This document shows, one piece after another, positions 1 through 64,000 of a stretch of DNA of 64,000 nucleotides; the stretch's first letter is position 1, and each line of letters opens with the position of its first letter. The notes under the pieces were generated by a model. The model worked only from the letters and a program-made list of their open reading frames with translations, ran no database searches and was not told the DNA's origin. The position numbers and the translations under genes are program-made. Source of the stretch: Streptomyces halobius (GTDB lineage: Bacteria; Actinomycetota; Actinomycetes; Streptomycetales; Streptomycetaceae); assembly GCF_023277745.1 (NCBI RefSeq), contig NZ_CP086322.1:3100001-3164000 (forward strand), read 5' to 3'.

Positions 1-39
1 GTCGGCCGCCGGCGCCCCGGCGCGGCGCGACCACGGGGC

Positions 40-1023
40 ATGCCACCTCCCCCGCCACCCCTGCGGCCCCCGTCAGCGCGAGGGAAGCCGGGCAGCTACG
101 GGCCGAGCTGCTTCTTTCCGGCGCGTGATGTGCGTGCCTCCGTGGCTGTGGCAGTGGCGGCGGTGCTCTCCGTGCCGATGCTGGGGCTGGGTACCGCCCA
201 CGCGAGCGGGGTCACTACGTCGGCGGGCTTCGCCGGGGAGCGTGGGCTGGTGAGCAGGGCGGAACACCGGGGGACACGCGGGGCGGCACCTGTGCCAGGG
301 CATAGCGCGGCCGGGCTCGAGCAGGCACCGTCGCCGGCCGCGGTGCCAGACCGGGCCTGGCCCGTGGACGGACCGGCGGGCTTGCGGCCCACGGTGTTAC
401 GGGGCTGGAAGCCCCCTCCCTCGCCCTGGGCGGCGGGCCACCGCGGCGTGGATCTGGCCGCCAAGGCCGGCGCGACCGTGCGGGCGGCCGCACCGGGACG
501 GGTGGCCTTCGCCGGGACGGTCGCCGGCCGGGGAGTCCTCACGATCGAACTGTCCCGTTCGGGCCGACCCCCTTTACGCACCACCTACGAACCGGTGCGC
601 GCCACGACCCGTATAGGGGAACGCGTCGCCGCGGGCCAGCCGGTCGCCGTACTGCAACACGGTCCGTTCCACTGCCGGGCACCATGCCTCCACTGGGGCC
701 TGCTGCGCGGGAAGTCCTACCTGGACCCGCTGACACTGCTGCCCCCGCCCATGCTCCGCGGCGGCCCGTCGCGCCTGCTCCCGGTCATCGGCGTCCCCGT
801 GCCGGGTCCCACGGGCGGTACCGGCCACGGCCCGCCGAGCCCGGCAGCCGACGAGGCAGCGGCAGCGCCGACCGGAGACGCGCTGGCGGGAGCGGTCGCG
901 CTGGCCGCCACGGCACTCTGGGCGCAGGGCCGGCTGTCCCCGACCGGGCATGACAGGCGCGAGGGCCGCACACGGAACCGATGGTCTCGACGTCTCCGCC
1001 GGTCCGATCGAGGTGACGGATGA
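40..1023 (+). CDS. Secreted M23-family (LytM-like) peptidase homologue
   Basis: A 327-residue envelope protein. A hydrophobic stretch around residues 31-54 ending in AHA looks like a signal peptide, so the true start may be the GTG at 130 rather than the upstream ATG at 40. The middle is an M23 fold: GHRGVDLAA carries the first zinc motif (His134, Asp138) and CLHWGL carries the last (His218). Active M23 enzymes have HxH at the second site; here the first His is Cys216, so catalysis is uncertain and it may be a binding or activator homologue. The tail is Pro/Gly/Ala-rich and basic. It converges on the TetR gene at 1272. Function in cell-wall turnover is inferred from the family. Confidence 0.75.
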   Translation: MPPPPPPLRPPSARGKPGSYGPSCFFPARDVRASVAVAVAAVLSVPMLGLGTAHASGVTTSAGFAGERGLVSRAEHRGTRGAAPVPGHSAAGLEQAPSPAAVPDRAWPVDGPAGLRPTVLRGWKPPPSPWAAGHRGVDLAAKAGATVRAAAPGRVAFAGTVAGRGVLTIELSRSGRPPLRTTYEPVRATTRIGERVAAGQPVAVLQHGPFHCRAPCLHWGLLRGKSYLDPLTLLPPPMLRGGPSRLLPVIGVPVPGPTGGTGHGPPSPAADEAAAAPTGDALAGAVALAATALWAQGRLSPTGHDRREGRTRNRWSRRLRRSDRGDG

Positions 1024-1117
1024 GCGTGGGGAGATGACGGAGGCGGAGTCGAGCGGGAGGAGGCTGGTGGCCCGGGGATGACGCAAGGCCGGGTAAGGGG
1101 CCCATGCGACCGCGCAC

Positions 1118-1208
1118 GGGCTGCGGGCTGCGGGCTGCGGGCTGCGGGCTGCGGGCTGCGGGCTGCGGGCTGCGGGCTGCGGGCTGCGGGCTGCGGGCTG
1201 CGGGCTGC
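1118..1208. repeat. 13 tandem copies of GGGCTGC
   Basis: Thirteen uninterrupted heptamers plus a partial GGGC lie in the 248-bp gap between the convergent M23 gene and the tetR gene. The pattern GGG-N4-GGG repeated many times is a textbook G-quadruplex-forming arrangement on the plus strand. All reading frames across it are repeat artefacts. Confidence 0.95.
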
Positions 1209-1271
1209 GGGCCAACGAGCGTCGAGGGGGTGGAGGGGTGGGGCGGGGGGGGCGGAGGGCGCCCCCGGGGG

Positions 1272-1853
1272 TCAGCCTCGGACCCCCCGTAGGGCCATCG
1301 CCACCGCCGCCTCCGTGATCTGCTCAGGGTTCTCCGCCGCCCCGAGTTCGATGCGGCGCACCGCGGCGTCCACGACGCCCTGCAGGAGCATGGCGGCGAG
1401 TCGGGGCTGTTCGTGGCCCAGCGAGGCAAGAGCCTCGACGATCATGGCGATCAGTCCGCCGTGCGCGGCGCGGATCTTCTCGCGTGCTCCGGCGTCCAGC
1501 TCACCGGCCGAGATGGCGACGACAGCACGGTGGCGGCGGTCACCGACCAGGGCCAGTTGCTGTCGTACGTACGCCTCGACCTTCTCCTCGGCCGTATCAA
1601 CACGCTGCATCGCCGCCTCGACCTCCGCGGCCCACACCGGGAAGTCGACGGCGCACAGCTCTTCGACAACGGCCGCGCGGGAGCGGAAGTACTCGTAGAC
1701 GGAGGAGCGCGCGAGCCCCGTGCGCTCGGCGAGGGCGGGGAAGGTCAACGCCTCCGTTCCGCCTTCGGACAGCAGGGAGCGGGCGGCGTCCAGAAGGGCG
1801 CCGCGCTGCATCGTCCGGTGCTCGGCCACGGAGGCCGCTCGAATCCTTGGCAC
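1272..1853 (-). CDS. TetR-family transcriptional regulator
   Basis: A 193-residue protein. The N-terminal helix-turn-helix (about residues 15-60) contains ALTFPALAERTGLARSSVYEYF, close to the TetR consensus. The C-terminal ligand domain has no recognisable relatives by eye. It ends in the repeat-bearing gap, with its 5' end 60 bp from the whiG stop; both genes run leftward. The ligand and targets are unknown. Confidence 0.85.
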   Translation of the reverse strand: MPRIRAASVAEHRTMQRGALLDAARSLLSEGGTEALTFPALAERTGLARSSVYEYFRSRAAVVEELCAVDFPVWAAEVEAAMQRVDTAEEKVEAYVRQQLALVGDRRHRAVVAISAGELDAGAREKIRAAHGGLIAMIVEALASLGHEQPRLAAMLLQGVVDAAVRRIELGAAENPEQITEAAVAMALRGVRG

Positions 1854-1913
1854 ACCACCACTCTACGGATGGCGTGCCCGCCTCGGCACTCCGCATGGCG
1901 ACACGTATGAGGC

Positions 1914-2750
1914 TCAGCGTCCGACGTCGGCCAGTTTCGCCCTGAGCTGTAGCACGGACTTGGTGTGGATCTGGCTGACCCGGCTTTCCGTGACGCCGAG
2001 GACATTGCCGATCTCGGCGAGCGTGAGGCCCTCGTAGTAGTAGAGCGTGACGACGGTCTTCTCGCGCTCGGGGAGGGTGTTGATGGCGCGCGCGAGCAGC
2101 CGTCGCAGTTCACGGTCCTCGGCGATCTCGACAGGGTTCTCGGCGGCCGTGTCCTCCAGGGTGTCCATCAGGCTCAGCCGTTCACCGCCCTCGCCGCTGA
2201 CGTGGAGGAGCTCTTCCAGCGCGACGACGTTCGCCAGCGACAGCTGACTGAACACACTGTGGAGTTCCTCCAGCGCGATGCCCATCTCGTCGGCGACCTC
2301 CGCTTCGGAGGGGGTGCGGCGCAGCTGCGCTTCGAGCGTCGCGTAGGCCCGCTCGACGGCGCGGGCTTTCTGCCGCACCGATCGCGGGATCCAGTCCAGC
2401 GCACGCAGCTCGTCGATCATGGCGCCGCGGATGCGGGTGATGGCGTAGGTCTCGAACTTGATGGAGCGTTCGGGCTCGAACTTCTCGATGGCGTCGATCA
2501 GTCCGAAGACCCCGGAGGAGACGAAGTCGGCCTGTTCGACGTTGGGCGGCAGTCCCACGCTGACCCGGCCGGCGACGTACTTGACCAGCGGCGAGTAGTG
2601 CAGGATCAGCTGCTCGCGCAACCGCCCGTCGCCCGATGCCTTGTAGGAGCGCCACAGCTCGTTGAGCGAGGTGGGCGCGGCGGGGCGCACGCTGGCGCGC
2701 GCGGCGGGAGGTACTGCCGCGCGGTCAGACCCGGAGGTGTGCTGGGGCAT
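1914..2750 (-). CDS. whiG: RNA polymerase sigma factor WhiG
   Basis: A 278-residue FliA/WhiG-class sigma-70 protein that commits aerial hyphae to sporulation in Streptomyces. Region 2 is clear ([20 protein letters not shown], then [18 protein letters not shown]), followed by region 3. Region 4 ends with [20 protein letters not shown], the helix-turn-helix that reads the -35 box. The ATG at 2750 follows AAGGCGACGA; a longer frame extends upstream but looks noncoding. Length matches the family (about 280). Activity in this family is normally held by an anti-sigma factor, not encoded here. Confidence 0.95.
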
Positions 2751-3107
2751 TCGTCGCCTTGAGCCGTTCTGCCGAGACGCTGGTCGGTGGAAGTGTGCGG
2801 GTGAATTGTCTGTGAGCGTAGCGTGACTGCCATGTCGCGGTGTGCGAGGAAGCGAGGTTGGGGGGTACGCAGATACGTTCCGCTGCCCGCACCTCGGGGT
2901 TACTTCGTATGGTGTGGCGACACGCGCACGGCGTGCCGGGCACGGAGCCCCATGGGACAGTGCGGCCGGCCGGGGTGACGCAGACGCCTTTCCGCGCGTC
3001 CGCTGCACCATTTCACGGCCTCTCTACGGGTCGGCCCGGCACGCCGAAGCAAGGCAAACCTGGATTCTGCGGTCATTCCCCTCACCCTTTCACCCGTTCG
3101 CCCCAGG
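2751..3107. other. whiG upstream region
   Basis: 357 bp between dprA and whiG, both leftward. It should hold the whiG promoter. I see no convincing -35/-10 pair, hairpin or small gene in it. Confidence 0.5.
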
Positions 3108-4433
3108 TCAAGTACCGCCTCGCCGGGAAGCGTCGGTGGACTCGGTGCGTCGCGCCAACTCCCAGCGGTCACCGCACTTTTGCACGAATCCGAGGGATCG
3201 CAACTCAAGGAGCTTGCCCTGCGCGAGGTCGCGGGGCGTGCCCGACTCACGCGCCAGGTGGGCGGTGTCCGTACCACCGCGCGCGGGCAGAGCCTCCAGG
3301 ACGCGGGCCGCGATGGGATCCAGGAGATCGCGGCTCAGGGTCGGTCCGCGCCGTTCGGGGGCGAGGTCGCCGATACTGCCGACGAGTTCGACGACCTCAT
3401 CGGCGTTGGTGACCACCGTGGCCTCACCGCGCAGGAGTTGGTGCACCCCGGCGGAGAGTCCGCTGGTGACGGGGCCCGGCACGCCCATCGTGAAGCGTCC
3501 GAGAGCCAGCGCTCGGCGGGCGGTGACCAGCGAACCGCTGCGGAGTTCGGCCTCCACGACCACGGTGCCGCGGGTCAGTGCGGCGATGACGCGGTTGCGC
3601 TGGATGAAGCGGCTGCGGGTGGGGTGGTCGCCGGGTGGTAACTCGGCCACTAACAGGCCTTGTTCGGCGATGCGTCCGATCAACTCGGTGTGGCCGCGCG
3701 GGTAGGCGAAGTCGACGCCGGAGGCGAGTACGGCGATGGTCGCGCCGTCCGCGGCCAGCGCGCCACGGTGGGCGGCGCCATCGACTCCGTAGGCGGCGCC
3801 GGATGCGACCGTCCAGCCGCGGTCGGCGAGGGCGGCGCCGAGGGTGGCGGCGAGGTGGGCGCCGTAGTCGGTGCAGGCCCGTGCGCCGACTACGGCGACC
3901 GATCGCAGCGCCCAGAGCCGAAGACTCGCCGGGCCGCGCGCCCACAGGCCGATGGGGCGGCCGTCGCCGAGATCGTCCAGTTGCCGCGGCCATTCCTCAT
4001 CGCCGGGACAGATGAACCGGCCGCCGAGCGCGGCGACGGCAGCGAGGTCCGCGCGGGGGTCGCCGGCTCGCGCGGCACGCAGCCGCAGGCCCTCGACTTT
4101 GGTCGCTGACGCGCCTTTGGGCGGGGGTGCGTCCCCGGACAGTGCGCGCCACAGGGCTTCCGGGCCCGTTTCGCGCAACCAGCGGCCGGCGGTTTCGTCG
4201 CCTGGTTCGAGGATGCGGGTGAGGGCTGCGCGCGCCGTACGCTGTGGTTCGTCGGCGGCTGGCTGTGCTGGTCCATTCGTATCAGCCGTACGTGTCGCGC
4301 AGTGCGACGCGTCGTCCGTCGTACGCGTCACACGCCGCTGCTCGGGTGTCAGGGAATTGGCCGCGCTGCTTCGGTTGTGCGCGCCGTTGTCCGCCCCGCC
4401 GTTGGCGAAGCCCCATGGATCTGTCCTGTTCAT
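3108..4433 (-). CDS. dprA: DNA-processing protein DprA/Smf
   Basis: A 441-residue DprA, the single-stranded-DNA-binding RecA loader. The Rossmann-like core shows VAVVGARACTDYG (about residues 178-190), ASGAAYGVDGAAHRGAL, FIQRNRVIAAL and VVVEAELRSGSLVTARRAL, all hallmark DprA motifs. A C-terminal winged-helix segment (LPARGGTDTAHLARESGTPR) follows. The first 70 or so residues are polar and unconserved. The ATG at 4433 has GGGAGAAG just upstream, which favours it over longer in-frame starts. In actinobacteria dprA normally follows comM/yifB; here the two are separated by 804 bp of degraded sequence. Confidence 0.95.
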   Translation of the reverse strand: MNRTDPWGFANGGADNGAHNRSSAANSLTPEQRRVTRTTDDASHCATRTADTNGPAQPAADEPQRTARAALTRILEPGDETAGRWLRETGPEALWRALSGDAPPPKGASATKVEGLRLRAARAGDPRADLAAVAALGGRFICPGDEEWPRQLDDLGDGRPIGLWARGPASLRLWALRSVAVVGARACTDYGAHLAATLGAALADRGWTVASGAAYGVDGAAHRGALAADGATIAVLASGVDFAYPRGHTELIGRIAEQGLLVAELPPGDHPTRSRFIQRNRVIAALTRGTVVVEAELRSGSLVTARRALALGRFTMGVPGPVTSGLSAGVHQLLRGEATVVTNADEVVELVGSIGDLAPERRGPTLSRDLLDPIAARVLEALPARGGTDTAHLARESGTPRDLAQGKLLELRSLGFVQKCGDRWELARRTESTDASRRGGT

Positions 4434-4916
4434 CGCTTCTCCCTGCTTGTGGTGTGGCCGTGTGGTTGTGGCCGGTGTCTTCCGGTCCGAGGGGGTCGGG
4501 CGCGTTGGGGGCCGGAGCCCGTGGGGCTGGTGTGGGGCATGTGCAGCGCCAGGACGGGGCTCCTCGCCTCGGTTCGGCCAACTCCTGGGCCCCTCCCCCT
4601 CCCCCGCCCACCCACCTCCTCCGCCTCCAGACCTCTTCGCGTCCCCGACCGCCGCTCCGCCGCATAGGCACGGCGAGCCCCTTGGCACACGCACCGCCGC
4701 CCCGCCGCGTTACGCACCGCCAGCCCTTGGCAGCACACCCCCCCCCGCGTCACACAGTGCGAGCCTTCGGCAGCGCGTACGCAGGGCGCCCCTTGGCCGA
4801 ACGCGGGGAACTAGTTCTTCGCCGCGCGCAGGGTCCTCCCGTCCCGGCAACGCAAGGCGAGCCGCTCTCCCACCCGTGGGTGACCTGTCCACCGCACGGC
4901 AGCCGTCCGCCGTCGG
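4434..4916. other. Degenerate intergenic sequence after dprA start
   Basis: No credible gene. Around 4670-4800 there are degenerate repeats of the type AGCCCTTGGCA spaced about 22-45 bp apart. The stretch is very C-rich and reads as decayed sequence. Confidence 0.5.
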
Positions 4917-5060
4917 GTCCGGGCCGGACTGGAGCCCGGCGTCGCGAACTTCAGCCTGGTCGGCCTGCTGGACAATGCCTGGTGGAATCCAAGGGCCGGG
5001 TACGCGCGTGGTGGCGTATTCGGGCGCCGCCGAATGGCCGCAGAAGAGACTCACCCCGCG
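4917..5060 (+). pseudogene. Inverted, decayed fragment of comM/yifB
   Basis: About 144 bp on the plus strand clearly resembles codons 20-75 of the comM/yifB 5' part at 49849 (minus strand). Readable blocks are LEPGVANFSLVGLLDNA, then after a frame change LVESKGRVRA, then after another AEWPQKRLT; the intact gene reads LEPGVANFTLVGLPDKS, LVESKDRVRA and AEWPQKKLT. At least two frameshifts and a premature end make it nonfunctional. It points away from the real gene, so it is a duplicate in inverted orientation. Confidence 0.85.
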
Positions 5061-5237
5061 CGAGGCAGACCCCTGACCGCACAGCAGCGTGAGGTCCTTC
5101 ACCGCCCTCGCAGGCCGGGAAGACCACCGCCGTTCTCCAGGCCAGGACCGCCCCGCAACGCGATCTCCCTCCCAACCGGCCCCGCATCAGGACGGGCCGG
5201 CCATCCGTTCTCCTGTCTTCCTCCCGAGCCACCCGGC

Positions 5238-6123
5238 CTATCCCCCTCCCACCGCCGTCGCCGTGCCGCGCCGTACGCCGGTGCGTAGTTCCAGTGCCCA
5301 GTTGACGTCTTCGGTTGTGGGGCGGTCGTGGGCGGCGAGGTCGGCCGCTGTCCAGGCGACACGAAGGACGCGGTCCAGGCCCCGGGCCGTCAGCAGGCCG
5401 CATTCCAGGTCGCGTTCGGCCTGGGCCAGTGCACCGGGTTGCACCTGCCATCGGGTTCTCAGTTCGTGGCCGGGGACCTCGCTGTTGGTGTGCCAGGGGG
5501 TGCCGGTGAGGCGGGCTGCGGCGCGTTCACGGGCGGCCCGTACGCGTTCGGCCACTTCCGCGGTGGATTCGGCGCCCCGGCCGAGGGCGATCAGTTCGGA
5601 GCGGGCGACCGGTTCCACGGCGATCCGCAGGTCCACGCGGTCCATCAGGGGACCGGACAGCCGGGCGCGGTAGCGGCGGATCGAGGAGGGGCGGCATTCG
5701 CATCCCCCGCCGCTGGTGCCGTGCCGCCCGCACGGGCACGGGTTGGCCGCGAGGGCGAGCAGAAAGCGGGCAGGCATCCGCATCATGCCCGCAGCGCGGG
5801 CGACGACGACATGGCCGGATTCCAGGGGCTGGCGCAGTGCGTCCAGGACCTTTGCGCTGCACTCCGCGGCCTCGTCCACGAACAGCACGCCGTGGTGGGC
5901 CAGCGATACGGCCCCAGGGCGGGGCAGTCCGGTACCGCCGCCGACGAGTGACGCCATGGTCGCGGAGTGGTGCGGGGCGCAGTAGGGCGGCCGGTCGACG
6001 AGCGGTTGTCCCGGCGGGAGGGTCCCGGCCACGGAGTGGACGGCGGTGACCTCCAGCGATTCCTTCGACGACAGTGGCGGCAGCAGCCCGGGGAGACGCT
6101 CGGCGAGCATGGTCTTGCCGGCT
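5238..6123 (-). pseudogene. comM/yifB Mg-chelatase-like ATPase, 3' part (split by prophage)
   Basis: The C-terminal two thirds of a YifB/ComM AAA+ protein, starting inside the P-loop with GAGKTMLAERLPGLLPPL. Downstream are the Mg_chelatase core (HHSATMASLVGGG), Walker B (GVLFVDEAAE) and the C-terminal domain that begins MRMPARFLLALAANPCPCG. It ends at TAG 5238. The N-terminal part lies 43 kb away at 49123-49849. In the phage end the frame reads VPPGAGKT with no proper start, so this half is probably not translated. Homologues act as helicases in branch migration during transformation. Confidence 0.9.
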
Positions 6124-6150
6124 CCAGGAGGTACAGAGCATCGGAGTAAG
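6122..6150. other. attL (left prophage attachment site)
   Basis: The shared core on the minus strand is GGAG (6122-6125). To its left is host P-loop sequence, to its right phage sequence beginning AGGAGGTACAGAGC. The phage arm pairs as an imperfect dyad with the arm at attR (common pattern CTTACTC, GA, CTC, GTACC), as expected for a large serine integrase attP. The crossover dinucleotide is GG (6124-6125). Confidence 0.85.
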
Positions 6151-6222
6151 AACCTCGGATGAAAGCTGACCCCGGCGGTGCGCTAACACCCCGGGGCCTG
6201 ACACAGGAGTGGAAGCCTCCCA

Positions 6223-7128
6223 GTGCGCGTTCATCGTACGTCCCATGCCCGGGATTTTGTGATCATCCCGAACTCCGCCGCCCGACACCGGGGCCTGTCC
6301 TTCACGGCGCGCGGCATCCTCGTTCACCTGCTCTCCCTGCCTGATGGTGCCCGGGAAGACGTTCGTACCATGGCGGACCGCAACCCGGGCGTTGGCCGTC
6401 GGGGTGTGTCCAAGGCGGTCCAGGAGTTGGAGGACGCGGGGTACTACTTCCGCCGGACGATCCGTGATCCGGAGACGGGCCGGGTCTGGACGGAGACGTT
6501 CGTCTATGACACCCCGCAGGATTCGCCGTTTCCCGCTTCTCCGGGAACCGGTGCTCCGGGTGCTGGGAGCGCGGGAACGCTCCCTACGGGAGTAAAGAAC
6601 CCGGTTGAAGAACCCTCCCCCGTGGCCCAGGAAGCGGCTAGCGCTCCGGCCGTCAACGGGCGGGAGGGGGAGGCGCCCAAGAACACGGACTACGCCGGCC
6701 GTGGGGCGGCCCTGCTGGCTCGCCTGGCCACGGCAGACTCCCGCCTGGTGCTGGGCACAGCCGAGACGCTGCTACTCGCCCCGCTGGCCGGTGAGTGGCT
6801 GGAGCGGGGGGCGTCGGAGTTGGAGGTCCGTAACACGTTGACGGCGGGTCTCCCTCCTGTCGTGCACTCCGCCGCCGCGATCCTGCGGGACCGGCTGACG
6901 CGGAAGCTGCCCGCACCCCGTACCCGTTGTGACGCCGCTGCTCCGGCTGCTCCGCTCCCGGAGTGCGCCGAGTGCGCCGCGCCGTTGCCGCGTCATCAGG
7001 AGACGGGCATCTGTGGCCAGTGCTCCGGCGTGGCCTCGGCTCCGTTCCCGGAGAACCCGACGGTGGGCCTGGCCGCCTTCCGTGCCGCGCGCCGGTCGCT
7101 CCGCGCTGCCCAGGGGGTGACTGCGTGA
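6223..7128 (+). CDS. Winged-helix DNA-binding protein with C-terminal zinc ribbon
   Basis: A 301-residue protein starting at GTG 6223 (AGGAG upstream). Residues 10-85 look like a winged helix: RGLSFTARGILVHLLSLPDG then GRRGVSKAVQELEDAGYYFR, the pattern seen in plasmid and AICE replication or helix-turn-helix proteins. A variable Pro/Ala linker follows, then a zinc ribbon near residue 245 (CAECAAPLPRHQETGICGQC, two CxxC pairs). Its stop overlaps the next start (GTGA), so it heads a coupled three-gene unit. A role in replication initiation or regulation is only inferred. Confidence 0.65.
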   Translation: MRVHRTSHARDFVIIPNSAARHRGLSFTARGILVHLLSLPDGAREDVRTMADRNPGVGRRGVSKAVQELEDAGYYFRRTIRDPETGRVWTETFVYDTPQDSPFPASPGTGAPGAGSAGTLPTGVKNPVEEPSPVAQEAASAPAVNGREGEAPKNTDYAGRGAALLARLATADSRLVLGTAETLLLAPLAGEWLERGASELEVRNTLTAGLPPVVHSAAAILRDRLTRKLPAPRTRCDAAAPAAPLPECAECAAPLPRHQETGICGQCSGVASAPFPENPTVGLAAFRAARRSLRAAQGVTA

Positions 7129-7298
7129 TTATCGGGATTCAGTGCTGGGACTGTGGGGACGAAGACGGTCCGTTCGTTCACGTCGGACGCCACACGTACC
7201 TCTGTGAACCGTGCCGGGCGGATGCCCTGGCGATTCTCGACGGACTGAAGGACCTAGCGGCACTGATGAGCCGCCGGAACGACGGGGGCCGTAAGTGA
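7125..7298 (+). CDS. Small zinc-ribbon protein
   Basis: 57 residues, starting with GTG inside the stop of the preceding gene. CWDC and CEPC form a four-Cys metal site flanking an HVGRHTYL segment. The rest is a short helix and basic tail. Such mini zinc fingers are frequent next to Spd/DUF2637 genes in Streptomyces plasmids. Function unknown. Confidence 0.65.
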   Translation: MIIGIQCWDCGDEDGPFVHVGRHTYLCEPCRADALAILDGLKDLAALMSRRNDGGRK

Positions 7299-8080
7299 GC
7301 ACGACCAATTCCATGCCTTGGTACGCGCGTCCAGCTGCTGGGGTCGTTCTCCTGGCCGCGCTGATCATGTCCGCTCCCGGTGAATACGCCCTGGCCGTCC
7401 TGGCCGGGTGGTCGCCGTGGGTCGCGTGGCTCATGCCGGTCTGTGTGTCGGTGTATGCGGCCGTGGCGGCCATGTTCGTGGACTCCCGGCCCAAGGGGGC
7501 GCCTGGCCGGGGAACGGCCGTTTTGGGGGCCGCCGGGGCGCTCGCTCTGGCTCTGGCCGCCCAGGTGACCGCGCACCTGATATCGGCCGGGTTCGCCGCG
7601 TCGTCCGCTTGGCTGGTGGCCGCTGTGTCCGCTGTGCCGCCGGTTGTGGTCGCGCACATCATGCACATGGCGGCCAGGGCTCACACGGTGGCCAGGGAGG
7701 TGCCGGTGGCCACCGCGGATTCCGCCGAGGCGGCCACGGACGTGTCCGGCCAGGACTCGACGGACGCGGACACGGAGGCGGACGCGGGCCAGGAGTTGGC
7801 GGACACCGGCGCGGACGTGGAGGCGGACGTGGTGGACGTTCCGTCACGGCCGGCTGAGTTGTCCGTGATCGTTGGCGGGGCCGGTCAGGCGGACACGCTC
7901 CCGGGGCTGGATGTTGTCCGGAAGAAGTCCGGATCGCGTGGCCGGACGCCGGAGGAGATCCGGGAGGCCGTGGCCGCGTTGGAGGCGGACGGACAGCCGG
8001 TCAACGGCTCCACCCTGGCCGCCCATCTGAAGGTGTCCGACCGGACAGGGCGCCGGTATCTGGAGGAACTGGCCGCGTGA
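7295..8080 (+). CDS. DUF2637/SpdB-like membrane protein with C-terminal HTH
   Basis: 261 residues, coupled to the gene before by GTGA. The N-terminal 130 residues hold about four transmembrane helices (AAGVVLLAALIMSAPGEYAL, WVAWLMPVCVSVYAAVAAMF, GALALALAAQVTAHLISAGF, AAVSAVPPVVVAHIMHMAA), as in DUF2637 proteins. An acidic Asp/Thr/Ala linker leads to a C-terminal helix-turn-helix-like segment (NGSTLAAHLKVSDRTGRRYL). This protein type belongs to plasmids and integrative elements (spread functions), so the unit may have been acquired by the phage. Confidence 0.7.
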   Translation: MSTTNSMPWYARPAAGVVLLAALIMSAPGEYALAVLAGWSPWVAWLMPVCVSVYAAVAAMFVDSRPKGAPGRGTAVLGAAGALALALAAQVTAHLISAGFAASSAWLVAAVSAVPPVVVAHIMHMAARAHTVAREVPVATADSAEAATDVSGQDSTDADTEADAGQELADTGADVEADVVDVPSRPAELSVIVGGAGQADTLPGLDVVRKKSGSRGRTPEEIREAVAALEADGQPVNGSTLAAHLKVSDRTGRRYLEELAA

Positions 8081-8191
8081 CCGGTCACGGACCAGCCCGG
8101 CAGTCTTTTGGTTCCGGACACGGCCGCCGGGCAACGGCAAAACCCCGCCCATCCACCACGGGGGGAGCGGATAGACGGGGCCGTGATGATC

Positions 8192-8365
8192 CTATGCGGT
8201 TGACCGGTCACCGGATGGGCGTTCCTGGGGATTGTCCGGCAGAGCGTTGCCCGGTACGCGGTAGCCCTCGGCCTCCAGGCGCGCGATGATCTCGGGCACT
8301 GTGAGCCCTTCGGTGCGTAGTTCATACATGCGTTGGTTGATCTTGGCGCCGGGTGCGTCGTTCAT
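8192..8365 (-). CDS. Possible small HTH-like protein
   Basis: 57 residues from ATG 8365. INQRMYELRTEGLTVPEIIARLEAEGY reads like the helix-turn-helix of a resolvase or small phage regulator. No good ribosome binding site is visible, so it would need leaderless translation, or it is a remnant. Convergent with the gene ending at 8080. Confidence 0.4.
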   Translation of the reverse strand: MNDAPGAKINQRMYELRTEGLTVPEIIARLEAEGYRVPGNALPDNPQERPSGDRSTA

Positions 8366-8447
8366 GCTGCGCAGGGTAGGGGCGGGGTCTGACAGTGAGG
8401 ATGTTGGTGGCATCGCTCGGGGGTCTGACTCTGGGTCTGACTGGCGC

Positions 8448-8729
8448 TTCGGCTGCCTGTGCGCGGCAGCCCCCATCCCCGCCTCCTCAGGCCGCACCAA
8501 CCGCCACCGCATCAACCGTGGTGGAGACCGGCACGCCAACAGCGCTCTCTACACCATCGTCCTGGTCCGCATGCAATACGACCCACGGACCAGGGACTAC
8601 GTCGCCAGACGCACCGCCGAAGGCATGTCCACCAAAGACGTCATGCGGTGCCTGAAGAGATTCGTCGCCCGCGAGGTCTATAGACACCTCAAAACCGCCG
8701 GTGCCCCAGCTCCGACGCCGGCCACGTGA
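8448..8729 (+). pseudogene. IS110-family transposase, C-terminal remnant
   Basis: The frame from 8448 reads FGCLCAAAPIPASSG, then RHRINRGGDRHANSALY and DPRTRDYVARRTAEG, the conserved C-terminal (Transposase_20) part of IS110/IS116 transposases. The N-terminal DEDD nuclease domain is absent and no start belongs to it. The sequence after the stop (TTGACGAGCTATAGGAGC near 8758) resembles the right end seen in Streptomyces IS110 elements. Confidence 0.8.
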
Positions 8730-8842
8730 ACGAGGCGATCAGGGCTTCACAGCCGGCTTGACGAGCTATAGGAGCTTCAACGGGCGCAGAGAGGCCCCGC
8801 CCATGAGATGGGCCGCAGCACGGAGGCTTCACTGTCTGCCGG

Positions 8843-9673
8843 TTAGAGCGCGTTGTGGATCTCTGCGCATACCTCTGTCGTGGTCGGCCGATCGGCAGGC
8901 TTCGGGCTCATCATCTGTTCGATGAGGGGGCCCAGCGGCCCGGGTACGTTGATCGGCCGGTGTGGCTTGTCCACGATGGCCTGGCGCTGGTCCTTCCGGT
9001 CGGCGTCGTCCGGGTAGGACACGTGTCTCCAGCCGGTGGCGGAGATGAACCATGAGGCCCCCAGCGCGTACACGTCGGCCTCTTTCGTGGGCACAGCCGT
9101 GCCGGTCGTCAGGATGCCTTGCGAGATCTCTGGCGCTTCGTAGTGGACGAGGCAGCCCCGATATTGGAAGTCGTAGGCCGCGGGCACTGCGCCGCCCTGG
9201 GCCAGGCCCAGGTCGATAAGAAAGGCTCCGTCGGGCCTGAGGATGAAGTGATTGGGTTGCACGTCGCCGTGTGTCCATCCCCTTTCGTGGAGGTGGGCCA
9301 GAGCAGTAGCGCACGCGAGTGCATCGTTCAGGCTTGGTTCCTTGGGGTCTGTGGAATGCCGGCCCGGCTGCCATAGGTCGAAGAGAGAGGTTCCGTGGCG
9401 CCAGGGCTGGGCGCTCCAGGTGCCTTCGGCCCATTCGCCGAGGAGCACGCGCTCAGGGGAGATGAGCTGCCGAAGAATGGTGGCTTCACGAGCGGGTGCC
9501 AAGGCTGTCCACTTGTGAATTTCGGTCGGATAGCCGAGCTTGACCGCGTAGCGGCTCTCGGGGGTTTGCACGTCCCAAACGGTGGAGCCCCGCCGGTCTA
9601 CGACGAGTTGCGTGCTTTGTGGTCCCAGGGCGCTTTTGACGTGTGTGGGGAGTTCGAACGGTCCGCTGGGCAT
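8843..9673 (-). CDS. Hanks-type Ser/Thr protein kinase, soluble
   Basis: 276 residues with a minimal kinase domain and no membrane segment. Visible motifs: the AVK lysine (Lys45), catalytic loop HGDVQPNHF (Asp137, Asn141), a DLG in place of DFG (Asp154) and an APE-type motif in HYEAPEI (about 180). It ends right after the domain with no PASTA or sensor region. The ATG at 9673 follows GAGAGGACG. It is the last gene of a leftward set starting near 12080. Kinases are unusual phage cargo; substrate unknown, the neighbour at 9753 being an obvious candidate. Confidence 0.85.
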   Translation of the reverse strand: MPSGPFELPTHVKSALGPQSTQLVVDRRGSTVWDVQTPESRYAVKLGYPTEIHKWTALAPAREATILRQLISPERVLLGEWAEGTWSAQPWRHGTSLFDLWQPGRHSTDPKEPSLNDALACATALAHLHERGWTHGDVQPNHFILRPDGAFLIDLGLAQGGAVPAAYDFQYRGCLVHYEAPEISQGILTTGTAVPTKEADVYALGASWFISATGWRHVSYPDDADRKDQRQAIVDKPHRPINVPGPLGPLIEQMMSPKPADRPTTTEVCAEIHNAL

Positions 9674-9752
9674 CGTTGCGTCCTCTCATCGACAGGGGCC
9701 GGCCCCCGGCGGGGCGGAGGCCGGTCCGCAGATCGGAGCAGGCTACTGGTGA

Positions 9753-10277
9753 TCAGTTGTAGTAGTCGCGTCCGTCGTCGCTGTCGCCGGTCGGCGGGTT
9801 GGGTTCTCCGGCGTCGTCTTCATCCTCGCCGCCGCTGGATACGACGTACGGGCGTCCACAGTCCGAGTCGCACTGCCCGGCGTTCCGGCCGTCTACGGTC
9901 CAGAGATCGTCCAGGACCGTGAACCCTGCCGATTTCATGGCACGCGCCGAAGCACTGATAGCTTCGAACGTGCGCCCGCCACCGCCGGGGCGCGGGTTGT
10001 GGTGCATCATGCGCCCGGCGTGCTCCTGGCAGAAATCCGCGTAGTCCTTGGTGTGCAGGATGAACGCGTGCAGCGCGTGATCCACGTCATCGGACGGGAC
10101 CATGGGGACGGTTGCGGTTGCCGCAGTCGCGACGAAGGCCAGAGCCTGATCCGTCTGCCGTTCCGCGCGCTCCGGGGGCTGCCCGAAGTGGGTGACGACG
10201 AACCGCACGATACTGTCGAACAGTTCGGGACTGGCCAACGATCGGCCGGTCCGTAAATCGTTCAGTGTTGCGGTCAT
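9753..10277 (-). CDS. Glycine-rich-domain-like protein with acidic tail
   Basis: 174 residues from ATG 10277, preceded by the strong site AAGGAGGAGG; a longer frame upstream lacks a site. The centre reads DHALHAFILHTKDYADFCQE and GRMMHHNP, a pattern I associate with glycine-rich-domain-containing small proteins. The C-terminal 45 residues change character: two close cysteines (CDSDC), then a very acidic Ser/Thr/Tyr-containing tail ending DSDDGRDYYN. Directly upstream of the kinase gene and in its orientation, so it may be the kinase substrate. Family membership is tentative. Confidence 0.65.
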   Translation of the reverse strand: MTATLNDLRTGRSLASPELFDSIVRFVVTHFGQPPERAERQTDQALAFVATAATATVPMVPSDDVDHALHAFILHTKDYADFCQEHAGRMMHHNPRPGGGGRTFEAISASARAMKSAGFTVLDDLWTVDGRNAGQCDSDCGRPYVVSSGGEDEDDAGEPNPPTGDSDDGRDYYN

Positions 10278-10322
10278 GCCGTGTTCCTCCTCCTTGTTGG
10301 AGTGGTGCACTGCACTTGCTGA

Positions 10323-10343
10323 CCCGTCCCATCCTGGGACGGG
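10323..10343. terminator. Hairpin upstream of the 9753-10277 gene
   Basis: CCCGTCCCA, a 3-nt loop, then TGGGACGGG. No T-run follows on the minus strand. It separates the 10360 gene from the next leftward gene and may be a weak terminator or a processing site. Confidence 0.45.
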
Positions 10344-10359
10344 GGTCTAGGGTCCGGGC

Positions 10360-10554
10360 TCAGCCGATGCGCGACAACACCGCCATCAGGCCGGCCCAGA
10401 GGACGAACAGGACCAGGCCAGCAGCAGTCGCTGCTACGACCAGGTTGATCGGGCGGACGTTGGCTTCGCGCTGCTGCTTTTCGCGTTCCTCCCCGGCCTT
10501 TCGGTGTGCGTCGGCATCACACTTGGGGCAGCCGGTTATCTCATGTTCTGCCAC
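10360..10554 (-). CDS. Small Cys-pair protein with one transmembrane helix
   Basis: 64 residues from GTG 10554 with AAGGGG upstream. N-terminal CPKCDADAH suggests a zinc knuckle, then a charged stretch (REKQQREAN), then one membrane helix (LVVAATAAGLVLFVLWAGLM) and a short tail. Function unknown. Confidence 0.6.
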   Translation of the reverse strand: MAEHEITGCPKCDADAHRKAGEEREKQQREANVRPINLVVAATAAGLVLFVLWAGLMAVLSRIG

Positions 10555-10605
10555 GCGTACGCCCCTTCTTGATTGGTGGAACCCGCCCCCTGCTGGGACG
10601 GAGGT

Positions 10606-10815
10606 CTATGCGGCGCGGCCACTGCGAGCGGCTTTCCCTCGGGGTTCGCCCCACAGGTCGAACTGCTGGGCGAGCCATCGCTCACCTGGGTGCCCCCAGT
10701 CACGGTGAATCTTGGCCATGGACACGCCGTCGCGGTACAGCCGGATCACGTCGTCTTTATGGACAAGCACGGATTCTCGGGCTGCCATCAGGTCTTTGTG
10801 TGCGCGTCCTTGCAT
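10606..10815 (-). CDS. Small putative DNA-binding protein
   Basis: 69 residues from ATG 10815 with AAGGAGAAC upstream. VHKDDVIRLYRDGVSMAKIH resembles the first two helices of a resolvase-like helix-turn-helix, then a basic tail. No known family recognised. Confidence 0.55.
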   Translation of the reverse strand: MQGRAHKDLMAARESVLVHKDDVIRLYRDGVSMAKIHRDWGHPGERWLAQQFDLWGEPRGKAARSGRAA

Positions 10816-10845
10816 CGCAGTTCTCCTTGTTCGTCGGTAGGGCCT

Positions 10846-10954
10846 GCCCCCTGCCGAGATCTTTCGGCCGGGGGAACCGGAAAGGGCGTCCGGCAGGGGG
10901 CGGGGGTCTGTGGCGGTCGCCCCGGGCCCCTGCTCAAAACTCCGGGGCGACCGC
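10846..10954. repeat. Two consecutive strong inverted repeats
   Basis: First: GCCCCCTGCCG (10846-10856) pairs with CGGCAGGGGGC (10891-10901), an 11-bp stem whose loop holds a smaller hairpin. Second: GCGGTCGCCCCGG (10913-10925) pairs with CCGGGGCGACCGC (10942-10954), a perfect 13-bp stem with a 16-nt loop. They fill a 295-bp gene-free gap (10816-11110). No T-runs follow. Confidence 0.85.
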
Positions 10955-11110
10955 TTCGCGCTCCCCTCTGCGTCTCCCTCGCACTGTCAGAGGAGACGGG
11001 GCCGGGGGTCTTGGGGCCCTCCGCGAGGAGCGCGCCCGGCCATGACCAAGCCGGGGGGTAACGCACCGCTCCCCGGTGGTCGTGCATCATCGGCACCAGA
11101 GAGCGGGAGT

Positions 11111-11239
11111 TCATGAGAGCTTGCCCGCAGCGATGAGAGCGACGAAGAGCGTGACCGTGCCCCAAACGCACAGAAGGAGAATTCCGCCGACGAACGTGCC
11201 GTCCACGTTGATCTTGCGGCGTCGCTGTTGCCCTGTCAT
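11111..11239 (-). CDS. Single-pass small membrane protein
   Basis: 42 residues from ATG 11239; the start overlaps the stop of the gene upstream (ATGA) and has AAGGAGGAGG before it. A basic N-terminus (QQRRRK) precedes one membrane helix (GGILLLCVWGTVTLFVALIA), giving a predicted N-in topology. Function unknown. Confidence 0.6.
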   Translation of the reverse strand: MTGQQRRRKINVDGTFVGGILLLCVWGTVTLFVALIAAGKLS

Positions 11240-11580
11240 CTGCGGGCCTCCTCCTTGACGCAGTGGCCGCACGGTTTCCGGCCGTCGCGCTCCGCTTTGC
11301 TGCGGGATGTGACAGTTATGACCGGTGCGGGGCACTTGCCGAGGGTGTAGCAGCTCGGTACGGCGTGGTAGCGGGCTCCGCTGCTCTTGGCGACGTACAC
11401 CCGGCCATCTGGACCCACTCCGCGAAGGGCGGAACCTCGCTCAACGGTCCGGGATCGGAAAGGGTGTTCACTGGCCGGACCGGGAGCGTGGAACACGAGC
11501 GTCACGCCATGCGTCTCGCAGCGGTAGGTCCATCGACTCAGCCGCTGCATGTCGTGAGCCGACTCCATAGGGCAGCGCAT
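11236..11580 (-). CDS. Cys-rich small protein, probable zinc ribbon
   Basis: 114 residues from ATG 11580. It contains six cysteines, including YRCETHG near the N-terminus and CGHC near the C-terminus, and a segment GRVYVAKSSGARYHAVPSC that resembles short nuclease-associated or metal-binding phage proteins. Coupled to the next gene by an ATGA overlap. Function unknown. Confidence 0.55.
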   Translation of the reverse strand: MRCPMESAHDMQRLSRWTYRCETHGVTLVFHAPGPASEHPFRSRTVERGSALRGVGPDGRVYVAKSSGARYHAVPSCYTLGKCPAPVITVTSRSKAERDGRKPCGHCVKEEARR

Positions 11581-11582
11581 GG

Positions 11583-12080
11583 CTACCGCTTCCGGCCGGT
11601 GTTCTTGCCCGAATCGGAGCCGCCAGACGACTCTTTGTTCTTCTCGCGGTTCTTCCGGCTCAGGTCGTCGGTGGTGCCGCTCATCGCTGCTTCCCTGATG
11701 GTCTTTACGAGTAGCTCAGACTGGGCGTGATCCATCGACGGAGGGATGATCCGGGTAGCTGTCCAGGTGTTCCACAGGACTGCCGAGGGCGTATCCGTGT
11801 CGATTCCGGCCGTGTGCAGTGCGGCGTCCAGTGCCTTGGCTACCTCACGCGCCAGGGTCCCGGGTACCCGTCCGCCGATAGCCTGAACAAGGCTGATGGC
11901 CCAAGGGATTGAGAGCGTGGCGAGGCGGATTCGGTTGGTGACGACCCCCTCGACCATGTTCTGGGTGATGACGGAGGGTCCGGCATCGAGCCCCGCGAGG
12001 GCCAGCGCATCGTCCAGGCGCTGGCGTACATCCCTCACGGCCCGATGCGGCGTCCTCAGCATGGGGGCAGACATGATCAC
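11583..12080 (-). CDS. Hypothetical phage accessory protein
   Basis: 165 residues from GTG 12080 (or ATG 12074) after GGAGAGGAG. Mostly helical, with Ala/Leu-rich amphipathic segments and a very polar tail (RKNREKNKESSGGSDSGKN). First gene of the leftward accessory set and divergent from the XRE gene, with a 101-bp shared promoter gap. No family recognised. Confidence 0.55.
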   Translation of the reverse strand: MIMSAPMLRTPHRAVRDVRQRLDDALALAGLDAGPSVITQNMVEGVVTNRIRLATLSIPWAISLVQAIGGRVPGTLAREVAKALDAALHTAGIDTDTPSAVLWNTWTATRIIPPSMDHAQSELLVKTIREAAMSGTTDDLSRKNREKNKESSGGSDSGKNTGRKR

Positions 12081-12181
12081 GCGCTCCTCTCCGTAGTGCT
12101 TCCACTACCGGGGCGACTCAGCGTGACCTACAGTCGGGAACCCTTCAAGTAATCAGAACCGAAGGATGGGTTGGGGAAGCC

Positions 12182-13021
12182 ATGGTCAACCGCAGGGAGT
12201 TGGACCCTGAAAGCAGCCCGGAAGCGGGCTACGGGGCCCGTCTGCGCAGGTTGCGGGAGGATCGCGGTTGGGGTCAGGAAGATCTAGCCGGGATCATGGA
12301 ATATTCCAGTCAGCATATTTCGGCTGTTGAAACTGCTCGGAAACCGCCAACCCTGCGTTTCTCGCGTAGCGCAGACCGCGCCTTCGGCATCGCGGAGACA
12401 GCGGACACGTTCGAGCGTCAGTGGCGCGAGATCAAACACGGCAGCCTGTTGGAAGGCTTCCCACAGTTCGTGGGCCATGAGGGGCGCGCAGCAGAGATCC
12501 GGCTATACGAAGTGGGCGTCATTCCTGGGCTTCTCCAGACACCGGAGTACGCAACGGTCATGGCGGACAGCGAGGTTCAACGGGGAGCGATCACCCCCGA
12601 GCAAGCTCACGAGCGGGTGACGCTTGTTGCGGAGCGGCAAGCCGCGCTCGTCCGCACGCCCCCGCCGCTGGTCATCGCCGTACTGGACGAAAGCTGTATC
12701 CGCCGGCCCATCGGCGAGCCTGCTGTCATGGACGCGCAGTTAGCGCGGTTGGCTCAGTTCGCCGAGCAGCCGAACACCATGCTCCAAGTCGCCCCGTTCA
12801 GCATGGGGGCTCGCCGACCGTTCAACCTGCCGATAACCGTGCTGACGATGCCGGACCGCTCGCTCATGTCGTACGCCGAGTCCGCCCAGCGTGGGCATCT
12901 CGAACGGGACAACAGATTCGTACTGCCCATGGTGACGGCCTACCATCAGCTACAGGCCCAAGCGCCTTCCCAGGCGCAGTCTGTGGCCATGATCAACGAG
13001 TTGCGAAAGGGCACCCCGTGA
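12182..13021 (+). CDS. XRE-family regulator with DUF5753 domain
   Basis: 279 residues. An N-terminal helix-turn-helix (LRRLREDRGWGQEDLAGIME, about 18-75) is followed by the DUF5753 ligand-like domain (VGVIPGLLQTPEYATVMA, then LVIAVLDESCIRRPIG and LPITVLTMP), the build of Streptomyces Scr1/BldB-associated regulators. ATG 12182 follows GGGGAAG. It is coupled to a DUF397 partner by GTGA. Such pairs are common in Streptomyces chromosomes and mobile elements and often behave as toxin-antitoxin-like regulators; a lysogeny role here is possible but not shown. Confidence 0.9.
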   Translation: MVNRRELDPESSPEAGYGARLRRLREDRGWGQEDLAGIMEYSSQHISAVETARKPPTLRFSRSADRAFGIAETADTFERQWREIKHGSLLEGFPQFVGHEGRAAEIRLYEVGVIPGLLQTPEYATVMADSEVQRGAITPEQAHERVTLVAERQAALVRTPPPLVIAVLDESCIRRPIGEPAVMDAQLARLAQFAEQPNTMLQVAPFSMGARRPFNLPITVLTMPDRSLMSYAESAQRGHLERDNRFVLPMVTAYHQLQAQAPSQAQSVAMINELRKGTP

Positions 13022-13224
13022 CGACCGAATCCCCCCGCTGGTTCAAGTCCTCCTACAGCGCCAACGGCGGCCAGTGCATCGAGGTCGCCGCAAACCTCGT
13101 CGCCTCGTGCGGCGTCGTCCCCGTTCGGGACAGTAAGGCCCCGAAGGGGCCCGTCCTCTCCTTCCCCTCTACCTCTTTCTCTGCCTTCATTGCGGACATC
13201 AAGGCTGGCTCTTTCTCCAGCTGA
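13018..13224 (+). CDS. DUF397 protein
   Basis: 68 residues. WFKSSYSANGGQCIEVA and VPVRDSKAPKGPVLSF are the signature blocks of DUF397, the usual partner of XRE/DUF5753 regulators. The GTG start lies in the stop of the regulator gene. Followed by a strong terminator. Confidence 0.9.
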   Translation: MTTESPRWFKSSYSANGGQCIEVAANLVASCGVVPVRDSKAPKGPVLSFPSTSFSAFIADIKAGSFSS

Positions 13225-13260
13225 CCAGTGGGTCCTTCCGCCTTGTCCGCTATGAGCACG

Positions 13261-13303
13261 AGAACGGCCCCCTTCACCATCGCTAAGCGAAGGGGGCCGT
13301 TCT
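13261..13303. terminator. Bidirectional terminator between convergent genes
   Basis: AGAACGGCCCCCTTC (13261-13275) pairs perfectly with GAAGGGGGCCGTTCT (13289-13303) across a 13-nt loop. It lies between the DUF397 stop and the stop of the 13305 gene. Confidence 0.9.
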
Positions 13304-13304
13304 G

Positions 13305-13766
13305 TCAGGCTGCCAAGTAGCAAGCCACCTTCAGCACGTCGTCCAGGTTTGCGGCTGGGCCAGCCAGCTTCCGGGCCCTCAGGAACAACACCTCCTTGTC
13401 CGGCTGGCCGAACCCGGCGGGCGGTTCGACGGGGCGGAACAGATCCGCCACGGCCGCCCGGTGGCACCCGGGCCGCTCCGCACAATCCGCGGAGCAAGCC
13501 CCGTTGTCCTCGGGGCATAGCGCGGGGGCAGGCTCCGAGGCGGTAGTGGTCGGCACCTGCGGGGCCTGTTCCCCCTCCGCCGTGATAGACGCCAGTGTGA
13601 CCGTACGGGCGAACCGGCGGGCGGCCTCCGGGGCCAGGTACACGTACGCCGGCGGTTCGGGCCCGTCGTCCAGGCGCTGGACTTCCACCTCCACGTATCC
13701 GTCCGGGTCCGCCTGCACCGTGGCGCACGTCCCGCCGTCGTAGTCGCACTCGAACTCTTCAGCCAT
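13305..13766 (-). CDS. Hypothetical phage protein
   Basis: 153 residues. An acidic N-terminus (EEFECDYDGGTCATVQAD) and a segment PPAYVYLAPEAARRFARTV suggest a small folded domain; then a Pro/Thr linker, a Cys-rich patch (CPEDNGACSADCAERPGCH), and a helical tail. Not recognised. Confidence 0.6.
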   Translation of the reverse strand: MAEEFECDYDGGTCATVQADPDGYVEVEVQRLDDGPEPPAYVYLAPEAARRFARTVTLASITAEGEQAPQVPTTTASEPAPALCPEDNGACSADCAERPGCHRAAVADLFRPVEPPAGFGQPDKEVLFLRARKLAGPAANLDDVLKVACYLAA

Positions 13767-13823
13767 CTGTGGTGCCTCCAGGGATCGTTACTAGCTGTTC
13801 CGCCGGCCGTCTACCGGGCGTGA

Positions 13824-13952
13824 TCATTCGTCGGTGTCGTCCAGGTGCCAGGGGGCCGGGGCGTCCGGGTCGGTCTCCAGCTCCAGGTCCTGGCCGAGGT
13901 CGGTCATGGAGGCCCCGGCCAGCGTGGCGTCCTCCAGGGTCATGAATCGCAT
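13824..13952 (-). CDS. Small acidic protein
   Basis: 42 residues from ATG 13952, overlapping the end of the HNH gene. The sequence is acidic throughout (LGQDLELETDPDAPAPW, ends DDTDE). Placed in a tightly packed leftward operon, which is the main argument that it is real. Confidence 0.45.
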   Translation of the reverse strand: MRFMTLEDATLAGASMTDLGQDLELETDPDAPAPWHLDDTDE

Positions 13953-14224
13953 ACGCACGGGGCGTGTCCTCCGGTGATGGCCCAACAGGCCAGGGTGTGG
14001 GTGTACTTGCTTGCGTTGCAGTCCCGGCAGGCGGCCACGACGTTGGCCGCCACGTCCCGCCCGCCCCGCGCGATGGGGAGCACGTGGTCCAGTTCCTCCG
14101 CCGGGCCGTCGCAGTAGGCGCAGCCAGCCCAGCGGGCCAGGATCTCCACGCGGTCGTACGGCGCGGGGCGTGGTCGGCGGGACGCCTGGCGGACAGGGAA
14201 GGGACGCCTTCGGCGTTGCCTCAC
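13940..14224 (-). CDS. HNH endonuclease
   Basis: 94 residues from GTG 14224, whose start overlaps the sigma-gene stop (GTGA). The HNH module is CAYCDG, ELDHVLPIARGG, NVVAACRDCNASK, with both CxxC pairs and the DH dyad present. A basic N-terminus precedes it. Phage HNH proteins nick or cleave DNA and often help packaging or recombination. Confidence 0.85.
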   Translation of the reverse strand: MRQRRRRPFPVRQASRRPRPAPYDRVEILARWAGCAYCDGPAEELDHVLPIARGGRDVAANVVAACRDCNASKYTHTLACWAITGGHAPCVCDS

Positions 14225-15087
14225 GCGGCCAGGTCCATGTCCCGCTCTGCGCACTCCAGGACCAGCGTCTGGACGGCCGTGCGGAGCCGGTCTAGGGCCC
14301 GCTTCAGCGTCTGGCGGGAGGTGGCCACGGTGATGCCCAGCGCTTCCGCTATGGCGCCGTGGTCGGGTATCGGAAGGCCGTCGGCGTCGTAGCCGTTGAA
14401 CAGATGGGGTTCCGGGTCGAACCCGAACGTCATGCGGACGATGCGGTCCGCGTTGCCGTGCAGGGTCGCCAAGAGGGAGTGCGCCAGGGCGTGCTTCCGT
14501 GCGCGGTCCTGGCGGACCAGGTCGGAGGGCTCCACCAGGTCGTCCGGCACGCCGTAGCCGTTGGGGTCCACCATCGACTCCCCGACGGGGCCGCCCTCGC
14601 GGCTGGTGGGGTCGGGGGCGTCCAGGGACTCCGTGCCTTCCAGGGCCAGGCGGACCATGTGCGCGGCGCCTGCGCTCAGGCGGTGGTGACGGGAGGGCAG
14701 GACGGTGACCAGGTACTCCGCCGCCTCCATGTCGCCGCCGACGATGCCCATGCACTTCTTGAAGGTCATCACGGCGTCCGCCGAGACGGCCGGGCCGGAG
14801 CGACCGGTGGAGCCGTCCCAGATGGCGCCCTTGATGCGGGTGTAGGCGTAGGTGCTGAACTTCGCCCCGCCGTCGGGGTCGTATCGGTGCAGGGCCTCCA
14901 GGGCTGCCACCCGGCCGTCCTGGCGGAAGTCGTCCAGCTTGTCCCCGTACCCGGCCGAGAGGCTCGGCGTGTGCGCCATGCGCTTCTCCGCCAGGCGGTA
15001 GACCATCCCCTCCAAGCTCTCCAGTGCCTGGGCGGCGGCCTCCGTGTCGCCGGTCTGGGCAGCACGAATCAGGGCGGGGTGGTGCAT
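14221..15087 (-). CDS. Phage-encoded sigma-70-family factor
   Basis: 288 residues from ATG 15087 (AAGGAG 9 nt upstream). Region 2 is visible as YGDKLDDFRQDGRVAALEAL and AKFSTYAYTRIKGAIWD, matching the FliA/sigma-28-type pattern. A long middle follows. Region 4 is GAIAEALGITVATSRQTLKR near the C-terminus. It follows two LexA-like boxes and one copy of the repeated TGTCACGGG element. It could redirect host RNA polymerase to phage promoters. Confidence 0.75.
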   Translation of the reverse strand: MHHPALIRAAQTGDTEAAAQALESLEGMVYRLAEKRMAHTPSLSAGYGDKLDDFRQDGRVAALEALHRYDPDGGAKFSTYAYTRIKGAIWDGSTGRSGPAVSADAVMTFKKCMGIVGGDMEAAEYLVTVLPSRHHRLSAGAAHMVRLALEGTESLDAPDPTSREGGPVGESMVDPNGYGVPDDLVEPSDLVRQDRARKHALAHSLLATLHGNADRIVRMTFGFDPEPHLFNGYDADGLPIPDHGAIAEALGITVATSRQTLKRALDRLRTAVQTLVLECAERDMDLAA

Positions 15088-15134
15088 GGGGTGGTGCTCC
15101 TTGGAAGAGGACCCGGAATGACCGGCTTTGTGGT

Positions 15135-15156
15135 CATGCACTGGGGCCCGTGACAG
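15135..15156 (-). promoter_or_regulatory. Early-region element, copy A
   Basis: Minus strand TGTCACGGGCCCCAGTGCAT, 47 nt before the sigma-factor start. One of seven same-orientation copies; see findings. Confidence 0.75.
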
Positions 15157-15163
15157 GCGGAAT

Positions 15164-15179
15164 GCGCACATCTGTTCGA
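15164..15179. promoter_or_regulatory. LexA-like box, weaker copy
   Basis: GCGCACATCTGTTCGA matches the actinobacterial SOS consensus TCGAAC-N4-GTTCGA at 10 of 12 defined bases. Upstream of the phage sigma gene. Confidence 0.4.
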
Positions 15180-15208
15180 ATAAATGGACAGAGGGATGCC
15201 CGGGTCTG

Positions 15209-15224
15209 TCGCACGTGTGTTCGA
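15209..15224. promoter_or_regulatory. LexA-like box, stronger copy
   Basis: TCGCACGTGTGTTCGA matches the consensus TCGAAC-N4-GTTCGA at 11 of 12 defined bases. 45 bp from the second copy, four helical turns apart, upstream of the phage sigma gene. Confidence 0.55.
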
Positions 15225-15340
15225 ATGGTGGGCAGGGCTGTGCCCTGGCGGTGCGCGGGCAGGGGGTATCGCCACGCGGCCCGCCGTGGGGCGCGTGGTC
15301 AGGGGGTGGGGGTCAGCTCAGAGCGAGCGGATACAGAAAT

Positions 15341-15375
15341 GCCCCCGTCGCGGCGCTGAAGGCCGGTACGGGGGC
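15341..15375 (-). terminator. Hairpin downstream of the 15401 gene
   Basis: GCCCCCGT (15341-15348) pairs with ACGGGGGC (15368-15375). On the minus strand the stem is followed by ATTTCTG. Suits termination of the leftward 15401 transcript. Confidence 0.55.
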
Positions 15376-15400
15376 TAGGAGAGTGGGAAGCCCGTCCGGC

Positions 15401-15748
15401 TCAGGGCTGGGACGGATTAGAAGTGCCGACGGCCTTGGACAGGCGGGCAAGGCGCGTCAGGGCGCACGCGCGGTCGCGCGGCACGCGGGCCACGAGGGCG
15501 TACAGGCGCCGCCGGGTGGCACGCGGCAGGTAGCGCAGGCGTCCCCCGTCGGGCGGGCAGGCGACGGAGGCGAGGCGGTAGAAGTTCACGCACACGGCGT
15601 CGCGGAGCTGCCACAGATGGAGGGCCGCCACGGCAGGGGGCCGGGCCCCGCTGCGCACCCCGGACATGCGCCGGAGGATGCCGCGCAGCTCGCCTGTGCC
15701 CAGGCCGGGGCGGCGTCGGATTTCGTGGTGTGTCGCGTTGAGTGCCAC
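15401..15748 (-). CDS. Hypothetical basic phage protein
   Basis: 115 residues from GTG 15748 (ACAGGA just upstream; a TTG at 15790 is also possible). Arg-rich and helical (ELRGILRRMSGV, YLPRATRRRLYALVARVPRD). No family recognised; coding status rests on an open frame of plausible composition between two hairpins. Confidence 0.45.
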   Translation of the reverse strand: MALNATHHEIRRRPGLGTGELRGILRRMSGVRSGARPPAVAALHLWQLRDAVCVNFYRLASVACPPDGGRLRYLPRATRRRLYALVARVPRDRACALTRLARLSKAVGTSNPSQP

Positions 15749-15845
15749 AATCCTGTCCGTAGTAAGCCGAGTCCCGCTCGCTCTCGCCAAAGGTTGGGCG
15801 GGTCCTCGAAAGCTGAAAGTAGCTCCCCTGCAAGGGAGTTACGGG

Positions 15846-15882
15846 ACCGGCGCCCCGGGGGCTGCAACCCCTGGGCGCCGGT
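15846..15882. terminator. Strong GC hairpin
   Basis: ACCGGCGCCC (15846-15855) pairs with GGGCGCCGGT (15873-15882), with further pairing inside. Lies upstream of the 15401 gene and downstream of the FabG scrap. Confidence 0.7.
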
Positions 15883-15931
15883 TCCCTTTACCGGCCGCAG
15901 TGACGTGCGGTACCGGACGGAATCGCGGGTG

Positions 15932-16000
15932 TCAGTGACCCATGCCGACTCCGCCGTCTACCGGCAGAACGGCACCGGTGATGTAGCCGGCATACAGGCC
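15932..16000 (-). pseudogene. 3' fragment of a FabG-type reductase gene
   Basis: The frame ending at TGA 15932 reads YAGYITGAVLPVDGGVGMGH, the standard C-terminus of Streptomyces 3-oxoacyl-ACP reductase (FabG, SDR family). Only about 22 codons are recognisable; upstream sequence is unrelated. A nonfunctional scrap next to the GBL-receptor-like regulator. Confidence 0.8.
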
Positions 16001-16034
16001 GTAGGATCCGGGGAACTGAAGCGGGGTCAGTTAT

Positions 16035-16184
16035 CTACTCGCGCCTGTCTCTGGGCTCTGAACCGAGGGCGAGGCACGCGAGCGACGTGGCGATCGCCAG
16101 GATAATCAAAGCCGCTACTGTGAAGAGCAGTACCAGTTTCGACAGCGCTTCCCATACGGCAACGAGCGCGCACAGTGCGATCAC
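16035..16184 (-). CDS. Small single-helix membrane protein
   Basis: 49 residues from GTG 16184, preceded by GAAGGGGG 8-9 nt upstream and lying 23 bp after the TetR-gene stop. One long hydrophobic helix (LVLLFTVAALIILAIATSLA) and a short basic tail. Likely cotranscribed with the regulator. Function unknown. Confidence 0.5.
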   Translation of the reverse strand: MIALCALVAVWEALSKLVLLFTVAALIILAIATSLACLALGSEPRDRRE

Positions 16185-16207
16185 GTTTCAGCCCCCTTCC
16201 CTTCTGC

Positions 16208-16879
16208 TTAGCTTGCCAGTGCCATTCCGTGGCGCGCGAGTTGCGCACCTCGCTCTGGGTCAAGCATGAGTTTGGCCATTACGCCATCGCTGACGATGGC
16301 AGGCAGGGTGTACTGCCACATGTCCGTCAGGTACTCGTCGAGGTCATGCCGCTTGGTGAACGCCTGTGACATGTTTTGCACTCCTGCAAAAGCTGCCACG
16401 AAATACCTGGAAGCCCTGTTAACGTCCACCTCGGGCCGAACTTCCCCCTGCTTTTGGGCCTCTGACAGGATCGATACCACGAAATCGATCCACATTTGCA
16501 TGACCCGTGTCCGGTCGACGCGATCGGTACCCTGTTCCATCGTCAGGCGTGCGGCACCCCGCTGGATCGGGTTGATTCGCAGCCCATATACGAGCAGGTA
16601 GGTTGCGTCTACAAGTTCCTGCACCCGCAGATGTTGCGGAGGAACAGACATTCCCTCGAACTGCTCCTCGAAGATGGCAGCGGCGACGGCCTGCTTATCG
16701 CGGAAGTGGTAGTACAGGGCACCGCGCGTGACCTCAGCCTCTTTTGCGATGTCGCCCACCGTGGTCATGGGATAGCCGTGCCTATCGAAAAGGGTCGCTG
16801 CGCATTCGAGAATGCGGCTACGGGTGCGGATGGAGCGCTCCTGCTGGGGGGTCCGTTCCGCCCGGCCATCATGAGTCAC
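16208..16879 (-). CDS. Gamma-butyrolactone-receptor-like TetR regulator (ScbR/ArpA type)
   Basis: 223 residues from GTG 16879 (GGAGA 7 nt upstream). The N-terminal domain reads RTRSRILECAATLFDRHGYP, TTVGDIAKEAEVTRGALYYHF and DKQAVAAAIFEEQ, the distinctive ScbR/ArpA/BarA pattern rather than generic TetR. The ligand domain has the expected length. Family members bind gamma-butyrolactone-type hormones and release operators, often their own. Its position in a prophage, with a 600-bp AT-richer upstream region, suggests the phage could read host signalling. Ligand binding is not demonstrable from sequence alone. Confidence 0.8.
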   Translation of the reverse strand: MTHDGRAERTPQQERSIRTRSRILECAATLFDRHGYPMTTVGDIAKEAEVTRGALYYHFRDKQAVAAAIFEEQFEGMSVPPQHLRVQELVDATYLLVYGLRINPIQRGAARLTMEQGTDRVDRTRVMQMWIDFVVSILSEAQKQGEVRPEVDVNRASRYFVAAFAGVQNMSQAFTKRHDLDEYLTDMWQYTLPAIVSDGVMAKLMLDPERGAQLARHGMALAS

Positions 16880-17480
16880 TACACGTCTCCATTTCGTCTT
16901 CGTCGAGTTACGCGGTGCGTTCGAACTGCCAACGAAGGTAGATAACGAGTCGTTGAGATCACCAACGTGTAGGTTTTTTGGCGCATATCGAACAAGGCGC
17001 TCGAAATGATCTAGACATTGAACATTTCCGCAGGTCACAGCCCCGCCTAGGAGGATCCAGACAGTTCGTGATCAATGAGCGCGAGTGACGCAAGAGGCAT
17101 TAAGAGATGTAGATCACTCGCCATACCTGCACCTAGGCCGAAAAAGCGAGAGGCCCCGCACAGGCGGGGCCCCTCTGTCAGTAAACCGTCTCCGATTCAG
17201 GCAAACACAGCCTCGAAATCACTACTCGCGGGCACCAACAGCCTCAACTGGCGCTGCGCATATGAAACTTCACGCACGCATGGCGTACAGGATTGTCACG
17301 GGAAGGCCGCTGGCCGACGCATGCCGGATGGCGTTTCGCTCTGCACGGTCGCGATGCAATCGCCGTATGCGGGCAAGTCCGGTCTCGCAGGCAAACAAGG
17401 CTCCGGAATCCCTCCCAGCCGGATAAGCGCATAAGCAATGCGCTTATAGACAAGGCAATTTACTCCTGTGACCGTACTTA
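16880..17480. other. Gene-free regulatory region upstream of the GBL-receptor-like gene
   Basis: 600 bp without a credible gene and lower in GC than its surroundings. It contains the perfect palindrome AACGAGTCGTT (16944-16954), 65 bp from the regulator start and a candidate operator; a GCCCCGC/GCGGGGC hairpin (17153-17170); and a 10-bp stem ATAAGCGCAT/ATGCGCTTAT (17423-17447) just before an IS-like terminal repeat. Confidence 0.6.
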
Positions 17481-17723
17481 AGGGCTGTCCCGCAATTGAT
17501 CTCTGGCTCGGCGCGGGCAGGTTCGGCCGGGGGCGGTCGAGTGCACCTACCCGGCGAGGGTGAGGTTGTGGAGGCGTGCGATGCCGTGCACCGTGTGGTG
17601 GACGCCGTCGCCTTCCAGGTGGCTCAGCCCGGTGAACGGGGCTGTCCAGAACGGCTCCGATGTCGTGATCCACCAGCCGTGCCGGGATGGTCTCACCCCG
17701 GCATGGTGATCCTGGGCCTCTGC

Positions 17724-18182
17724 TCAGTCGGGCAGGTCGCCGTTGCCGCCGAGGTTGGCGACCATGCGGCGCAGGACGTTGATCGTGGTGACGAAGTCGG
17801 CTGTGGGGATGCCTTCGTGCGTCTGGTGATGCACACGCAGGTTGCGATCCCTGGCCCGGAGGCGGCCGGCCTCGCCGGCCTCGGTCAAGGTCATGGCCCC
17901 GTCCTCTTCTGTCAGCCATCCGCGGGCGACGAGGTCGTCGAAGACGCCGTTGAAGTCGATCCCGAGGTCCTCGTACCTGGCCAGCCGCTCGATCAACGTG
18001 GCGCGGGTCCACCTGCCCGGCTCACCGGCAACATGGTTGAGCGTCCACCAATGAGGCTGCGTGAGATTCTCCACCGCCAACTGCGCACGCAGAGCGCCGA
18101 CCACCTGTCGGTGCGCCTCACCGCTCCACGCGCCGATGGGCTGGGCCGCCAGCTCTTCCTGCGAGTACTCCTTGAGCGTCAC
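17724..18182 (-). CDS. MarR-like winged-helix regulator
   Basis: About 152 residues from GTG 18182, which has GGGAGG at good spacing; GTG 18188 is too close. The winged-helix region includes TQPHWWTLNHVAGEPGRWTR, DLVARGWLTEEDGAMTLTEA and GEAGRLRARDRNL, as in MarR-type regulators of Streptomyces. It is the only intact gene inside the inverted-repeat unit and has a palindromic site in its promoter. Confidence 0.75.
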   Translation of the reverse strand: MTLKEYSQEELAAQPIGAWSGEAHRQVVGALRAQLAVENLTQPHWWTLNHVAGEPGRWTRATLIERLARYEDLGIDFNGVFDDLVARGWLTEEDGAMTLTEAGEAGRLRARDRNLRVHHQTHEGIPTADFVTTINVLRRMVANLGGNGDLPD

Positions 18183-18232
18183 GTTCACGCACCTCCCGTA
18201 AGCGATCATCAAAACGCGATCACCGTAGAACC

Positions 18233-18253
18233 TCAAGATAACTTGATGTCAAG
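18233..18253 (-). promoter_or_regulatory. Probable MarR operator and promoter
   Basis: Plus strand TCAAG-ATAA-CTTGA overlaps CTTGA-TG-TCAAG, two interlocked palindromes 50-70 bp upstream of the marR start. On the minus strand the block contains a TTGACA -35 box, so binding would block transcription. This layout is typical of MarR autoregulation. Confidence 0.65.
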
Positions 18254-18342
18254 GGGCTGTCACTGACCGGCTCGCAGGAGCAGCGCGGCGCATCAAGCCC
18301 GAGATGGCCGGCTCACTGTCGAGATCACTTACGGGACAGCCC

Positions 18343-20205
18343 TCAGGCGGCTGGGGCCCACTCTGGCGGAAGGCCGTAGCCGCCAGCCCACGTACGACCG
18401 TAAACCTCCGCATCCGTGCCGATAGGAACACCGAACAGGTCCATGCGGACTGCCTCCGCTACCTCCCGGGCAATGTCGGCCGCCTCCGTTTCCAAGGCCG
18501 TGCCCAGCGCTTCGTCATGCACCCACAGGTTTAGATACTGGGTCAGGCCCTTGTCCTGAAGGTCGATGAGCGCCTGACCCATCGTGTCCCGCGCCGTTGA
18601 CTGGCACATGTAAGCCACGCCCTTATAGAGCTTGTCCCGGTCGAGGACCAGGCGCCGACCGGAGGGCGTGCGGATCTCGCAGTTGTTCGCCAAGGCGTGG
18701 CGCTGGAGGCCGCGGGCCCATCGCTTGATTCCCGGGTACGCCTTGGCGTAGCGGGCCAGGGTGTCCCGCATAACCTCCACCGATAGCCCGGTCTGCTTCG
18801 CGAGGGTCTTGGCCCCACCCTGGTAGGAGGTCCCCAGGCCCGCGACTTTGGCAAGGCCGCGCTGGTGCTTCGTGAACTCGGCCCCGAACATCAACGTGGC
18901 CGTGTGATCGTGCAAGTTCCTGCCGCCTCGGATCGCGTCACACATGCGCGGTTCTTGTGAGAGGGCGGCCAGGACGACCAGCTCCACCGACGATTGGTCC
19001 ACGCTGAAGTACACGTTTCCCGGCTCCGCAATCACGGAGCGGCGGATCTCCCAGCCTTTGGAAGGCAGCTGCTGGAACGGCGGGTCCGACACCGACGCGC
19101 GGCCCGTCTTGGCGCCCAGTGTGTTGATCTTCGGGTGTACGCGGTCCCCGGCGTCCCGGCGCTCCAGCATGGCCAGGGCGTACGACTTGCGCCACCGGCC
19201 CGCGCGCTTGGCGTGGAGCACGGCGTCCGCCAACGGATTGGGGGTGCGAACGTTCAGCCGCTCCCACTTGTCGTTCAGGTCCGCCAGGGGCAACAGGACT
19301 TCCTTGGCGACACTGAGCCCTCCGGAATCCGTGCGGTCGTCCCACTGCTCCCCCATTCCCTGGAGTGCGGCGGCCACCTGTCGGTCACTGTTGACGTTCT
19401 CGACTCCGTACCGGGCGGCCTTGGCCGCGTACCGATTCGCGGTTTCCAGAAGGCGGTCCACCAAGCCCTCTGTGTAGGGCACGTCCAGGAGCATTCCCCG
19501 CCGCTCCAGTCCTGCGCAGACGGCCATAAGCCGGTGTTCGAACTCCACCAGCACGGGCGGTATGCCGTGGCGGACCAGCTCCTGTTCCAGGTGTGGCCGG
19601 AGGCGCGCGGCCAGGAGCACGTCCAGGCCCGCGTACCGCTGGTACGTCTCGTCCTTGTACGGCACGCCGGCCCAGCCTGTTTCCTTGGTCAGCCCGTAGG
19701 CCCGGAACGTCTGGGTCAGGCTTTCCTGAGTGTCAGGGGCCGCCGGGTCCACGTACCACGCAGACAACGGCTTGAGGGAGATACCCACGCCTCCTTCGTA
19801 GTCCTGCCGGGAGTCCGCAAGATGCGCAAGGATCTTGGTGTCCCGCACGCGCGGGGCGACGGCTTCCAAGGGCGCCACACCGTGGCGGTCCAGGACCAGG
19901 AGGTCATACGCGGCGTTGTGGATGACCAGCTCCGGGCACCGGGCGACCACCGTCCGAGCCAACTCCATGAAGGCCGGGCCCCGCTCCACAGGGACGACGA
20001 ACGCGAAATCCACGGTACCGTACTGGACCGTTCTGAGGCGGTGGCGGGGGCTGTAGGTGTCCAGGCCGGTGGTCTCGGTGTCCAGCGCGAGGGAGCGCGG
20101 TTGGTGAGCGGTCAGCCACTCCCGGGCCTGCCGGGTGTCCTCTTCCGTCTCCAGGGCGTGGATGGTCGTTGCGGCCCCGGCCAGGGGGTGGCGGTAGGTC
20201 TTCAC
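18343..20205 (-). CDS. Phage family A DNA polymerase (Pol I-like)
   Basis: 620 residues from GTG 20205. A 3'-5' exonuclease domain is present: LALDTETTGLDTY (Asp42, Glu44) and exo III YAGLD (Asp195). Polymerase motif A is YFSVDQSSVELV (about 399-410), where most Pol I enzymes have DYSQIEL; motif B is QRGLAKVAGLGTSYQGG; motif C is VHDEA (about 573). There is no 5'-3' exonuclease domain, as usual for phage versions. Replicates phage DNA with the primase-helicase upstream. Its stop codon touches an IS-like terminal repeat. Confidence 0.95.
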   Translation of the reverse strand: MKTYRHPLAGAATTIHALETEEDTRQAREWLTAHQPRSLALDTETTGLDTYSPRHRLRTVQYGTVDFAFVVPVERGPAFMELARTVVARCPELVIHNAAYDLLVLDRHGVAPLEAVAPRVRDTKILAHLADSRQDYEGGVGISLKPLSAWYVDPAAPDTQESLTQTFRAYGLTKETGWAGVPYKDETYQRYAGLDVLLAARLRPHLEQELVRHGIPPVLVEFEHRLMAVCAGLERRGMLLDVPYTEGLVDRLLETANRYAAKAARYGVENVNSDRQVAAALQGMGEQWDDRTDSGGLSVAKEVLLPLADLNDKWERLNVRTPNPLADAVLHAKRAGRWRKSYALAMLERRDAGDRVHPKINTLGAKTGRASVSDPPFQQLPSKGWEIRRSVIAEPGNVYFSVDQSSVELVVLAALSQEPRMCDAIRGGRNLHDHTATLMFGAEFTKHQRGLAKVAGLGTSYQGGAKTLAKQTGLSVEVMRDTLARYAKAYPGIKRWARGLQRHALANNCEIRTPSGRRLVLDRDKLYKGVAYMCQSTARDTMGQALIDLQDKGLTQYLNLWVHDEALGTALETEAADIAREVAEAVRMDLFGVPIGTDAEVYGRTWAGGYGLPPEWAPAA

Positions 20206-20265
20206 TCCGGTGGTGCTCCGTCACTGTGCGTCGGTCGCCGGCCCAACGCTCCGTGACACGCGAAA

Positions 20266-20292
20266 GGGGCCGCCCCGTGTCGGGACGACCCC
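20266..20292 (-). terminator. Hairpin after the primase gene
   Basis: Imperfect stem of GGGGTCGTCCCG with CGGGGCGGCCCC (minus strand), followed by TTTCGCG. It lies between element copy B and the polymerase start. Confidence 0.6.
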
Positions 20293-20303
20293 ATGTCGCA
20301 CGC

Positions 20304-22739
20304 TTACGCGGCGGTTCTGGGCTGGCCGAAGATGTCTGAGGTACCCCCATGCACTGGGGTCCGTGACACCGCACGGCAGTCCGCAAGGTTCGCCAGCCCC
20401 CGGACGCCGTTCACCTTGGCCTCCCGCACGCCGGGGAAGGTCCGCAACGCGTCGTAGAAGCGGTTTCGGGTCATCGGGTGGCGGATGCCGCACTCCTCCG
20501 TCCACGTCTTGTAGCGCTCCCAGGTGTCCGACCGCGGGACCTGGGCGCCCTCCTGGACCACGTACTCCTCCCCGATGAACCCGGACAGGGGATGACTGGT
20601 GTCTCGGTAGTGCGCGGTTCGCCGCTCCACCGACTCCGGAAACTCCAGGCCCCGGCCCGCCGTGTACTCCCGGTACCAGGCCACGGCCCCGCGCACCGCC
20701 CATGCCGCGATGCCCTCCCGCTCCTGGCGGAGCGTGGCGGCCAGGTGCTTGTCCTCGCGGCCCCGGAAATCCTCGTTCCACGGCACGACGCGCACGCGTT
20801 GCCATAGGGCGGCGTCCGTGGCGTCCACGTCGGGGACGTAGTTGGTGTCCACCTGGACCAGGCACACTGGCCGGAACGTGATCTCGTCCCTCGCGTATAC
20901 GCCCCGGGCCGTGATCGTCTGGTCTCCGGTGACTGCTTTCATGAGCGCCTGATCCAATGGCATGTTGGCGGGCCACTCGGAGGAGATCACCAGGCGCCGG
21001 CCCCGCAGTCCCACCACGTCGGCGCGCGGCCCGCCGTTCTCCTTCCGGCGCTGGAACAGCGACGCGTCCGCCCGCTTGGTGGCTTCCCGGAACACCTCTT
21101 CCAGGGTGCTGGTGAACGTCGTCTTTCCGTTGGTTGTCGGCCCCACGTGCATTACGAAGATCCGTTCCACGCCGTACCCGGTGATGCCGTAGCCGGTAAG
21201 ACGCTGCAGAAAGGCCGGCATGTCCGGCGAGTGAGGGTGGCACTCCTCCAAGAACCGTTCCCAGCGCGGGGCTTGCGCGTCGGGGCGGTAGTCCACGTCC
21301 ACGAAGTAGGTGTTCAGGTCCGCCGGGTCGTGCGGCCGAGCCTGACCAGTCCGGAGGTCCACCACGGCATCCCGGAACGGGAGGAGGTTGGGGTCCGCAT
21401 CAAAACGGTCCGCCGTGGCGTACACACCGGGAATGGAGGCCAGCATCTCCACCATGCCCTTGACCTTGCTCGCTTCCTGGGAGCGCATGACGTGCTTGGA
21501 CAGCTTTTCAGGGTCGTGGCCGGACTCCTCCCCCATGGCGTTCACCATGGCGCGCACGTCCGCGTACAGAGCCTCCTTTGGCACGTGCCGCCAGTGCTTG
21601 CCCTGCCACTTGTAGACCCCGGCTCCCGGCACCATGCGCACATGTCCGCCGAGCTGGTGAAACAACCGCACGGCGTTCCCCAGGTCCGTAAGGGGGAGGG
21701 TGTCGGGAACCTGCGCCGTCTCCCCAGACGGAACATGTTCTGTCGCCTCCTGGTCCACAACGTGGAGCGGGGCACGGCGGACGGCCGCGTGGAGCTGCCC
21801 GGGGAAGGTGTCCGGGTCGCGGTGCCTCCAGTCGGTCAGGTCGTCCCCGGCGTGCGGGATCTCCAGACGCCGGACCATCACCCCGGCGCGAACCAGGGCG
21901 TCCGCAAGGGCGTTGGTAAACTGGGCTCCGGCGGTGTCGCGGTCCCCGGCCAGCACCACGTCCCGGTCCGCCAGCCCCCTGGCCAGCTCCTCCACCAGGG
22001 CGTCATTGCGGGCCAGGCCGGCCCCACGCACCGCCACGGCGTCGTACCCGACCCCCACGGCCGTCAACGCGTCGCCGGGGCCCTCGGTGACCAGGACCGT
22101 GTCAAACCCGCTGTGAGCGGTGAACACCCCGAACTTGGCCCATGCCGCGCCCTCCGGGGAGGTGATCGACAGCCACCGCGCCGGGCAGTGCCCCGTCAGG
22201 TCCCGGCCCTGGAGCCCGCGCGGACGGCCGCTGAAGTCGTGCAGGGGCACGGTGAGCCGCGCGTACTTCTGGTAGGCGGTGGAGCGGTAGGGGAACTTGT
22301 CGTCCTGGCCGGGGAAGTCCACGCCCAGGCCGAGGTCCACGGCCCGCTCCGGCTCCAGGCCGAAGCGTTCCACCACATAGTCCCGGGCCTCCGGGCGTTC
22401 CGGGTCCAGGAACGCCACGTTCGTGGTGTCCACGTACTGGGCCAGGGCGGCCAGGCACCCGGGGTCAAGGTCTCCGGGCTTCGGCTTGGCGGAGGCGTGC
22501 GCGCCGTCGCCGGGGGACCAGTCGAACAGGTCCGCTGACCGCATGCCCAGGGCCGCCAGGATGGCGTCCCGCTCGCACCCGGCCCAGCACCGCACCAACA
22601 GGCGCCCGTCTTCCTTGAGACGGAAGAACAGGCTGGGCCGGTGGTCGTCGTGCACAGGGCACGGGACCCCGTACTCCCCGCGCTCCTCGATGACCTCCGG
22701 GAAGCGGGCCAGGAACCGGGTCAGGTCCTTGTTCGGCAC
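20304..22739 (-). CDS. Phage primase-helicase (CHC2/TOPRIM plus D5/P4-type helicase)
   Basis: 811 residues. Zinc-binding primase start CPVHDDHRPSLFF and CWAGC (Cys27, His30, Cys51, Cys55). TOPRIM motifs are VLVTEGPGDALTA and VVLAGDRDTAGA. The C-terminal half is an SF3/D5-type helicase with Walker A HVGPTTNGKTTF (about 530) and Walker B-like RRLVISSEWPAN. It primes and unwinds at the phage fork and is partnered with the polymerase downstream. Two repeated elements are embedded: a palindrome at 21725-21746 in the linker between primase and helicase, and element B near the 3' end. Confidence 0.95.
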   Translation of the reverse strand: MPNKDLTRFLARFPEVIEERGEYGVPCPVHDDHRPSLFFRLKEDGRLLVRCWAGCERDAILAALGMRSADLFDWSPGDGAHASAKPKPGDLDPGCLAALAQYVDTTNVAFLDPERPEARDYVVERFGLEPERAVDLGLGVDFPGQDDKFPYRSTAYQKYARLTVPLHDFSGRPRGLQGRDLTGHCPARWLSITSPEGAAWAKFGVFTAHSGFDTVLVTEGPGDALTAVGVGYDAVAVRGAGLARNDALVEELARGLADRDVVLAGDRDTAGAQFTNALADALVRAGVMVRRLEIPHAGDDLTDWRHRDPDTFPGQLHAAVRRAPLHVVDQEATEHVPSGETAQVPDTLPLTDLGNAVRLFHQLGGHVRMVPGAGVYKWQGKHWRHVPKEALYADVRAMVNAMGEESGHDPEKLSKHVMRSQEASKVKGMVEMLASIPGVYATADRFDADPNLLPFRDAVVDLRTGQARPHDPADLNTYFVDVDYRPDAQAPRWERFLEECHPHSPDMPAFLQRLTGYGITGYGVERIFVMHVGPTTNGKTTFTSTLEEVFREATKRADASLFQRRKENGGPRADVVGLRGRRLVISSEWPANMPLDQALMKAVTGDQTITARGVYARDEITFRPVCLVQVDTNYVPDVDATDAALWQRVRVVPWNEDFRGREDKHLAATLRQEREGIAAWAVRGAVAWYREYTAGRGLEFPESVERRTAHYRDTSHPLSGFIGEEYVVQEGAQVPRSDTWERYKTWTEECGIRHPMTRNRFYDALRTFPGVREAKVNGVRGLANLADCRAVSRTPVHGGTSDIFGQPRTAA
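20348..20369 (-). promoter_or_regulatory. Early-region element, copy B
   Basis: Minus strand TGTCACGGACCCCAGTGCAT, one mismatch to consensus, inside the last 25 codons of the primase gene, 142 nt before the polymerase start. Confidence 0.7.
21725..21746. promoter_or_regulatory. Dispersed palindrome, copy 1 (imperfect)
   Basis: Plus strand CAGACGGAACATGTTCTGTC; one arm intact, three mismatches in the other. Encodes A-T-E-H-V-P-S in the primase-helicase linker. Confidence 0.7.
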
Positions 22740-22762
22740 GGGTTTTCTCTCCTCAACGCAAA

Positions 22763-22807
22763 GCGGGCGTGTCCGAACCCGTTCACTGGGGCCCGTGACA
22801 CGCCCGC
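22763..22807 (-). promoter_or_regulatory. Early-region element, copy C, within a terminator-like stem
   Basis: Element C (22781-22801, minus strand TGTCACGGGCCCCAGTGAAC) lies 41 nt before the primase start. An 11-bp stem GCGGGCGTGTC/GACACGCCCGC (22763-22773 with 22797-22807) encloses it and is followed by TTTGCG on the minus strand. Confidence 0.7.
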
Positions 22808-22824
22808 ACTGGGGAGGTCAGTGC

Positions 22825-23232
22825 TTACTGTGCGCGCCCGTCGGCCTCGCGGAACGTGGCCAGCACCTGGGCGAACGTCTCCAGGTCCATGACCGCGTAT
22901 CCGTCCCCGACCGGCCGCCGAGGCGCCTTGACGATGGCCACCCCGTACGGGTATCCGGCGTGCGCAGCTTCGCGGTTGGCCTGGCGTACATAGTCGGCCA
23001 GCCGGATACCCTTCTCCGCCTTGCACTCCAGGACGAACGGACGGGCGTGGAGGTCTCCCACGTCCCGGGCTCCGATCTGAGCCGGCCGTGTCACGTTGTC
23101 GGGGTCGTGCGGGTCCCGCCAAGGGTAGGCCGCATCCTTCCAGTGGTCCACGTACTGGCCTAGGACCACGTTCAGATAGTGCCGGACCTCCGTCTCCCAA
23201 CGGGTGCCCTTGGCCTTGTTCGGGTTGCTCAC
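22825..23232 (-). CDS. Hjc-like PD-(D/E)XK Holliday-junction resolvase
   Basis: 135 residues from GTG 23232. KAKGTRWETEVRHYL supplies the N-terminal Glu, then RDVGDL and FVLECKAEKGI form the D-(X)n-ExK core of the PD-(D/E)XK fold. Such proteins resolve branched recombination or replication intermediates before packaging. Overlaps the small membrane gene upstream by GTGA. Confidence 0.75.
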   Translation of the reverse strand: MSNPNKAKGTRWETEVRHYLNVVLGQYVDHWKDAAYPWRDPHDPDNVTRPAQIGARDVGDLHARPFVLECKAEKGIRLADYVRQANREAAHAGYPYGVAIVKAPRRPVGDGYAVMDLETFAQVLATFREADGRAQ

Positions 23233-23330
23233 CGGCGCCTCCGGCGGATGAGTCGGACCAGGAGTCCCAGGGCCAGGAGCTGAAAGAGGACCAAGGTCAG
23301 GGCGACGACCGCCAGCACTTGGAGGAGCAT
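23229..23330 (-). CDS. Tiny membrane protein
   Basis: 33 residues from ATG 23330: one hydrophobic helix (LLQVLAVVALTLVLFQLLAL) then RLIRRRRR. Start overlaps the stop of the gene upstream and stop overlaps the next start, so it is translationally coupled on both sides. Confidence 0.55.
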   Translation of the reverse strand: MLLQVLAVVALTLVLFQLLALGLLVRLIRRRRR

Positions 23331-23331
23331 G

Positions 23332-23613
23332 TCAGACACCTGCCAGCACCTCCCCCGGCACCGTCACGGCGACGTGTTCAGCCGCCACGGTCTCCACACG
23401 GAACGTGGACCGCTTAACCCAGCCGGACTCATTGCCGGTCGGCTTGACCTTCAGCATGGGGAATATGCGCCCCTTGTGCTGCTCGGTGTAGGTCCGCAGG
23501 ACCGTTGCCTCCACCATGCGCACGCTGTTGCCCCGGCGGGCCGCGTAGACCAGGGTGTCCCCCTCGCGGATCTCCTGGCCGGTGAAGTCGTGGATATGGC
23601 CGCGCTTGGCCAT
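23332..23613 (-). CDS. Small beta-rich phage protein
   Basis: 93 residues. GQEIREGDTLVYAARRGNSV has the look of a KOW/SH3-type barrel, followed by alternating strands (VRMVEATVLRTY, RIFPMLKVKPTG). No family assigned. In the replication/recombination operon. Confidence 0.6.
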   Translation of the reverse strand: MAKRGHIHDFTGQEIREGDTLVYAARRGNSVRMVEATVLRTYTEQHKGRIFPMLKVKPTGNESGWVKRSTFRVETVAAEHVAVTVPGEVLAGV

Positions 23614-23710
23614 GCTGCTCTCCTCTTGCTCTTGGTACAGAGACCGGCCAGGCGTCGCGGTTCGGGGCCTGGCCGGCCATAGGGGTGTCTGCCGGCCTCG
23701 CCGTGCGTGA

Positions 23711-24451
23711 TCAGAACGGGGCGGAATCCGCGGTGGCCTGAGACAGGGACGGAACGGCCGTGGCTGTCTCCGCCGGGGCGGGACCGTGGACTTTCAGCAC
23801 CGGCTTGCGGTAGGCCACGTCCACGCCGCTCTTGGTCTGGAACTCGACCAGCTCCAGAGAGAGCGTGCACAGGGCCGGGCCGCCGACGGCCTCCAGCTCC
23901 CGCCAGACGGATTCCAGAGACTTCATGAAATCCCAGGAGCCGGTCATCAGCCGGAACTTGCCCAGCTCCGGAGCATCATGGAGCCGAAATTCCACGCGCT
24001 GGTCGGGCTTCGGGCCTCGCTCTGCCTTGGCCGCTGCCTTGCGCTCCTGGAGCGTCTGAGGGCAGCCACACGGCTGGCCGTTACGCGGGTCTTCCTCGTC
24101 GGTGAACTCCACGCCGTCACAAACATGAATGGGTCGCCCGGTCATGCCGTAAAGCGCCATACGGAACGTCACGGCATCCGGGTCGTCCACGATCACCTTT
24201 ACGGCGTCCGCGTCAGTCAGCACCTCCAAGGAATCCTCCTTGGTCGTCTCCCACGCCTGGGGAGCACCGCCGTACAGCTCCGCGACGGCCTTGCCCACCT
24301 CCGGGTCACCGGTCGTGACCCTCCATGCCTTTAGGCCAACGAGGCGGTTGTTGAGCTTCTGCCCCGCCCTGAAACGGCCCACGTAGTCGCTGGCGAACGT
24401 CTTGGGGCGGGCGTTGGGGTCGGTGTCAAACACGCGGAGGGTGCGGGCCAC
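23711..24451 (-). CDS. Putative recombination directionality factor (phiC31 Gp3-like)
   Basis: 246 residues from GTG 24451 (AAGGAGAG, 9 nt). The N-terminus DYVGRFRAGQKLNNRLVGLK then WRVTTGDPEVGKAVAELYGG, the central QERKAAAKAERGPKPDQRVE, and the C-terminal TLSLELVEFQTKSGVDVAYR match what I recall of Gp3-type proteins of phiC31-like Streptomyces phages, which bind the serine integrase and switch it to excision. Length (phiC31 Gp3 is 244) agrees. Assignment is from memory of the family pattern. It shares the operon with recombination nucleases. Confidence 0.6.
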   Translation of the reverse strand: MARTLRVFDTDPNARPKTFASDYVGRFRAGQKLNNRLVGLKAWRVTTGDPEVGKAVAELYGGAPQAWETTKEDSLEVLTDADAVKVIVDDPDAVTFRMALYGMTGRPIHVCDGVEFTDEEDPRNGQPCGCPQTLQERKAAAKAERGPKPDQRVEFRLHDAPELGKFRLMTGSWDFMKSLESVWRELEAVGGPALCTLSLELVEFQTKSGVDVAYRKPVLKVHGPAPAETATAVPSLSQATADSAPF

Positions 24452-24496
24452 TGTGCTGGCTCTCCTTGGGAATTGCTGGGAAAGAGGCAGCGAAAA

Positions 24497-24520
24497 GGCC
24501 CGGCGTATGGCCGCCGGACC
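24497..24520 (-). terminator. Hairpin in the leader of the Gp3-like gene
   Basis: Minus strand GGTCCGGCG pairs with CGCCGGGCC (one mismatch) and is followed by TTTTCGC, a credible intrinsic terminator. It sits between element D and the start at 24451, so it could act as an attenuator. Confidence 0.65.
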
Positions 24521-24532
24521 TCTCGCTGTTTC

Positions 24533-24554
24533 CATGCACTGGGGCCCGTGACAC
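24533..24554 (-). promoter_or_regulatory. Early-region element, copy D
   Basis: Exact consensus TGTCACGGGCCCCAGTGCAT on the minus strand, 81 nt before the Gp3-like start, with a terminator-like hairpin between. Confidence 0.75.
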
Positions 24555-24566
24555 CGGCCCCCGCCG

Positions 24567-25364
24567 CTACGCCGCGCGGCGCTGCGTACCGGTCTCCACC
24601 TCCCCGCCCGAGGCCACCGGGCGCCCAATCACGCCCCGCTTGGTCCCGCGCTCCCAGTCGAAGACGGCCCGCAAGTGACGGAAGACCTGGAACAGCTCCG
24701 GCGTGTGGCGGACGGGGACCAGCTTCCAGCCCTCCGGGCGGACGTGGAGAACGGCCGCCGCGTCGATGGCCGGCACCGGTACGGATTCGCCCGTGTCGGC
24801 GCGGACGATGCGGTCTGCGTTCGCGTATGCGGTCAGCTGTAGGGCCAATTCCTCATGAACGCCGGAGCGGGTGGTCTTCCAGTCCAGGACCACCGTCTCC
24901 CCGCCGATGCGCGCGATGGCGTCAAACGACCCGGCGTAGTTGTGCCGATCGCTCCACACGGCATCTTCCAGGAACAGGAACTCCGGCTGGACCGTCTCCA
25001 GGAACTCCCGGAAGTGGCCGGCATAGGCCCGGAGATCCGGGTGAACGCGTGTCACGTCCTCGCCACGCGCCAGGCGCTCGAACACATCGTGGGCATCCGA
25101 CCCAATATCTGCCGCCTGTTTGGTCACCCGGCGCGGGGCGCCCTTCAGGTAGTCGATCGCTCCGGCGCGGTCGTTCATGGCCAGGCCCACCAGGGAGCCG
25201 ATGTTGTCCACGGCTGCCGTGGCCACCTCCTTGGCGGCCCAGAACTGAAGGAACCCCTTCGGGAGCATGGACAGGATGGAGGTCACACCGGGCGCTTTGG
25301 CCCCGGTCTCCGGGTCCACGTAGAACCGGCTGCCGGACCGGCTGATGGTGTTCAGTGCTGCCAC
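24567..25364 (-). CDS. RecB/Cas4-like PD-(D/E)XK nuclease
   Basis: 265 residues. GSFDAIARIGGETVVLDWKT provides the Asp and the D-x-K of a RecB-type nuclease core, followed by the ELALQLTAYA helix with the conserved Gln. The N-terminal APGVTSILSMLPKGFLQFWA is typical of phage RecB-like exonucleases. Probably processes DNA ends in recombination-dependent replication. Confidence 0.8.
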   Translation of the reverse strand: MAALNTISRSGSRFYVDPETGAKAPGVTSILSMLPKGFLQFWAAKEVATAAVDNIGSLVGLAMNDRAGAIDYLKGAPRRVTKQAADIGSDAHDVFERLARGEDVTRVHPDLRAYAGHFREFLETVQPEFLFLEDAVWSDRHNYAGSFDAIARIGGETVVLDWKTTRSGVHEELALQLTAYANADRIVRADTGESVPVPAIDAAAVLHVRPEGWKLVPVRHTPELFQVFRHLRAVFDWERGTKRGVIGRPVASGGEVETGTQRRAA

Positions 25365-25417
25365 GGGTCTCTCCGCTCGTCACGGGCCGCCAAGGGCCAC
25401 TCAGGTGCCTACGGCGG

Positions 25418-25439
25418 CATTCACCGGGGGACGTGACAG
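25418..25439 (-). promoter_or_regulatory. Early-region element, copy E (divergent)
   Basis: Minus strand TGTCACGTCCCCCGGTGAAT, 53 nt before the RecB-like start and immediately downstream of a long inverted repeat. Confidence 0.6.
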
Positions 25440-25448
25440 GCGGAGTCA

Positions 25449-25536
25449 GGGGGCAAGAAAAGTGACCTGGGGACCTTCTTTCTCTGTCCTTCACAAGTAG
25501 GGAAAAGAAGGACCCGAGGTCACTTTTCTTGCCCCC
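25449..25536. repeat. Long hairpin, copy 1
   Basis: A perfect 20-bp outer stem: GGGGGCAAGAAAAGTGACCT (25449-25468) with its exact complement at 25517-25536. Inside, CCTTCTTT pairs with AAAGAAGG to extend the helix past 30 bp. A related structure lies at 47261-47347. Confidence 0.9.
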
Positions 25537-25544
25537 AAAGACAG

Positions 25545-25579
25545 CAGGGGCCCCGTTCCGGAGTGGAACGGGACCCCTG
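25545..25579. terminator. GC hairpin
   Basis: CAGGGG-CCCGTTCC pairs with GGAACGGG-CCCCTG around a short loop. Next to the long hairpin and upstream of the RecB-like gene. Confidence 0.6.
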
Positions 25580-25693
25580 GCGGGAGAGCGACGGGCCGGT
25601 TACTCCTCCAGGCCCTTCAGCTCCCGGAGGAGCGCGTCCGCCTGGTCCCGAGCGGCCCGTCACTCTTTTTTTCTGCAAGTACAGAAGGGCGCC

Positions 25694-25879
25694 ATGGATA
25701 ATGCAGTCATGAGCGATAAGAAGCCCACGGCCCCTTACGGCATCGGCATGTCCATCGGCCTGGCGCTGGGCGTGGCCTGGGGTAGCCTTACGGATAACCT
25801 CGGCACCGGAATTGCCATCGGTGTTGGCCTGGGAGTGGCGTTGGATGCCCAGCGCGCCAGACATGGCAACGACAAGTGA
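25694..25879 (+). CDS. Small glycine-zipper membrane protein
   Basis: 61 residues from ATG 25694 (GAAGGGC just upstream). Two glycine-spaced segments, GIGMSIGLALGVAWG and GTGIAIGVGLGVALDA, form a glycine-zipper hairpin. It lies on the plus strand among leftward genes, so it has its own promoter and is probably an extra gene expressed in the lysogen. Function unknown. Confidence 0.65.
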   Translation: MDNAVMSDKKPTAPYGIGMSIGLALGVAWGSLTDNLGTGIAIGVGLGVALDAQRARHGNDK

Positions 25880-25906
25880 AACGAGTCCTAACCGCCTCTG
25901 CCTTTG

Positions 25907-26158
25907 TCATCGGCCGGTGCCGTCACCTGTCGAGTTCTCCAGCACGGTGGCCGGGTTGTACTTGGCCGCCACCTTCCGGGACGCGCCCTCGCCCAGGAAG
26001 AGGATCACCAGGAACGTGATCGCGTCCACGGCCTGGTCATTGACGGCCACGTCTGCCACGGCGGGAACGTAGTGGCCCACCAGGACCAGGAGCGCGCCGA
26101 GCGCGGTCCGTACCCGCACCGGGTTATCCCGGATGGCCTGGCGGATCAGGTCGAACAT
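25907..26158 (-). CDS. Holin-like membrane protein
   Basis: 83 residues. Two hydrophobic segments (TALGALLVLVGHYVPAVADV and AITFLVILFLGEGASR) and a polar tail, in the lysis region close to the endolysin. ATG 26158 directly follows the stop of the kinase gene (TGAATG). Holin assignment is by position and topology. Confidence 0.6.
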   Translation of the reverse strand: MFDLIRQAIRDNPVRVRTALGALLVLVGHYVPAVADVAVNDQAVDAITFLVILFLGEGASRKVAAKYNPATVLENSTGDGTGR

Positions 26159-26776
26159 TCAGTCTCCCAACTTGTCGATCAATGCGCGGACGCTGTCTTG
26201 GAGTTCGGCCAGCGTTCCGCCGTTGTGGAGCACGTGGTCCGGCGTCACGCCGTCCAGCTCCGTTTCCGAGTGGTGGTTTCCGGCATCGCCCTCCAGGCCG
26301 GCGCCCGGCCGCTCCACGCGGACAACCACGGCTCCCGCCTCTCGGAGGGCCGCCAGTTCATTGACATACCGCACGTCCGTCACGACACACGGCATGTTCC
26401 ATTCGGTGCCCTGGCGGGCCTGGGCCAGGACCGGGCGGACCCAAAATTCGGGGTCCTGGTCTCGGATGGCCTGGCCGTACTTCTGGAGGAGCCGCCGGAC
26501 CTCCACCAGGGCCTTGGCGCCCTCCCATCCGCCGTGATCCTCCAGGGCGTCCGTCAAGCGGTAGTCCTCGTAACAGCAGCACGAGGTCACCAGGGGGTTA
26601 AGGCGGATCAGTGCGGCTTTCAGTTCGTCGGCGAACGCCAGCCGGCTGTAGGCAGACTGATGGCCGAGGATGGCGGCCACGGTGTCCTTGCCGGAGCGGG
26701 CCTTACCAATGAGTGCGACGTGGGGACGGGACAGGGGACCCTCCAGGTAGAGCGCGTTCCGGCATGGTGATCTCAT
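26159..26776 (-). CDS. Phage deoxynucleoside monophosphate kinase
   Basis: 205 residues. P-loop ALIGKARSGKDTVAAIL (about 22-38), then LAFADELKAALI as in T4-type and phiC31-type dNMP kinases, WVRPVLAQ and VVTDVRYVNE further on. Supplies dNDPs for replication. The ATG at 26776 lies at the very end of element F with no Shine-Dalgarno, implying leaderless or unusual initiation. Confidence 0.8.
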   Translation of the reverse strand: MRSPCRNALYLEGPLSRPHVALIGKARSGKDTVAAILGHQSAYSRLAFADELKAALIRLNPLVTSCCCYEDYRLTDALEDHGGWEGAKALVEVRRLLQKYGQAIRDQDPEFWVRPVLAQARQGTEWNMPCVVTDVRYVNELAALREAGAVVVRVERPGAGLEGDAGNHHSETELDGVTPDHVLHNGGTLAELQDSVRALIDKLGD

Positions 26777-26795
26777 GCACTGGGGGGCGTTACGC
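26774..26795 (-). promoter_or_regulatory. Early-region element, copy F (divergent)
   Basis: Minus strand CGTAACGCCCCCCAGTGCAT; its last bases contain the start codon of the dNMP kinase. Confidence 0.55.
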
Positions 26796-27032
26796 CCCTG
26801 CGGACTTCAGGGCCGCCACGATCAATGTGCCTAGGGACGTGACAGCAGCAAGGGGCAGGGCGTAGCGCCACCGCTCCAGGCCACGGAGCCGGGTTTCATG
26901 GTCGGTCAGGGTCTGGGTGACCGCCTCGTGGGTCTGGGACAGGCTCCGCACATCGCCCCGCAACGCCACCAGTTCGTCATAGATCTCGCGGGCCCCGATG
27001 GTGACACCGCCCAGCTCGTCACGCTCGCTCAT
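26790..27032 (-). CDS. Coiled-coil membrane protein of the lysis module
   Basis: 80 residues. A charged helical region (AREIYDELVALRGDVRSLSQ and ETRLRGLERWR) leads to one C-terminal membrane helix (YALPLAAVTSLGTLIVAALK). Directly follows the endolysin gene. This build is common for second holin-like proteins in actinobacteriophages. Confidence 0.6.
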   Translation of the reverse strand: MSERDELGGVTIGAREIYDELVALRGDVRSLSQTHEAVTQTLTDHETRLRGLERWRYALPLAAVTSLGTLIVAALKSAGA

Positions 27033-27033
27033 C

Positions 27034-28065
27034 TCACCCCTTCACGGTGAACCCGTGCTTCACGCCCAGGAGCCGAAGCGAGGCGATACCGGGGATGCCG
27101 TCCGGCGGACCGCCGACGCGTGCCCGCTTCTGCCAGTTCGCGTACGCGATGCGGGTCATGGACCCGAACGAGCCATCGCACCACCGGGTATCCAACAGGC
27201 CCTCCGCCCTCAGAGCCGCTTCCACGTGGCGCACGTCGGCCGGGTAGGTGGTGCCGCCCTGGCTCAGGCCCGGGTCACGTACGGCAGCCGCGCGGATGTG
27301 GGACAGGGACACCACCGGCTTGGCCTTGGACGGAGGCTTGGCTCGCTTGTCCGGAACCGTGATCTTGTCTCCCGGGTGGATCAGGTCCGGGTTCTTCACC
27401 TGGGGATTGACGGCCAAGAGCGCCGCGAGGGAGACACCGGCGGAGGCGGCGATCTTGCCCAAGGTCTGGCCGGCCTTCACCGTCACGGTCTTGACCTTGC
27501 CCGAACCGGCATGGGAGCCGCCCGTGGTCGGTCCGGAGGCCGCGGCCTTGTATGTGAACCCTGCCTTCCCCTTCAGGGCCGGGTCCGCCGTGGTCACGCC
27601 CTCCGGGTACCGGGGCAGGCCGTAGCCGTGGACGTAGGCGGCCCGGCGCCTGCGGCGCTTGAGGTATACCCCGTCCCCCTCGGCGCTGCCGTTGGCGTTG
27701 GTGTTGCCCTCCACGGTGGTGATGTACGTGGAGTCGTAGGCCACGACAATGCCCGTGTGGGAGCTCGCCGACTGGCCGTAGATCACCTGGGCGCCAATGG
27801 CCGGATACGCCGAGTACCGACCGCGAGACCTGAACCAGTCGTATGCCGTCCACACGGATGCCGTCACCGGGAACAGGGAGGCCGCCCCGGCCTGCCTCGC
27901 GCACCAGCTGACGAACGTGGCGCACCATGCCTGATTCTGGGACCACTCCAGGCCCGGCACGGCCGGGCTGTAGCGCTGGTGGTTGTTCCAGTGACCCCCG
28001 CTGTATCCCTCGCGATAGCCGATCTCTCCGCGCGCTATGCGGATCATGTCTGCGGCCTTGCCCAA
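27034..28065 (-). CDS. Endolysin: CHAP, LysM and peptidoglycan-binding domains
   Basis: 343 residues. The N-terminal catalytic domain is CHAP-like: AWCATFVSWCARQAG with the nucleophile Cys, and SSHTGIVVAY with the His. A LysM repeat follows (VTVKAGQTLGKIAASAGVSL, ending IHPGDKITVP, about 190-240). A C-terminal peptidoglycan-binding segment comes last (VRHVEAALRAEGLL, SMTRIAYANWQKR). No signal peptide, so it needs a holin. Cleaves host peptidoglycan at the end of the lytic cycle. Confidence 0.9.
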   Translation of the reverse strand: MGKAADMIRIARGEIGYREGYSGGHWNNHQRYSPAVPGLEWSQNQAWCATFVSWCARQAGAASLFPVTASVWTAYDWFRSRGRYSAYPAIGAQVIYGQSASSHTGIVVAYDSTYITTVEGNTNANGSAEGDGVYLKRRRRRAAYVHGYGLPRYPEGVTTADPALKGKAGFTYKAAASGPTTGGSHAGSGKVKTVTVKAGQTLGKIAASAGVSLAALLAVNPQVKNPDLIHPGDKITVPDKRAKPPSKAKPVVSLSHIRAAAVRDPGLSQGGTTYPADVRHVEAALRAEGLLDTRWCDGSFGSMTRIAYANWQKRARVGGPPDGIPGIASLRLLGVKHGFTVKG

Positions 28066-28091
28066 GCCGTCCTCCTGTTGGCATGCGAAGA

Positions 28092-28114
28092 CCCCGCCGG
28101 TATGCCCGACGGGG
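28092..28114. terminator. Hairpin between tail-tip and lysis genes
   Basis: CCCCGCCGG, 4-nt loop, then CCCGACGGGG (one mismatch). It separates the 28141 gene from the endolysin gene. Confidence 0.5.
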
Positions 28115-28140
28115 CCCTGTGAATGGGTGCTGTGGTCGGG

Positions 28141-28842
28141 TCAGGACGCGACGCCGTACATGCGCTGGACGCAGGCCCACACGGTGGACGACGCCTTGGC
28201 CCGTGCCTGGAGCGTGATTTTCGGGTGCGCCCCGAACTCATAGCCGGGGATCTTGAACGTGGTCTGGATGGGCTTGCCGGTGGCGCCGGAGGCCACCACC
28301 TGACCGTCCACGGTGATGCGGATGTCCCCGCCGTTCCCGTTGCCTACGGCCTGGGCGAACACCTCCAGGCGCGGGTGTTGGATCTCCGGCCATGCCACTT
28401 GGAGGTCCGTCCAGGACGTGTCGCTGGTGGACGGCCAGTCGGTGGCCTGAGCTGGGCCCATGGGGATAGGCAGGTGGGGGCGGGCCAGGCCACCAGCCAC
28501 CACGTCCTCCGACAGGAGTTCGTGGCCCTGGGCATCCTTGATGCGGACCGCCTGGGCCTGGTCGTCGGCGGTGGTGCCGTTCCACACCGACAGTGCGACA
28601 CTGCCGTCCCTGCGGCGGACGATCAGGGCGTGTTCTCCGGCGATGGGTCCGGCCTCGCCCACGCGGAAGGTTTCCGCGCCGCCGGGCTGGCGGACGGACA
28701 GGCCGCCGCCCTCCCCGATCTGCACGTCGCCGTGCATGATCTGGTTGAGCGCCGGCCGACGGTTGGCCGCCGTCGTCAGGGCCCGCAACTCCGCCTCCAG
28801 GCGCCGGAGTCGGTCGTTGATGTCCTGCGGGATCGTCGCCAC
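28141..28842 (-). CDS. Minor tail/virion protein
   Basis: 233 residues from GTG 28842, coupled to the gene before (TAGTG). N-terminal coiled coil INDRLRRLEAELRALTTA, then beta-rich segments (GEHALIVRRRDGSVALSVWN, ITLQARAKASSTVW). Such proteins are tail-tip or fibre-associated in Streptomyces siphoviruses. Exact role unknown. Confidence 0.6.
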   Translation of the reverse strand: MATIPQDINDRLRRLEAELRALTTAANRRPALNQIMHGDVQIGEGGGLSVRQPGGAETFRVGEAGPIAGEHALIVRRRDGSVALSVWNGTTADDQAQAVRIKDAQGHELLSEDVVAGGLARPHLPIPMGPAQATDWPSTSDTSWTDLQVAWPEIQHPRLEVFAQAVGNGNGGDIRITVDGQVVASGATGKPIQTTFKIPGYEFGAHPKITLQARAKASSTVWACVQRMYGVAS

Positions 28843-29939
28843 TATGCGGCCTCCAAGTACAGCTCCGCGGATTCCTGCTGTCCGCGCTGGGCCGGGGTCA
28901 CGTTCAGTCCGACCACGCGAAAATCCGCGTCCAGACCATCGGAGAACCAGGTGTCCAGGATGCGGAGTCGCACAGCGGAGCCGATGAGCGCGGGCGTCAC
29001 CTGTCCGTCCAGCCGGGTCCGGATGGACGGGATCACCACCGGGTCCTTGGCGCGCGCCAGGTCCGCCTTCGCGTGCTCGTTCAGGGTTCCCAGCTTCTCC
29101 ACGGTGTTGTAGTCGCTGGATCCGTCCAGCCGGGGCCATCCGGCCTTCAGCTTGTCCGGGTAGGACCACACGGTGGACATGATCGGGTTGGACACGTCCG
29201 CCTGGTTCTGGTTATCCGTGGCGCCACGGCTCTGCCAGGTGTTGGCCATGCCGGTGGCGTCCTGGGGCCAGGAGTAGTTCAGGACGTTGCCCGGGTAAGT
29301 CAGCATGACCGGCGCGGCCCCCGCCGTGATCGTGGGGTATCCGAGCTGGAGCCGCTTCACGCGCTCCCCGGTCGAGGCATCGCGGTAGACCTGGACGCGC
29401 CATTCAAAGCCGTTCTCGACGGCCGCCAGGCGGTCCAGGGCCTCCCGGACCCGGGTGGCGTCGAACCGCGAGTACGTGCGGTCCCGCCGTACGCCTGCCG
29501 TCTTGGTGTAGTCGATGCGGATCCCGATGTCTCCGCCCTCCTGGTCCGTGGCGTACGTCGCCAGGTCCCGGGCAATGTCGAACTGGTCCATCTGCCTGGC
29601 CTCCAGGGTGTCCCGGAGGATGCAGTGGTCCCAGTAGGAGTCAAAGGTGGCCGCCTGAATGGTCACCGTCACGGCGCCACGATCGTCTACGGCCGGGGTC
29701 ATGGTCCACACGATCCCGCCCCACCACAGATCCGATCCGCGCTCCACCCACAGGGCGGTCCGGCCGGGAACCACGGCCCGCTTGACGCGGGCGGCCATCG
29801 CGGCATCCGGTACCGGGATGGTGCCGGACAGGGCGCCGGTCTTGCCTATGTAGTCGTCGAAGGTGACGCCCTGGACAGGGAGCTGGTCCAACGTCTGGTC
29901 TGTGCGCAGGTCAGCGAACAGAAACCGGTACTGCGACAG
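28842..29939 (-). CDS. Tail-tip protein (Tal/ReqiPepy6-like minor tail protein)
   Basis: About 365 residues. The in-frame sequence before the first conventional codon (TTG 29891) reads SQYRFLFADLRTDQTLDQLP, the usual N-terminus of this family, and a ribosome binding site GAGGAG lies 8 nt before a CTG at 29939 with a stop immediately upstream. So the likely start is CTG; otherwise it is TTG 29891. The rest has typical blocks such as RTALWVERGSDLWWGGIVW and AATFDSYWDHCILRD. Forms part of the tail tip. Confidence 0.7.
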   Translation of the reverse strand: MSQYRFLFADLRTDQTLDQLPVQGVTFDDYIGKTGALSGTIPVPDAAMAARVKRAVVPGRTALWVERGSDLWWGGIVWTMTPAVDDRGAVTVTIQAATFDSYWDHCILRDTLEARQMDQFDIARDLATYATDQEGGDIGIRIDYTKTAGVRRDRTYSRFDATRVREALDRLAAVENGFEWRVQVYRDASTGERVKRLQLGYPTITAGAAPVMLTYPGNVLNYSWPQDATGMANTWQSRGATDNQNQADVSNPIMSTVWSYPDKLKAGWPRLDGSSDYNTVEKLGTLNEHAKADLARAKDPVVIPSIRTRLDGQVTPALIGSAVRLRILDTWFSDGLDADFRVVGLNVTPAQRGQQESAELYLEAA

Positions 29940-29950
29940 GATTCAGCTCC

Positions 29951-31024
29951 TCAGAGGATGTACGTGGGGGTGATGCGAACGATGTTGCCCTTGGTGAGCG
30001 TTCCATTCGGCGCCCAGGTGCGGAGCACGACCGTGCCGCTCGGGCTGATGCGGCATCCGCCGTCAGCGAATCCGTCACACGCGATGGTCTCCACGTCATG
30101 AGCCGGACGGAACTGGCGAGGAATCGTGAGGATCGTTTCGTCCGGGATGTTTCCGGAGCCGTTCGCGGTGATAGGCGCGCCGGTCCGCTCTACTTCAAGG
30201 ACGAAATGGGTCAGGCCGCACGTCTTCTTGCCCTCGAAGACTCGGACCTTCCAACCCGGTTGCAGCTTGAAGTAGCTACTGGATTTCTCCACCCGGGCCG
30301 TGAACCGCTCGTCCGTCACCAGCGTCTCGGCGCCCTTCCGGTACAGGCTCACGTCCCCCAGTTCCAGCCGGCCGGAGTAGCCGAGGCGGACCACCGGCTC
30401 CCAATCGGTCCCGTTGGAGCGCTCCAGGATGCCGCCGTAGTCCCGCCACTGCCCGGGGTAGGCCGCTGGCGCGTTGCCCAGGGCGATACCGCCCACGGCC
30501 ACCGTGACCTCCCGGCGGTCTGCTACTGCGGTGGACCAGTGGATGCCGCCCGTTCCGGAGGACGCTCCGGCCGGGACCGTCACCTCCCACAGGGCCATGG
30601 CGGCTCCGGTGAGCGTCGGGGCGGTGGGCGCGGCGGCCGGATCGCCTTCCACCACCTCTACGGTGGCTTTCACCTCCCCGGAGGAGTCATACGGGTCGTC
30701 GTAGACCCGCAGCGCCACCACGTCCACGCGCGGAAATTGCGCGTCGCCAGGAGCAATGGTCACAGACTCCGGAGCCGTCACAGCAATCGGATAGGCGCCC
30801 TGATCCGTGGTGCCCTGGATGATCGCGCGGCCCACTCCCACGGTGAGGTCCATCTCTCCGGCGGCGTACAGGGCAAACGGGTTTCCGCCGGGGATGACGC
30901 CGGAGCGTGCCGTGAGTTCTCCGGCGGGTGCGAACGTTCCGATCGGGACCACGCGGGTGTCCTGTCGGGTCTGGCCCCCGCCGTCCGGTCCCCGCGTGAC
31001 CAGCCATCCACTACGAACCGTCAC
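29951..31024 (-). CDS. Minor tail/baseplate-like protein
   Basis: 357 residues from GTG 31024. Repeated beta segments, e.g. YPIAVTAPESVTIAPGDAQ and FPRVDVVALRVYDDPYDSSG, the latter common in baseplate proteins of actinobacteriophages, then a C-terminal receptor-like part rich in Trp, Tyr and Cys. Located between the distal tail gene and the tail-tip gene. Confidence 0.65.
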   Translation of the reverse strand: MTVRSGWLVTRGPDGGGQTRQDTRVVPIGTFAPAGELTARSGVIPGGNPFALYAAGEMDLTVGVGRAIIQGTTDQGAYPIAVTAPESVTIAPGDAQFPRVDVVALRVYDDPYDSSGEVKATVEVVEGDPAAAPTAPTLTGAAMALWEVTVPAGASSGTGGIHWSTAVADRREVTVAVGGIALGNAPAAYPGQWRDYGGILERSNGTDWEPVVRLGYSGRLELGDVSLYRKGAETLVTDERFTARVEKSSSYFKLQPGWKVRVFEGKKTCGLTHFVLEVERTGAPITANGSGNIPDETILTIPRQFRPAHDVETIACDGFADGGCRISPSGTVVLRTWAPNGTLTKGNIVRITPTYIL

Positions 31025-31040
31025 AGCCGGCCCACCTCCC

Positions 31041-31937
31041 TTACCAATATGCGTGGCGCCACCGGACCGTCACCGAGGCGCGCGGGTCGTACGCGGCCAT
31101 GTCCGCGCGAAATGCCATGGGCGTGGAGCCGGGCTCCACGATGAACGCTTGCTCCGGCTTGGAGACCCGGGTGGCCGTGTGAAGGCGGGAAGCCGAGCCG
31201 TTGAGGACGACCGTCCCGGCCGCGCAGTCCACGGTGAGCGTGTCGCGCTCCGCCAAGGTGATGTCGTACTCCAGCACCAGGCCGCTCCCGGTCTGCACCA
31301 GGGACGGGCGGACGACCGGGCCCCGGAACTCCACGATGGGGTGAGCCGGGGCGTCCCCGGCGTTCGTGGCGTTCACGGAGCCGGTGGACCCGGCCGGGCC
31401 CCAGTCCAGGGGCCATTCCAGGCCGCCACCCCAGTCCAGCCCCGGTTCCGACTCCGGGAGGCCGACGCGGGCCCGCATCTCCGTGACGGAGTACCTGCGC
31501 GGGTCGGAGCACTCCCACACGATGCTCCCCGACGGCTCCCCCTTGGTGTACTGGCGGTCCGCCGGGAGGGACCGGCGGGTGACACGTCCGCGCATCATCC
31601 GCCGGGCCCCGGCGAGTTGGACCACCAGCTCCCGTTCCTCCTGGCCCAGGGCGGTGGCCGCCCGTAGATGGTTCAAGATGGCGGGGAACGCCTCCGGGGC
31701 TTCCGGGAGGATGGAGAAATCCCACTGGAGGACCCGAGTGCCGGCCAGTATCTGGCCGAGCCACGCGCCGTGTTGTCCCGGCATGGCCACGTTGGCCACG
31801 TCCACGTCCGGGAGGTCATCCCAACCGGTCAGCCTCTCGCCGACGAACGGCGTGTGTTCCCCCAACAGGAGGTTGCCGAACTGGATTTGGCAGTCCTGCG
31901 CTATCAGGCCGTCGGCCATCAGCAGATGCGGCGCCAA
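31041..31937 (-). CDS. Distal tail (Dit-like) protein
   Basis: 298 residues from TTG 31937 (AAGGGGG just upstream, 1 nt after the tape-measure stop), or ATG 31919. The N-terminus IQFGNLLLGEHTPFVGERLT is a standard Dit opening. The middle contains ERELVVQLAGARRMMRGRVT and the C-terminus beta strands. Connects the tail tube to the tip. Confidence 0.75.
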   Translation of the reverse strand: MAPHLLMADGLIAQDCQIQFGNLLLGEHTPFVGERLTGWDDLPDVDVANVAMPGQHGAWLGQILAGTRVLQWDFSILPEAPEAFPAILNHLRAATALGQEERELVVQLAGARRMMRGRVTRRSLPADRQYTKGEPSGSIVWECSDPRRYSVTEMRARVGLPESEPGLDWGGGLEWPLDWGPAGSTGSVNATNAGDAPAHPIVEFRGPVVRPSLVQTGSGLVLEYDITLAERDTLTVDCAAGTVVLNGSASRLHTATRVSKPEQAFIVEPGSTPMAFRADMAAYDPRASVTVRWRHAYW

Positions 31938-31938
31938 G

Positions 31939-34626
31939 TTACCCCCTTGCCTTCATGCGCCATTCCAGTTCGCGGGCCACCTGACCAGGGGTGAGGTTGC
32001 CCGCGTTGAAGTTCTCGATGGTGAGTGCGGCTGTCGGTCCGGCGCCACTTCGGGCAGACGGAACATGTTCCGTCTGGACGCGCACCGGCTCCCCGACCAT
32101 GGCCGGGATATCGCCGGTGATGCCGCCCAACTGCCGCTTAAGCTGGGGCACCTGGTCCTGAATGCCCCGCATGAAACCCTTCAGGAGAAGGCGACCGTTC
32201 GGAGTGAGGATGCGGGCGTCCAGCTCCGCCGGACCCTTCCAGTCCGGCAGCATGGACGTGATGCTGGACAGCTTGTCTCGCAGGCTGCCGATCATGGACG
32301 TGACGCCGTTGATGAAGCCGCGGATCAGGCTGGCTCCGGCGTTCCAGAGCGTGGAGCCAAGGTTGCCCAGGGCGTCACGCGCACGGCCGGGAAGGCCCCG
32401 GATCGTGGCCACGGCGGACGAGATTCCGGAGGAGATCCGGTCACCCATGGACGACAGTCCGGCGCGGGCCGCCGAAACGACGTTGGAGCCCATGTCCTTG
32501 ACCGCCGACCAGGCGCGGGAGGCCATGTTGCCGAAGAACCCGACCACGGCACCGACGCCGGAGGACACGATGGAACCGATCTTGGAGAAGATCGTCCCGA
32601 AGAACGAAGCCAGCCCGGACAGAAGGGACTTGGCGGCGTTCAGCGCTCCGGAGAAGTCGCCGCGGAACAGCTTGACGATCATGTTGATCGCGGGCACGAC
32701 GATGGACGTGATGTACTTCGCGGCCAGCTCGGCGAGCACGCCCGCGATCTTGCCGACGATCTTGATCACGGCCGTGATGATCGGCATCAGGGCCTGGAGG
32801 GCCCCGGCCAAGAGCGTGCCCAGGGCGGTGATCAAGGGGCCGCAGGCGGCCAGGAGTTGACCGAGCGCGGACCCGATGGTGGCCAGGGCGGGAGCCAAGG
32901 CGCTGACCAGTTGCCCGACCAAATCCCCCAAAATTGGGGCAAGTTTGGCCACAACGGACAGGATGGGGCCGACGATCGCCGGGAGCTGCGCTAGGACCGG
33001 CTTCAGGGCCGTGAGCAGCGCAGACGCGATCTGAGCGACCAGGCCGCCGACGATCTCCAGCGTGGGGCCGAGGACGCCCGCCAGTTGGACCGCGAGCTGG
33101 GCCGCGATCGGCAGGATGGCGGCCAGGGCCTGGGAGGCGACCTTGACGACGGGCGCCAGTCCGGCACCCAAACTCTGGGCGAGCTGGACGAACGCGGGAG
33201 TCAGGGTCTGGACCGCGTTCTGAATCGGCCCTGACAACGTTGTTACCAACGCGTGGACCAGCGGCAGGGCAGCCTTCAGGGCAGCCCCCAGGACCTGGGA
33301 GACGGCCTTTCCGACGGCCGAGACGGTCTCGAACAGGGCCCGGAACGTCTCCTGGGCCTCCGGTGTCGCCGTGACCTTGGCGGCCGTAGCCGCCAGGTCT
33401 GAGAGGACTTGGAGGGCTCCGCCTCCGGCGTCGGCCGCTGCCCCCAGGACGTTGCCCAGGGTCTTGCCGACATTGGCCAGGACGCCGCCGAACTGCTTGG
33501 CGACTCCCACCGCCGCCTCTATGGACGACTGCATGGCGCCCGACTCGAACGCCGTAGTCATCTTGGCCCGGAGCCGGTCCAGGCCCCGGCCCATGGAGGC
33601 CGTCATCCGCTCGAACGTCGGGGTGGCAGCCGCGCCGAGCTGGACCAGGCCCTGGAGGACCGTTCCCGGCAGGCCCCGCATGTTCTTAAGGCCCCGGGTT
33701 GCGCCGCTCAGCGCCTTGCCCAGCGTGCCGTCCTCGGCCAGGGTCCGCGCCGTGCCGGCCGCATCCTTGGCCATGGCGTTGAGCGCGGACGCGGTGCCGG
33801 TGAGCTGGGTCTTCAGGACCGGCAGGATGGAGTTTGCCGTCTTGGTGAGCGTGTCGCCCAGGCCCTGGAAAAGCGTCCCCTGGACGGAACGTTTCACCTC
33901 GTCCCAGGCAGGCGCCAGCGCCTTGGCCTGGGTCACGAAATCCTGTGCAGCGGGGGCCAGTTTGGCCATGGCCTCCGCGTCGCCCGACAGTGCATCGGAG
34001 ACGCCGGACATGCCGACCTTGAGCGCGACCCCGGCCGATGCCAGGGCCAAGACGGCCGGGGCCGCCACACCGGCCGCCGGGGCCATGGACGCAATGGACG
34101 AGGTCAGGCCCGCCACCGCCGGGACGGAGGAGGCCATAGTGGCCAACTTGCCGACGGACCCCACCAGGGACAGCACACCCCGGGCCGCGCCGCCCGACCC
34201 ACCCCCGAGAGACGAGACGTCTCTGCTCAGCGCGGTAAGGGCGTTGCGGTCCGCGTCCACGCGGGCCGGGAGGGCCAGCGGGGGCGTGATGTGCGCCAGC
34301 TGGCGACGGAGCCGGAGCACTTCCCGTTCGTTGACCTCCAGGCGGACGCCGAGGGCGGCGTTCGCGCCCTGGAGGCGTTCGCGGAGCCTGTCGCGGAAGG
34401 CGGACAGGTCCGGGTCCACGGTGACGCGGACCCGTGCCCGTATTCGTGCGAGCTGGGTATTCAGCCGCTCCCGGAATCCGGTCAGGTCTGGGACGGCCTG
34501 GACCTGGACGCGGGCCCGGCGCTCGATGCGGTCTAGGTACCGCTGGAGACTGGTGGCGAAATTCGCCGTGTTCGGCAGAACGCGGATTGCCAGCCGCCCG
34601 GCCTCGCGGCCTCCGGGCCCGGCCAT
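31939..34626 (-). CDS. Tail tape-measure protein
   Basis: 895 residues, the longest phage gene. N-terminal coiled-coil region with repeated blocks (LTGFRERLNTQLARIRARVR, LSAFRDRLRERLQ), then long Ala/Leu/Val-rich hydrophobic helices (about 240-620), then a Gly/Ser/Trp region (GALNAAKSLLSGLASFFGTI). It determines tail length and helps DNA ejection. Near the C-terminus the palindrome at 32055-32076 encodes QTEHVPS in a nonconserved linker. Confidence 0.95.
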   Translation of the reverse strand: MAGPGGREAGRLAIRVLPNTANFATSLQRYLDRIERRARVQVQAVPDLTGFRERLNTQLARIRARVRVTVDPDLSAFRDRLRERLQGANAALGVRLEVNEREVLRLRRQLAHITPPLALPARVDADRNALTALSRDVSSLGGGSGGAARGVLSLVGSVGKLATMASSVPAVAGLTSSIASMAPAAGVAAPAVLALASAGVALKVGMSGVSDALSGDAEAMAKLAPAAQDFVTQAKALAPAWDEVKRSVQGTLFQGLGDTLTKTANSILPVLKTQLTGTASALNAMAKDAAGTARTLAEDGTLGKALSGATRGLKNMRGLPGTVLQGLVQLGAAATPTFERMTASMGRGLDRLRAKMTTAFESGAMQSSIEAAVGVAKQFGGVLANVGKTLGNVLGAAADAGGGALQVLSDLAATAAKVTATPEAQETFRALFETVSAVGKAVSQVLGAALKAALPLVHALVTTLSGPIQNAVQTLTPAFVQLAQSLGAGLAPVVKVASQALAAILPIAAQLAVQLAGVLGPTLEIVGGLVAQIASALLTALKPVLAQLPAIVGPILSVVAKLAPILGDLVGQLVSALAPALATIGSALGQLLAACGPLITALGTLLAGALQALMPIITAVIKIVGKIAGVLAELAAKYITSIVVPAINMIVKLFRGDFSGALNAAKSLLSGLASFFGTIFSKIGSIVSSGVGAVVGFFGNMASRAWSAVKDMGSNVVSAARAGLSSMGDRISSGISSAVATIRGLPGRARDALGNLGSTLWNAGASLIRGFINGVTSMIGSLRDKLSSITSMLPDWKGPAELDARILTPNGRLLLKGFMRGIQDQVPQLKRQLGGITGDIPAMVGEPVRVQTEHVPSARSGAGPTAALTIENFNAGNLTPGQVARELEWRMKARG
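32055..32076. promoter_or_regulatory. Dispersed palindrome, copy 2 (perfect)
   Basis: AGACGGAACATGTTCCGTCT flanked by C and G gives a perfect 22-bp palindrome, within the tape-measure gene, coding for Q-T-E-H-V-P-S on the minus strand. Confidence 0.8.
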
Positions 34627-34629
34627 GAA

Positions 34630-35037
34630 CTACCCCCTGGGTGCAATGGGCTTGGCCAAGGGGTGTGTGGACAGGTCAAGGCGCGCACGCTTGGGCTTGT
34701 CCGCCTTGACCTGTGGAACGTTGACGGGAGTCGGCTCCCGTTTGAGTCGTCCGCCGGAGACGCGGACGTTATTGGCGTCGGCGAACCGCACGGCGTTCAG
34801 GAGCTGGGCCAGGAGGTGGGTTTGGACCGTCCACCCCCGGTGTTCGGGCCCGCCGGCCAACGATGCGGCCAGGGCGGAGTCCGGTGGTAGGTGCTCAGAC
34901 AGTTGCCAGGCCCGGCGGGGCGCCAGCGTGCCTCTCCACACGTCGGCCAGATCCAGGCCGTAGAACCGTTGGAGGTCCGCCCGCAGCGCCCCGCCGTGGC
35001 CTTGGTCGATTAGCTGTCCGAGCGCGGAGCTTCCCCC
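34630..35037 (-). CDS. Tail assembly chaperone, frameshifted (gpGT-like) extension
   Basis: An open frame without its own good start that continues the previous chaperone in the -1 frame. At the slippery GGGGGAA (35031-35037) the shifted frame continues GSSALGQLIDQGHGGALRAD, then LQRFYGLDLADVWRGTL, a typical second chaperone domain. Produced only by a -1 slip, giving a longer fusion needed in small amounts for tail assembly. Confidence 0.75.
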   Translation of the reverse strand, partial: GGSSALGQLIDQGHGGALRADLQRFYGLDLADVWRGTLAPRRAWQLSEHLPPDSALAASLAGGPEHRGWTVQTHLLAQLLNAVRFADANNVRVSGGRLKREPTPVNVPQVKADKPKRARLDLSTHPLAKPIAPRG

Positions 35038-35354
35038 ACCTGGGTCTCCTCCTGCCAGTCACCGACCGTGCGGACGAACACGGCCAGGGGCCAGTCCTCC
35101 ATCTCCGTCTTCAGCGCGGCGGGGTCGTCGGCGACTAGGAGGAGAAGGTCCCGGATCTGCGGGACCAACTCCTCCAGCTCCTCCGCGCCGGTCTCGCCGA
35201 ACTTGCCGAGGATGACCCGGGCGGCCTTCAGGCCCTCGTCGGGAAGCATGAGGATATTGCGGAGCTGGACCGTCTTACCGGCCCGTGTCTCCAGGTCCAG
35301 GCCCGCGTACTCCGCCGCAGCCTCCGCCATCATCTCCGCGCAAGAAAGTGCCAA
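35010..35354 (-). CDS. Tail assembly chaperone (gpG-like)
   Basis: 114 residues from TTG 35354 (GGGGA 6 nt upstream). Helical, with AGKTVQLRNILMLPDEGLKA and AEELEELVPQIRDLLLLVAD. Lies between the major tail gene and the tape measure, the expected position. Its last codons contain the -1 slippery sequence. Confidence 0.8.
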   Translation of the reverse strand: MALSCAEMMAEAAAEYAGLDLETRAGKTVQLRNILMLPDEGLKAARVILGKFGETGAEELEELVPQIRDLLLLVADDPAALKTEMEDWPLAVFVRTVGDWQEETQVGEAPRSDS

Positions 35355-35401
35355 GGTGTGTCCCCAAAGTCGTTGGTGGTGCGGTCCCTTGGGAATGCAG
35401 A

Positions 35402-35433
35402 CCTCCCGTCCGGGGGACCGTCCGGACGGGAGG
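35402..35433 (-). terminator. Strong hairpin after the major tail gene
   Basis: CCTCCCGTCCGG (35402-35413) pairs perfectly with CCGGACGGGAGG (35422-35433), 8-nt loop. Would lower expression of genes beyond the abundant tail tube gene. Confidence 0.75.
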
Positions 35434-35478
35434 GCGGTCACGGAGCGCTCAGCCGGCGCTCTACGCAACGTGAGGGCG

Positions 35479-36066
35479 TTACTCGCCCTCGCCGCCCGGG
35501 TCGGGCGGGGCCGGGGCCTCGATCTGGGCCCATTCACCGATGGCGTTGCCGATCAGGCTGGAGCCCAGGAACGTGGCCTTGATCGGGAACGACATGAAGT
35601 CGGTGGCCGACAGGCCCACGGCGTCCGATCCCAGGAGGGAGACGCGCGGATGCCACAGCGGCAGGTAGTTGGTGCCGTCCACCAGGACCACCAAGAGCGC
35701 CTTGGTCTGCGGCAGAGGCGTGGCGGGGATACGGAACGACTTGTCCGCCTGCACAGCCCCAGGGCCCGCGCCGAAGTAGAGCTGATAGGTCAGCGCCGTG
35801 GCCTGAATGGACTTGATGGTGACGGAGTACGTCACGTCCGGTGTGGTGGCGCGGAGCTTGGCATTCTGCCAACTTCCCTTGACCTCGGGGTCTTCGCCAT
35901 CGCGGCCGAACTCCGGCAGGTCATCAAGGGACGTATGGCCGATGGACTCCCAACCGGCCCCCGGGGCCCGCGGGTCCAAAATTTCCTTGGGCTTGGCCGT
36001 GTCCGGGTCTGCGATGTAGATGTAACCGCCCGCCGGGACTATTGCGGCGTCGTCAATCAGGGCCAA
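35479..36066 (-). CDS. Major tail protein
   Basis: 195 residues. GGYIYIADPDTAKPKEI, GWESIGHTSLDDLPEFGRDG and DVTYSVTIKSIQATALTYQL are typical of tail-tube proteins in Streptomyces siphoviruses. Followed by a strong terminator and preceded by the tail terminator gene. Confidence 0.85.
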   Translation of the reverse strand: MALIDDAAIVPAGGYIYIADPDTAKPKEILDPRAPGAGWESIGHTSLDDLPEFGRDGEDPEVKGSWQNAKLRATTPDVTYSVTIKSIQATALTYQLYFGAGPGAVQADKSFRIPATPLPQTKALLVVLVDGTNYLPLWHPRVSLLGSDAVGLSATDFMSFPIKATFLGSSLIGNAIGEWAQIEAPAPPDPGGEGE

Positions 36067-36088
36067 AGGGGCCGCCTCCAGGGGTAAG

Positions 36089-36496
36089 TCAGATGGGCCG
36101 CGCGGTCACGCGGTACGTGGCCTGGAACCGGAAGAGGTCCGGTCCGGCCGTCGGTTCGCCGGTCCGGATCTCCGCCGGACCGCTCACGTCTGCAAAGCGG
36201 CTCAAGTAGCCGTCGGTGCCCCGGCACTGTCCCCGGCACGCGTCGGCCAGGACCACGCGCGCAACGCGGGCCAGTCGGGACGCTTCCCGCCGGTCCGTGG
36301 CCGCTGCCTGTACGTCGATCAGCGCCACGTCGATGCCGAGCGGGTTGGAGGAGCCTCCCGGCACCCGGCGGGCCACGATCAGCGGGAGTCGGTCGGCCCA
36401 GTCATCGGGCCAGGCCACACGGACCGTGGCGCCACTCAGGCCCTCGCGGAGGGCGTCGACCACCAGGGCGTCCACGTCGGGGAGTACCGGCCTCAT
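36089..36496 (-). CDS. Tail terminator/completion protein
   Basis: 135 residues from ATG 36496, overlapping the previous stop (ATGA). DRLPLIVARRVPGGSSNPLG and IDVALIDVQAAATDRREASR match the pattern of phage tail terminator proteins located just before the major tail gene. Confidence 0.7.
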   Translation of the reverse strand: MRPVLPDVDALVVDALREGLSGATVRVAWPDDWADRLPLIVARRVPGGSSNPLGIDVALIDVQAAATDRREASRLARVARVVLADACRGQCRGTDGYLSRFADVSGPAEIRTGEPTAGPDLFRFQATYRVTARPI

Positions 36497-36774
36497 AGGC
36501 CCGCCTCTATCGCGTGGATACCCGGCACCCAACGCCCGTTGGGCGCCACGTGGCCGTAGTTGATCGCGAACACCGCCGGGTCCTCCAAGGTCACCGTGGA
36601 GTCTGTGCGGTTCGTGCGGACGGTCATGCCGGAGGCAAGGGCCCCGGTGTGGCGGTGCGCTTCGACGACCGCCCGCACCCGGTCCGCCCGGTCCTCCAGC
36701 TCATCCGCCACGGCGTCCCGGACGCCGGGCAGGTGCGCCACGATGCTGTCCAGGTGGGGCTTCACCTCTGCCAC
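36493..36774 (-). CDS. HK97 gp10-like (DUF5403-type) protein
   Basis: 93 residues. A helical N-terminus (VKPHLDSIVAHLPGVRDAVA) and the ending VFAINYGHVAPNGRWVPGIH, characteristic of the small HK97-gp10-like neck/tail proteins. Coupled to the next gene. Confidence 0.75.
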   Translation of the reverse strand: MAEVKPHLDSIVAHLPGVRDAVADELEDRADRVRAVVEAHRHTGALASGMTVRTNRTDSTVTLEDPAVFAINYGHVAPNGRWVPGIHAIEAGL

Positions 36775-36775
36775 G

Positions 36776-37099
36776 TCATCCCCGCTTTCGGATCGTTGCC
36801 ACGTCGTGGGCCAGGCGCCGGGAGCCGCCGAAGTGCTGGGGCTCCCCGACCACGGCCCAGACGTGCCCGGCCCACTCGACGCGGGACCAGGGCCCGGCCG
36901 GGAGCGACCGCGAATAGACGCGGTACTCCGTCCCGGTCAGGTATCCCGGCTCCCCGCTTTCGTCCGTGGTGGCCGGGAGTACGCGGGCCCGGAGCGTCAC
37001 CGGCTGGCCGGGGCCCGGTTTAGTGCCGCCGTAGCCGTCGTCCACGTCCACCGTGGGGTAGACCGTGACCTGATCCGGGCCGGAGTCCAAGAGGTTCAC
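36776..37099 (-). CDS. Head-tail stopper/adaptor protein
   Basis: 107 residues. DQVTVYPTVDVDDGYGGTKP and EWAGHVWAVVGEPQHFGGSR are typical of head closure (gp7/stopper-like) proteins. Its GTG start overlaps the connector gene's stop. Confidence 0.7.
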   Translation of the reverse strand: MNLLDSGPDQVTVYPTVDVDDGYGGTKPGPGQPVTLRARVLPATTDESGEPGYLTGTEYRVYSRSLPAGPWSRVEWAGHVWAVVGEPQHFGGSRRLAHDVATIRKRG

Positions 37100-37467
37100 A
37101 GCGAACCCCCCAGAGACTCCACCGGCACCGCAAACACGCCGGACGCGCCGACGGCCGCGCGGATCAACCGGGCTTCACCGTCGGTGAGGCCGGCGCCAAC
37201 GGGCAGTGATGCCGGAAGCTGGTACTGGTAGGCGCCTTGCAGCTCCGACCGGTACCCCTCCGGATTCCTCACCCGCCGCTCCGCAGCCGCCAGGGCGACG
37301 GCCACGACGATGGCCGGGGCCTTGGCCGGGTCGGGCCAGGCATCTCCGTACGCACGCACGGTGGCGGAGGCGTCCGCCAACGCCGCCTGCGCCTGCGCCC
37401 GCTCCTCTCCGACCAGCTCCCGCCCCAGTCGCTGTTCCAGGGCCGCTATGTCGGCCAGGGGAGTCAT
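37096..37467 (-). CDS. Head-tail connector (gp6-like) protein
   Basis: 123 residues, helical. ADIAALEQRLGRELVGEERA and AQAALADASATVRAYGD are typical of adaptor proteins next to the capsid gene. Only 8 bp after the capsid stop. Confidence 0.75.
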   Translation of the reverse strand: MTPLADIAALEQRLGRELVGEERAQAQAALADASATVRAYGDAWPDPAKAPAIVVAVALAAAERRVRNPEGYRSELQGAYQYQLPASLPVGAGLTDGEARLIRAAVGASGVFAVPVESLGGSL

Positions 37468-37475
37468 GCGGCCCC

Positions 37476-38399
37476 CTACTTGTCGGCCGGGGGCTTCGGT
37501 GGGGTCGGCATGTCCAGGCGGACCGCGCGGACCAGCTTCTTAGCGCTGCCGACCTTGTCCGTCATGACGTTGTATCCGGCGTAGACGTTCAGGATGGAGC
37601 GGTCCCGCAGCTTGGCCGCGTCGTAGTCGCGCACCCAGCGCATGGACAGGCCGTTGTAGGACTGGCTGGATCCGCTGGTGACACCGGCCGGAATGGCCGG
37701 GGCGCGGGTAGCCAGCACGAAGGCGGACGGGATGAACGCGTATGCGGCGCGCGGGTTGATGGCGTTGGATACCACCAGGTCGAACCCGGCCAGCCGGCCC
37801 AGGGTCGCCGAGCGGAGGGCCGAGTCCGAGCCGGACTTGGACACGTCGTTGATGCGGCCGGACTTCAGCAGGGCGGTTTCCACGTCCGCGCCCATCAGGA
37901 TTGTGCGGCCCTCGGTGGGGACGTTTGCCTTGTTGAGCGTGGCGCGGGCGTCCACGATGCCCAGCCACGGGTCCGTCTCGTCCACGGTGACGGTGTTGGT
38001 GTAGTTGGCGCTCTCGATCATCGACGCCACGCCTGTGTCAATCGCCTTGGCCACGGCGTTGACCTGGGGCTGGAGAACCTGGGAACCGAAGTCCCGGATG
38101 TCCAGCGTTAGTTCCTCATCGGTGACCGCGATCGCCGAATAGATGTCCTTGTTGAGCTGGACCGTGGTGTAGTCCTCCGCCAGCTCGTCCAGGACGATGT
38201 CCGAGCTGCGGTCGTTGCGCCACTCGTATTCGCGGGCTGTGATGGTCGCCGGAATCCGAATCGTGACCGTGTCGTTCTTGGCGCCGGTGAAGTCGAACCC
38301 GCCGTTCGTCCACACCAGACGCGACAGAACCATTTCCCGCTCAAGAAGACCAAGGGCCGTAGCCGCGATCTTCTCGGACTTCAGAAAGCTGTTAGCCAT
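37476..38399 (-). CDS. Major capsid protein
   Basis: 307 residues. MANSFLKSEKIAATALGLLE at the N-terminus, SDIVLDELAEDYTTVQLNKD, and FDLVVSNAINPRAAYAFIPS near the C-terminus match the P22-coat/HK97-fold capsid proteins found in Streptomyces phages. Placed between scaffold and connector genes, although a plus-strand lipoprotein gene now separates it from the scaffold. Confidence 0.85.
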   Translation of the reverse strand: MANSFLKSEKIAATALGLLEREMVLSRLVWTNGGFDFTGAKNDTVTIRIPATITAREYEWRNDRSSDIVLDELAEDYTTVQLNKDIYSAIAVTDEELTLDIRDFGSQVLQPQVNAVAKAIDTGVASMIESANYTNTVTVDETDPWLGIVDARATLNKANVPTEGRTILMGADVETALLKSGRINDVSKSGSDSALRSATLGRLAGFDLVVSNAINPRAAYAFIPSAFVLATRAPAIPAGVTSGSSQSYNGLSMRWVRDYDAAKLRDRSILNVYAGYNVMTDKVGSAKKLVRAVRLDMPTPPKPPADK

Positions 38400-38737
38400 G
38401 TGCTCCGCTCAGGGCTGGGGCCCCGGGCCAGCACGCAGCACAACCACCAAGGGCCCTTGGACATGAACCCTTGGTTTTTCTTCTTACGCGTTGAATTAGC
38501 GGCACTCTTATTGCCGGCGGCTGGCCAGCCGTGACGTTGTCGGCGTTCCCCCTTTTGGCGGGGGCGGTATCACTCGCTCAGGTGGCGGACAGTCGCGAAT
38601 TAGTGAATCTCCCGCGTCGCTGCCTATGACGTGGTAACTGCCGGGCAGGGCGCATCCGAGGGCGCCCGGCCGCCTCAGAGCGACTGACGCGGGTGGACTT
38701 CGCACATGGTCGACACACATCCCCCAGGAGAAGAAAC
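38400..38737. other. Gap between capsid gene and divergent lipoprotein gene
   Basis: 338 bp with the terminator above and a further hairpin (GGGCGC/GCGCCC near 38648-38672). Must contain the lipoprotein promoter and possibly a late promoter for the capsid. No clear consensus boxes seen. Confidence 0.5.
38446..38479 (+). terminator. Intrinsic terminator reading rightward, upstream of the capsid gene
   Basis: Plus strand ACCAAGGG, 14-nt loop, CCCTTGGT, then TTTTCTTCTT. Its orientation protects the lipoprotein gene from rightward read-through. The leftward message would carry no T-run. Confidence 0.65.
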
Positions 38738-39226
38738 ATGCCTACGACCATTCACCGTTCCGTGTCGGCCGCCGTGGCCGCGATCACGATGCCAGCCGCA
38801 CTGACAGGCTGTTCAGCGGACGCCGAAGGCTCACCCGCCGACAACTCACCCGCCATGTGCTACGTCGACTGGGAGTTCACAGCACACGATGTGGCTCAGG
38901 GCAACAACCAGGCCAGACTCTACGCCAACTATTCGGGGGACGGCCTCGATTCCTCAAAGACACCCAATGAGCATTTCGGCAGGCACCAGAAATATTCAAA
39001 AGTAGGAAACTTCAAGTGCTCCGACGCAGCGAAAGCCTCACACTTCTATGTGTACTTGCTTAATCCGCGAGGCGATGGCAAATGGGGACTTGAGAAGATC
39101 AAGGCGGACATCCGCTTGCACAACGGTAATGATATTGTGCGCACTGTCACATTCACAAGCCCCGTGAAGGACGGATACTATCGCTGGAAGGATTGGCGCA
39201 CATTCCCTTTCGACGGCTCCAAATAG
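38738..39226 (+). CDS. Prophage lipoprotein
   Basis: 162 residues from ATG 38738 (AGGAG 8 nt upstream). Signal peptide with lipobox: VAAITMPAALTGCSADAEG, Cys at about residue 24. The mature part is polar and has a different, lower-GC codon use toward the 3' end. Plus strand inside the leftward structural operon, so probably expressed in the lysogen. Phage lipoproteins often block superinfection, but no similarity is recognised here. Confidence 0.75.
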   Translation: MPTTIHRSVSAAVAAITMPAALTGCSADAEGSPADNSPAMCYVDWEFTAHDVAQGNNQARLYANYSGDGLDSSKTPNEHFGRHQKYSKVGNFKCSDAAKASHFYVYLLNPRGDGKWGLEKIKADIRLHNGNDIVRTVTFTSPVKDGYYRWKDWRTFPFDGSK

Positions 39227-39366
39227 CGTGACCTAATTAGGCGTTCCTGCCGAGGGTCAACCCGTTTAGCCATGCGCACCTTCGGGGAGAGCGCGGCCCA
39301 GCCGCAACCGAGGAAACCGAGGAAGTGTCGCACCCTGCCGATAATCCCCACGTAGGGACCGCGACA

Positions 39367-39876
39367 TTACCGGCGGGCGCGTGGAATGCTCGCGGCCAGC
39401 TCCCCCGGATCGCTCGGGCTCGGAGTAGCCGAAGGGTCCAGGCCACCCCGGCCCACGCCATCTCCACGGTTGTGGAACAGCTCCGCCAGCGCCTTGGCGT
39501 CCGCTTCCCGGGTGTCGTCGTCAGCACCGAAGATCCGGGCCGCCAGCGCGTCCGGAAGGCTGTACTTGCGGGCCAGGCGCTCCCGCTGGAGTTCCGTTTC
39601 CAGCTCCGCCGCGCGGTCGGCCACCGTCTGGTACTCCTCCGGCGTCTTGGCCGCCTTCAGGGCCTCCGCCGTCTCCCGCGCCTTGACCCGGTAACGGGCT
39701 GCCTGGTCGCGGGCGGTCTTCAGCTCCGCGCGGAGGGCGTCGGCGTCCAGCTCCTGGCCGTCGTCCTGGCCCTCCGCTTCCGGCGTCTCCGCCTGGGCAA
39801 GGGCCCCCTTGCCGTCGTCAGACGGAACATGTTCCGTCTGGGAGTCCGTCGGGGTCGGGGTCGGGTTCTCCGCCAT
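39367..39876 (-). CDS. Capsid scaffold protein
   Basis: 169 residues from ATG 39876. Acidic, with a long coiled coil (LRAELKTARDQAARYRVKAR, YQTVADRAAELETELQRERL) and a polar C-terminus, as in phage scaffolds. The N-terminal region carries QTEHVPS, encoded by the palindrome at 39819-39840. Confidence 0.8.
   Translation of the reverse strand: MAENPTPTPTDSQTEHVPSDDGKGALAQAETPEAEGQDDGQELDADALRAELKTARDQAARYRVKARETAEALKAAKTPEEYQTVADRAAELETELQRERLARKYSLPDALAARIFGADDDTREADAKALAELFHNRGDGVGRGGLDPSATPSPSDPGELAASIPRARR
39819..39840. promoter_or_regulatory. Dispersed palindrome, copy 3 (perfect)
   Basis: AGACGGAACATGTTCCGTCT with flanking C/G, identical to copy 2 over 22 bp, inside the scaffold gene 14 codons after its start region. 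Confidence 0.8.
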
Positions 39877-39890
39877 GTAGTGGCCTCCGG

Positions 39891-40886
39891 TCAATGTGAT
39901 GATTCGATGTGGCGTCGCCAGGCTGCTCGCGCCTCCGCGCCTGCCTTGCCGCGCGTGACCTCCCGCCATTCCCGGTCGAACCGCCGGGCGTCGGGGGTCA
40001 TGAAGTCGTTCCTGCTGAACACCGGGACCGTCTGGCAATGACAGCCGTAGTGGTACCGGGTCAGGTCTTCCCGGGAAACCGGGGGCCGCCGGTTCGCGCG
40101 GACCCGCCCGTCAGCCGATCCGCGAGGCTTCCTCCGCCCTCCGCCAGCTGCCGTGGCTTGGGACGAATAGATGGCGCCCCGACTGGCCAACATGGCGCAG
40201 AACGCGCACGGGTTGCCGTCGGTCACCCGGGCCCAGCCCACGGCCCGCCGGTCCCGTTTCGACGCCTGGTCGATCAGGTCCCGGCCGGCCCGCAGGGCCT
40301 CCCGGTCAGCCGCACCGGCGGACGTTCGCCCGGCGGTGTCCACAGCGTCCTCCAGCTCCTGGAGGAACCCGGCATCATCCAGCCTGCCGCGCGTCTGCTC
40401 GGTGGCCGCCTGGGCCACGCCCTGGCGCAGCTTGGCCGGTCCTTGGGAGACCAGGGACGCCACGGCCGCGCGGTCGTGGGCCTCCACGGGCTCCTCCGGC
40501 CAGTCGAACCCGTCCAGCCGGATTTCCTCGCTGTCGTCCGGCTCCGGCGTACGGATCGTGTCCGTCTGCGCCGCCCAGTCCTCCCGCAGCTCCCCGAGGG
40601 TCGTGGTCTCGCCCACGTGCTCCCCGGACAGGCGCGGGAGGGTGTGGCCGGTCTCCAGGGCCCGGTAGAGGCGGTAGAACGCCGCCGCCTGGTCGCGGGA
40701 GCGCCGCCGTTCACCACGGATCAGCGCCAGCATCCAGGCCAGCCACGCGGCCCCCGACTTCGCCAGGGATTGGGGATTCACGCGCGACCACTGGGCCAGG
40801 GACTGGGCGGAGACGCCCGCCCCAATGCTGGCTTGGGTCCGCCAGTGCTCATCCAGGAGGCCCGCCGTCGCTCTACTCAACGTCAC
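39891..40886 (-). CDS. MuF-like/VG15 capsid maturation protein
   Basis: 331 residues from GTG 40886, overlapping the portal stop. The C-terminal block is diagnostic: GNPCAFCAMLASRGAIYSS with a CxxC, then YHYGCHCQTVPVF. The N-terminal half is helical. Position between portal and scaffold is standard. Confidence 0.85.
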   Translation of the reverse strand: MTLSRATAGLLDEHWRTQASIGAGVSAQSLAQWSRVNPQSLAKSGAAWLAWMLALIRGERRRSRDQAAAFYRLYRALETGHTLPRLSGEHVGETTTLGELREDWAAQTDTIRTPEPDDSEEIRLDGFDWPEEPVEAHDRAAVASLVSQGPAKLRQGVAQAATEQTRGRLDDAGFLQELEDAVDTAGRTSAGAADREALRAGRDLIDQASKRDRRAVGWARVTDGNPCAFCAMLASRGAIYSSQATAAGGGRRKPRGSADGRVRANRRPPVSREDLTRYHYGCHCQTVPVFSRNDFMTPDARRFDREWREVTRGKAGAEARAAWRRHIESSH

Positions 40887-42300
40887 CGCCGGCCAAACGC
40901 TCCGTGTGCGGCGCCGGGGCCACGGCGGATGCCATCGCGTCCGCCATGCGTAGGCCCGGGTCGTCCGCTTCCTGGATCTGCGCCCACTCCTCCACATCCC
41001 GAGCCGTCACCCCGGGGATGCGCGACCACATCGCGCGGGCCGGAACGTTGAGCATGGTCACGGCCTTGCCCAGCGCGTCCACCGTCTGGGCCAGCGAGCG
41101 GCTTTCCGCGTCCTTCCAGAGGACTTCAGCCCGGGGGTCCGGCTCCGCGCCCACCACCGTGGCGCACAGGAACAGGACCAGTTCCCAAGACTCCCCCATG
41201 GAGTGCTTGTACTCATCCACCGCACGGGACAAGGCCGACTCAGCAGCCGCCAGAGCCTCCGCGCTCAGATTGACCATGGCCCCCAACAGGTAATGGGGCG
41301 GGGTCTGGGAGAGCGCGGCCATGTGCTTGGTCCCCAGCTCGATAGCGTCCAAGAACCCCGACAGCGGAGTTTCGTCTAGCTGAGAGAACTTGGTGTCCGC
41401 GTCGGGCGCCACCAGGAACCGGCTCGCGTCCGCCTGAATCGGGATCACCTGGGGACGCCCGTTGGCGTCGTACAGGATCTCCCCGGTCTCGGGATCACGC
41501 CGGAACTCCGGCGCCAGACCGGAGATCGTCCGGACCTTGAACGACCCGAAGGTCTGGCTTACCAGCAGGTCAAACACCGTTTGATTGACCCGGTCCTGGA
41601 TCGGGATCATGGGCTCTACAACGCCCGTGACCCGGCCCTCCAGGTCGATGTCCGGCGCGAACCGCACGACCGGGCACACGCCCATGCCGTGCGGACGGGA
41701 CGCCAGCATCTTCGGGCCGCCCTTCCCGCCCACCAGGAGGTCATAGACGTGGGTGGCGTCATACAGCCACGCCCGCGCCTCCACGCCCTCCGCGTCGGGG
41801 ACGGTCTCCACCTGGAGTGCCCACAGCGGGAGCGCGTCGGCCGCCGGGTCCTCGTACGAGGCGTACAGCAGACGCGGGGACACGCCCCGGATGACCGGTC
41901 GGGCCGGGTTCGCCGGGTCGCGTAGGACCGTGGCGAACGCCTGGCCGTAGGTGAGCGCTGCCCGGTGGACCGGGGTCTGGCGGGCATCCATGCGGTTGTC
42001 CTGCCAGGCCCGCCACTCCGCCGGAGTCTCTTCCGGGGCGTCCCCGTTTGGGCCGGCGCTCCGGCGGTAGCCGTCCACGGCCATAGCTTGGGACGGTGTC
42101 TTGACCAGGAGCGGCAGCCAATTGGAAATGGCCCGCTTGGCCAGGAGCTTGTATTCCTCCGTGGCACTTCGGGGGATGTAGGGCCCGTCGTGCTCGCCAC
42201 ACATGTACCGGTCTATTCGGTCCAGCCGCTCACGGTCCGCACGGAGCCGGGAGAACCCGATCTCCGCTCGCTTCGTCGGGGAGACGGTGGTGTCGGTCAT
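40873..42300 (-). CDS. Portal protein (SPP1 gp6-type)
   Basis: 475 residues. Typical blocks are DRIDRYMCGEHDGPYIP, SNWLPLLVKTPSQAMAVDGY, PIQDRVNQTVFDLLVSQTFG and YLLGAMVNLSAEALAAAESA. Forms the dodecameric DNA gate of the head. Follows the terminase and the copper-protein insertion. Confidence 0.95.
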   Translation of the reverse strand: MTDTTVSPTKRAEIGFSRLRADRERLDRIDRYMCGEHDGPYIPRSATEEYKLLAKRAISNWLPLLVKTPSQAMAVDGYRRSAGPNGDAPEETPAEWRAWQDNRMDARQTPVHRAALTYGQAFATVLRDPANPARPVIRGVSPRLLYASYEDPAADALPLWALQVETVPDAEGVEARAWLYDATHVYDLLVGGKGGPKMLASRPHGMGVCPVVRFAPDIDLEGRVTGVVEPMIPIQDRVNQTVFDLLVSQTFGSFKVRTISGLAPEFRRDPETGEILYDANGRPQVIPIQADASRFLVAPDADTKFSQLDETPLSGFLDAIELGTKHMAALSQTPPHYLLGAMVNLSAEALAAAESALSRAVDEYKHSMGESWELVLFLCATVVGAEPDPRAEVLWKDAESRSLAQTVDALGKAVTMLNVPARAMWSRIPGVTARDVEEWAQIQEADDPGLRMADAMASAVAPAPHTERLAGGDVE

Positions 42301-42384
42301 GTGCTCCCTTCCGAAGGGTAGTCAGTTTCATGGAGATCACCTCGTTCCGTCTTCGGCCTGTTGCGGCCAAGACGCGGCGCGAGG

Positions 42385-42413
42385 GGGTGGGTGGCGCGGA
42401 GTGTCACCCACCC
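42385..42413. promoter_or_regulatory. Inverted repeat upstream of the copper-protein gene
   Basis: GGGTGGGTG (42385-42393) pairs with CACCCACCC (42405-42413), 11-nt spacer, 76 bp before the start. Either an operator or a terminator that shields the divergent unit; it does not match the CsoR consensus I know. Confidence 0.5.
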
Positions 42414-42488
42414 ACCACGCCCAAGAGGCGGCCAGTGCAGAGTGCGTGTCGGCTGGGGGCGTACCCACGACTGGAACCGGAGGCACTC

Positions 42489-42842
42489 ATGACACAGATG
42501 GCAGAGATTTCCCAGCAGATGAGGCAGTGCATCGACATGTGCCACGAGACGCACACCATGTGCGGGCAGGCCATGCAACACGCTCTCGCGAAGGGCGGGC
42601 CAATGGTGGAGCGCCAAATGATGATGGCGCTCATGGACTGCGCGGACATGTGTTCCATGTGTGCGGACATGTGTATGCGGCAGTCACGTATGGCACCGCA
42701 GATGTGCAAGATGTGCGCGGAAGCGTGCCGTGCGGCCGCCGACGCGTGTTCGAGGTTCGATGACCCACAGATGAGAACCTGCGCGGAGATGGCAAGGAAG
42801 TGCGCCGACATGTGCGAACAGGTGGCGGCCATGGCCCGCTAG
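42489..42842 (+). CDS. Four-helix-bundle copper-storage protein (Csp-like)
   Basis: 117 residues from ATG 42489 (GGAGG upstream). Rich in Cys and Met: CIDMCHETHTMCG, DCADMCSMCADMCM, MCKMCAEACRAAADAC, TCAEMARKCADMCEQ, about 14 Cys on four helices, the layout of cytosolic Csp copper-storage proteins. No export signal. It lies on the plus strand between portal and terminase genes, so it is an inserted extra gene. Copper binding is inferred from the pattern. Confidence 0.85.
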   Translation: MTQMAEISQQMRQCIDMCHETHTMCGQAMQHALAKGGPMVERQMMMALMDCADMCSMCADMCMRQSRMAPQMCKMCAEACRAAADACSRFDDPQMRTCAEMARKCADMCEQVAAMAR

Positions 42843-42861
42843 CCAAGCGCCCTCCCGAATC

Positions 42862-44497
42862 TCAGAAGAAGTACACGGCCCCCGAGCGTTCGGAGGGCCG
42901 TGTCTTGCCGGATTCGATGAGTCGGTGTCTCGCCAGGTCGGCCAGCAGCGTGGCCGCGTACGCGTCGATCTTGTGGGCGGACTCCCGGTTGGCCTTGCCG
43001 AAGGACAGACCGTAACGGTTCGGCCGACGCCTGGTGTTCAGCACGTGCCGCCGCAGCGTGCGCCCCAGGGGAATCGTTTCTCCAAGGTGTCGCACCTGGC
43101 CGTTCTCCACGGCCGACACCAGCCGCTCATTGGCCAAGGTCAGTTCCTGGAGGCCGCCGCGCATGTCCCGACCTACCGCAGATTGCGGAGACGCCTTGAT
43201 CACCAGGCGGTCCCGGTAGTCCTCCGACCACGCGTCGACGTAGCTCTCCCAGAGCGCCACATCCGCGTGAAACGCCTGAACGTCGTACCGCTCCATAGCG
43301 TTCCGAACCGCGCCGTCCACGACCTGACGGTCAACCTCCCAACCATCACCGGCCGGGCCGTCGGGCCGCTCCCACACGCCCAGGGGAATGATCAGGCGAT
43401 CCCGCACGCGCATGGCCACCAGGGCCGTCGCGTCGTCGGTCCGCCCGCCATCGAACCCGAGGGTCACGGCGTCGCCGTCCTCCAAGCGGTCATCCACGGC
43501 GCACTCGTCCCAGTCCTCCGGGCTGATCAACTGGTCCTCTGCCGTGACCAACTGGTTCAGGAACATCCGCTGCGACCGCGAACACGGCATGTGGCCGGAG
43601 TAGATGGTGGAGACGATCCACTCCACGTCCAGCCAGTCCGCGTCACCCCGCGCCGCGAGGATGCCGGCCCGGAGTTGGTCCGGGTCCGCCAGGTCCACGG
43701 GCGGTGACTCCACGCTGTCGTAATACATACCGGAGTCCCGGGACTTGCCCTCTGACCACTTGCTCCAGGCATGCCATGTCTGCTCCGCCACGGAGTCCTC
43801 CCCGGGAAGGGGAGCGTTCGTGATCTCCATGGTTCGGGCGCCACCGCCACGGCTCTTGCCGACGTTGCCCGCGATGGTCATGGCCATTTCGTGGCCGCCG
43901 TTGGACGAGATCCAGTGATGGGTCTCGTTCATCACCACGAAGGTGGAGCGGTAATCGGCCGCCCTCCAGCGCGCGGGGCGAGCTGGTGACGGCCTCAATC
44001 ACCCCGCCCCCGCTGGAGTAGATGATCTCCTTACCCAGGTCGATGCCGTATTCAGCGATCAACTCCGGGGAGAACATGCCCGGGAACAGGCGCATCGTGT
44101 TACGGGTCTGGTCCTTCGACACGGCACAGACCTGAACCCACGGCGCCGGGTGCGGCACCGCTATCGGGGTCCCGTCCTCCCGCCATCCGCCGAAACGGCA
44201 CGGGCCGATGAACTCCACAGCGCAGATGGCCGCCAGGAACGGGTCCTTCCCCCAGCCCTTCAGGCGCCGGATGGTGCCCTGGCGACGAGTGAAGTTGCCC
44301 GCGTCGTCAATCTCGAACCAGCGGAGGACTATTCGGACCTGTTCATCCGTGAACCGCCACGGTGTACCCGCGTCGGGCCCGTCCGGTTGAAGAAGCCAGC
44401 GGGAAGTCCACGCCAGCACGTCCCAGCCCAGAGTCCGCGTCTCGTCCGGCACGGTGTCCGGCCACGTACGGACCGGTTCAAGCGTTTGGGCCAGCAA
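42862..44497 (-). pseudogene. Large terminase subunit, frameshifted
   Basis: The N-terminal ATPase part starts at TTG 44497 (near-ideal GGAGGTGAT) and runs to about 43960: P-loop region RRLKGWGKDPFLAAI, then SSPRALEGG. It should continue FVVMNETHHWISSNGGHEMA, but that block is in another frame, entered after about 7 extra bases near 43950-43965 (TTACCGC). The nuclease part then reads VTLGFDGGRTDDATALVA to the end at 42862. As read, no full-length terminase can be made, so packaging would fail unless this is a sequencing error. Confidence 0.8.
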
Positions 44498-44540
44498 GGC
44501 ATCACCTCCCCCTCGAATTCAGGGAGTGACGCCACTCCAG

Positions 44541-44969
44541 TTACTTGTCTGCTGCGGCTCTCCGGTACGTCTCCATGAGCGTCACCCGCGCCGCTTCCGC
44601 CGGGTCCTCCCCGCCGGCCTCCCGCTCCAGCTCCACGCGCGCCCGTCGCCGGGCGCCCTCCGTGGTCAGAAGGTCCGTCATCGCGGACATGACGCTCTGG
44701 AACAACTGGGCGGAGAAGCGGCCGGAGATGAGATTCCGGTTCATGGCCTCAGCGACGTAGTACGCCGTCGCCCAGTCGCTGGCCTCGTAGAACTGCGATT
44801 GACCGGACTCGGCGAGCGACGCGTACCAGTCGGCTGCGATCGGGTGCCAGTCCTCAGCAGCCGGCGGGGGCTCAGGGGCCGTGCCGCCAGAGGCCTTCAC
44901 CAAGTCGGGGCCGTCGCTCTTGTTACGCCTGCGGCGCCGATCGCTGCGCTTCGGGACGGGGCCCGGCAT
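44541..44969 (-). CDS. Small terminase subunit
   Basis: 142 residues from ATG 44969 (GGGAGGTGA). Basic N-terminus (PKRSDRRRRRNKSD), then PIAADWYASLAESGQSQFYE and ATAYYVAEAMNRNL, typical of Streptomyces phage small terminases. Recognises phage DNA for packaging. Ends 43 bp before the large subunit starts. Confidence 0.85.
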   Translation of the reverse strand: MPGPVPKRSDRRRRRNKSDGPDLVKASGGTAPEPPPAAEDWHPIAADWYASLAESGQSQFYEASDWATAYYVAEAMNRNLISGRFSAQLFQSVMSAMTDLLTTEGARRRARVELEREAGGEDPAEAARVTLMETYRRAAADK

Positions 44970-45182
44970 GGTGTCACCTCCCAGGGCTATCCGGCCCCGA
45001 AGGGCGTTCACATGGTTCACATTCGCCATCAGCTGACCGCCCACGGCATCACTCGATTGGCCCATGCGGACCTGCCGCAGACCGAGCACCGTGAGCCAAT
45101 GGGCGGGTAATCCATCCCGACTATCGGGATCTTGCGTGTCACATCAATGCGCTCAAGCATCACTTAGCAGAGAGGCACGACC

Positions 45183-45383
45183 ATGCCTGAAGGCACCGTA
45201 AAGTCCTATAACCAGGATGAGGGGCACGGGTACATCGACCCCGGCGACGGATCGGAAATCTTCGTCCACTACAGCGCAATCATGTCGAGCGGCTACCGAA
45301 CCCTGAATGAAGGCCAGAAGGTCACATTTGATGTCGCGCGAGGCCCGAATGGCGTGCAAGCGATGAATGTTCGTGTCGCCTGA
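45183..45383 (+). CDS. Divergent cold-shock-domain protein
   Basis: 66 residues, a CspA-like OB fold: EGTVKSYNQDEGHGYIDPGD and EIFVHYSAIMSSGYRTLNEG, ending VTFDVARGPNGVQAMNVRVA. RNP2 is near normal (IFVHYSAI), but RNP1 is EGHGYI where CspA has KGFGFI. Host Csp proteins are about 67 residues, so length is normal. Plus strand, divergent from the small terminase. Confidence 0.85.
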   Translation: MPEGTVKSYNQDEGHGYIDPGDGSEIFVHYSAIMSSGYRTLNEGQKVTFDVARGPNGVQAMNVRVA

Positions 45384-45766
45384 AGCCGAATCCAGCCGAA
45401 GAGGATGGCAGACTGGGATTCGTTCACCGGCCGAGGACAACCCGGTGAGCGAACGGCCAGCCCACTAAGGGTTGTGACGACCCTGGAACCCGTACAGAAT
45501 CCGAGCCGCTATCACGCTTCGGTCTTTCAGTCGATCGGAAGGGGGGCACCCCCGGGCCAAAATGGTTGGCGCGGACGGAACGCCAGCGAGTGCACCAGCA
45601 CCTTGCTCCACTTGGACGACAGCGGCAGCTTCCGGTTTGCCAAGCGCGTACCGTGTCAAGGATGATCAATGCGCATTGCAGGTGTGCATGGCTTCCCTCG
45701 CCTCCGTGAACCTCAGGCCTTTCGGAGGTGGGGGAAAGCCCGGCATCCCATGTCTTTTCGCCGCCA
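45384..45766. other. Gap between cold-shock and HNH genes
   Basis: 383 bp. Several overlapping frames exist on both strands, none with a good start or recognisable protein. A TTGACA on the minus strand near 45658 lacks a -10 box. Confidence 0.45.
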
Positions 45767-46069
45767 TCACAGTTCCCCAGGATGCCGATCTGCCGGCCTC
45801 TGCCTGGACACCCGCCTCCTCCGTGCCGCCGCGCCCTCCGCACTCGACTTCCGCGCGTGATGCCACCGACACAGAGACTGAAGGTTCGCCGGGTCGTGGT
45901 CGTCGCCCGGGACGATGTGGTCCACGTCCGTAGCCGGCGCCGTGCACCGCGCCCCGGTGTCCCGCAGCAGGGTCACGCACTGGAAGCCGTCCCGCTTCAA
46001 CACGGACAGGCGCCGGACCGACCAGTCCGCCGGTAGGCGGAAGCGTCGGTTGCTGCCGTGCCAGAACAT
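45767..46069 (-). CDS. HNH endonuclease next to terminase
   Basis: 100 residues from ATG 46069. VLKRDGFQCVTLLRDTGARC, then TDVDHIVPGDDHDPANLQSL and CRWHHARKSS: an HNH with DH dyad and Cys pairs. HNH proteins beside the terminase genes aid DNA packaging in many cos-type phages. Confidence 0.85.
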   Translation of the reverse strand: MFWHGSNRRFRLPADWSVRRLSVLKRDGFQCVTLLRDTGARCTAPATDVDHIVPGDDHDPANLQSLCRWHHARKSSAEGAAARRRRVSRQRPADRHPGEL

Positions 46070-46215
46070 CGCAAATCCTTTTTCGATACCGTCAGTTAGC
46101 TACGCGACAGGGTCGCCCGCAGCGTCCGCCAGCCCGCGTCAGCTCGCAGCGGGGATGCTGCAAGGGCTGTTAGACGCACCCGGTACAGTCGGGGAGACCC
46201 ATGAAAGGGGGTGTG

Positions 46216-46779
46216 ATGGAACACGGACAGGGCTACTACGTCCCCAGTGAACTCCCGCGCCAACTAATCCTGGATCTCTCCGCAACGGAGCATTCCCTTG
46301 CGGACTGGCTCCAACGACCAGTCACGGACCCGGCAGTCGGTAGCGGTGACTTCCTGCGGGCTGCAGTAGTCGATCTCGACAAGCGCTTTGAAGCCCTCGT
46401 GGCCTCTTGGGGGGACTGCTGCATAGTCGTCGAAGCCAAGGCCCAACAAGCCCGAGCACGTAAGCGTGTGTGGTGTGCTGCCTTTGGTCTTCGTCTGGCC
46501 AAGACCACAGCACAGCGACGCGACGCCGCACGTGAGTATCTGGCAGCACTCGCCGAGTTGGTCACCCAACTCCTTCAGTTTCTCGCCGGAGTTCTGCTTC
46601 GACTGCTATCCCGAGCACTCGGGCGTATGCGCGCCGCGGACATTCCGGTGTGGCATCCCGAACCCATCGAAGAGTCACCACAGATCGCACCCAGAGGCCC
46701 CAACTGCGTTTTCCCCGTGGACACCTACCGGGGCGGGCATCACCGCAGCGCGCTGGGGAGCGCCGTACTCGCTGCCTGA
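46216..46779 (+). CDS. Hypothetical protein with amphipathic/membrane helix
   Basis: 187 residues from ATG 46216 (GGGGG upstream) or ATG 46201. YYVPSELPRQLILDLSATEH opens it; a helical basic middle (KAQQARARKRVWCAAFGLRL) and LVTQLLQFLAGVLLRLLSRA, a possible membrane helix. Plus strand near the integrase, so perhaps expressed in the lysogen. Unrecognised. Confidence 0.5.
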   Translation: MEHGQGYYVPSELPRQLILDLSATEHSLADWLQRPVTDPAVGSGDFLRAAVVDLDKRFEALVASWGDCCIVVEAKAQQARARKRVWCAAFGLRLAKTTAQRRDAAREYLAALAELVTQLLQFLAGVLLRLLSRALGRMRAADIPVWHPEPIEESPQIAPRGPNCVFPVDTYRGGHHRSALGSAVLAA

Positions 46780-46819
46780 GTGACCCGCCGACCGTCAAAG
46801 GTCGGAAGGCTTATACACC

Positions 46820-46978
46820 GTGTTCAACCTGCTGGAGACGGCCCCGTGGGGCGCCGTGCTGGCCGTTGCTGTGCTCGTAATCATCTTCTCTGGGCTGACC
46901 GCTCTTGCGCGAGCCTTGTGGCCCCAGAACTCCAAGGATAGGAAGGAACTGTGGCAGGAGTGGCGGCGTCGGAAGTAG
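46820..46978 (+). CDS. Small single-helix membrane protein
   Basis: 52 residues from GTG 46820. One helix (WGAVLAVAVLVIIFSGLTAL) followed by a Trp/Lys/Arg tail (WPQNSKDRKELWQEWRRRK). Same direction as the 46216 gene, 40 bp after it. Confidence 0.55.
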   Translation: MFNLLETAPWGAVLAVAVLVIIFSGLTALARALWPQNSKDRKELWQEWRRRK

Positions 46979-47006
46979 CCCGACCGCTGGTGCGGTTGAG
47001 CGCAAG

Positions 47007-47078
47007 CGACCCCGGCCGGAATTGAACCGGCGGCCACCCGATCGACAATCGGGCGCTCTCCCACTGAGCTACGGGGCC
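47007..47078 (-). tRNA. tRNA-Asp (GTC), phage-borne
   Basis: 72 nt, complete cloverleaf: acceptor GGCCCCG/CGGGGTC, D-arm GCTC-AGTGGGA-GAGC, anticodon arm CCCGA-TTGTCGA-TCGGG with anticodon GTC, T-arm GCCGG-TTCAATT-CCGGC, discriminator G. CCA is not encoded. Note one G-T pair in the acceptor. It lies inside the prophage, not at an end, so it is not the attachment site. Confidence 0.92.
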
Positions 47079-47205
47079 AGACGCTCAACCCCCGCGCGGC
47101 ATCCCGGAGGAGAGAACGGGGCGCGCGGGAGGAGCTGAACAGGCGCGGCGTTCTCGCCTCCACGTCAGACGCTGGAGTCCGAAGCGCGGGACCTGTCTCT
47201 ATATG

Positions 47206-47227
47206 CATTAACTGGGGCCCGTGACAC
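47206..47227 (-). promoter_or_regulatory. Early-region element, copy G
   Basis: Minus strand TGTCACGGGCCCCAGTTAAT, 127 nt upstream of tRNA-Asp and 33 nt downstream of the second long hairpin. Confidence 0.7.
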
Positions 47228-47260
47228 CCACGTTCGCCACCAGTCTGGTCTCCGCCCCCT

Positions 47261-47347
47261 GGGGGCACAAAAAGTGTCCTCCACTCCTTCTTTCTCTAAA
47301 TACCTCACACAGAAAAAGAAGGTTCCTAGGACACTTTTCCTGCCCCC
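47261..47347. repeat. Long hairpin, copy 2
   Basis: GGGGGCACAAAAAGTGTCCT (47261-47280) pairs with AGGACACTTTTCCTGCCCCC (47328-47347) at 18 of 20 positions; inner CCTTCTTT/AAAGAAGG extends it. Related to the hairpin at 25449-25536, with a compensatory change (GACC/GGTC there, GTCC/GGAC here). Confidence 0.9.
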
Positions 47348-47480
47348 AACCGTCACGCTCCGCTTGGCCAGCAGGAGCACACAGTGAGGGAGTCGAGCCC
47401 CGGCGGGCCCGACTCCCTCACTCGGTGACGCGCGTCTCAATCCTCCACGTCGTACATGATCGCTTTCCGGCTTCATCCGC

Positions 47481-49070
47481 CTAGAGTGCGTCGTCGGCCA
47501 GTGCCTCAAGTTCCGCGCGCAAGGTAAGGGTGTCCGGAGCCGCCGCAATAGTGACCCTCTCCGGGCGCCACGTACGGGCTCCGTACGCCGGATCCACAGT
47601 CACTTGGACTCCGAACTCCAAGAGGAGCAACCGACGCTCTGCCGTGTCCCCCGCACCCCACTTAGAGGCCACTGACTGCCCCGTAGGGCGCTTCTCCCAG
47701 CGTTCGGGCTCGATGGGTCGAGCCTTCAGCTCTGCGAGCCTGTCAGAGCGCCCCTGAAGCTGCGACAGGATGGCGTCCAGGGCGGCGCCTCGGAGGCTGG
47801 CCGTTCGGGCGCTCAGCTCCTCCACATCCGTCTCCAGCTCCTTGATCTCCGCTACATGGTCAGCCCCGCCTACGCGGACACGTTCCATGTACTCCGCTCC
47901 TCCGAAGTTCTCCAGGAACCACTCTTCCACCATGGCCTCCACCTTTTCGGCATTGACCGTGACGCCGGGACAAGGACCCGTCTCCCGGAGCTTCTTGGAT
48001 TTGGCGGCCATGCAGTTGTAAACATCCATACGTTTCGTCTGCGGGGCGCTCTCCGGCTTCGGCCGTTTCAAGTCGTAGCCGTACTCCCGGCTGTTGTAGT
48101 ACAGCGTGGGGTCTTCACACAGGCGACATTGCGCGACGTGGAGCAACAGCGTTGCCTTGCGGCGGGGCCGCCTCGGGTTGGTCGCGTTCGCGTCCAAGGC
48201 GGCTTGCAGGGCGAACCACTTCTCATCGCTCACAAGTGCGGGCCCCACGCGGATCGGTTCACCGTCCGCGTCGCGCACCACTCGCCGGTCCTTCCGCTTG
48301 CCTTCCACCCGGTAACCCCGAAGGACCGGCGACCGTAGAAGTTCGTACAGCGGGGCGTACGTCCAATCCGACCGGACCATCGGCGGATGCCACGTGCCAG
48401 CCTTGGCCCGCCGGTAGTCCATCGGGGACAGGTGCGGACTGTTGTTCAGCCGTTCAATCTCGTTGGTGAGGTGATGACCTTCAATAAGCCGGTCGATCAG
48501 CTCTTCGAGCACCTGGGGGGCTTCGTCAGGGTCAACATCCAAGTACTTACCGCCGTCGGGATGCGGCACTATGACAAAGCCATACGGCGCGGCTCCCCCC
48601 AGCCAACGGCCTTGCTGGCGGAGCGCTACCCGCGAACGCAGGATGCGGGAACGGATGGTCTCGCGCTCCATCTCGGCAAAAGCAACCATGATCGTCGTGA
48701 CGAAGCGGCCATAAGGTGACGTAAGGTCACACTGGCCCTGTACGTCCGCCAAGGTGGACCCAGCGCTGGTCAGCATCTCCACCAGTTCCGCAAAGTGAGC
48801 TGTGACACGTGAGAAGCGGTCCACTCCTCGCGCCACGACCACGTCCACCTTGTCTAGGTTTGCCAGGATCTCCCCGAAACCTTCTCTGTCGGCGGGTCGC
48901 ACGGAGCCGGACACCCCGTCGTCCACGGCCACGAGGACCACGTCCCAGCCGCGCAATTCACAGAACTTGCGGTCGTCGTCCAACTGCGTCTCGACAGATG
49001 TGCTGTCGTCGGAGTCGCGCGAAAGCCGGGCGTAAATCGCAGCTCGCAGGCGCTGGCGGGATGGTTCCAC
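47481..49070 (-). CDS. int: Large serine integrase
   Basis: 529 residues from GTG 49070 (AGGAGAGGA). The catalytic resolvase domain starts AAIYARLSRDSDDSTS with nucleophile Ser17; DVVVARGVDRFSRVTAHFAE and FVTTIMVAFAEMERETIRSR follow. Then the recombinase domain (GRWLGGAAPYGF) and a zinc-ribbon region with Cys pairs (CRLCEDPTLYY, CPGVTVN), a coiled coil (VAEIKELETDVEELSARTAS) and tail. Catalyses attP x attB recombination; excision needs a directionality factor, for which the gene at 23711 is a candidate. attP lies directly before its start codon. Confidence 0.95.
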   Translation of the reverse strand: MEPSRQRLRAAIYARLSRDSDDSTSVETQLDDDRKFCELRGWDVVLVAVDDGVSGSVRPADREGFGEILANLDKVDVVVARGVDRFSRVTAHFAELVEMLTSAGSTLADVQGQCDLTSPYGRFVTTIMVAFAEMERETIRSRILRSRVALRQQGRWLGGAAPYGFVIVPHPDGGKYLDVDPDEAPQVLEELIDRLIEGHHLTNEIERLNNSPHLSPMDYRRAKAGTWHPPMVRSDWTYAPLYELLRSPVLRGYRVEGKRKDRRVVRDADGEPIRVGPALVSDEKWFALQAALDANATNPRRPRRKATLLLHVAQCRLCEDPTLYYNSREYGYDLKRPKPESAPQTKRMDVYNCMAAKSKKLRETGPCPGVTVNAEKVEAMVEEWFLENFGGAEYMERVRVGGADHVAEIKELETDVEELSARTASLRGAALDAILSQLQGRSDRLAELKARPIEPERWEKRPTGQSVASKWGAGDTAERRLLLLEFGVQVTVDPAYGARTWRPERVTIAAAPDTLTLRAELEALADDAL

Positions 49071-49100
49071 GGGGTCCTCTCCTGATTAGCGTGTTGCATC

Positions 49101-49126
49101 TTACTCAGACACTCCGTACCCTCTCC
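49101..49126. other. attR (right prophage attachment site)
   Basis: Shared core GGAG on the minus strand at 49123-49126. Host side reads GGGCCCGCCC before the core, phage side AGGGTACGGAGTGTCTGAG after it. Together with attL it rebuilds attB inside the P-loop and an attP dyad centred on GG (49125-49126). Confidence 0.85.
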
Positions 49127-49849
49127 GGGCGGGCCCTTGAAGAAGATGTGGTGGCGTCCGGCGGCGGCTACCTCCAGGGCTCGGCGGGCGTTGTGCTGGC
49201 CTGCGACGTCGGCCAGGTCGAGCGTGCGGTCTCCCGGTGGCAGGCCCGAGCCGATGCCTGTGCCCGGTACGACCAGGCCCGCCATGAGCGGGTCGGGGCG
49301 GCCTCCTTCCAGGGTTTCGTCCTCATCGGGGACCGGTTCGTCGGTGAGGACGGCGATGAGCTGGCGCAGACTGCGGACGCCGAGGACGGAGATGCCCGGG
49401 ACGAGCGATGCCTCGGCGGCAGTCTGCTCCGGCACGACGACCTGGCGGTACCCCGCATCGGCGGCGGCAAGGACGGCGGGCAGTACGCCGCGTACGGGGC
49501 GCACCCGGCCGTCCAGACCGAGTTCGCCGATCATCATCAGGTCGGTGAGTTCGCGCGGGTCGAGGCGCTCGGCGGCTCCGAGGACCGCGCAGGCCACGGC
49601 CAGGTCGAAGCCGCTCCCGCTCTTGGGGACGGACGCCGGGCTGAGCCCGACGGTGAGTTTCTTCTGCGGCCATTCGGCGCCGGAGTTCGCCACCGCCGCG
49701 CGCACCCGGTCTTTGGATTCGACCAGGCTCTTGTCGGGGAGTCCGACCAGGGTGAAGTTCGCGACGCCGGGCTCCAGGTCGGCCTGGACCTCGACGACGA
49801 CGCCTTCGACACCGACCAGGGCGACGGAGCAGGTGCGGGCGAATCCCAT
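49123..49849 (-). pseudogene. comM/yifB Mg-chelatase-like ATPase, 5' part (split by prophage)
   Basis: The N-terminal 242 codons from ATG 49849: the Lon-like domain ([55 protein letters not shown]) and the approach to Walker A, HHIFFKGPPGEG. At the junction the native GPPGAGKT becomes GPPGEGTECLS, and the frame then runs about 90 codons out of frame through the integrase gene to a stop at 48854. The ATG overlaps the yraN stop. Confidence 0.9.
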
Positions 49850-50412
49850 CACGCCACCCCCCGTACGTGTTCGACGACGGGCGCGCCTCGGGCAGGCAGG
49901 AGCACGCCTACGACATCGATGCGTACTCCGCCGGGTGGCGGGCCTCCGTGCCGTTCCAGCCAGTGTTCCGCCAGCAGTCGTAACCGTTCGGTCTTCTCGG
50001 CGCATACGGCCGCCATGGGCTGGCCGTACGGCCCCACGCGGCGGGTTTTGACCTCGCAGACCACCAGCGCATCGCCGTCAGCGGCGACGATGTCGATCTC
50101 GCCCTCGCGGCAGCGCCAATTGCGGTCCAGGATCCGCATCCCGCTCTCGCTGAGCCGCCGGGCCGCCAGGTCCTCGCCGTAGCGGCCGAGCGCACGCCGA
50201 GGGTCGGCCGGTGCGGGGACGGGAGCGGGGGTGGGAGCGGGAGCGGGAAGAGACGCGGTCTTCGTCCGCGCTTCAGGCTTCCTCCGGCGTTCGGCCTTCC
50301 TCCGGCCTTCGGTCTTCCCCCGACCCTCGGTCTTCCTCTGCCCCCCGGCCTGCGTCACGTCTCCGACCCGCGTCGGTTTCCCGGCCCCCCGGCCGGCCTG
50401 CATGGCGTTCAT
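49849..50412 (-). CDS. YraN/UPF0102 family protein
   Basis: About 187 residues. The C-terminal 115 residues are the conserved nuclease-fold domain: [51 protein letters not shown] (E-x-D-x-E-x-K type). The first 60 or so residues are an unusual basic repeat ([20 protein letters not shown]) from a tandem DNA repeat, so the real start may be internal. Stop overlaps the comM start by ATGA. Biological role in this family is poorly defined. Confidence 0.85.
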
Positions 50413-50831
50413 GCGGCACCACCTCCGGCACCGACTCTGACGCCCCTGCCCGGATCTATTGGATCTTGGTGGATAACCGGCTGGTTGTGGACAACTCCGT
50501 CACCCGCAGGTGGCCCTCCTCAGGTGGCCCTCCACAGACGGCCCCGCAAACGCCCCAGCGGCCGACATGGCGACCAGGAAAGAACCTCAGCGCACGCCAT
50601 CGCTCCCAGGCCAAAGGCGCCGGATCACGTCTCTCATCTGGAGCACGCCGGTCACCTGCACCACGCCAGCCACACGACCGGCCCCGGCAGCCCGGCCGTC
50701 AGTTCGTCAGCCCCACCCGGCAACCTCATCGGGCCCTGCCCATCAGCTCGGCAACCCCACCCGACAGCCCCGCCCGTCAGCTCGGCAACCCAGCCCCGCA
50801 GCACCGCCTGGCAGCCCAGCTCATCAGCCCG
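50413..50831. other. Repeat-rich gap between yraN and the DUF2469 gene
   Basis: 419 bp. From about 50650 to 50840 it consists of degenerate repeats based on CAGCTCGGCAACCC and related forms; a second short repeat GGTGGCCCTCC occurs twice near 50510. No gene seen. Confidence 0.6.
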
Positions 50832-51140
50832 TCAGCTCCCCGGAAGATCAAGGTCGCTCTTATTGAGCTCCTCGATATTCACATCCTTGAACGTCAGCAC
50901 TCGCACCTGCTTGACGAACCGGGCCGGGCGGTACATGTCCCAGACCCATGCGTCGGCCATCGAGACCTCGAAGAACACTTCGCCCTGGACCGAGTGCACC
51001 TGCATCTCGTAGTCATTGGTCAGGTAGAAGCGACGCTCGGTCTCAATCACGTATTTGAACAGCCCGACGACGTCGCGGTACTCCCGGTAGAGCTTCAGCT
51101 CCATCTCGGTCTCGTACTTTTCGAGGTCCTCGGCGCTCAT
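50832..51140 (-). CDS. DUF2469 protein
   Basis: 102 residues, highly conserved in actinobacteria: MSAEDLEKYETEMELKLYRE, ERRFYLTNDYEMQVHSV and EVSMADAWVWDMYRPARFVK. Function unknown. Its position near yraN and rnhB/sip genes is usual. Confidence 0.95.
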   Translation of the reverse strand: MSAEDLEKYETEMELKLYREYRDVVGLFKYVIETERRFYLTNDYEMQVHSVQGEVFFEVSMADAWVWDMYRPARFVKQVRVLTFKDVNIEELNKSDLDLPGS

Positions 51141-51178
51141 GGCAGATCCCCTTCAGCGGTGCGTCCCCCTATTGTGCG

Positions 51179-51850
51179 TCAGACCCTCTCGGTCTCCAGG
51201 AGCACCGGCGCACTCGGGGGCCCTTCGTCGAGCAGCGTGCGCAGCAGCTCGGCGAGTCTGGTCGGATACACCGTCTCATGCGACGCGGACAGTTCCTCCG
51301 AAGTCCACCACCTCAGCCCCGAGACGCTGCGTCGCTCCAGGTCCGTGTGGCCGCCGGTGTGCGTGACGGTGTGGTCGGTTCGTCCCAGGTAATACCATTC
51401 ATCCTGCTCCCAGCGCCGCCCGTCGAACGGGAAGGAGCAGCGGCGTTTCCACAGAACGGGCCCGATGACGGCGTCTGTGATGCCGGTCTCCTCGGCGAGT
51501 TCGCGGCGGGCCGCCGCCTCGCGGGTCTCGGTGCCTTCCACGCCGCCGCCGGGGGTGAACCACCAGGTGTCCGTCGGGTCGTCCGGTTCGAAGCCGTGCA
51601 ACAGCAGGATCCGGTCGTCGGGGTCGAGCAGGACGACACGTGCGACCTGGCGCACCTCGGCCGGCTCCTCGTAAGCCGCTCCCGGGCCCGCACCCACGCT
51701 CGGGTCCTGACTCATGCGATTGGTCATGCCCTGACTCACACCCTGGCTCGCACCCGGCTCACACCCCGACTCATCCCCTGCATCATCTCCCCCGGTCCGG
51801 CGCCCCGGCCCGGAGAGCCCGCGACTCGTACCGTCGTCCGCATCCTCCAC
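51179..51850 (-). CDS. NUDIX hydrolase
   Basis: Up to 223 residues. The NUDIX box is complete: GGGVEGTETREAAARRELAE followed by ETGI. Flanking blocks are ARVVLLDPDDRILLLHGFEP and WWFTPGG. The first 40 residues are low-complexity, and a start at ATG 51727 is plausible. Substrate unknown. Follows sipZ closely. Confidence 0.9.
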   Translation of the reverse strand: MEDADDGTSRGLSGPGRRTGGDDAGDESGCEPGASQGVSQGMTNRMSQDPSVGAGPGAAYEEPAEVRQVARVVLLDPDDRILLLHGFEPDDPTDTWWFTPGGGVEGTETREAAARRELAEETGITDAVIGPVLWKRRCSFPFDGRRWEQDEWYYLGRTDHTVTHTGGHTDLERRSVSGLRWWTSEELSASHETVYPTRLAELLRTLLDEGPPSAPVLLETERV

Positions 51851-51859
51851 GCCCGGCCC

Positions 51860-52600
51860 CTATCCACGACGCCTGCGCGCCTTGCGCCGGGCGATCGGCC
51901 CGTAGGCCGCGCCGACGAGGACGAGGACCGCGCCAACGAGGACGGCGAGAGTGAGGGGCTGTACCGGGCCGGGCCGGGAGGTGCCGCCCGGCAGCTCCGT
52001 GAATGCCGCGGGGCGCTGCATCACGCCGATACTGCCGAGCGGCCAGGCAAGGGCGTCCACCCGGGCCTGGACGGCGCTGCGCGGGACCGAGCCGTGGTCG
52101 CCGTCGGTGAGATGGCCCCGGGAGTCGAGGGAGTCGCTGCGGTGATCGCCGAGGAGGAAGAGCTGACCGGCGGGCACGGTGGCCTTGAAGCCGACGGGTG
52201 AGGCGGGTCCGTCGCCTTGCAGATACGGTTCCTCGACCGGGGTTCCGTTGATGGTGAGACGGCCGCCCTTGGTGCAGCAGGCGATCTTGTCGCCGCCGAC
52301 ACCGACGACACGCTTGACCATCGGCATATCGCCCCAGACCTTGTCCGTGAAGACGACGACGTCGCCGCGGCGGATCGCGGGGCCGTCGACCCTCTCGGCC
52401 AGCACCCGGGCCCCGGCGGAGATCGTCGGCGACATCGAATCCGTCGGGACCGTGTACGGACGGTAGACCAGCGCCCCCCAGACGAAGCCGCCGAGGAACA
52501 GCGCACAACCGAGGGCCACAGCGAGACCGGACAGCACACTGCCCGTGGTCCGGCCGCGGGCCGTGTGCTGTCCGGTCTGGCGTTCCGTGCTGCAGCTCAT
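51860..52600 (-). CDS. sipZ: Type I signal peptidase SipZ-like
   Basis: 246 residues. Membrane helix LAVALGCALFLGGFVWG, catalytic Ser in PYTVPTDSMSPTI, catalytic Lys in PMVKRVVGVGGD, and the GDHRSDSLDSRGH box, then a second C-terminal membrane helix (LTLAVLVGAVLVLVGAAY). Cleaves signal peptides of secreted proteins at the outer membrane face. Last of four adjacent paralogues; symbol follows the S. lividans order. Confidence 0.9.
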   Translation of the reverse strand: MSCSTERQTGQHTARGRTTGSVLSGLAVALGCALFLGGFVWGALVYRPYTVPTDSMSPTISAGARVLAERVDGPAIRRGDVVVFTDKVWGDMPMVKRVVGVGGDKIACCTKGGRLTINGTPVEEPYLQGDGPASPVGFKATVPAGQLFLLGDHRSDSLDSRGHLTDGDHGSVPRSAVQARVDALAWPLGSIGVMQRPAAFTELPGGTSRPGPVQPLTLAVLVGAVLVLVGAAYGPIARRKARRRRG

Positions 52601-52654
52601 CCCAGCGCTCCCACCCCGCGGGCACGGCCCGCATCGAAGATCTGGGACGGCACC

Positions 52655-53602
52655 CTACCTGGGGGTACGTTCCCCGGTCAGCCTTCGGCGGCGCCACAGA
52701 ACGATCGGCACGGCGCCGGCGAGCCCCAGCGCGGCCGGAGCCGCGGCCAATGTCTGGTTGATCCCGGACTGGTCGAAGGTACCGGGCACCGGGAGGGTCG
52801 ACCAGCGGTTGACGGGCCAGGCGATGGTGAAGGCGCGGCCGACGACCTCGTTGGCGGAGACGGTGCCGCCGCCCTCGAGGTTCTGGTGGTAGCGGGAGTC
52901 GAGGGAGTCGTCGCGGTGGTCACCCATGACCCAGATCCGGTCCTTGGGGACGTGGATCGGGCCGAACGGGCGGTCGCCGCAGGGCGTGGCGCCGGGGTAG
53001 ACGTAGGAATCCTCCTTGAGCGCCTTGCCGTTGACCTTGACCGGGCCGGTGCCCTTGCACTCGACGGTGTCGCCGCCGACCGCGATGACCCGCTTGATCA
53101 GGTCCTTCTCCTCGGCGGACGGCATCAGGCCGATGAAGCTGAGGACCTTCTGGACGGGGTTGGGCTCGGGCGTCGGCGCCTCGTTGAGCCAGCCGCCCGG
53201 GTCGTGGAAGACGACGACCTCGCCGCGCTGCGGCTGGGACCCGAACCACGGTGTCAGCTTGTCGACGAGGACCCGGTCGCCGCGCTGCAGGGTGTCCTGC
53301 ATGGAGTCGGACGGGATGGAGAACGCCTGCACCAGGAACGTTTTGATCAGCAGCGCGAGGAGCAGGGCGATGCCGATGAGGATGGGCAGCTCTTTCCAGA
53401 AGGCGCGGGGCTTCTTGGCCTTCTTCACGCTGCCGCTCTCCTCCCCGTCCGCGGGCTCGTCGGGCTGTGCTGGCCCCTGTGACTGCGGCTTCGACTTCGA
53501 CAGATGCACGGAACTCGTCGCCGGGTCGGGGGTCTTACCCTGCCCCTCCGGCTCTTCGGGCTCTTCGGTTCCGGACCGCGCACCGACCGCCAAGTCCCCC
53601 AC
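52655..53602 (-). CDS. sipY: Type I signal peptidase SipY-like
   Basis: 315 residues. A polar, acidic N-terminal extension, membrane helix ELPILIGIALLLALLIKTFL, Ser in IPSDSMQDTL, Lys in LIKRVIAVGGD, GDHRDDSLDSRYH, and a C-terminal membrane helix. Overlaps the sipX gene end by 68 bp. Confidence 0.92.
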   Translation of the reverse strand: MGDLAVGARSGTEEPEEPEGQGKTPDPATSSVHLSKSKPQSQGPAQPDEPADGEESGSVKKAKKPRAFWKELPILIGIALLLALLIKTFLVQAFSIPSDSMQDTLQRGDRVLVDKLTPWFGSQPQRGEVVVFHDPGGWLNEAPTPEPNPVQKVLSFIGLMPSAEEKDLIKRVIAVGGDTVECKGTGPVKVNGKALKEDSYVYPGATPCGDRPFGPIHVPKDRIWVMGDHRDDSLDSRYHQNLEGGGTVSANEVVGRAFTIAWPVNRWSTLPVPGTFDQSGINQTLAAAPAALGLAGAVPIVLWRRRRLTGERTPR

Positions 53603-54608
53603 ATCTGCTCCTCACTCCGCGCCTTCGCCCGCCCGTCAACCGGTGCAGGCCCACCACTCCCATAACGAGCGGGAGTTCCGCAGGGGTCGGGAGTACGGTC
53701 AAACTCTCGGGGGACAGCCTATGCGGCGCTCCGGCCGCCGACGTCTTCGCGCCCGGCGCGTCGCGCACACTCGTGAAGGTGTCGTTCTGTTCGAGACGTC
53801 GCCAGTGGCCGACGGGCCAGGCGATCACGGTCGCGCTGCCGACGACATTCTCCACCGAGACGGTGCCACGGTACGGCTCGTCCAGGTGGAAGCGCGAATC
53901 GGCGGAGTCGGAGCGGTGGTCTCCCATCACGAAGATCCGCCCGACGGGGACGGTGACGGTGAACCGCAGCTGGGAGGGCGGGTTCCCGGGGTGCACGTAC
54001 GGTTCGGTCAGCGGGGTGCCGTTGACGGTGACGCGGCCCTTGGTGTCACAGCACTTGACGGTGTCGCCGCCGACCCCGATGACGCGTTTGATCAGGTCCT
54101 GTTCGTCGGCGGACGGCAGCAGCCCGATGAACGCCATGAATTCCTTGAACTGCTTGGCGACCGGCCCGTCGTCGCCGATCCGGGCCTTCTCGGCCGGCGG
54201 CAGCCAGCCTCCGGGGTCCTTGAAGACGACGACGTCGCCGCGCTCGGGCTTCGAGCCGAACCAGGGCGTGAGCTTGTCGACCAGCACCCGGTCGCCAATC
54301 TTGATCGTCTGCTCCATGGAGCCCGACGGAATCACGAATGCCTGGACGAGGAAGGTCTTCAGGACGAGGGCGATGGCCAGCGCCACGCCGATGAGAATGG
54401 GGATTTCCTTGAGGTAGGAGCGCCGCCTGCGGCGTTTGATGCGCCGCGCCTGGCGGCGTCGCTCGGCCCGCCCGCCGGTCGCCGGGCGGCTCCCGGACGC
54501 GCCGTCGGCACCGCCCGGCTCCCCGGGGCCGGCATGGGCGCGGCGGCTGCCGTGGCCATGCCCTGTGGCGCGCTGAGCGCCGTGCCGGGGGCGTCCGCGT
54601 TTACCCAT
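53535..54608 (-). CDS. sipX: Type I signal peptidase SipX-like
   Basis: 357 residues. Long basic N-terminus (RAERRRQARRIKRRRRRSYL), helix EIPILIGVALAIALVLKTFL, Ser in VIPSGSMEQTI, Lys in LIKRVIGVGGD, GDHRSDSADSRFH. The C-terminal 50 residues are Arg/Gly-rich and overlap the next gene; translation may be coupled. Confidence 0.92.
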   Translation of the reverse strand: MGKRGRPRHGAQRATGHGHGSRRAHAGPGEPGGADGASGSRPATGGRAERRRQARRIKRRRRRSYLKEIPILIGVALAIALVLKTFLVQAFVIPSGSMEQTIKIGDRVLVDKLTPWFGSKPERGDVVVFKDPGGWLPPAEKARIGDDGPVAKQFKEFMAFIGLLPSADEQDLIKRVIGVGGDTVKCCDTKGRVTVNGTPLTEPYVHPGNPPSQLRFTVTVPVGRIFVMGDHRSDSADSRFHLDEPYRGTVSVENVVGSATVIAWPVGHWRRLEQNDTFTSVRDAPGAKTSAAGAPHRLSPESLTVLPTPAELPLVMGVVGLHRLTGGRRRGVRSRCGGLGGRCAVRNRRARRAGGAG

Positions 54609-55365
54609 GGGGGCCTGCCGGCGCGGGTATCCCGTCGTAGGACCGCGGGCGGTCGAGGGTGGTCCAGCGGCTCACCGGCCAGCTGATCCAGTCCGCCCGG
54701 CCGATCACCTTGCCGACCGGGACGGTGCCGCCGCCCGGCTGACCGAGATGGTCGCGGGAATCACTGGATCTGGCGCGGTGGTCCCCCATGACCCACAGCT
54801 TTCCGTCCGGCACCACGACGTCGAATTCCACCGAGGACGGTGCGTCCCCCGGGTGGAGAAAGCCCTCGGCCACGGGCTTGCCGTTCACTTTGATCCGCCC
54901 CCGTTTGTCGCAGCAGGTCACACGGTCCCCGCCGACACCGATCACACGTTTGACGTAGTCGGTCTCGGCGGGCCGGGCCAGGCCCAACGCGGCGCCGGCG
55001 CCGCGCAGCAGTCCCGTGACGGGATTCTCCCCCGACTCCCTGTGAACGAACGACCCGGTGCCGTCGAACACCACGACATCGCCCCGGCGCGGCTCACCCC
55101 CGAAGCGGTACGCCAGCTTGTTGACCAGCACGCGGTCCCCGATCCGCAGGGTGTTCTCCATGGAGGAGCTGGGGATCAGAAAGGGCTGCATCACAAAGGT
55201 GCTGAGCAGCAGGAGAAAGGCCAGACACAGTGCGAGGAGGGTGACCGGCCGGCGTCCGAGGCCGGTGAAACCGGCGAGGAAACGCGCGGAGCGCGACCGC
55301 TGCTCCGGCCCCGTGGTGGGGACGGGAGAGTGGTCGCGCTCCGTGAGCTGTGCGTCGGTGTCCAT
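54601..55365 (-). CDS. sipW: Type I signal peptidase SipW-like
   Basis: 254 residues. Helix VTLLALCLAFLLLLSTFVM, Ser68 in IPSSSMENTL, Lys in YVKRVIGVGGD, GDHRARSSDSRDH. First of the four sip genes, overlapping sipX by 8 bp, 94 bp after rplS with a terminator-like sequence between. Confidence 0.92.
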   Translation of the reverse strand: MDTDAQLTERDHSPVPTTGPEQRSRSARFLAGFTGLGRRPVTLLALCLAFLLLLSTFVMQPFLIPSSSMENTLRIGDRVLVNKLAYRFGGEPRRGDVVVFDGTGSFVHRESGENPVTGLLRGAGAALGLARPAETDYVKRVIGVGGDRVTCCDKRGRIKVNGKPVAEGFLHPGDAPSSVEFDVVVPDGKLWVMGDHRARSSDSRDHLGQPGGGTVPVGKVIGRADWISWPVSRWTTLDRPRSYDGIPAPAGPHG

Positions 55366-55415
55366 CGGGTCCCGAGCCTATCCGGCCGGGTCCGGACACC
55401 CGACGTGAGCGTCGC

Positions 55416-55455
55416 CAGGCGTTGCCCGGCGCAAAAAAAATCGCGTCGGGCGCCG
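55416..55455 (-). terminator. Hairpin with T8 after rplS
   Basis: Imperfect inverted repeat GGCG-CCCGACGC with GCGCCGGGC-CGCC around a run of eight T on the minus strand (55433-55440 as A8 on plus), right after the rplS stop. Confidence 0.6.
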
Positions 55456-55459
55456 CGGC

Positions 55460-55807
55460 TCAGCTCTCGCGCTTCTCCTTGATCTTCGCGGCCTTGCCGC
55501 GGAGCGCACGGAGGTAGTACAGCTTGGCGCGACGCACGTCACCGCGGGTCACGACCTCGATCTTCTCGACGATCGGGGTGTGCACCGGGAAGGTGCGCTC
55601 GACGCCGACGGAGAAGCTGACCTTGCGGACCGTGAAGGTTTCGCGGACGCCGGCGCCCTGACGGCGGATGCACACACCCTTGAACTGCTGCACACGGGAG
55701 CGGTTGCCCTCGATGACGCGGACGTGGACGTTGACGGTGTCGCCGGGGCGGAACGCCGGGACGTCGCTGCGCAGCGACGCGGAGTCGACGGAGTCGAGAA
55801 GGTGCAT
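55460..55807 (-). CDS. rplS: 50S ribosomal protein L19
   Basis: 115 residues from ATG 55807. [60 protein letters not shown] and [20 protein letters not shown] are textbook L19. Sits at the 30S-50S interface. Confidence 0.98.
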
Positions 55808-55940
55808 GACCTGCTGCTTTCTTCGCTGATGCCACAGGTCATCAGCGGAATGTCGTAAGGAGTGTTTCGGCTGCCGTTCCGTCGGGCGGGCGTCGTTCCC
55901 CCTGTGGCAGGGGCGCGCGCCGGACGCACACAGCAGCGGC

Positions 55941-56756
55941 TCATTCTTCCACGGCCTCGCTCGTCCGCCCAAATCGGCCGTCCGTTCCCTGCGACCAGCC
56001 CAGTGTCGCGAGGATGTCGCGGTCCTTCTTGTCGAAGGCGGCGGGGTCGGCGCGCTCGATCAGATCGGGGCGGTTGGCGGCGGTGCGGCGGAGCGCCTCG
56101 TCGCGGCGCCAGCGGGCGATCTTCCCGTGGTGGCCGCTGAGCAGCACCTCCGGGATGCCGCGGCCGCGCCACTCCGGGGGCTTGGTGTAGACGGGGCCTT
56201 CCAGGAGGTCGGCCATCACCCCGGGGGCGAAGGAGTCGTCCTGGTGGGAGGCCGCGTTGCCGAGGACGCCGGGCAGCAGCCGGGCGACGGCCTCGACCAT
56301 GACGAGGACCGGGGCCTCGCCGCCGGCCAGGACGTAGTCGCCGATGGACACTTCGCGGACGTCGCAGCGGTCGCCGTACTCCTCGATGACGCGGCGGTCG
56401 ATGCCCTCGTAGCGGGCCGGGGTGAACACCAGCCAGGGCTGGGCGGAGAGTTCGACGGCGAGCCGCTGGGTGAAGGGCTTGCCGCTGGGGGTGGGGACGA
56501 CGATCACCGGCCGGGCGTCGTCCGCCCCGGACGCGATGACGGAGTCCAGCGCCTCCCCCCAGGGCTCCGGCTTCATGACCATGCCCGGCCCGCCGCCGTA
56601 GGGGGTGTCGTCGACGGTGTGGTGCTTGTCGTGCGTCCAGTCCCGCAGGTCGTGGACGCGTACATCGAGCACGCCCCGGGCGCGGGCCTTGCCGACGAGG
56701 GAGACGTTCAGCGGCTCCAGGTACTCGGGGAAGATCGTGATGACGTCGAGCCGCAT
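55941..56756 (-). CDS. trmD: tRNA (guanine37-N1)-methyltransferase
   Basis: 271 residues, SPOUT family. Blocks [40 protein letters not shown] and [20 protein letters not shown] (the trefoil knot that binds SAM). Methylates G37 of tRNAs reading CNN and GGG-type codons to prevent frameshifts. Start overlaps the rimM stop by one base. Confidence 0.97.
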
Positions 56757-57325
56757 CAGCTGTCCTCGTGCCCGCCGGCACCGCGCCCCTCAGCGCCTTC
56801 GGCGCGGACTGCCTGGCTCTCGTCGAGCAGGCCGGGCGGCGGGTCGATCACTGCACGCTGCTCATCGAGGTCGATCTCCGGGACGATCTCGCTGACGAAC
56901 GGCACCATGACCTCGCGGCCGTCGGGCCGCTTGACGACCAGCAGGTCCTGGTAGGGCAGATGCGAGATCTCCAGGACGCGGCCGACGACGGTGCCGTCCG
57001 GGGTGACCACATCGAGGTCGATCAGCTGGTGGTCGTAGAACTCCTCGGGGTCCTCGGGGACTTCCGCGGGGTCGACCTCGGCGATCAGCAGGGTGTTGCG
57101 CAGCGCCTCCGCGGCCGTACGGTCCCGGATGCCCTCGAAGCGCAGCAGCAGCCGACCGCTGTGCACCCGTCCGGCGGCGATGGTCAGCGGCCCCGCGGCG
57201 GGGGGGTCGGTGGCGAGGACGGCGCCCGGCGCGAGCCGCAGCTCGGGCTCGTCGGTGCGCACCTCCACCGTGACCTCGCCCTTGACGCCGTGGGCGCGGC
57301 CGATCCGCGCGACGACCAACTGCAC
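56756..57325 (-). CDS. rimM: Ribosome maturation factor RimM
   Basis: 189 residues. [20 protein letters not shown] at the N-terminus and [20 protein letters not shown], then [20 protein letters not shown] with PPPGLLD, the PRC-barrel end. Assists 30S head assembly with S19. Part of rpsP-khpA-rimM-trmD-rplS. Confidence 0.97.
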
Positions 57326-57549
57326 GTGCTCTCCTTTGCGCCTGAGCCGGCGCCGTCCCCCAGCCGACGCTGGGAGGTGCCCCCACTCGCGGAGGTGGCT
57401 GGGCGCCGTCGGGGTTCCTCAATCAATGGTTGCGCTGATCGGCGATTGATGAATGCCGTGACAGGGGTGCCACGGTGATGGTCTGCCGCCGACGACAAAG
57501 GCCGGGGACGGCCGGAAGCCCTCCCCGGCCCGAGCCGGTGTTCAACTGC

Positions 57550-57789
57550 TCAGCGCACCTGGTCCACATCGACCAGGTCGACGCGGATGCCCCGGCCGCC
57601 GAGGGCGCCCACGACGGTCCGCAGGGCACGGGCGGTACGACCGTTGCGGCCGATCACCTTGCCCAGGTCGTCGGGGTGGACCCGGACTTCCAGGACGCGC
57701 CCACGGCGCAGGGTGCGCGAGGCGACCTGCACGTCATCGGGGTTGTCGACGATGCCCTTGACCAGGTGTTCAAGAGCTTCTTCGAGCAT
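57550..57789 (-). CDS. khpA: KH-domain RNA-binding protein KhpA
   Basis: 79 residues. LEVRVHPDDLGKVIGRNGRT then ARALRTVVGAL gives the KH GxxG loop (IGRNGR). Follows rpsP by two bases. Binds RNA with KhpB in other bacteria. Confidence 0.93.
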   Translation of the reverse strand: MLEEALEHLVKGIVDNPDDVQVASRTLRRGRVLEVRVHPDDLGKVIGRNGRTARALRTVVGALGGRGIRVDLVDVDQVR

Positions 57790-57791
57790 GC

Positions 57792-58232
57792 TCAGGCCTC
57801 GGTGGACTCGGAGGTGGACGCGGCCTCGGCCTCGTCCGCCTTCTTGTCAGCCTTCTTCGCCTTCGGGGTGATGGCCTCACCCTTGGGCCCGTCGCCGGAA
57901 GCCTTGGCGGCGGCCTCGAAGAGGGCGCGCTTGTCGGCCTTCGGCTCGGGGACCAGCAGCGGAGCCGGGGCGGGCTCGCCCTTGAACTTCTGCCAGTCAC
58001 CGGTCTTCTTCAGGATGGCGAGAACCGGCTCGGTCGGCTGGGCGCCGACGCTCAGCCAGTACTGCGCACGCTCCGAGTTGACCTCGATGCGCGAGGGGTT
58101 CTGCACCGGGTGGTACAGGCCGATCTCCTCGATGGCCCGGCCGTCACGGCGGGTACGGGAGTCGGCGACGACGATGCGGTAGTGAGGCGAACGGATCTTG
58201 CCCAGACGCTTCAGCTTGATCTTGACTGCCAC
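57792..58232 (-). CDS. rpsP: 30S ribosomal protein S16
   Basis: 146 residues from GTG 58232. [20 protein letters not shown] and [20 protein letters not shown] are S16 signatures. The C-terminus has an Ala/Lys/Glu-rich extension ([16 protein letters not shown]), common in actinobacteria. Head of the ribosome-maturation operon. Confidence 0.98.
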
Positions 58233-58388
58233 GGGAGTGGTGTCTCCTGGTCTTGACGTGGTGGGGCACAACGGGATGCCACGTGGGGTTGCGGTACTCG
58301 GAGTGCCCGACGGACGCGTCAGCCGGAGGAGAGAGGGGTCCTGTGCGGCTGTCGAGTACAGCTGTTCATTGTGCCACACGCCGTACGG

Positions 58389-58979
58389 TCAGCCGACCGC
58401 GGCCACCTCGGGGATCCGGAAGGGCTTGCCGCAGCCGCCGCAGACGATGGGCGCCTGCGCCAGCACCGACGGGACGACCCGGACATTGCGCCCGCAGTCG
58501 CAGACGGCCTTGACGCGGACGCCGCCTCCGGAGGAGCCGTGCCGGGCGGCCGGGCCGCGGAAGCTGCGGGTGGCGTCGGTGGCCGTCGCGGCGGTGTGCG
58601 CCTTGAGGGCTCTGGCCAGTCGCTCGATGGTGGGGCGGTAGCGCTTTCTGGCGTCGGCACTGAGCGTGACCAGGGAGAAGCCGCTGCTGGGATGGGGCTC
58701 GTCGACGTGGTCCAGGCCCAGCTCCTCGGCGATCGCCAGGAACCGGCGGTTGTGGTAGCGGCCTGCGCGGGAGGTGTCGCGGATGCCGCGGGCGGCGGCG
58801 ATGCCGTGGACTGCCTCATGGAGCAGCCGTTCGAAGGAGAGCTCGGCGCCGCAGGCGGACGAGGACTCTCCGATCAGGGACTCGGGCGCGGCCAAGTCCG
58901 GCAGCTCGGGGTGGTGCCGTTGAATGTCGGCCCACGCGAGCGCCAGCTCGGCGGCGAGGACTGGTGGTGTCGTGCTCAC
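58389..58979 (-). CDS. SprT-like zinc metalloprotein with zinc ribbon
   Basis: 196 residues from GTG 58979. Zinc motif FERLLHEAVHGIAAARGI (HExxH) and a C-terminal ribbon CDCGRNVRVVPS...CGGCGKPFRIPE. A SprT-like build; substrate not known. Confidence 0.8.
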   Translation of the reverse strand: MSTTPPVLAAELALAWADIQRHHPELPDLAAPESLIGESSSACGAELSFERLLHEAVHGIAAARGIRDTSRAGRYHNRRFLAIAEELGLDHVDEPHPSSGFSLVTLSADARKRYRPTIERLARALKAHTAATATDATRSFRGPAARHGSSGGGVRVKAVCDCGRNVRVVPSVLAQAPIVCGGCGKPFRIPEVAAVG

Positions 58980-59514
58980 GTCGTGACAACGAGCCGGGGT
59001 CGCCCAGTGTTCCGATTCCGGGCCATCCCAAATAATTTGCACGTACCAGTCAGTTTCTGGGCATGGGTTATGCGGTGGGCGCGGTACGCCCTTCTGCGGA
59101 GAAGGCCCGCAAGCCGGGAGGTACCCCCGCGTACGCGGCGCAGGGCAGTCGTATGCCAAGGCAACGAACTCTCGCGGCGATGTTACCGGCGGTCGCCCCG
59201 GCCCCGGCACCGGCCCCGCCGCGGGGCCGTCCGGCCTCCCCGCCGCATCATCCCGGTGCGGCCCACCGTAGGGCCAGGGCGCGCGGACCGGCGGGCGTTG
59301 CGTGGCGGAACGGCGCGCGCCGGGGCACCCTGGAACGGCGCTCCGGCTGCGGGCCCGGCGCAATGGGGGGCGCGCGGGAGACAACCCCGGCGCACCCCCT
59401 GGACGCCCGGACGGATGCGCAGTTGTCTGGATTGCGGGGGCGCACAACGCGCGAAAACAGGGGGGCGGACAGCACTGATCAGCTTCGGGTTCTCGGCGAA
59501 TAGGGGCGCTTTCG

Positions 59515-60390
59515 ATGTCACCCACGCTCGTGCGGCAGCAGCTTCCGACTTCGGTGTCCTTGGATTCCGACGGGCTTCCGGGGGCGGTGGGCCCACGGGC
59601 GCGCGCCCGTGACTGGGCGGAGATCCAGGAGCGGATGCTGGTCCCGCTGTATGAGGCTGCGTACGACCGTTTGGGTGTCGGTCCGGGCACCCGGTTGCTG
59701 GGGCTCGGCTGTGGTGCGGGGCTGGCGCTGCTGCTGGCGGCGGTGCGTGGTGCGCAGGTCAGTGGTGTGGACGCGGACGAGTGGCGCCTGGAGCTGGCGC
59801 GTGAGCGGCTGACGCCGGACGGCGGGCCGGGGGCGCACCGGCTGGTCAGCGGAGGGCCGGAGGCCGCTGCGGCCGGGAATGCCGCCTCCCTGTTCCATGT
59901 GGTGACCGCGTTTCATCCGGTGGGGTGTGTGAGCACCGTCGAGGGGTTGACGGCATCGCTCACCGCGGCGACCGGCCTGGTGGAGCGGGGCGGCGCGGTG
60001 GTGCTGGGCGGCTGGGGCCCGCTGGAGCGGTGTGCGACGGCCGGGGTGCTGCGGATGGCGCGGCGTCGGCTGGCCGATCCGCCGTGGGACGGCGTCGTCG
60101 GCTCGGCGGGCTGGCGGCCCGCCTACCGGGACGATCTGGAGGAGCTGGCGGAGCGGGCCGGGCTGCGGCCGGACGGATCGGGCCGGGTGGCCTGCCCCTT
60201 CGGGTACGCGGATCTGGCGAGCGCGGTGCGCGGGCTGCTGTCGACGGGGCTGTTCGACGCGGCGCTGGAGGTGACCGAGCGGCGGCTGGTGGAGAAGGAG
60301 CTGTCCGAGGCGCTGCGGCCGTATCAGCGGGCGGACGGCACGGTGTGGATGCCGAATGTGTTCCGGTATCTGGTCGCGAGGACGCCGTAG
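59515..60390 (+). CDS. SAM-dependent methyltransferase (class I)
   Basis: 291 residues. Rossmann motif I is RLLGLGCGAGLALLLAAVRG, followed by VSGVDADEWRLELARERL; both resemble class I methyltransferases. Other blocks are WIRPAYRDDLEELAERAG-like and a Tyr/Trp-rich end. No conserved substrate signature. Opposite in direction to ffh and rpsP; substrate unknown. Confidence 0.8.
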   Translation: MSPTLVRQQLPTSVSLDSDGLPGAVGPRARARDWAEIQERMLVPLYEAAYDRLGVGPGTRLLGLGCGAGLALLLAAVRGAQVSGVDADEWRLELARERLTPDGGPGAHRLVSGGPEAAAAGNAASLFHVVTAFHPVGCVSTVEGLTASLTAATGLVERGGAVVLGGWGPLERCATAGVLRMARRRLADPPWDGVVGSAGWRPAYRDDLEELAERAGLRPDGSGRVACPFGYADLASAVRGLLSTGLFDAALEVTERRLVEKELSEALRPYQRADGTVWMPNVFRYLVARTP

Positions 60391-60939
60391 GCGAGTCGGT
60401 ACCGGTTCCTCCTGTCGCGGCCCCTGGCTGCGGGCGGTGGGGTTCCCCCTGCTCCTTGATCCTGGGCATCCTCCGCCGGGCGCTGGACGACCTTGCGCGA
60501 CGACCACGAGGCCCGCGCCCGCCGCTCCGCCAAGGACTGATGTGTTCCCCATCCTGTGCGTGGTCCGGTCCCACCAGGCCGGTTCCCTTACGACCTGGCC
60601 AAGTGGGCACGGCCAGAGGTGACGGGGAGGGCCCGGACCGTCTCTCTGGTGGAGCGGGGGCCGCCGTCGTCTGCGGCCTCTCGACCGGCACACCGAAGCT
60701 GACCGGCTGTTACGACCCGTGGGGGCGGGCCCTGCCGTAACGGGGGGGCCGCGGTAGGGGCGCGCCTATATACCCGCCGCCCACCCACGGCCTTTGGTTT
60801 TTCCCCGCCGCCCACCCCCCTTGGGGGGGTGGGCGGGTGTAGTCGGCGGGTTTTGTACGGCCCCCGGGGCGCGTGAAGAGGTGGGGCTCCCGGGGGCGCA
60901 CGCGAGGCTGAGGTTCCCGGAGGTGGCCAGCCGTACGCC
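60391..60939. other. Gap between convergent methyltransferase and ffh genes
   Basis: 549 bp with no credible gene. It contains a strong hairpin, CCCGCCGCCCACCCCCC with GGGGGGGTGGGCGGG (60804-60837), which could serve as a bidirectional terminator. A TATATA-like stretch lies at 60767. Confidence 0.6.
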
Positions 60940-62490
60940 TCAGCCCATGAACTTCTTGAACTCCTCCGGAAGTTCGAAGTCCTGCGGGTTCTGACCGGCC
61001 TGCGGCAGGCCCAGCGGGTTGCCGGTGCCAGCGGCCTCGCGGCGCGCGGCCGCGGCCTGCTCCTCGGCCTTGCGCTTCATCGGGTTGCCGCTCTTGCGCT
61101 TGCCCTTGGCCTGCTTGACCTGCTTCTTCTTCCGGGCGGCGCCGCCCCCCATGCCGGGCATCCCCGGCATGCCCGGCATACCGCCGCCCTGGGCCATCTT
61201 CGACATCATCTTGCGGGCCTCGAAGAACCGCTCGATGAGGCTCTTGACCGTGCTGACGTCGACACCGGAACCCCGGGCGATACGGGCCCGGCGCGAACCG
61301 TTGATGATCGTCGGCTCCTGGCGCTCGGCCGGGGTCATCGACTTGATGATGGCGGCCGTACGGTCGACCTCGCGCTCGTCGAGGTTGTTGATCTGGTCCT
61401 TCATCTGCGCCATGCCGGGCAGCATGCCGAGCAGCTTGGAGATCGAGCCCATCTTGCGGACCTGCTCCATCTGGGCCAGGAAGTCGTCGAGCGTGAACTC
61501 CTTGGGGCCCTTCTGGAGCTTGGCCGCCATCTTCTCGGCCTCGGCCTGGCTGAAGGTCTGCTCGGCCTTCTCGATGAGCGACAGCATGTCGCCCATGCCG
61601 AGGATGCGGGACGCCATGCGGTCCGGGTGGAACGCGTCGAAGTCGTCCAGCTTCTCGCCGTTGGAGGCGAACATGATCTGCTTGCCGGTGACATGCGCGA
61701 CGGACAGCGCGGCACCACCACGGGCGTCACCGTCGAGCTTGGAGAGCACCACACCGTCGAAGCCGACGCCGTCGCGGAACGCCTCGGCGGTGTTGACCGC
61801 GTCCTGACCGATCATCGCGTCGACGATGAAGAGGATCTCGTCCGGGCTGACCGCGTCACGGATGTCCGCGGCCTGCTGCATCATCTCCTCGTCGATGCCG
61901 AGGCGGCCGGCGGTGTCGACGATGACGATGTCGTGGACCTTGGTGCGGGCGAACTCGATCGAGTCCTTGGCGACCTGGACGGGGTCGCCGACGCCGTTGC
62001 CGGGCTCGGGCGCGAACACCGCGACACCGGCGCGCTCGGCGACGACGCCCAGCTGGTTCACCGCGTTCGGACGCTGCAGGTCACAGGCGACCAGCAGCGG
62101 GCTGTGGCCCTGCGCCTTGAGCCAGCGGCCGAGCTTTCCGGCGAGGGTGGTCTTACCGGCACCCTGCAGACCGGCGAGCATGATCACGGTCGGTGGGGTC
62201 TTGGCGAAGCGGAGCCGACGGGTCTCGCCGCCCAGGATCGTGATCAGCTCATCGTTGACGATCTTGATGACCTGCTGGGCGGGGTTCAGCGCCTGGGAGA
62301 CCTCCGCGCCGGTGGCCCGCGCCTTGACCTGCTTGATGAAGGCGCGGACGACGGGCAGGGCGACGTCGGCCTCAAGCAGGGCGATACGGATCTCACGCGC
62401 CGTGGCGTCGATGTCCGCCTCGCTCAGGCGGCCCTTGCCCCGGAGGTTTTTGAAAGTACTCGCCAAGCGGTCGGAAAGCGTATCGAACAC
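60940..62490 (-). CDS. ffh: Signal recognition particle GTPase Ffh
   Basis: 516 residues from GTG 62490. NG domain: G1 MLAGLQGAGKTTLAGKLGRW, DLQRPNAVNQL, DTAGRLGIDEEMM, SKLDGDARGG. M domain: GMGDMLSLIEKAEQTFSQAE and MTPAERQEPTIINGSRRARI ARGSG with a Met-rich, Gly-rich tail. Targets nascent membrane proteins to FtsY and SecYEG. Confidence 0.98.
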   Translation of the reverse strand: MFDTLSDRLASTFKNLRGKGRLSEADIDATAREIRIALLEADVALPVVRAFIKQVKARATGAEVSQALNPAQQVIKIVNDELITILGGETRRLRFAKTPPTVIMLAGLQGAGKTTLAGKLGRWLKAQGHSPLLVACDLQRPNAVNQLGVVAERAGVAVFAPEPGNGVGDPVQVAKDSIEFARTKVHDIVIVDTAGRLGIDEEMMQQAADIRDAVSPDEILFIVDAMIGQDAVNTAEAFRDGVGFDGVVLSKLDGDARGGAALSVAHVTGKQIMFASNGEKLDDFDAFHPDRMASRILGMGDMLSLIEKAEQTFSQAEAEKMAAKLQKGPKEFTLDDFLAQMEQVRKMGSISKLLGMLPGMAQMKDQINNLDEREVDRTAAIIKSMTPAERQEPTIINGSRRARIARGSGVDVSTVKSLIERFFEARKMMSKMAQGGGMPGMPGMPGMGGGAARKKKQVKQAKGKRKSGNPMKRKAEEQAAAARREAAGTGNPLGLPQAGQNPQDFELPEEFKKFMG

Positions 62491-62617
62491 GGCGGTCGTC
62501 GATCCTCGGGGTCGGGGGCGGAGGTAATCGCCTCCTAGGGTATCCGGCCGGGCAAGCGGGCCGTCGAGGACCGCCGGAGTGCGGGCGCCCGGCGGCCCGC
62601 GGGGATGGTGACGCGGG

Positions 62618-64000
62618 TCACTCCAGGGCGCTCTGCACCCCGCGGGCGACGGCCGCGGCCCGCTCGGCCGGCAGTGGGGCGCCCTCCGTGTCCGTGACAT
62701 AGAAAGCATCCACGGCGTTGGCCCCGAGCGTGCTGATGTGCGCGCTGCGGACGCTGACCCCCGCCTCCTCCAACGCCCGCCCGATCCGGTGCAGCAGCCC
62801 ATGGGCGTCCTGCGCGCGGACCTCGATGACGGTCGCGGTGCGGGACGTCCCGGGGGCGACGGTGACGCGGGGCGGCGGGGCGGGGACCGCGCGGGCGCGG
62901 CGGGCGTAGGCGCGTTCGCGTTCGGCGAGGCGGGCGGGGATGTCGAGGGAGCCGTCGAGGGCGCGGACCAGGTCGGCGCGGAGCCGGACGGCCTGCGGCA
63001 GCGAGCCGTATTCGGCGGCCACCCGCCAGCTGAGGAGCAGGACGGGGCCCTCGCCGATGGGGTCGAGGGTGCGCAGATCGGCGGCGCGGACGGTGAGGCG
63101 GTGCAGGGCCAGCACACCGGCCGCGACGGCGAGCACGCCCGGCTGGTCCGGGACGGCGATGAGCAGTTCGACGCCGACCGGCTCCTGGCCGCCGTCGGGC
63201 GCGGGAGCGTCGTCGGCGGGCGCCTCGTCGCGGGGGTGCAGGGCCAGGACGGGGCCGCCGGTGCGGGCCGCCTCGATCGCCAGCCGCTCCTGCTCGGCGG
63301 TCGGCTCGTCCGTCGTACGGCCCTCCGGGACGGCCTCGCCGGCGAGCTGTGCCGCGACGCGTTTGACCAGGTCGGCGACGAGTCCGCCGCGCCAGGCGGA
63401 CCAGGCGGCGGGCCCGGTGGCGAGCGCGTCGGCCTCGGTCAGGGCATGCAGCAGTTCCAGGGTGCCCGCGCCGCCGACCGCGTCCGCGACCGCGCCGACC
63501 GTCTCGGGGTCGTCGAGGTCGCGCCGGGTGGCGGTCTCGACGAGCAGCAGATGGTGCCGTACCAGGGTGGCGATCACGGTGACATCGCGGGCGTCGAAGC
63601 CGAGCCGGGTGGCCACGTCGCGGGCGATGGTCTCGCCGGCCACCGAGTGGTCGCCGGGCCGGCCCTTGCCGATGTCGTGCAGCAGGGCGGCGGTCAGCAG
63701 CAGGTCGGGGCGGTGCACCCGACGGGTCAGCGCGGACGCCCGGACCGCGGTCTCGACGAGGTGACGGTCGACGGTCCAGGTGTGGACGGGGTTGCGCTGC
63801 GGACGGCAGCGGACGCGTTCCCAGTCGGGCAGCAGCCGCGTGATGAGGCCCTCGGCCTCCAGGGACTCCCATACGGGCACGGTGTGCGGGCCCGCGCCCA
63901 GGAGCGTGACCAGCTGCTCGCGGGCCTCGGCGGGCCAGGGCACGGGCAGCGGCCCGGCCGCGGCGGCCAGGCGGCGGACGGCGTGCGGGGAGAGCGGCAG
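62618..64000 (-). CDS. glnD: Bifunctional PII uridylyl/adenylyltransferase GlnD, 3' part
   Basis: At least 461 codons; the gene continues past the window edge and lacks its nucleotidyltransferase domain here. Visible are the HD phosphohydrolase region (NPVHTWTVDRHLVETAVRAS, LLLTAALLHDIGKGRPGDHS) and two C-terminal ACT domains (GVELLIAVPDQPGVLAVAAG; TVIEVRAQDAHGLLHRIGRA). In actinobacteria this enzyme modifies the PII protein GlnK in response to nitrogen. Confidence 0.95.
   Translation of the reverse strand: MPLSPHAVRRLAAAAGPLPVPWPAEAREQLVTLLGAGPHTVPVWESLEAEGLITRLLPDWERVRCRPQRNPVHTWTVDRHLVETAVRASALTRRVHRPDLLLTAALLHDIGKGRPGDHSVAGETIARDVATRLGFDARDVTVIATLVRHHLLLVETATRRDLDDPETVGAVADAVGGAGTLELLHALTEADALATGPAAWSAWRGGLVADLVKRVAAQLAGEAVPEGRTTDEPTAEQERLAIEAARTGGPVLALHPRDEAPADDAPAPDGGQEPVGVELLIAVPDQPGVLAVAAGVLALHRLTVRAADLRTLDPIGEGPVLLLSWRVAAEYGSLPQAVRLRADLVRALDGSLDIPARLAERERAYARRARAVPAPPPRVTVAPGTSRTATVIEVRAQDAHGLLHRIGRALEEAGVSVRSAHISTLGANAVDAFYVTDTEGAPLPAERAAAVARGVQSALE

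Follow-up and report, generated by a model that had tools for sequence, protein, structure and literature searches.

Why should one palindrome be written into three unrelated genes of a single prophage? The window, by which we mean the whole stretch of DNA analysed, comprises 64,000 nt of Streptomyces halobius (GCF_023277745.1, NZ_CP086322.1, 3,100,001-3,164,000, forward strand). Within it, the 22-letter palindrome CAGACGGAACATGTTCCGTCTG is perfect close to the 3' end of the tail tape measure gene (site 2, 32055..32076) and close to the 5' end of the head scaffolding gene (site 3, 39819..39840), and near-perfect in a primase linker (site 1, 21725..21746), no strand being assigned to any of the three sites. 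At site 1 the 22-mer has 3 mismatches, against 0 at the other two, and its inner 18-mer, GACGGAACATGTTCTGTC, has 1 mismatch relative to a perfect palindrome. The genes concerned, all on the minus strand, encode a DNA primase/D5 helicase (20304..22739, phrog_6088, Toprim_2 217-301, D5_N 359-500, ~80% identity to gp33 of phage Attoomi), the tape measure protein (31939..34626, phrog_305) and the scaffolding protein (39367..39876, phrog_233). The 20-mer AGACGGAACATGTTCCGTCT matches without mismatch at 32056-32075 and 39820-39839 and with 2 mismatches at 21726-21745; allowing up to 3 mismatches, these 3 matches in the window compare with 0.00 expected from 100 dinucleotide shuffles. Exact GAACATGTTC cores occur in the 64 kb only at sites 1-3, and gap-free palindromes with 11-letter arms only at sites 2 and 3.

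All three sites (3/3) encode T-E-H-V-P-S on the minus strand, E-H-V-P being preceded by Q-T in the scaffold and tape measure and by A-T in the primase. A sequence-only reading of this DNA had described the palindrome as lying in three unrelated genes, in one frame and always encoding this peptide, and coordinates, translation and shuffles bear this out. It had also called the placement linker-like, a fair description of positions near the scaffold N-terminus, ~40 codons ahead of the tape-measure stop, and between Toprim and D5_N of the primase. The codons GTT and TCT are rare as claimed, making up 5.7% of Val and 5.1% of Ser codons, and the probability of GAA-CAT-GTT-CCG, with the peptide given, is 0.0017 from codon usage.

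Outside the window, the host genome holds a second, sister prophage at ~5.77-5.81 Mb with 2 sites, and 1 more site falls in a third remnant of the scaffold gene, at 1.41 Mb. The searches of the genus for the window palindrome, for its T:A counterpart and for the protein gp25 (both discussed below) covered 392 genomes each, apparently one and the same draw. The window palindrome (inner 18, up to 1 mismatch) was found in 0 of the 391 other genomes, a result that, together with the shuffles, rules out a chance origin. The exact 18-mer occurs in 9 stretches from scattered taxa in genome_contigs (257 Gb), where about 4 are expected in random DNA by arithmetic, and has no match in viral_contigs; a widespread mobile palindrome is thereby ruled out.

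The sequence-only reading had recommended a search for the palindrome in related phages. Phage Attoomi and four prophages (G392, G408, G409 and G410) contain 5, 7, 8, 8 and 9 palindromes with the GAACATGTTC core, respectively, and in each of them three lie in the scaffold, tape measure and primase genes, as do 3/3 in the window; the remaining two of Attoomi are intergenic. The five Attoomi sites are at 5044, 12735, 25349, 29300 and 31698, and the laboratory host of this phage is Streptomyces azureus NRRL B-2655. A reversed control pattern gave 0 in all 15 records searched (scan gaps: 14 bases in G409, 80 in G405 and 872 in G406). A site is found 124-140 bp upstream of the match to the sigma factor gene in all five relatives, and in 4/5 another precedes HNH 53, the first gene of the late region. 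The sites inside the scaffold and tape measure genes are retained though these genes have diverged to about 50% identity. The tape-measure site persists in a segment that is only ~30% identical (31% between the C-terminal segments of the window protein and Attoomi), in the same C-terminal linker across clades but not in one alignment column in all. What is conserved in the relatives is the DNA, not the peptide.

The outer base pairs make the same point. Between clades, the outer pair switches symmetrically, from T:A in one to C:G in another, with A:T in the window, and the peptide tracks the change (S-E-H-V-P-T, for example). Over 37 sites, some of which are homologous and hence not independent, the pair at +-8 is symmetric in 33, against a mean of 20.3 with shuffled right arms that reached the observed value in 0/5000 trials; the pair at +-9 is symmetric in 22/37 against 14.0 (p 0.0008), and the pair at +-10 gives no signal (15 against 14.1). 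Conservation of the core itself in these sites is by construction, since they were found by exact core. Within the T:A clade, position +-6 is symmetric in only 4/12 sites. Five viral contigs showing the A:T pattern were excluded solely for their G+C content, which was 46-60% in the stretches retrieved.

Which protein could read these sites? When 52 Attoomi genes were compared, only the neighbours 24 and 25 were present in 5/5 of the site-rich phages and absent from 6/6 of the others, gp24 having a distribution identical to that of gp25. In the five gp25-bearing phages the exact core, counted by gene and not by core, is present in 15/15 scaffold, tape measure and primase genes. In the six relatives lacking gp25 the figure is 6/18, made up of three genes in the window prophage, two in the sister prophage and one in G394, and 4 more of these 18 genes have a decayed site (score of at least 10). 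Relatives without gp25 show eroded sites, and G406 has 0 sites. Attoomi gp25 contains a GntR winged helix, a DNA-binding domain, while one clade of the family has an Lsr2-type DNA-binding head. In Attoomi and G392 its gene lies between a dNMP kinase and a homologue of phiC31 gp1, a slot like that of phiC31 c, and the putative immunity repressor of Samy occupies a slot like that of gp25; one report describes high expression of the Samy gene in all conditions tested (PMC11302927). Taken together, comparison of these genomes suggests gp25 as the best candidate for the binder.

The link between gp25 and the sites comes from a small sample, namely two gp25-bearing clades. A sixth assembly, 2811995052, in fragments, has gp25 and four C:G sites. 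Within the genus, where the best few candidates were scored per genome (5 in the rows shown), gp25 was found in 1/392 genomes; this genome, G298, is also the sole one with the T:A 18-mer (1/392), its lone gp25 and its one site being ~330 bp apart. A protein search returned 32 relatives of gp25, with gene surroundings seen for the minority. Fold searches gave weak matches only, with GntR regulators in the PDB ranking best at E 2.5e-3, and nothing informative for the C-terminal part. No homology to phiC31 c was detected (BLASTP E 0.96, hhalign probability 0.5). There is no intact site upstream of gp24-gp25 in Attoomi, G408, G409 or G410, therefore autoregulation by gp25 is not general. The possibility that gp24 is a protease eliminating the repressor was considered and dropped: the protein looks SprT-like by inspection, yet HExxH occurs in 0/6 aligned sequences. 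The Attoomi record annotates gp25 as a 'hypothetical protein', and among the titles and abstracts searched none described the palindrome or gp25, or GGAACATGTTCC with Streptomyces.

The idea of dispersed, intragenic sites for a dimeric phage regulator, put forward in the sequence-only reading, is supported by the persistence of the palindrome as the peptide changes and by its intergenic copies, but the four binders proposed with it have distributions across phages that do not follow the sites. The XRE/DUF5753 protein (12182..13021, plus strand, phrog_9908) is unmatched at E 1e-5 in both Attoomi and G392, phages with 5 and 7 sites. Matches to the TetR-family protein (16208..17038, minus strand) are confined to the sister prophage and G406, a phage with no sites. 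The ORF at 17724, presented as a MarR, hits no Pfam family, and none of the ten other phages has a match to it. The sigma factor (14221..15171, minus strand), a homologue of Attoomi gp35, is present in 11/11 phages, with sites or without.

We consider dispersed-operator repression by a gp25-type repressor, in an Attoomi group related to phiC31 and with the window sites orphaned, to be the most satisfactory account, with a probability of roughly 0.65. A gp25-family protein, acting as a dimer, would bind GGAACATGTTCC and the outer base pairs at 5-9 places and would act as the immunity repressor. At intergenic sites, upstream of the sigma and late genes and in one phage of gp24-gp25, it would block initiation, while at the sites within scaffold, tape measure and primase it may, in lysogens, hinder elongation as a roadblock. 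The ancestor of the window prophage would have possessed this system in the A:T dialect and would since have lost gp25 and the intergenic sites, the three intragenic ones surviving because coding DNA changes slowly.

Several observations bear on this loss. The five site-rich phages each have a cognate gp25 in the same genome, but searches of the window prophage, the sister prophage and the remaining host genome found none, so the window sites are probably orphaned, leftovers of a lost control system. The gene 23-26 interval, which measures 2.1-2.2 kb and contains gp24-gp25 in the five phages, is represented in the window by a gap of 584 bp (25365..25948, no strand assigned) without a gp25 homologue. 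A further 376 relatives, a set without a positive control, yielded no gp25. No site was found upstream of the window sigma gene, and in the window clade no palindrome with at least 4 exact copies (half-sites 6-8, spacers 0-12) was found as a replacement repeat system. After gene 40, where the sites of Attoomi and G392 are intact, the sister prophage shows a single decayed intergenic candidate (score 12.8 versus a shuffled maximum of 5.7).

Against decay it can be argued that the A:T dialect, symmetric in two perfect sites and one near-perfect site, is unusually clean for relics, and that no search turned up a gp25 of this dialect. The window sites may still be in use, with a regulator of the window and sister clade recognising this dialect and repressing through intragenic sites only. 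In favour of this, the scaffold and tape-measure sites are symmetric over all 22 bp, both arms of the primase site have GAC/GTC, and the sister prophage carries a scaffold site identical to that of the window. However, the sister prophage has lost the primase site, and its tape-measure site lacks the dialect on one arm; no window regulator has a nearby site, none of the window ORFs compared (at least 60 aa, starts 5000-18400 and 44500-53000) matches the site distribution, and the searches of prophage and host genome gave no gp25. Continued use is therefore unlikely in our estimation. An involvement in DNA organisation (nucleoid-like silencing, partition or packaging) is an improbable alternative: it would suit the scatter of sites across late and early regions and the Lsr2-type head, but not the sites upstream of sigma and HNH 53, nor the repressor slot of gp25 in Attoomi and G392.

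The sequence-only reading had itself stated that relatives keeping the peptide with the palindrome broken by synonymous changes would count against an operator. The rival view is that the peptide is the selected feature, perhaps as a linker motif recognised by a protease or serving some interaction. Precisely the pattern named in that reading is seen at the decayed A:T site of the G405 tape measure, where T-E-H-V-P-S is retained, and it is nearly so in the G404 scaffold (EHVP kept, GAA changed to GAG); both phages are without gp25. The single frame in all three genes and EHVP at 15/15 intragenic sites of gp25-bearing phages also speak for the peptide. Nevertheless, flanking residues vary (S..T, P..D, P..A) with DNA symmetry largely intact, there are non-coding intergenic copies, and the G405 and G406 scaffolds have no motif, so that selection on the peptide is very improbable. 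Nor can the palindrome readily be explained as an RNA hairpin, whether attenuator or processing site, a role that we consider very improbable: inspection shows that short stems closed by a CATG loop could form, and the G392 site upstream of gp24 lies within a terminator-like stem that leads into a T-rich stretch, but in 4/12 T:A-clade sites A stands opposite C at +-6, so that an RNA pair is broken, and the bases of the loop do not vary at the 15 intragenic positions.

A close parallel to repression from dispersed operators is phiC31, whose repressor c binds conserved inverted repeats (CIRs). There, too, many near-identical short palindromes (15 copies of TACTCACGTGAGTA) occupy early and late regions, as they do in the gp25-bearing phages (5-9, against only 3 in the window prophage), and the candidate repressor gene lies in the slot of c in Attoomi and G392. 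The site sequences are nonetheless unlike, and for gp25 and c the gene slot alone matches. Moreover, 14/15 phiC31 copies are outside annotated genes, whereas the Attoomi group keeps three intragenic sites and the window has no others. The likeness to L5 stoperators suggested by the sequence-only reading does not hold at the level of the site: as described in PMC9283540, these are more than 20 asymmetric 13-bp sequences, oriented with transcription and located in promoters and short intergenic spaces, with monomer binding predicted, while neither the window nor its relatives have asymmetric, oriented sites, but palindromes, 5-9 per relative and three of them intragenic. The resemblance to L5 and cluster A is that repressor sites are spread over the genome with a consensus varying by subcluster, as described in PMC6550527. 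Cluster O mycobacteriophages have a dispersed 17-bp palindrome, TGTTCGGNNNCCGAACA, about one third of it in coding regions, for which a dimeric regulator was suggested (PMC4351075); dispersal partly within coding regions is shared, but the sequence is unlike, and for the Attoomi group a candidate binder is proposed here.

It is tempting to speculate, though we regard it as doubtful, that gp25 heads are swappable, the C-terminal helical part reading GGAACATGTTCC and the heads, a GntR winged helix in the T:A clade and an Lsr2-type head in the C:G clade, reading the outer pairs and so setting the dialects. Operators written into three essential genes would then fossilise, loss of the repressor leaving fossils in coding DNA, as here. 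On the preferred reading of dispersed-operator repression by gp25, these palindromes are now tied to a candidate repressor, and the phages can be arranged as a natural series, with intact networks at one end and, in those lacking the repressor, fossils at the other. A possible roadblock role of operators in coding sequence of actinophages would be directly testable with the isolated phage Attoomi.

The 22-bp palindrome lies where the sequence-only reading had placed it, in the minus-strand primase (21725-21746), tape-measure (32055-32076) and scaffold (39819-39840) genes, at a frequency far above chance, and all three copies encode T-E-H-V-P-S on the coding strand. The 64-kb window has no other exact GAACATGTTC core. 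When 392 genomes of the genus were searched, the 18-mer within one mismatch was found in one of them, the window's own, a single contig of 9.24 Mb. In a sister prophage of this genome (around 5.77-5.81 Mb) the scaffold site is perfect and the tape-measure site has two mismatches; the same chromosome also has, at 1.4126 Mb (1412451-1412773), a broken third copy of the scaffold gene, a remnant with the degenerate palindrome CAGAACATGTTCTG.

In Streptomyces phage Attoomi, whose primase is 80% and scaffold 58% identical to those of the window, five core copies were found: in the scaffold, tape-measure and primase genes, and in two intergenic spaces, one of which precedes the sigma gene by about 124 bp. 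Prophage G392 has seven copies; the counts are eight for G408, eight for G409 and nine for G410, three prophages that are more distant (major capsid about 60%). Each of the three genes in each of these five site-rich phages contains one exact core (15/15). The scaffold and primase cores occupy the same alignment column across the five; the tape-measure core stays in the same C-terminal linker, within a segment of about 30% identity, yet some residues apart between clades. The outer base pair varies by clade, with both arms changing together: GTC..GAC mainly in Attoomi, G392 and prophage G394, CCG..CGG in G408-410, and GAC..GTC in the window. The peptide tracks the DNA (S-E-H-V-P-T, P-E-H-V-P-D, P-E-H-V-P-A, T-E-H-V-P-S). 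Symmetry at ±8 was present in 33 of 37 sites and was matched by none of 5000 right-arm shuffles; by the same shuffles it was weaker at ±9 (p 0.0008) and gave no signal at ±10, homologous sites among the 37 being non-independent in these statistics. Outside genes, the palindrome lies 124-140 bp upstream of the sigma protein match in five phages and upstream of the first late-region gene in four, and one G392 site is inside a terminator-like stem upstream of gp24. Beside the palindrome upstream of the sigma gene, Attoomi, G392 and G409 also share an element, TTCGAACA...CGATTC or CGAATC, perhaps the site of a second regulator.

Of the 52 genes of Attoomi that were tested, two alone, 24 and 25, occur in every one of the five site-rich phages and in none of the six relatives with 0-3 sites. 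The product of the second, gp25 (344 aa), has a GntR-type winged helix at its N-terminus; its structure model (mean pLDDT 76) gave weak GntR matches in the PDB. In Attoomi and G392, gp25 follows a dNMP kinase and precedes a gp1 homologue or an exonuclease, the slot held by repressor c in phiC31 and by the putative immunity repressor of phage Samy; no homologue of the Attoomi-type dNMP kinase was detected in G408-410. Across the 392 genomes, the T:A form of the 18-mer and gp25 each occur once, both in G298, which independently supports gp25 as the candidate binder. The lone G298 gp25 (C15:708966-710315) is preceded at about 330 bp by its T:A palindrome, and an HNH fragment is the only further Attoomi gene found in the surrounding 20 kb; this gp25 is possibly a captured immunity gene. 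A sixth phage, in fragments (assembly 2811995052), has gp25 and four C:G sites. Protein searches returned 32 relatives of gp25, many of which are named "GntR family transcriptional regulator", with genomic surroundings seen for a minority. The other co-occurring product, the SprT-like gp24 (phrog_6361; Attoomi 19269-19811), adjoins gp25, and its Samy homologue adjoins the putative repressor. Since HExxH is replaced by HxATH or HDAAH in all six aligned sequences, gp24 probably has no protease activity. At 58632-58925 the window has a weak match to gp24 (38%), away from the stretch that is collinear with the other phages.

The gp25 of G409 begins with a basic tail and an Lsr2-type DNA-binding domain (PF23359, E 6.4e-8) instead of GntR, and the N-termini of G408 and G410 align with it. 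Outside the head, the GntR- and Lsr2-headed forms align at about 40%; in one relative, P0032, a basic tail is present and neither head is apparent in the alignment. Both gp25 clades share the core GGAACATGTTCC and differ in the outer pair; extrapolating from these two clades, the core may be read by the C-terminal part and the outer pairs by the head.

A six-frame profile search found no gp25 in the window, the sister prophage or prophages G394, G404, G405 and G406, and in the whole own genome nothing beyond weak matches turned up, most of them to the generic winged helix or the Lsr2-like part. Nor was an intact intergenic site found in the window clade; a single decayed candidate lies after gene 40 of the sister prophage. 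Intact sites in the three genes fall from three in the window to two in the sister prophage and one in G394; decayed ones were recognized in the G404 scaffold, the G405 primase and tape measure, and the G394 tape measure, and the remaining gene sites in relatives lacking gp25 are weak or undetectable. The sequence-only reading had named a retained peptide over a broken palindrome as evidence against binding sites. This is seen in the G405 tape measure, where T-E-H-V-P-S persists with CAT changed to CAC, but G405 lacks the presumed binder. The peptide decays as well, to E-P-V-P-T in the G405 primase, and the motif is absent from the G405 and G406 scaffolds. The window sites thus look orphaned. 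Their clean A:T symmetry speaks against this: if they are orphans, an ancestor must have had a repressor preferring A:T, and none has been found so far.

Several other features of these prophages were observed. The window TerL is read in two minus-strand frames (44485-43955 and 43950-42865), with the shift, at 43950-43955, corresponding to Attoomi residue 179; the sister prophage and G394 share it, TerL is continuous in G405 and Attoomi, and in G406, L073 and L078 the break falls near residue 81. Conservation of the two halves is suggestive of programmed shifting or of scars left by elements. The sister prophage shares a 25-bp inverted repeat, ATAAGCGCATAAGCAATGCGCTTAT, that in the window lies at 17423-17447, ahead of the TetR gene (16208-17038). 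This repeat is likely an operator or terminator of the TetR module, whose proteins are nearly identical between the two prophages. The XRE/DUF5753 regulator (12182-13021) is 94% identical to its counterparts in G408 and G410, an otherwise distant clade with which it has been recently exchanged. In G406 (6081-12699), the protease-scaffold-capsid and adaptor-to-gene-11 segments occur twice in tandem, either a real duplication or an assembly artefact.

The likeliest reading is that each palindrome is bound by a dimer of gp25. Initiation would be stopped at the copies that precede the sigma gene and the first late-region gene, and those within long transcription units would act as roadblocks. Confidence in this reading is very slightly reduced by the tape-measure sites, which do not share one alignment column, and by the small share of gp25 relatives viewed in their genomic context. 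Phage phiC31 too has dispersed operators, bound by repressor c, but 14 of its 15 copies lie outside annotated genes in our own comparison. The relevant passages on L5-like phages describe dispersed operators that are asymmetric and oriented (PMC9283540, PMC6550527), and those on Cluster O mycobacteriophages describe dispersed palindromes, partly intragenic, to which they assign no function (PMC4351075). The gp25-palindrome system would therefore be a variation on a known theme, distinguished by its candidate repressor with two heads, its three site dialects and its fossil series.
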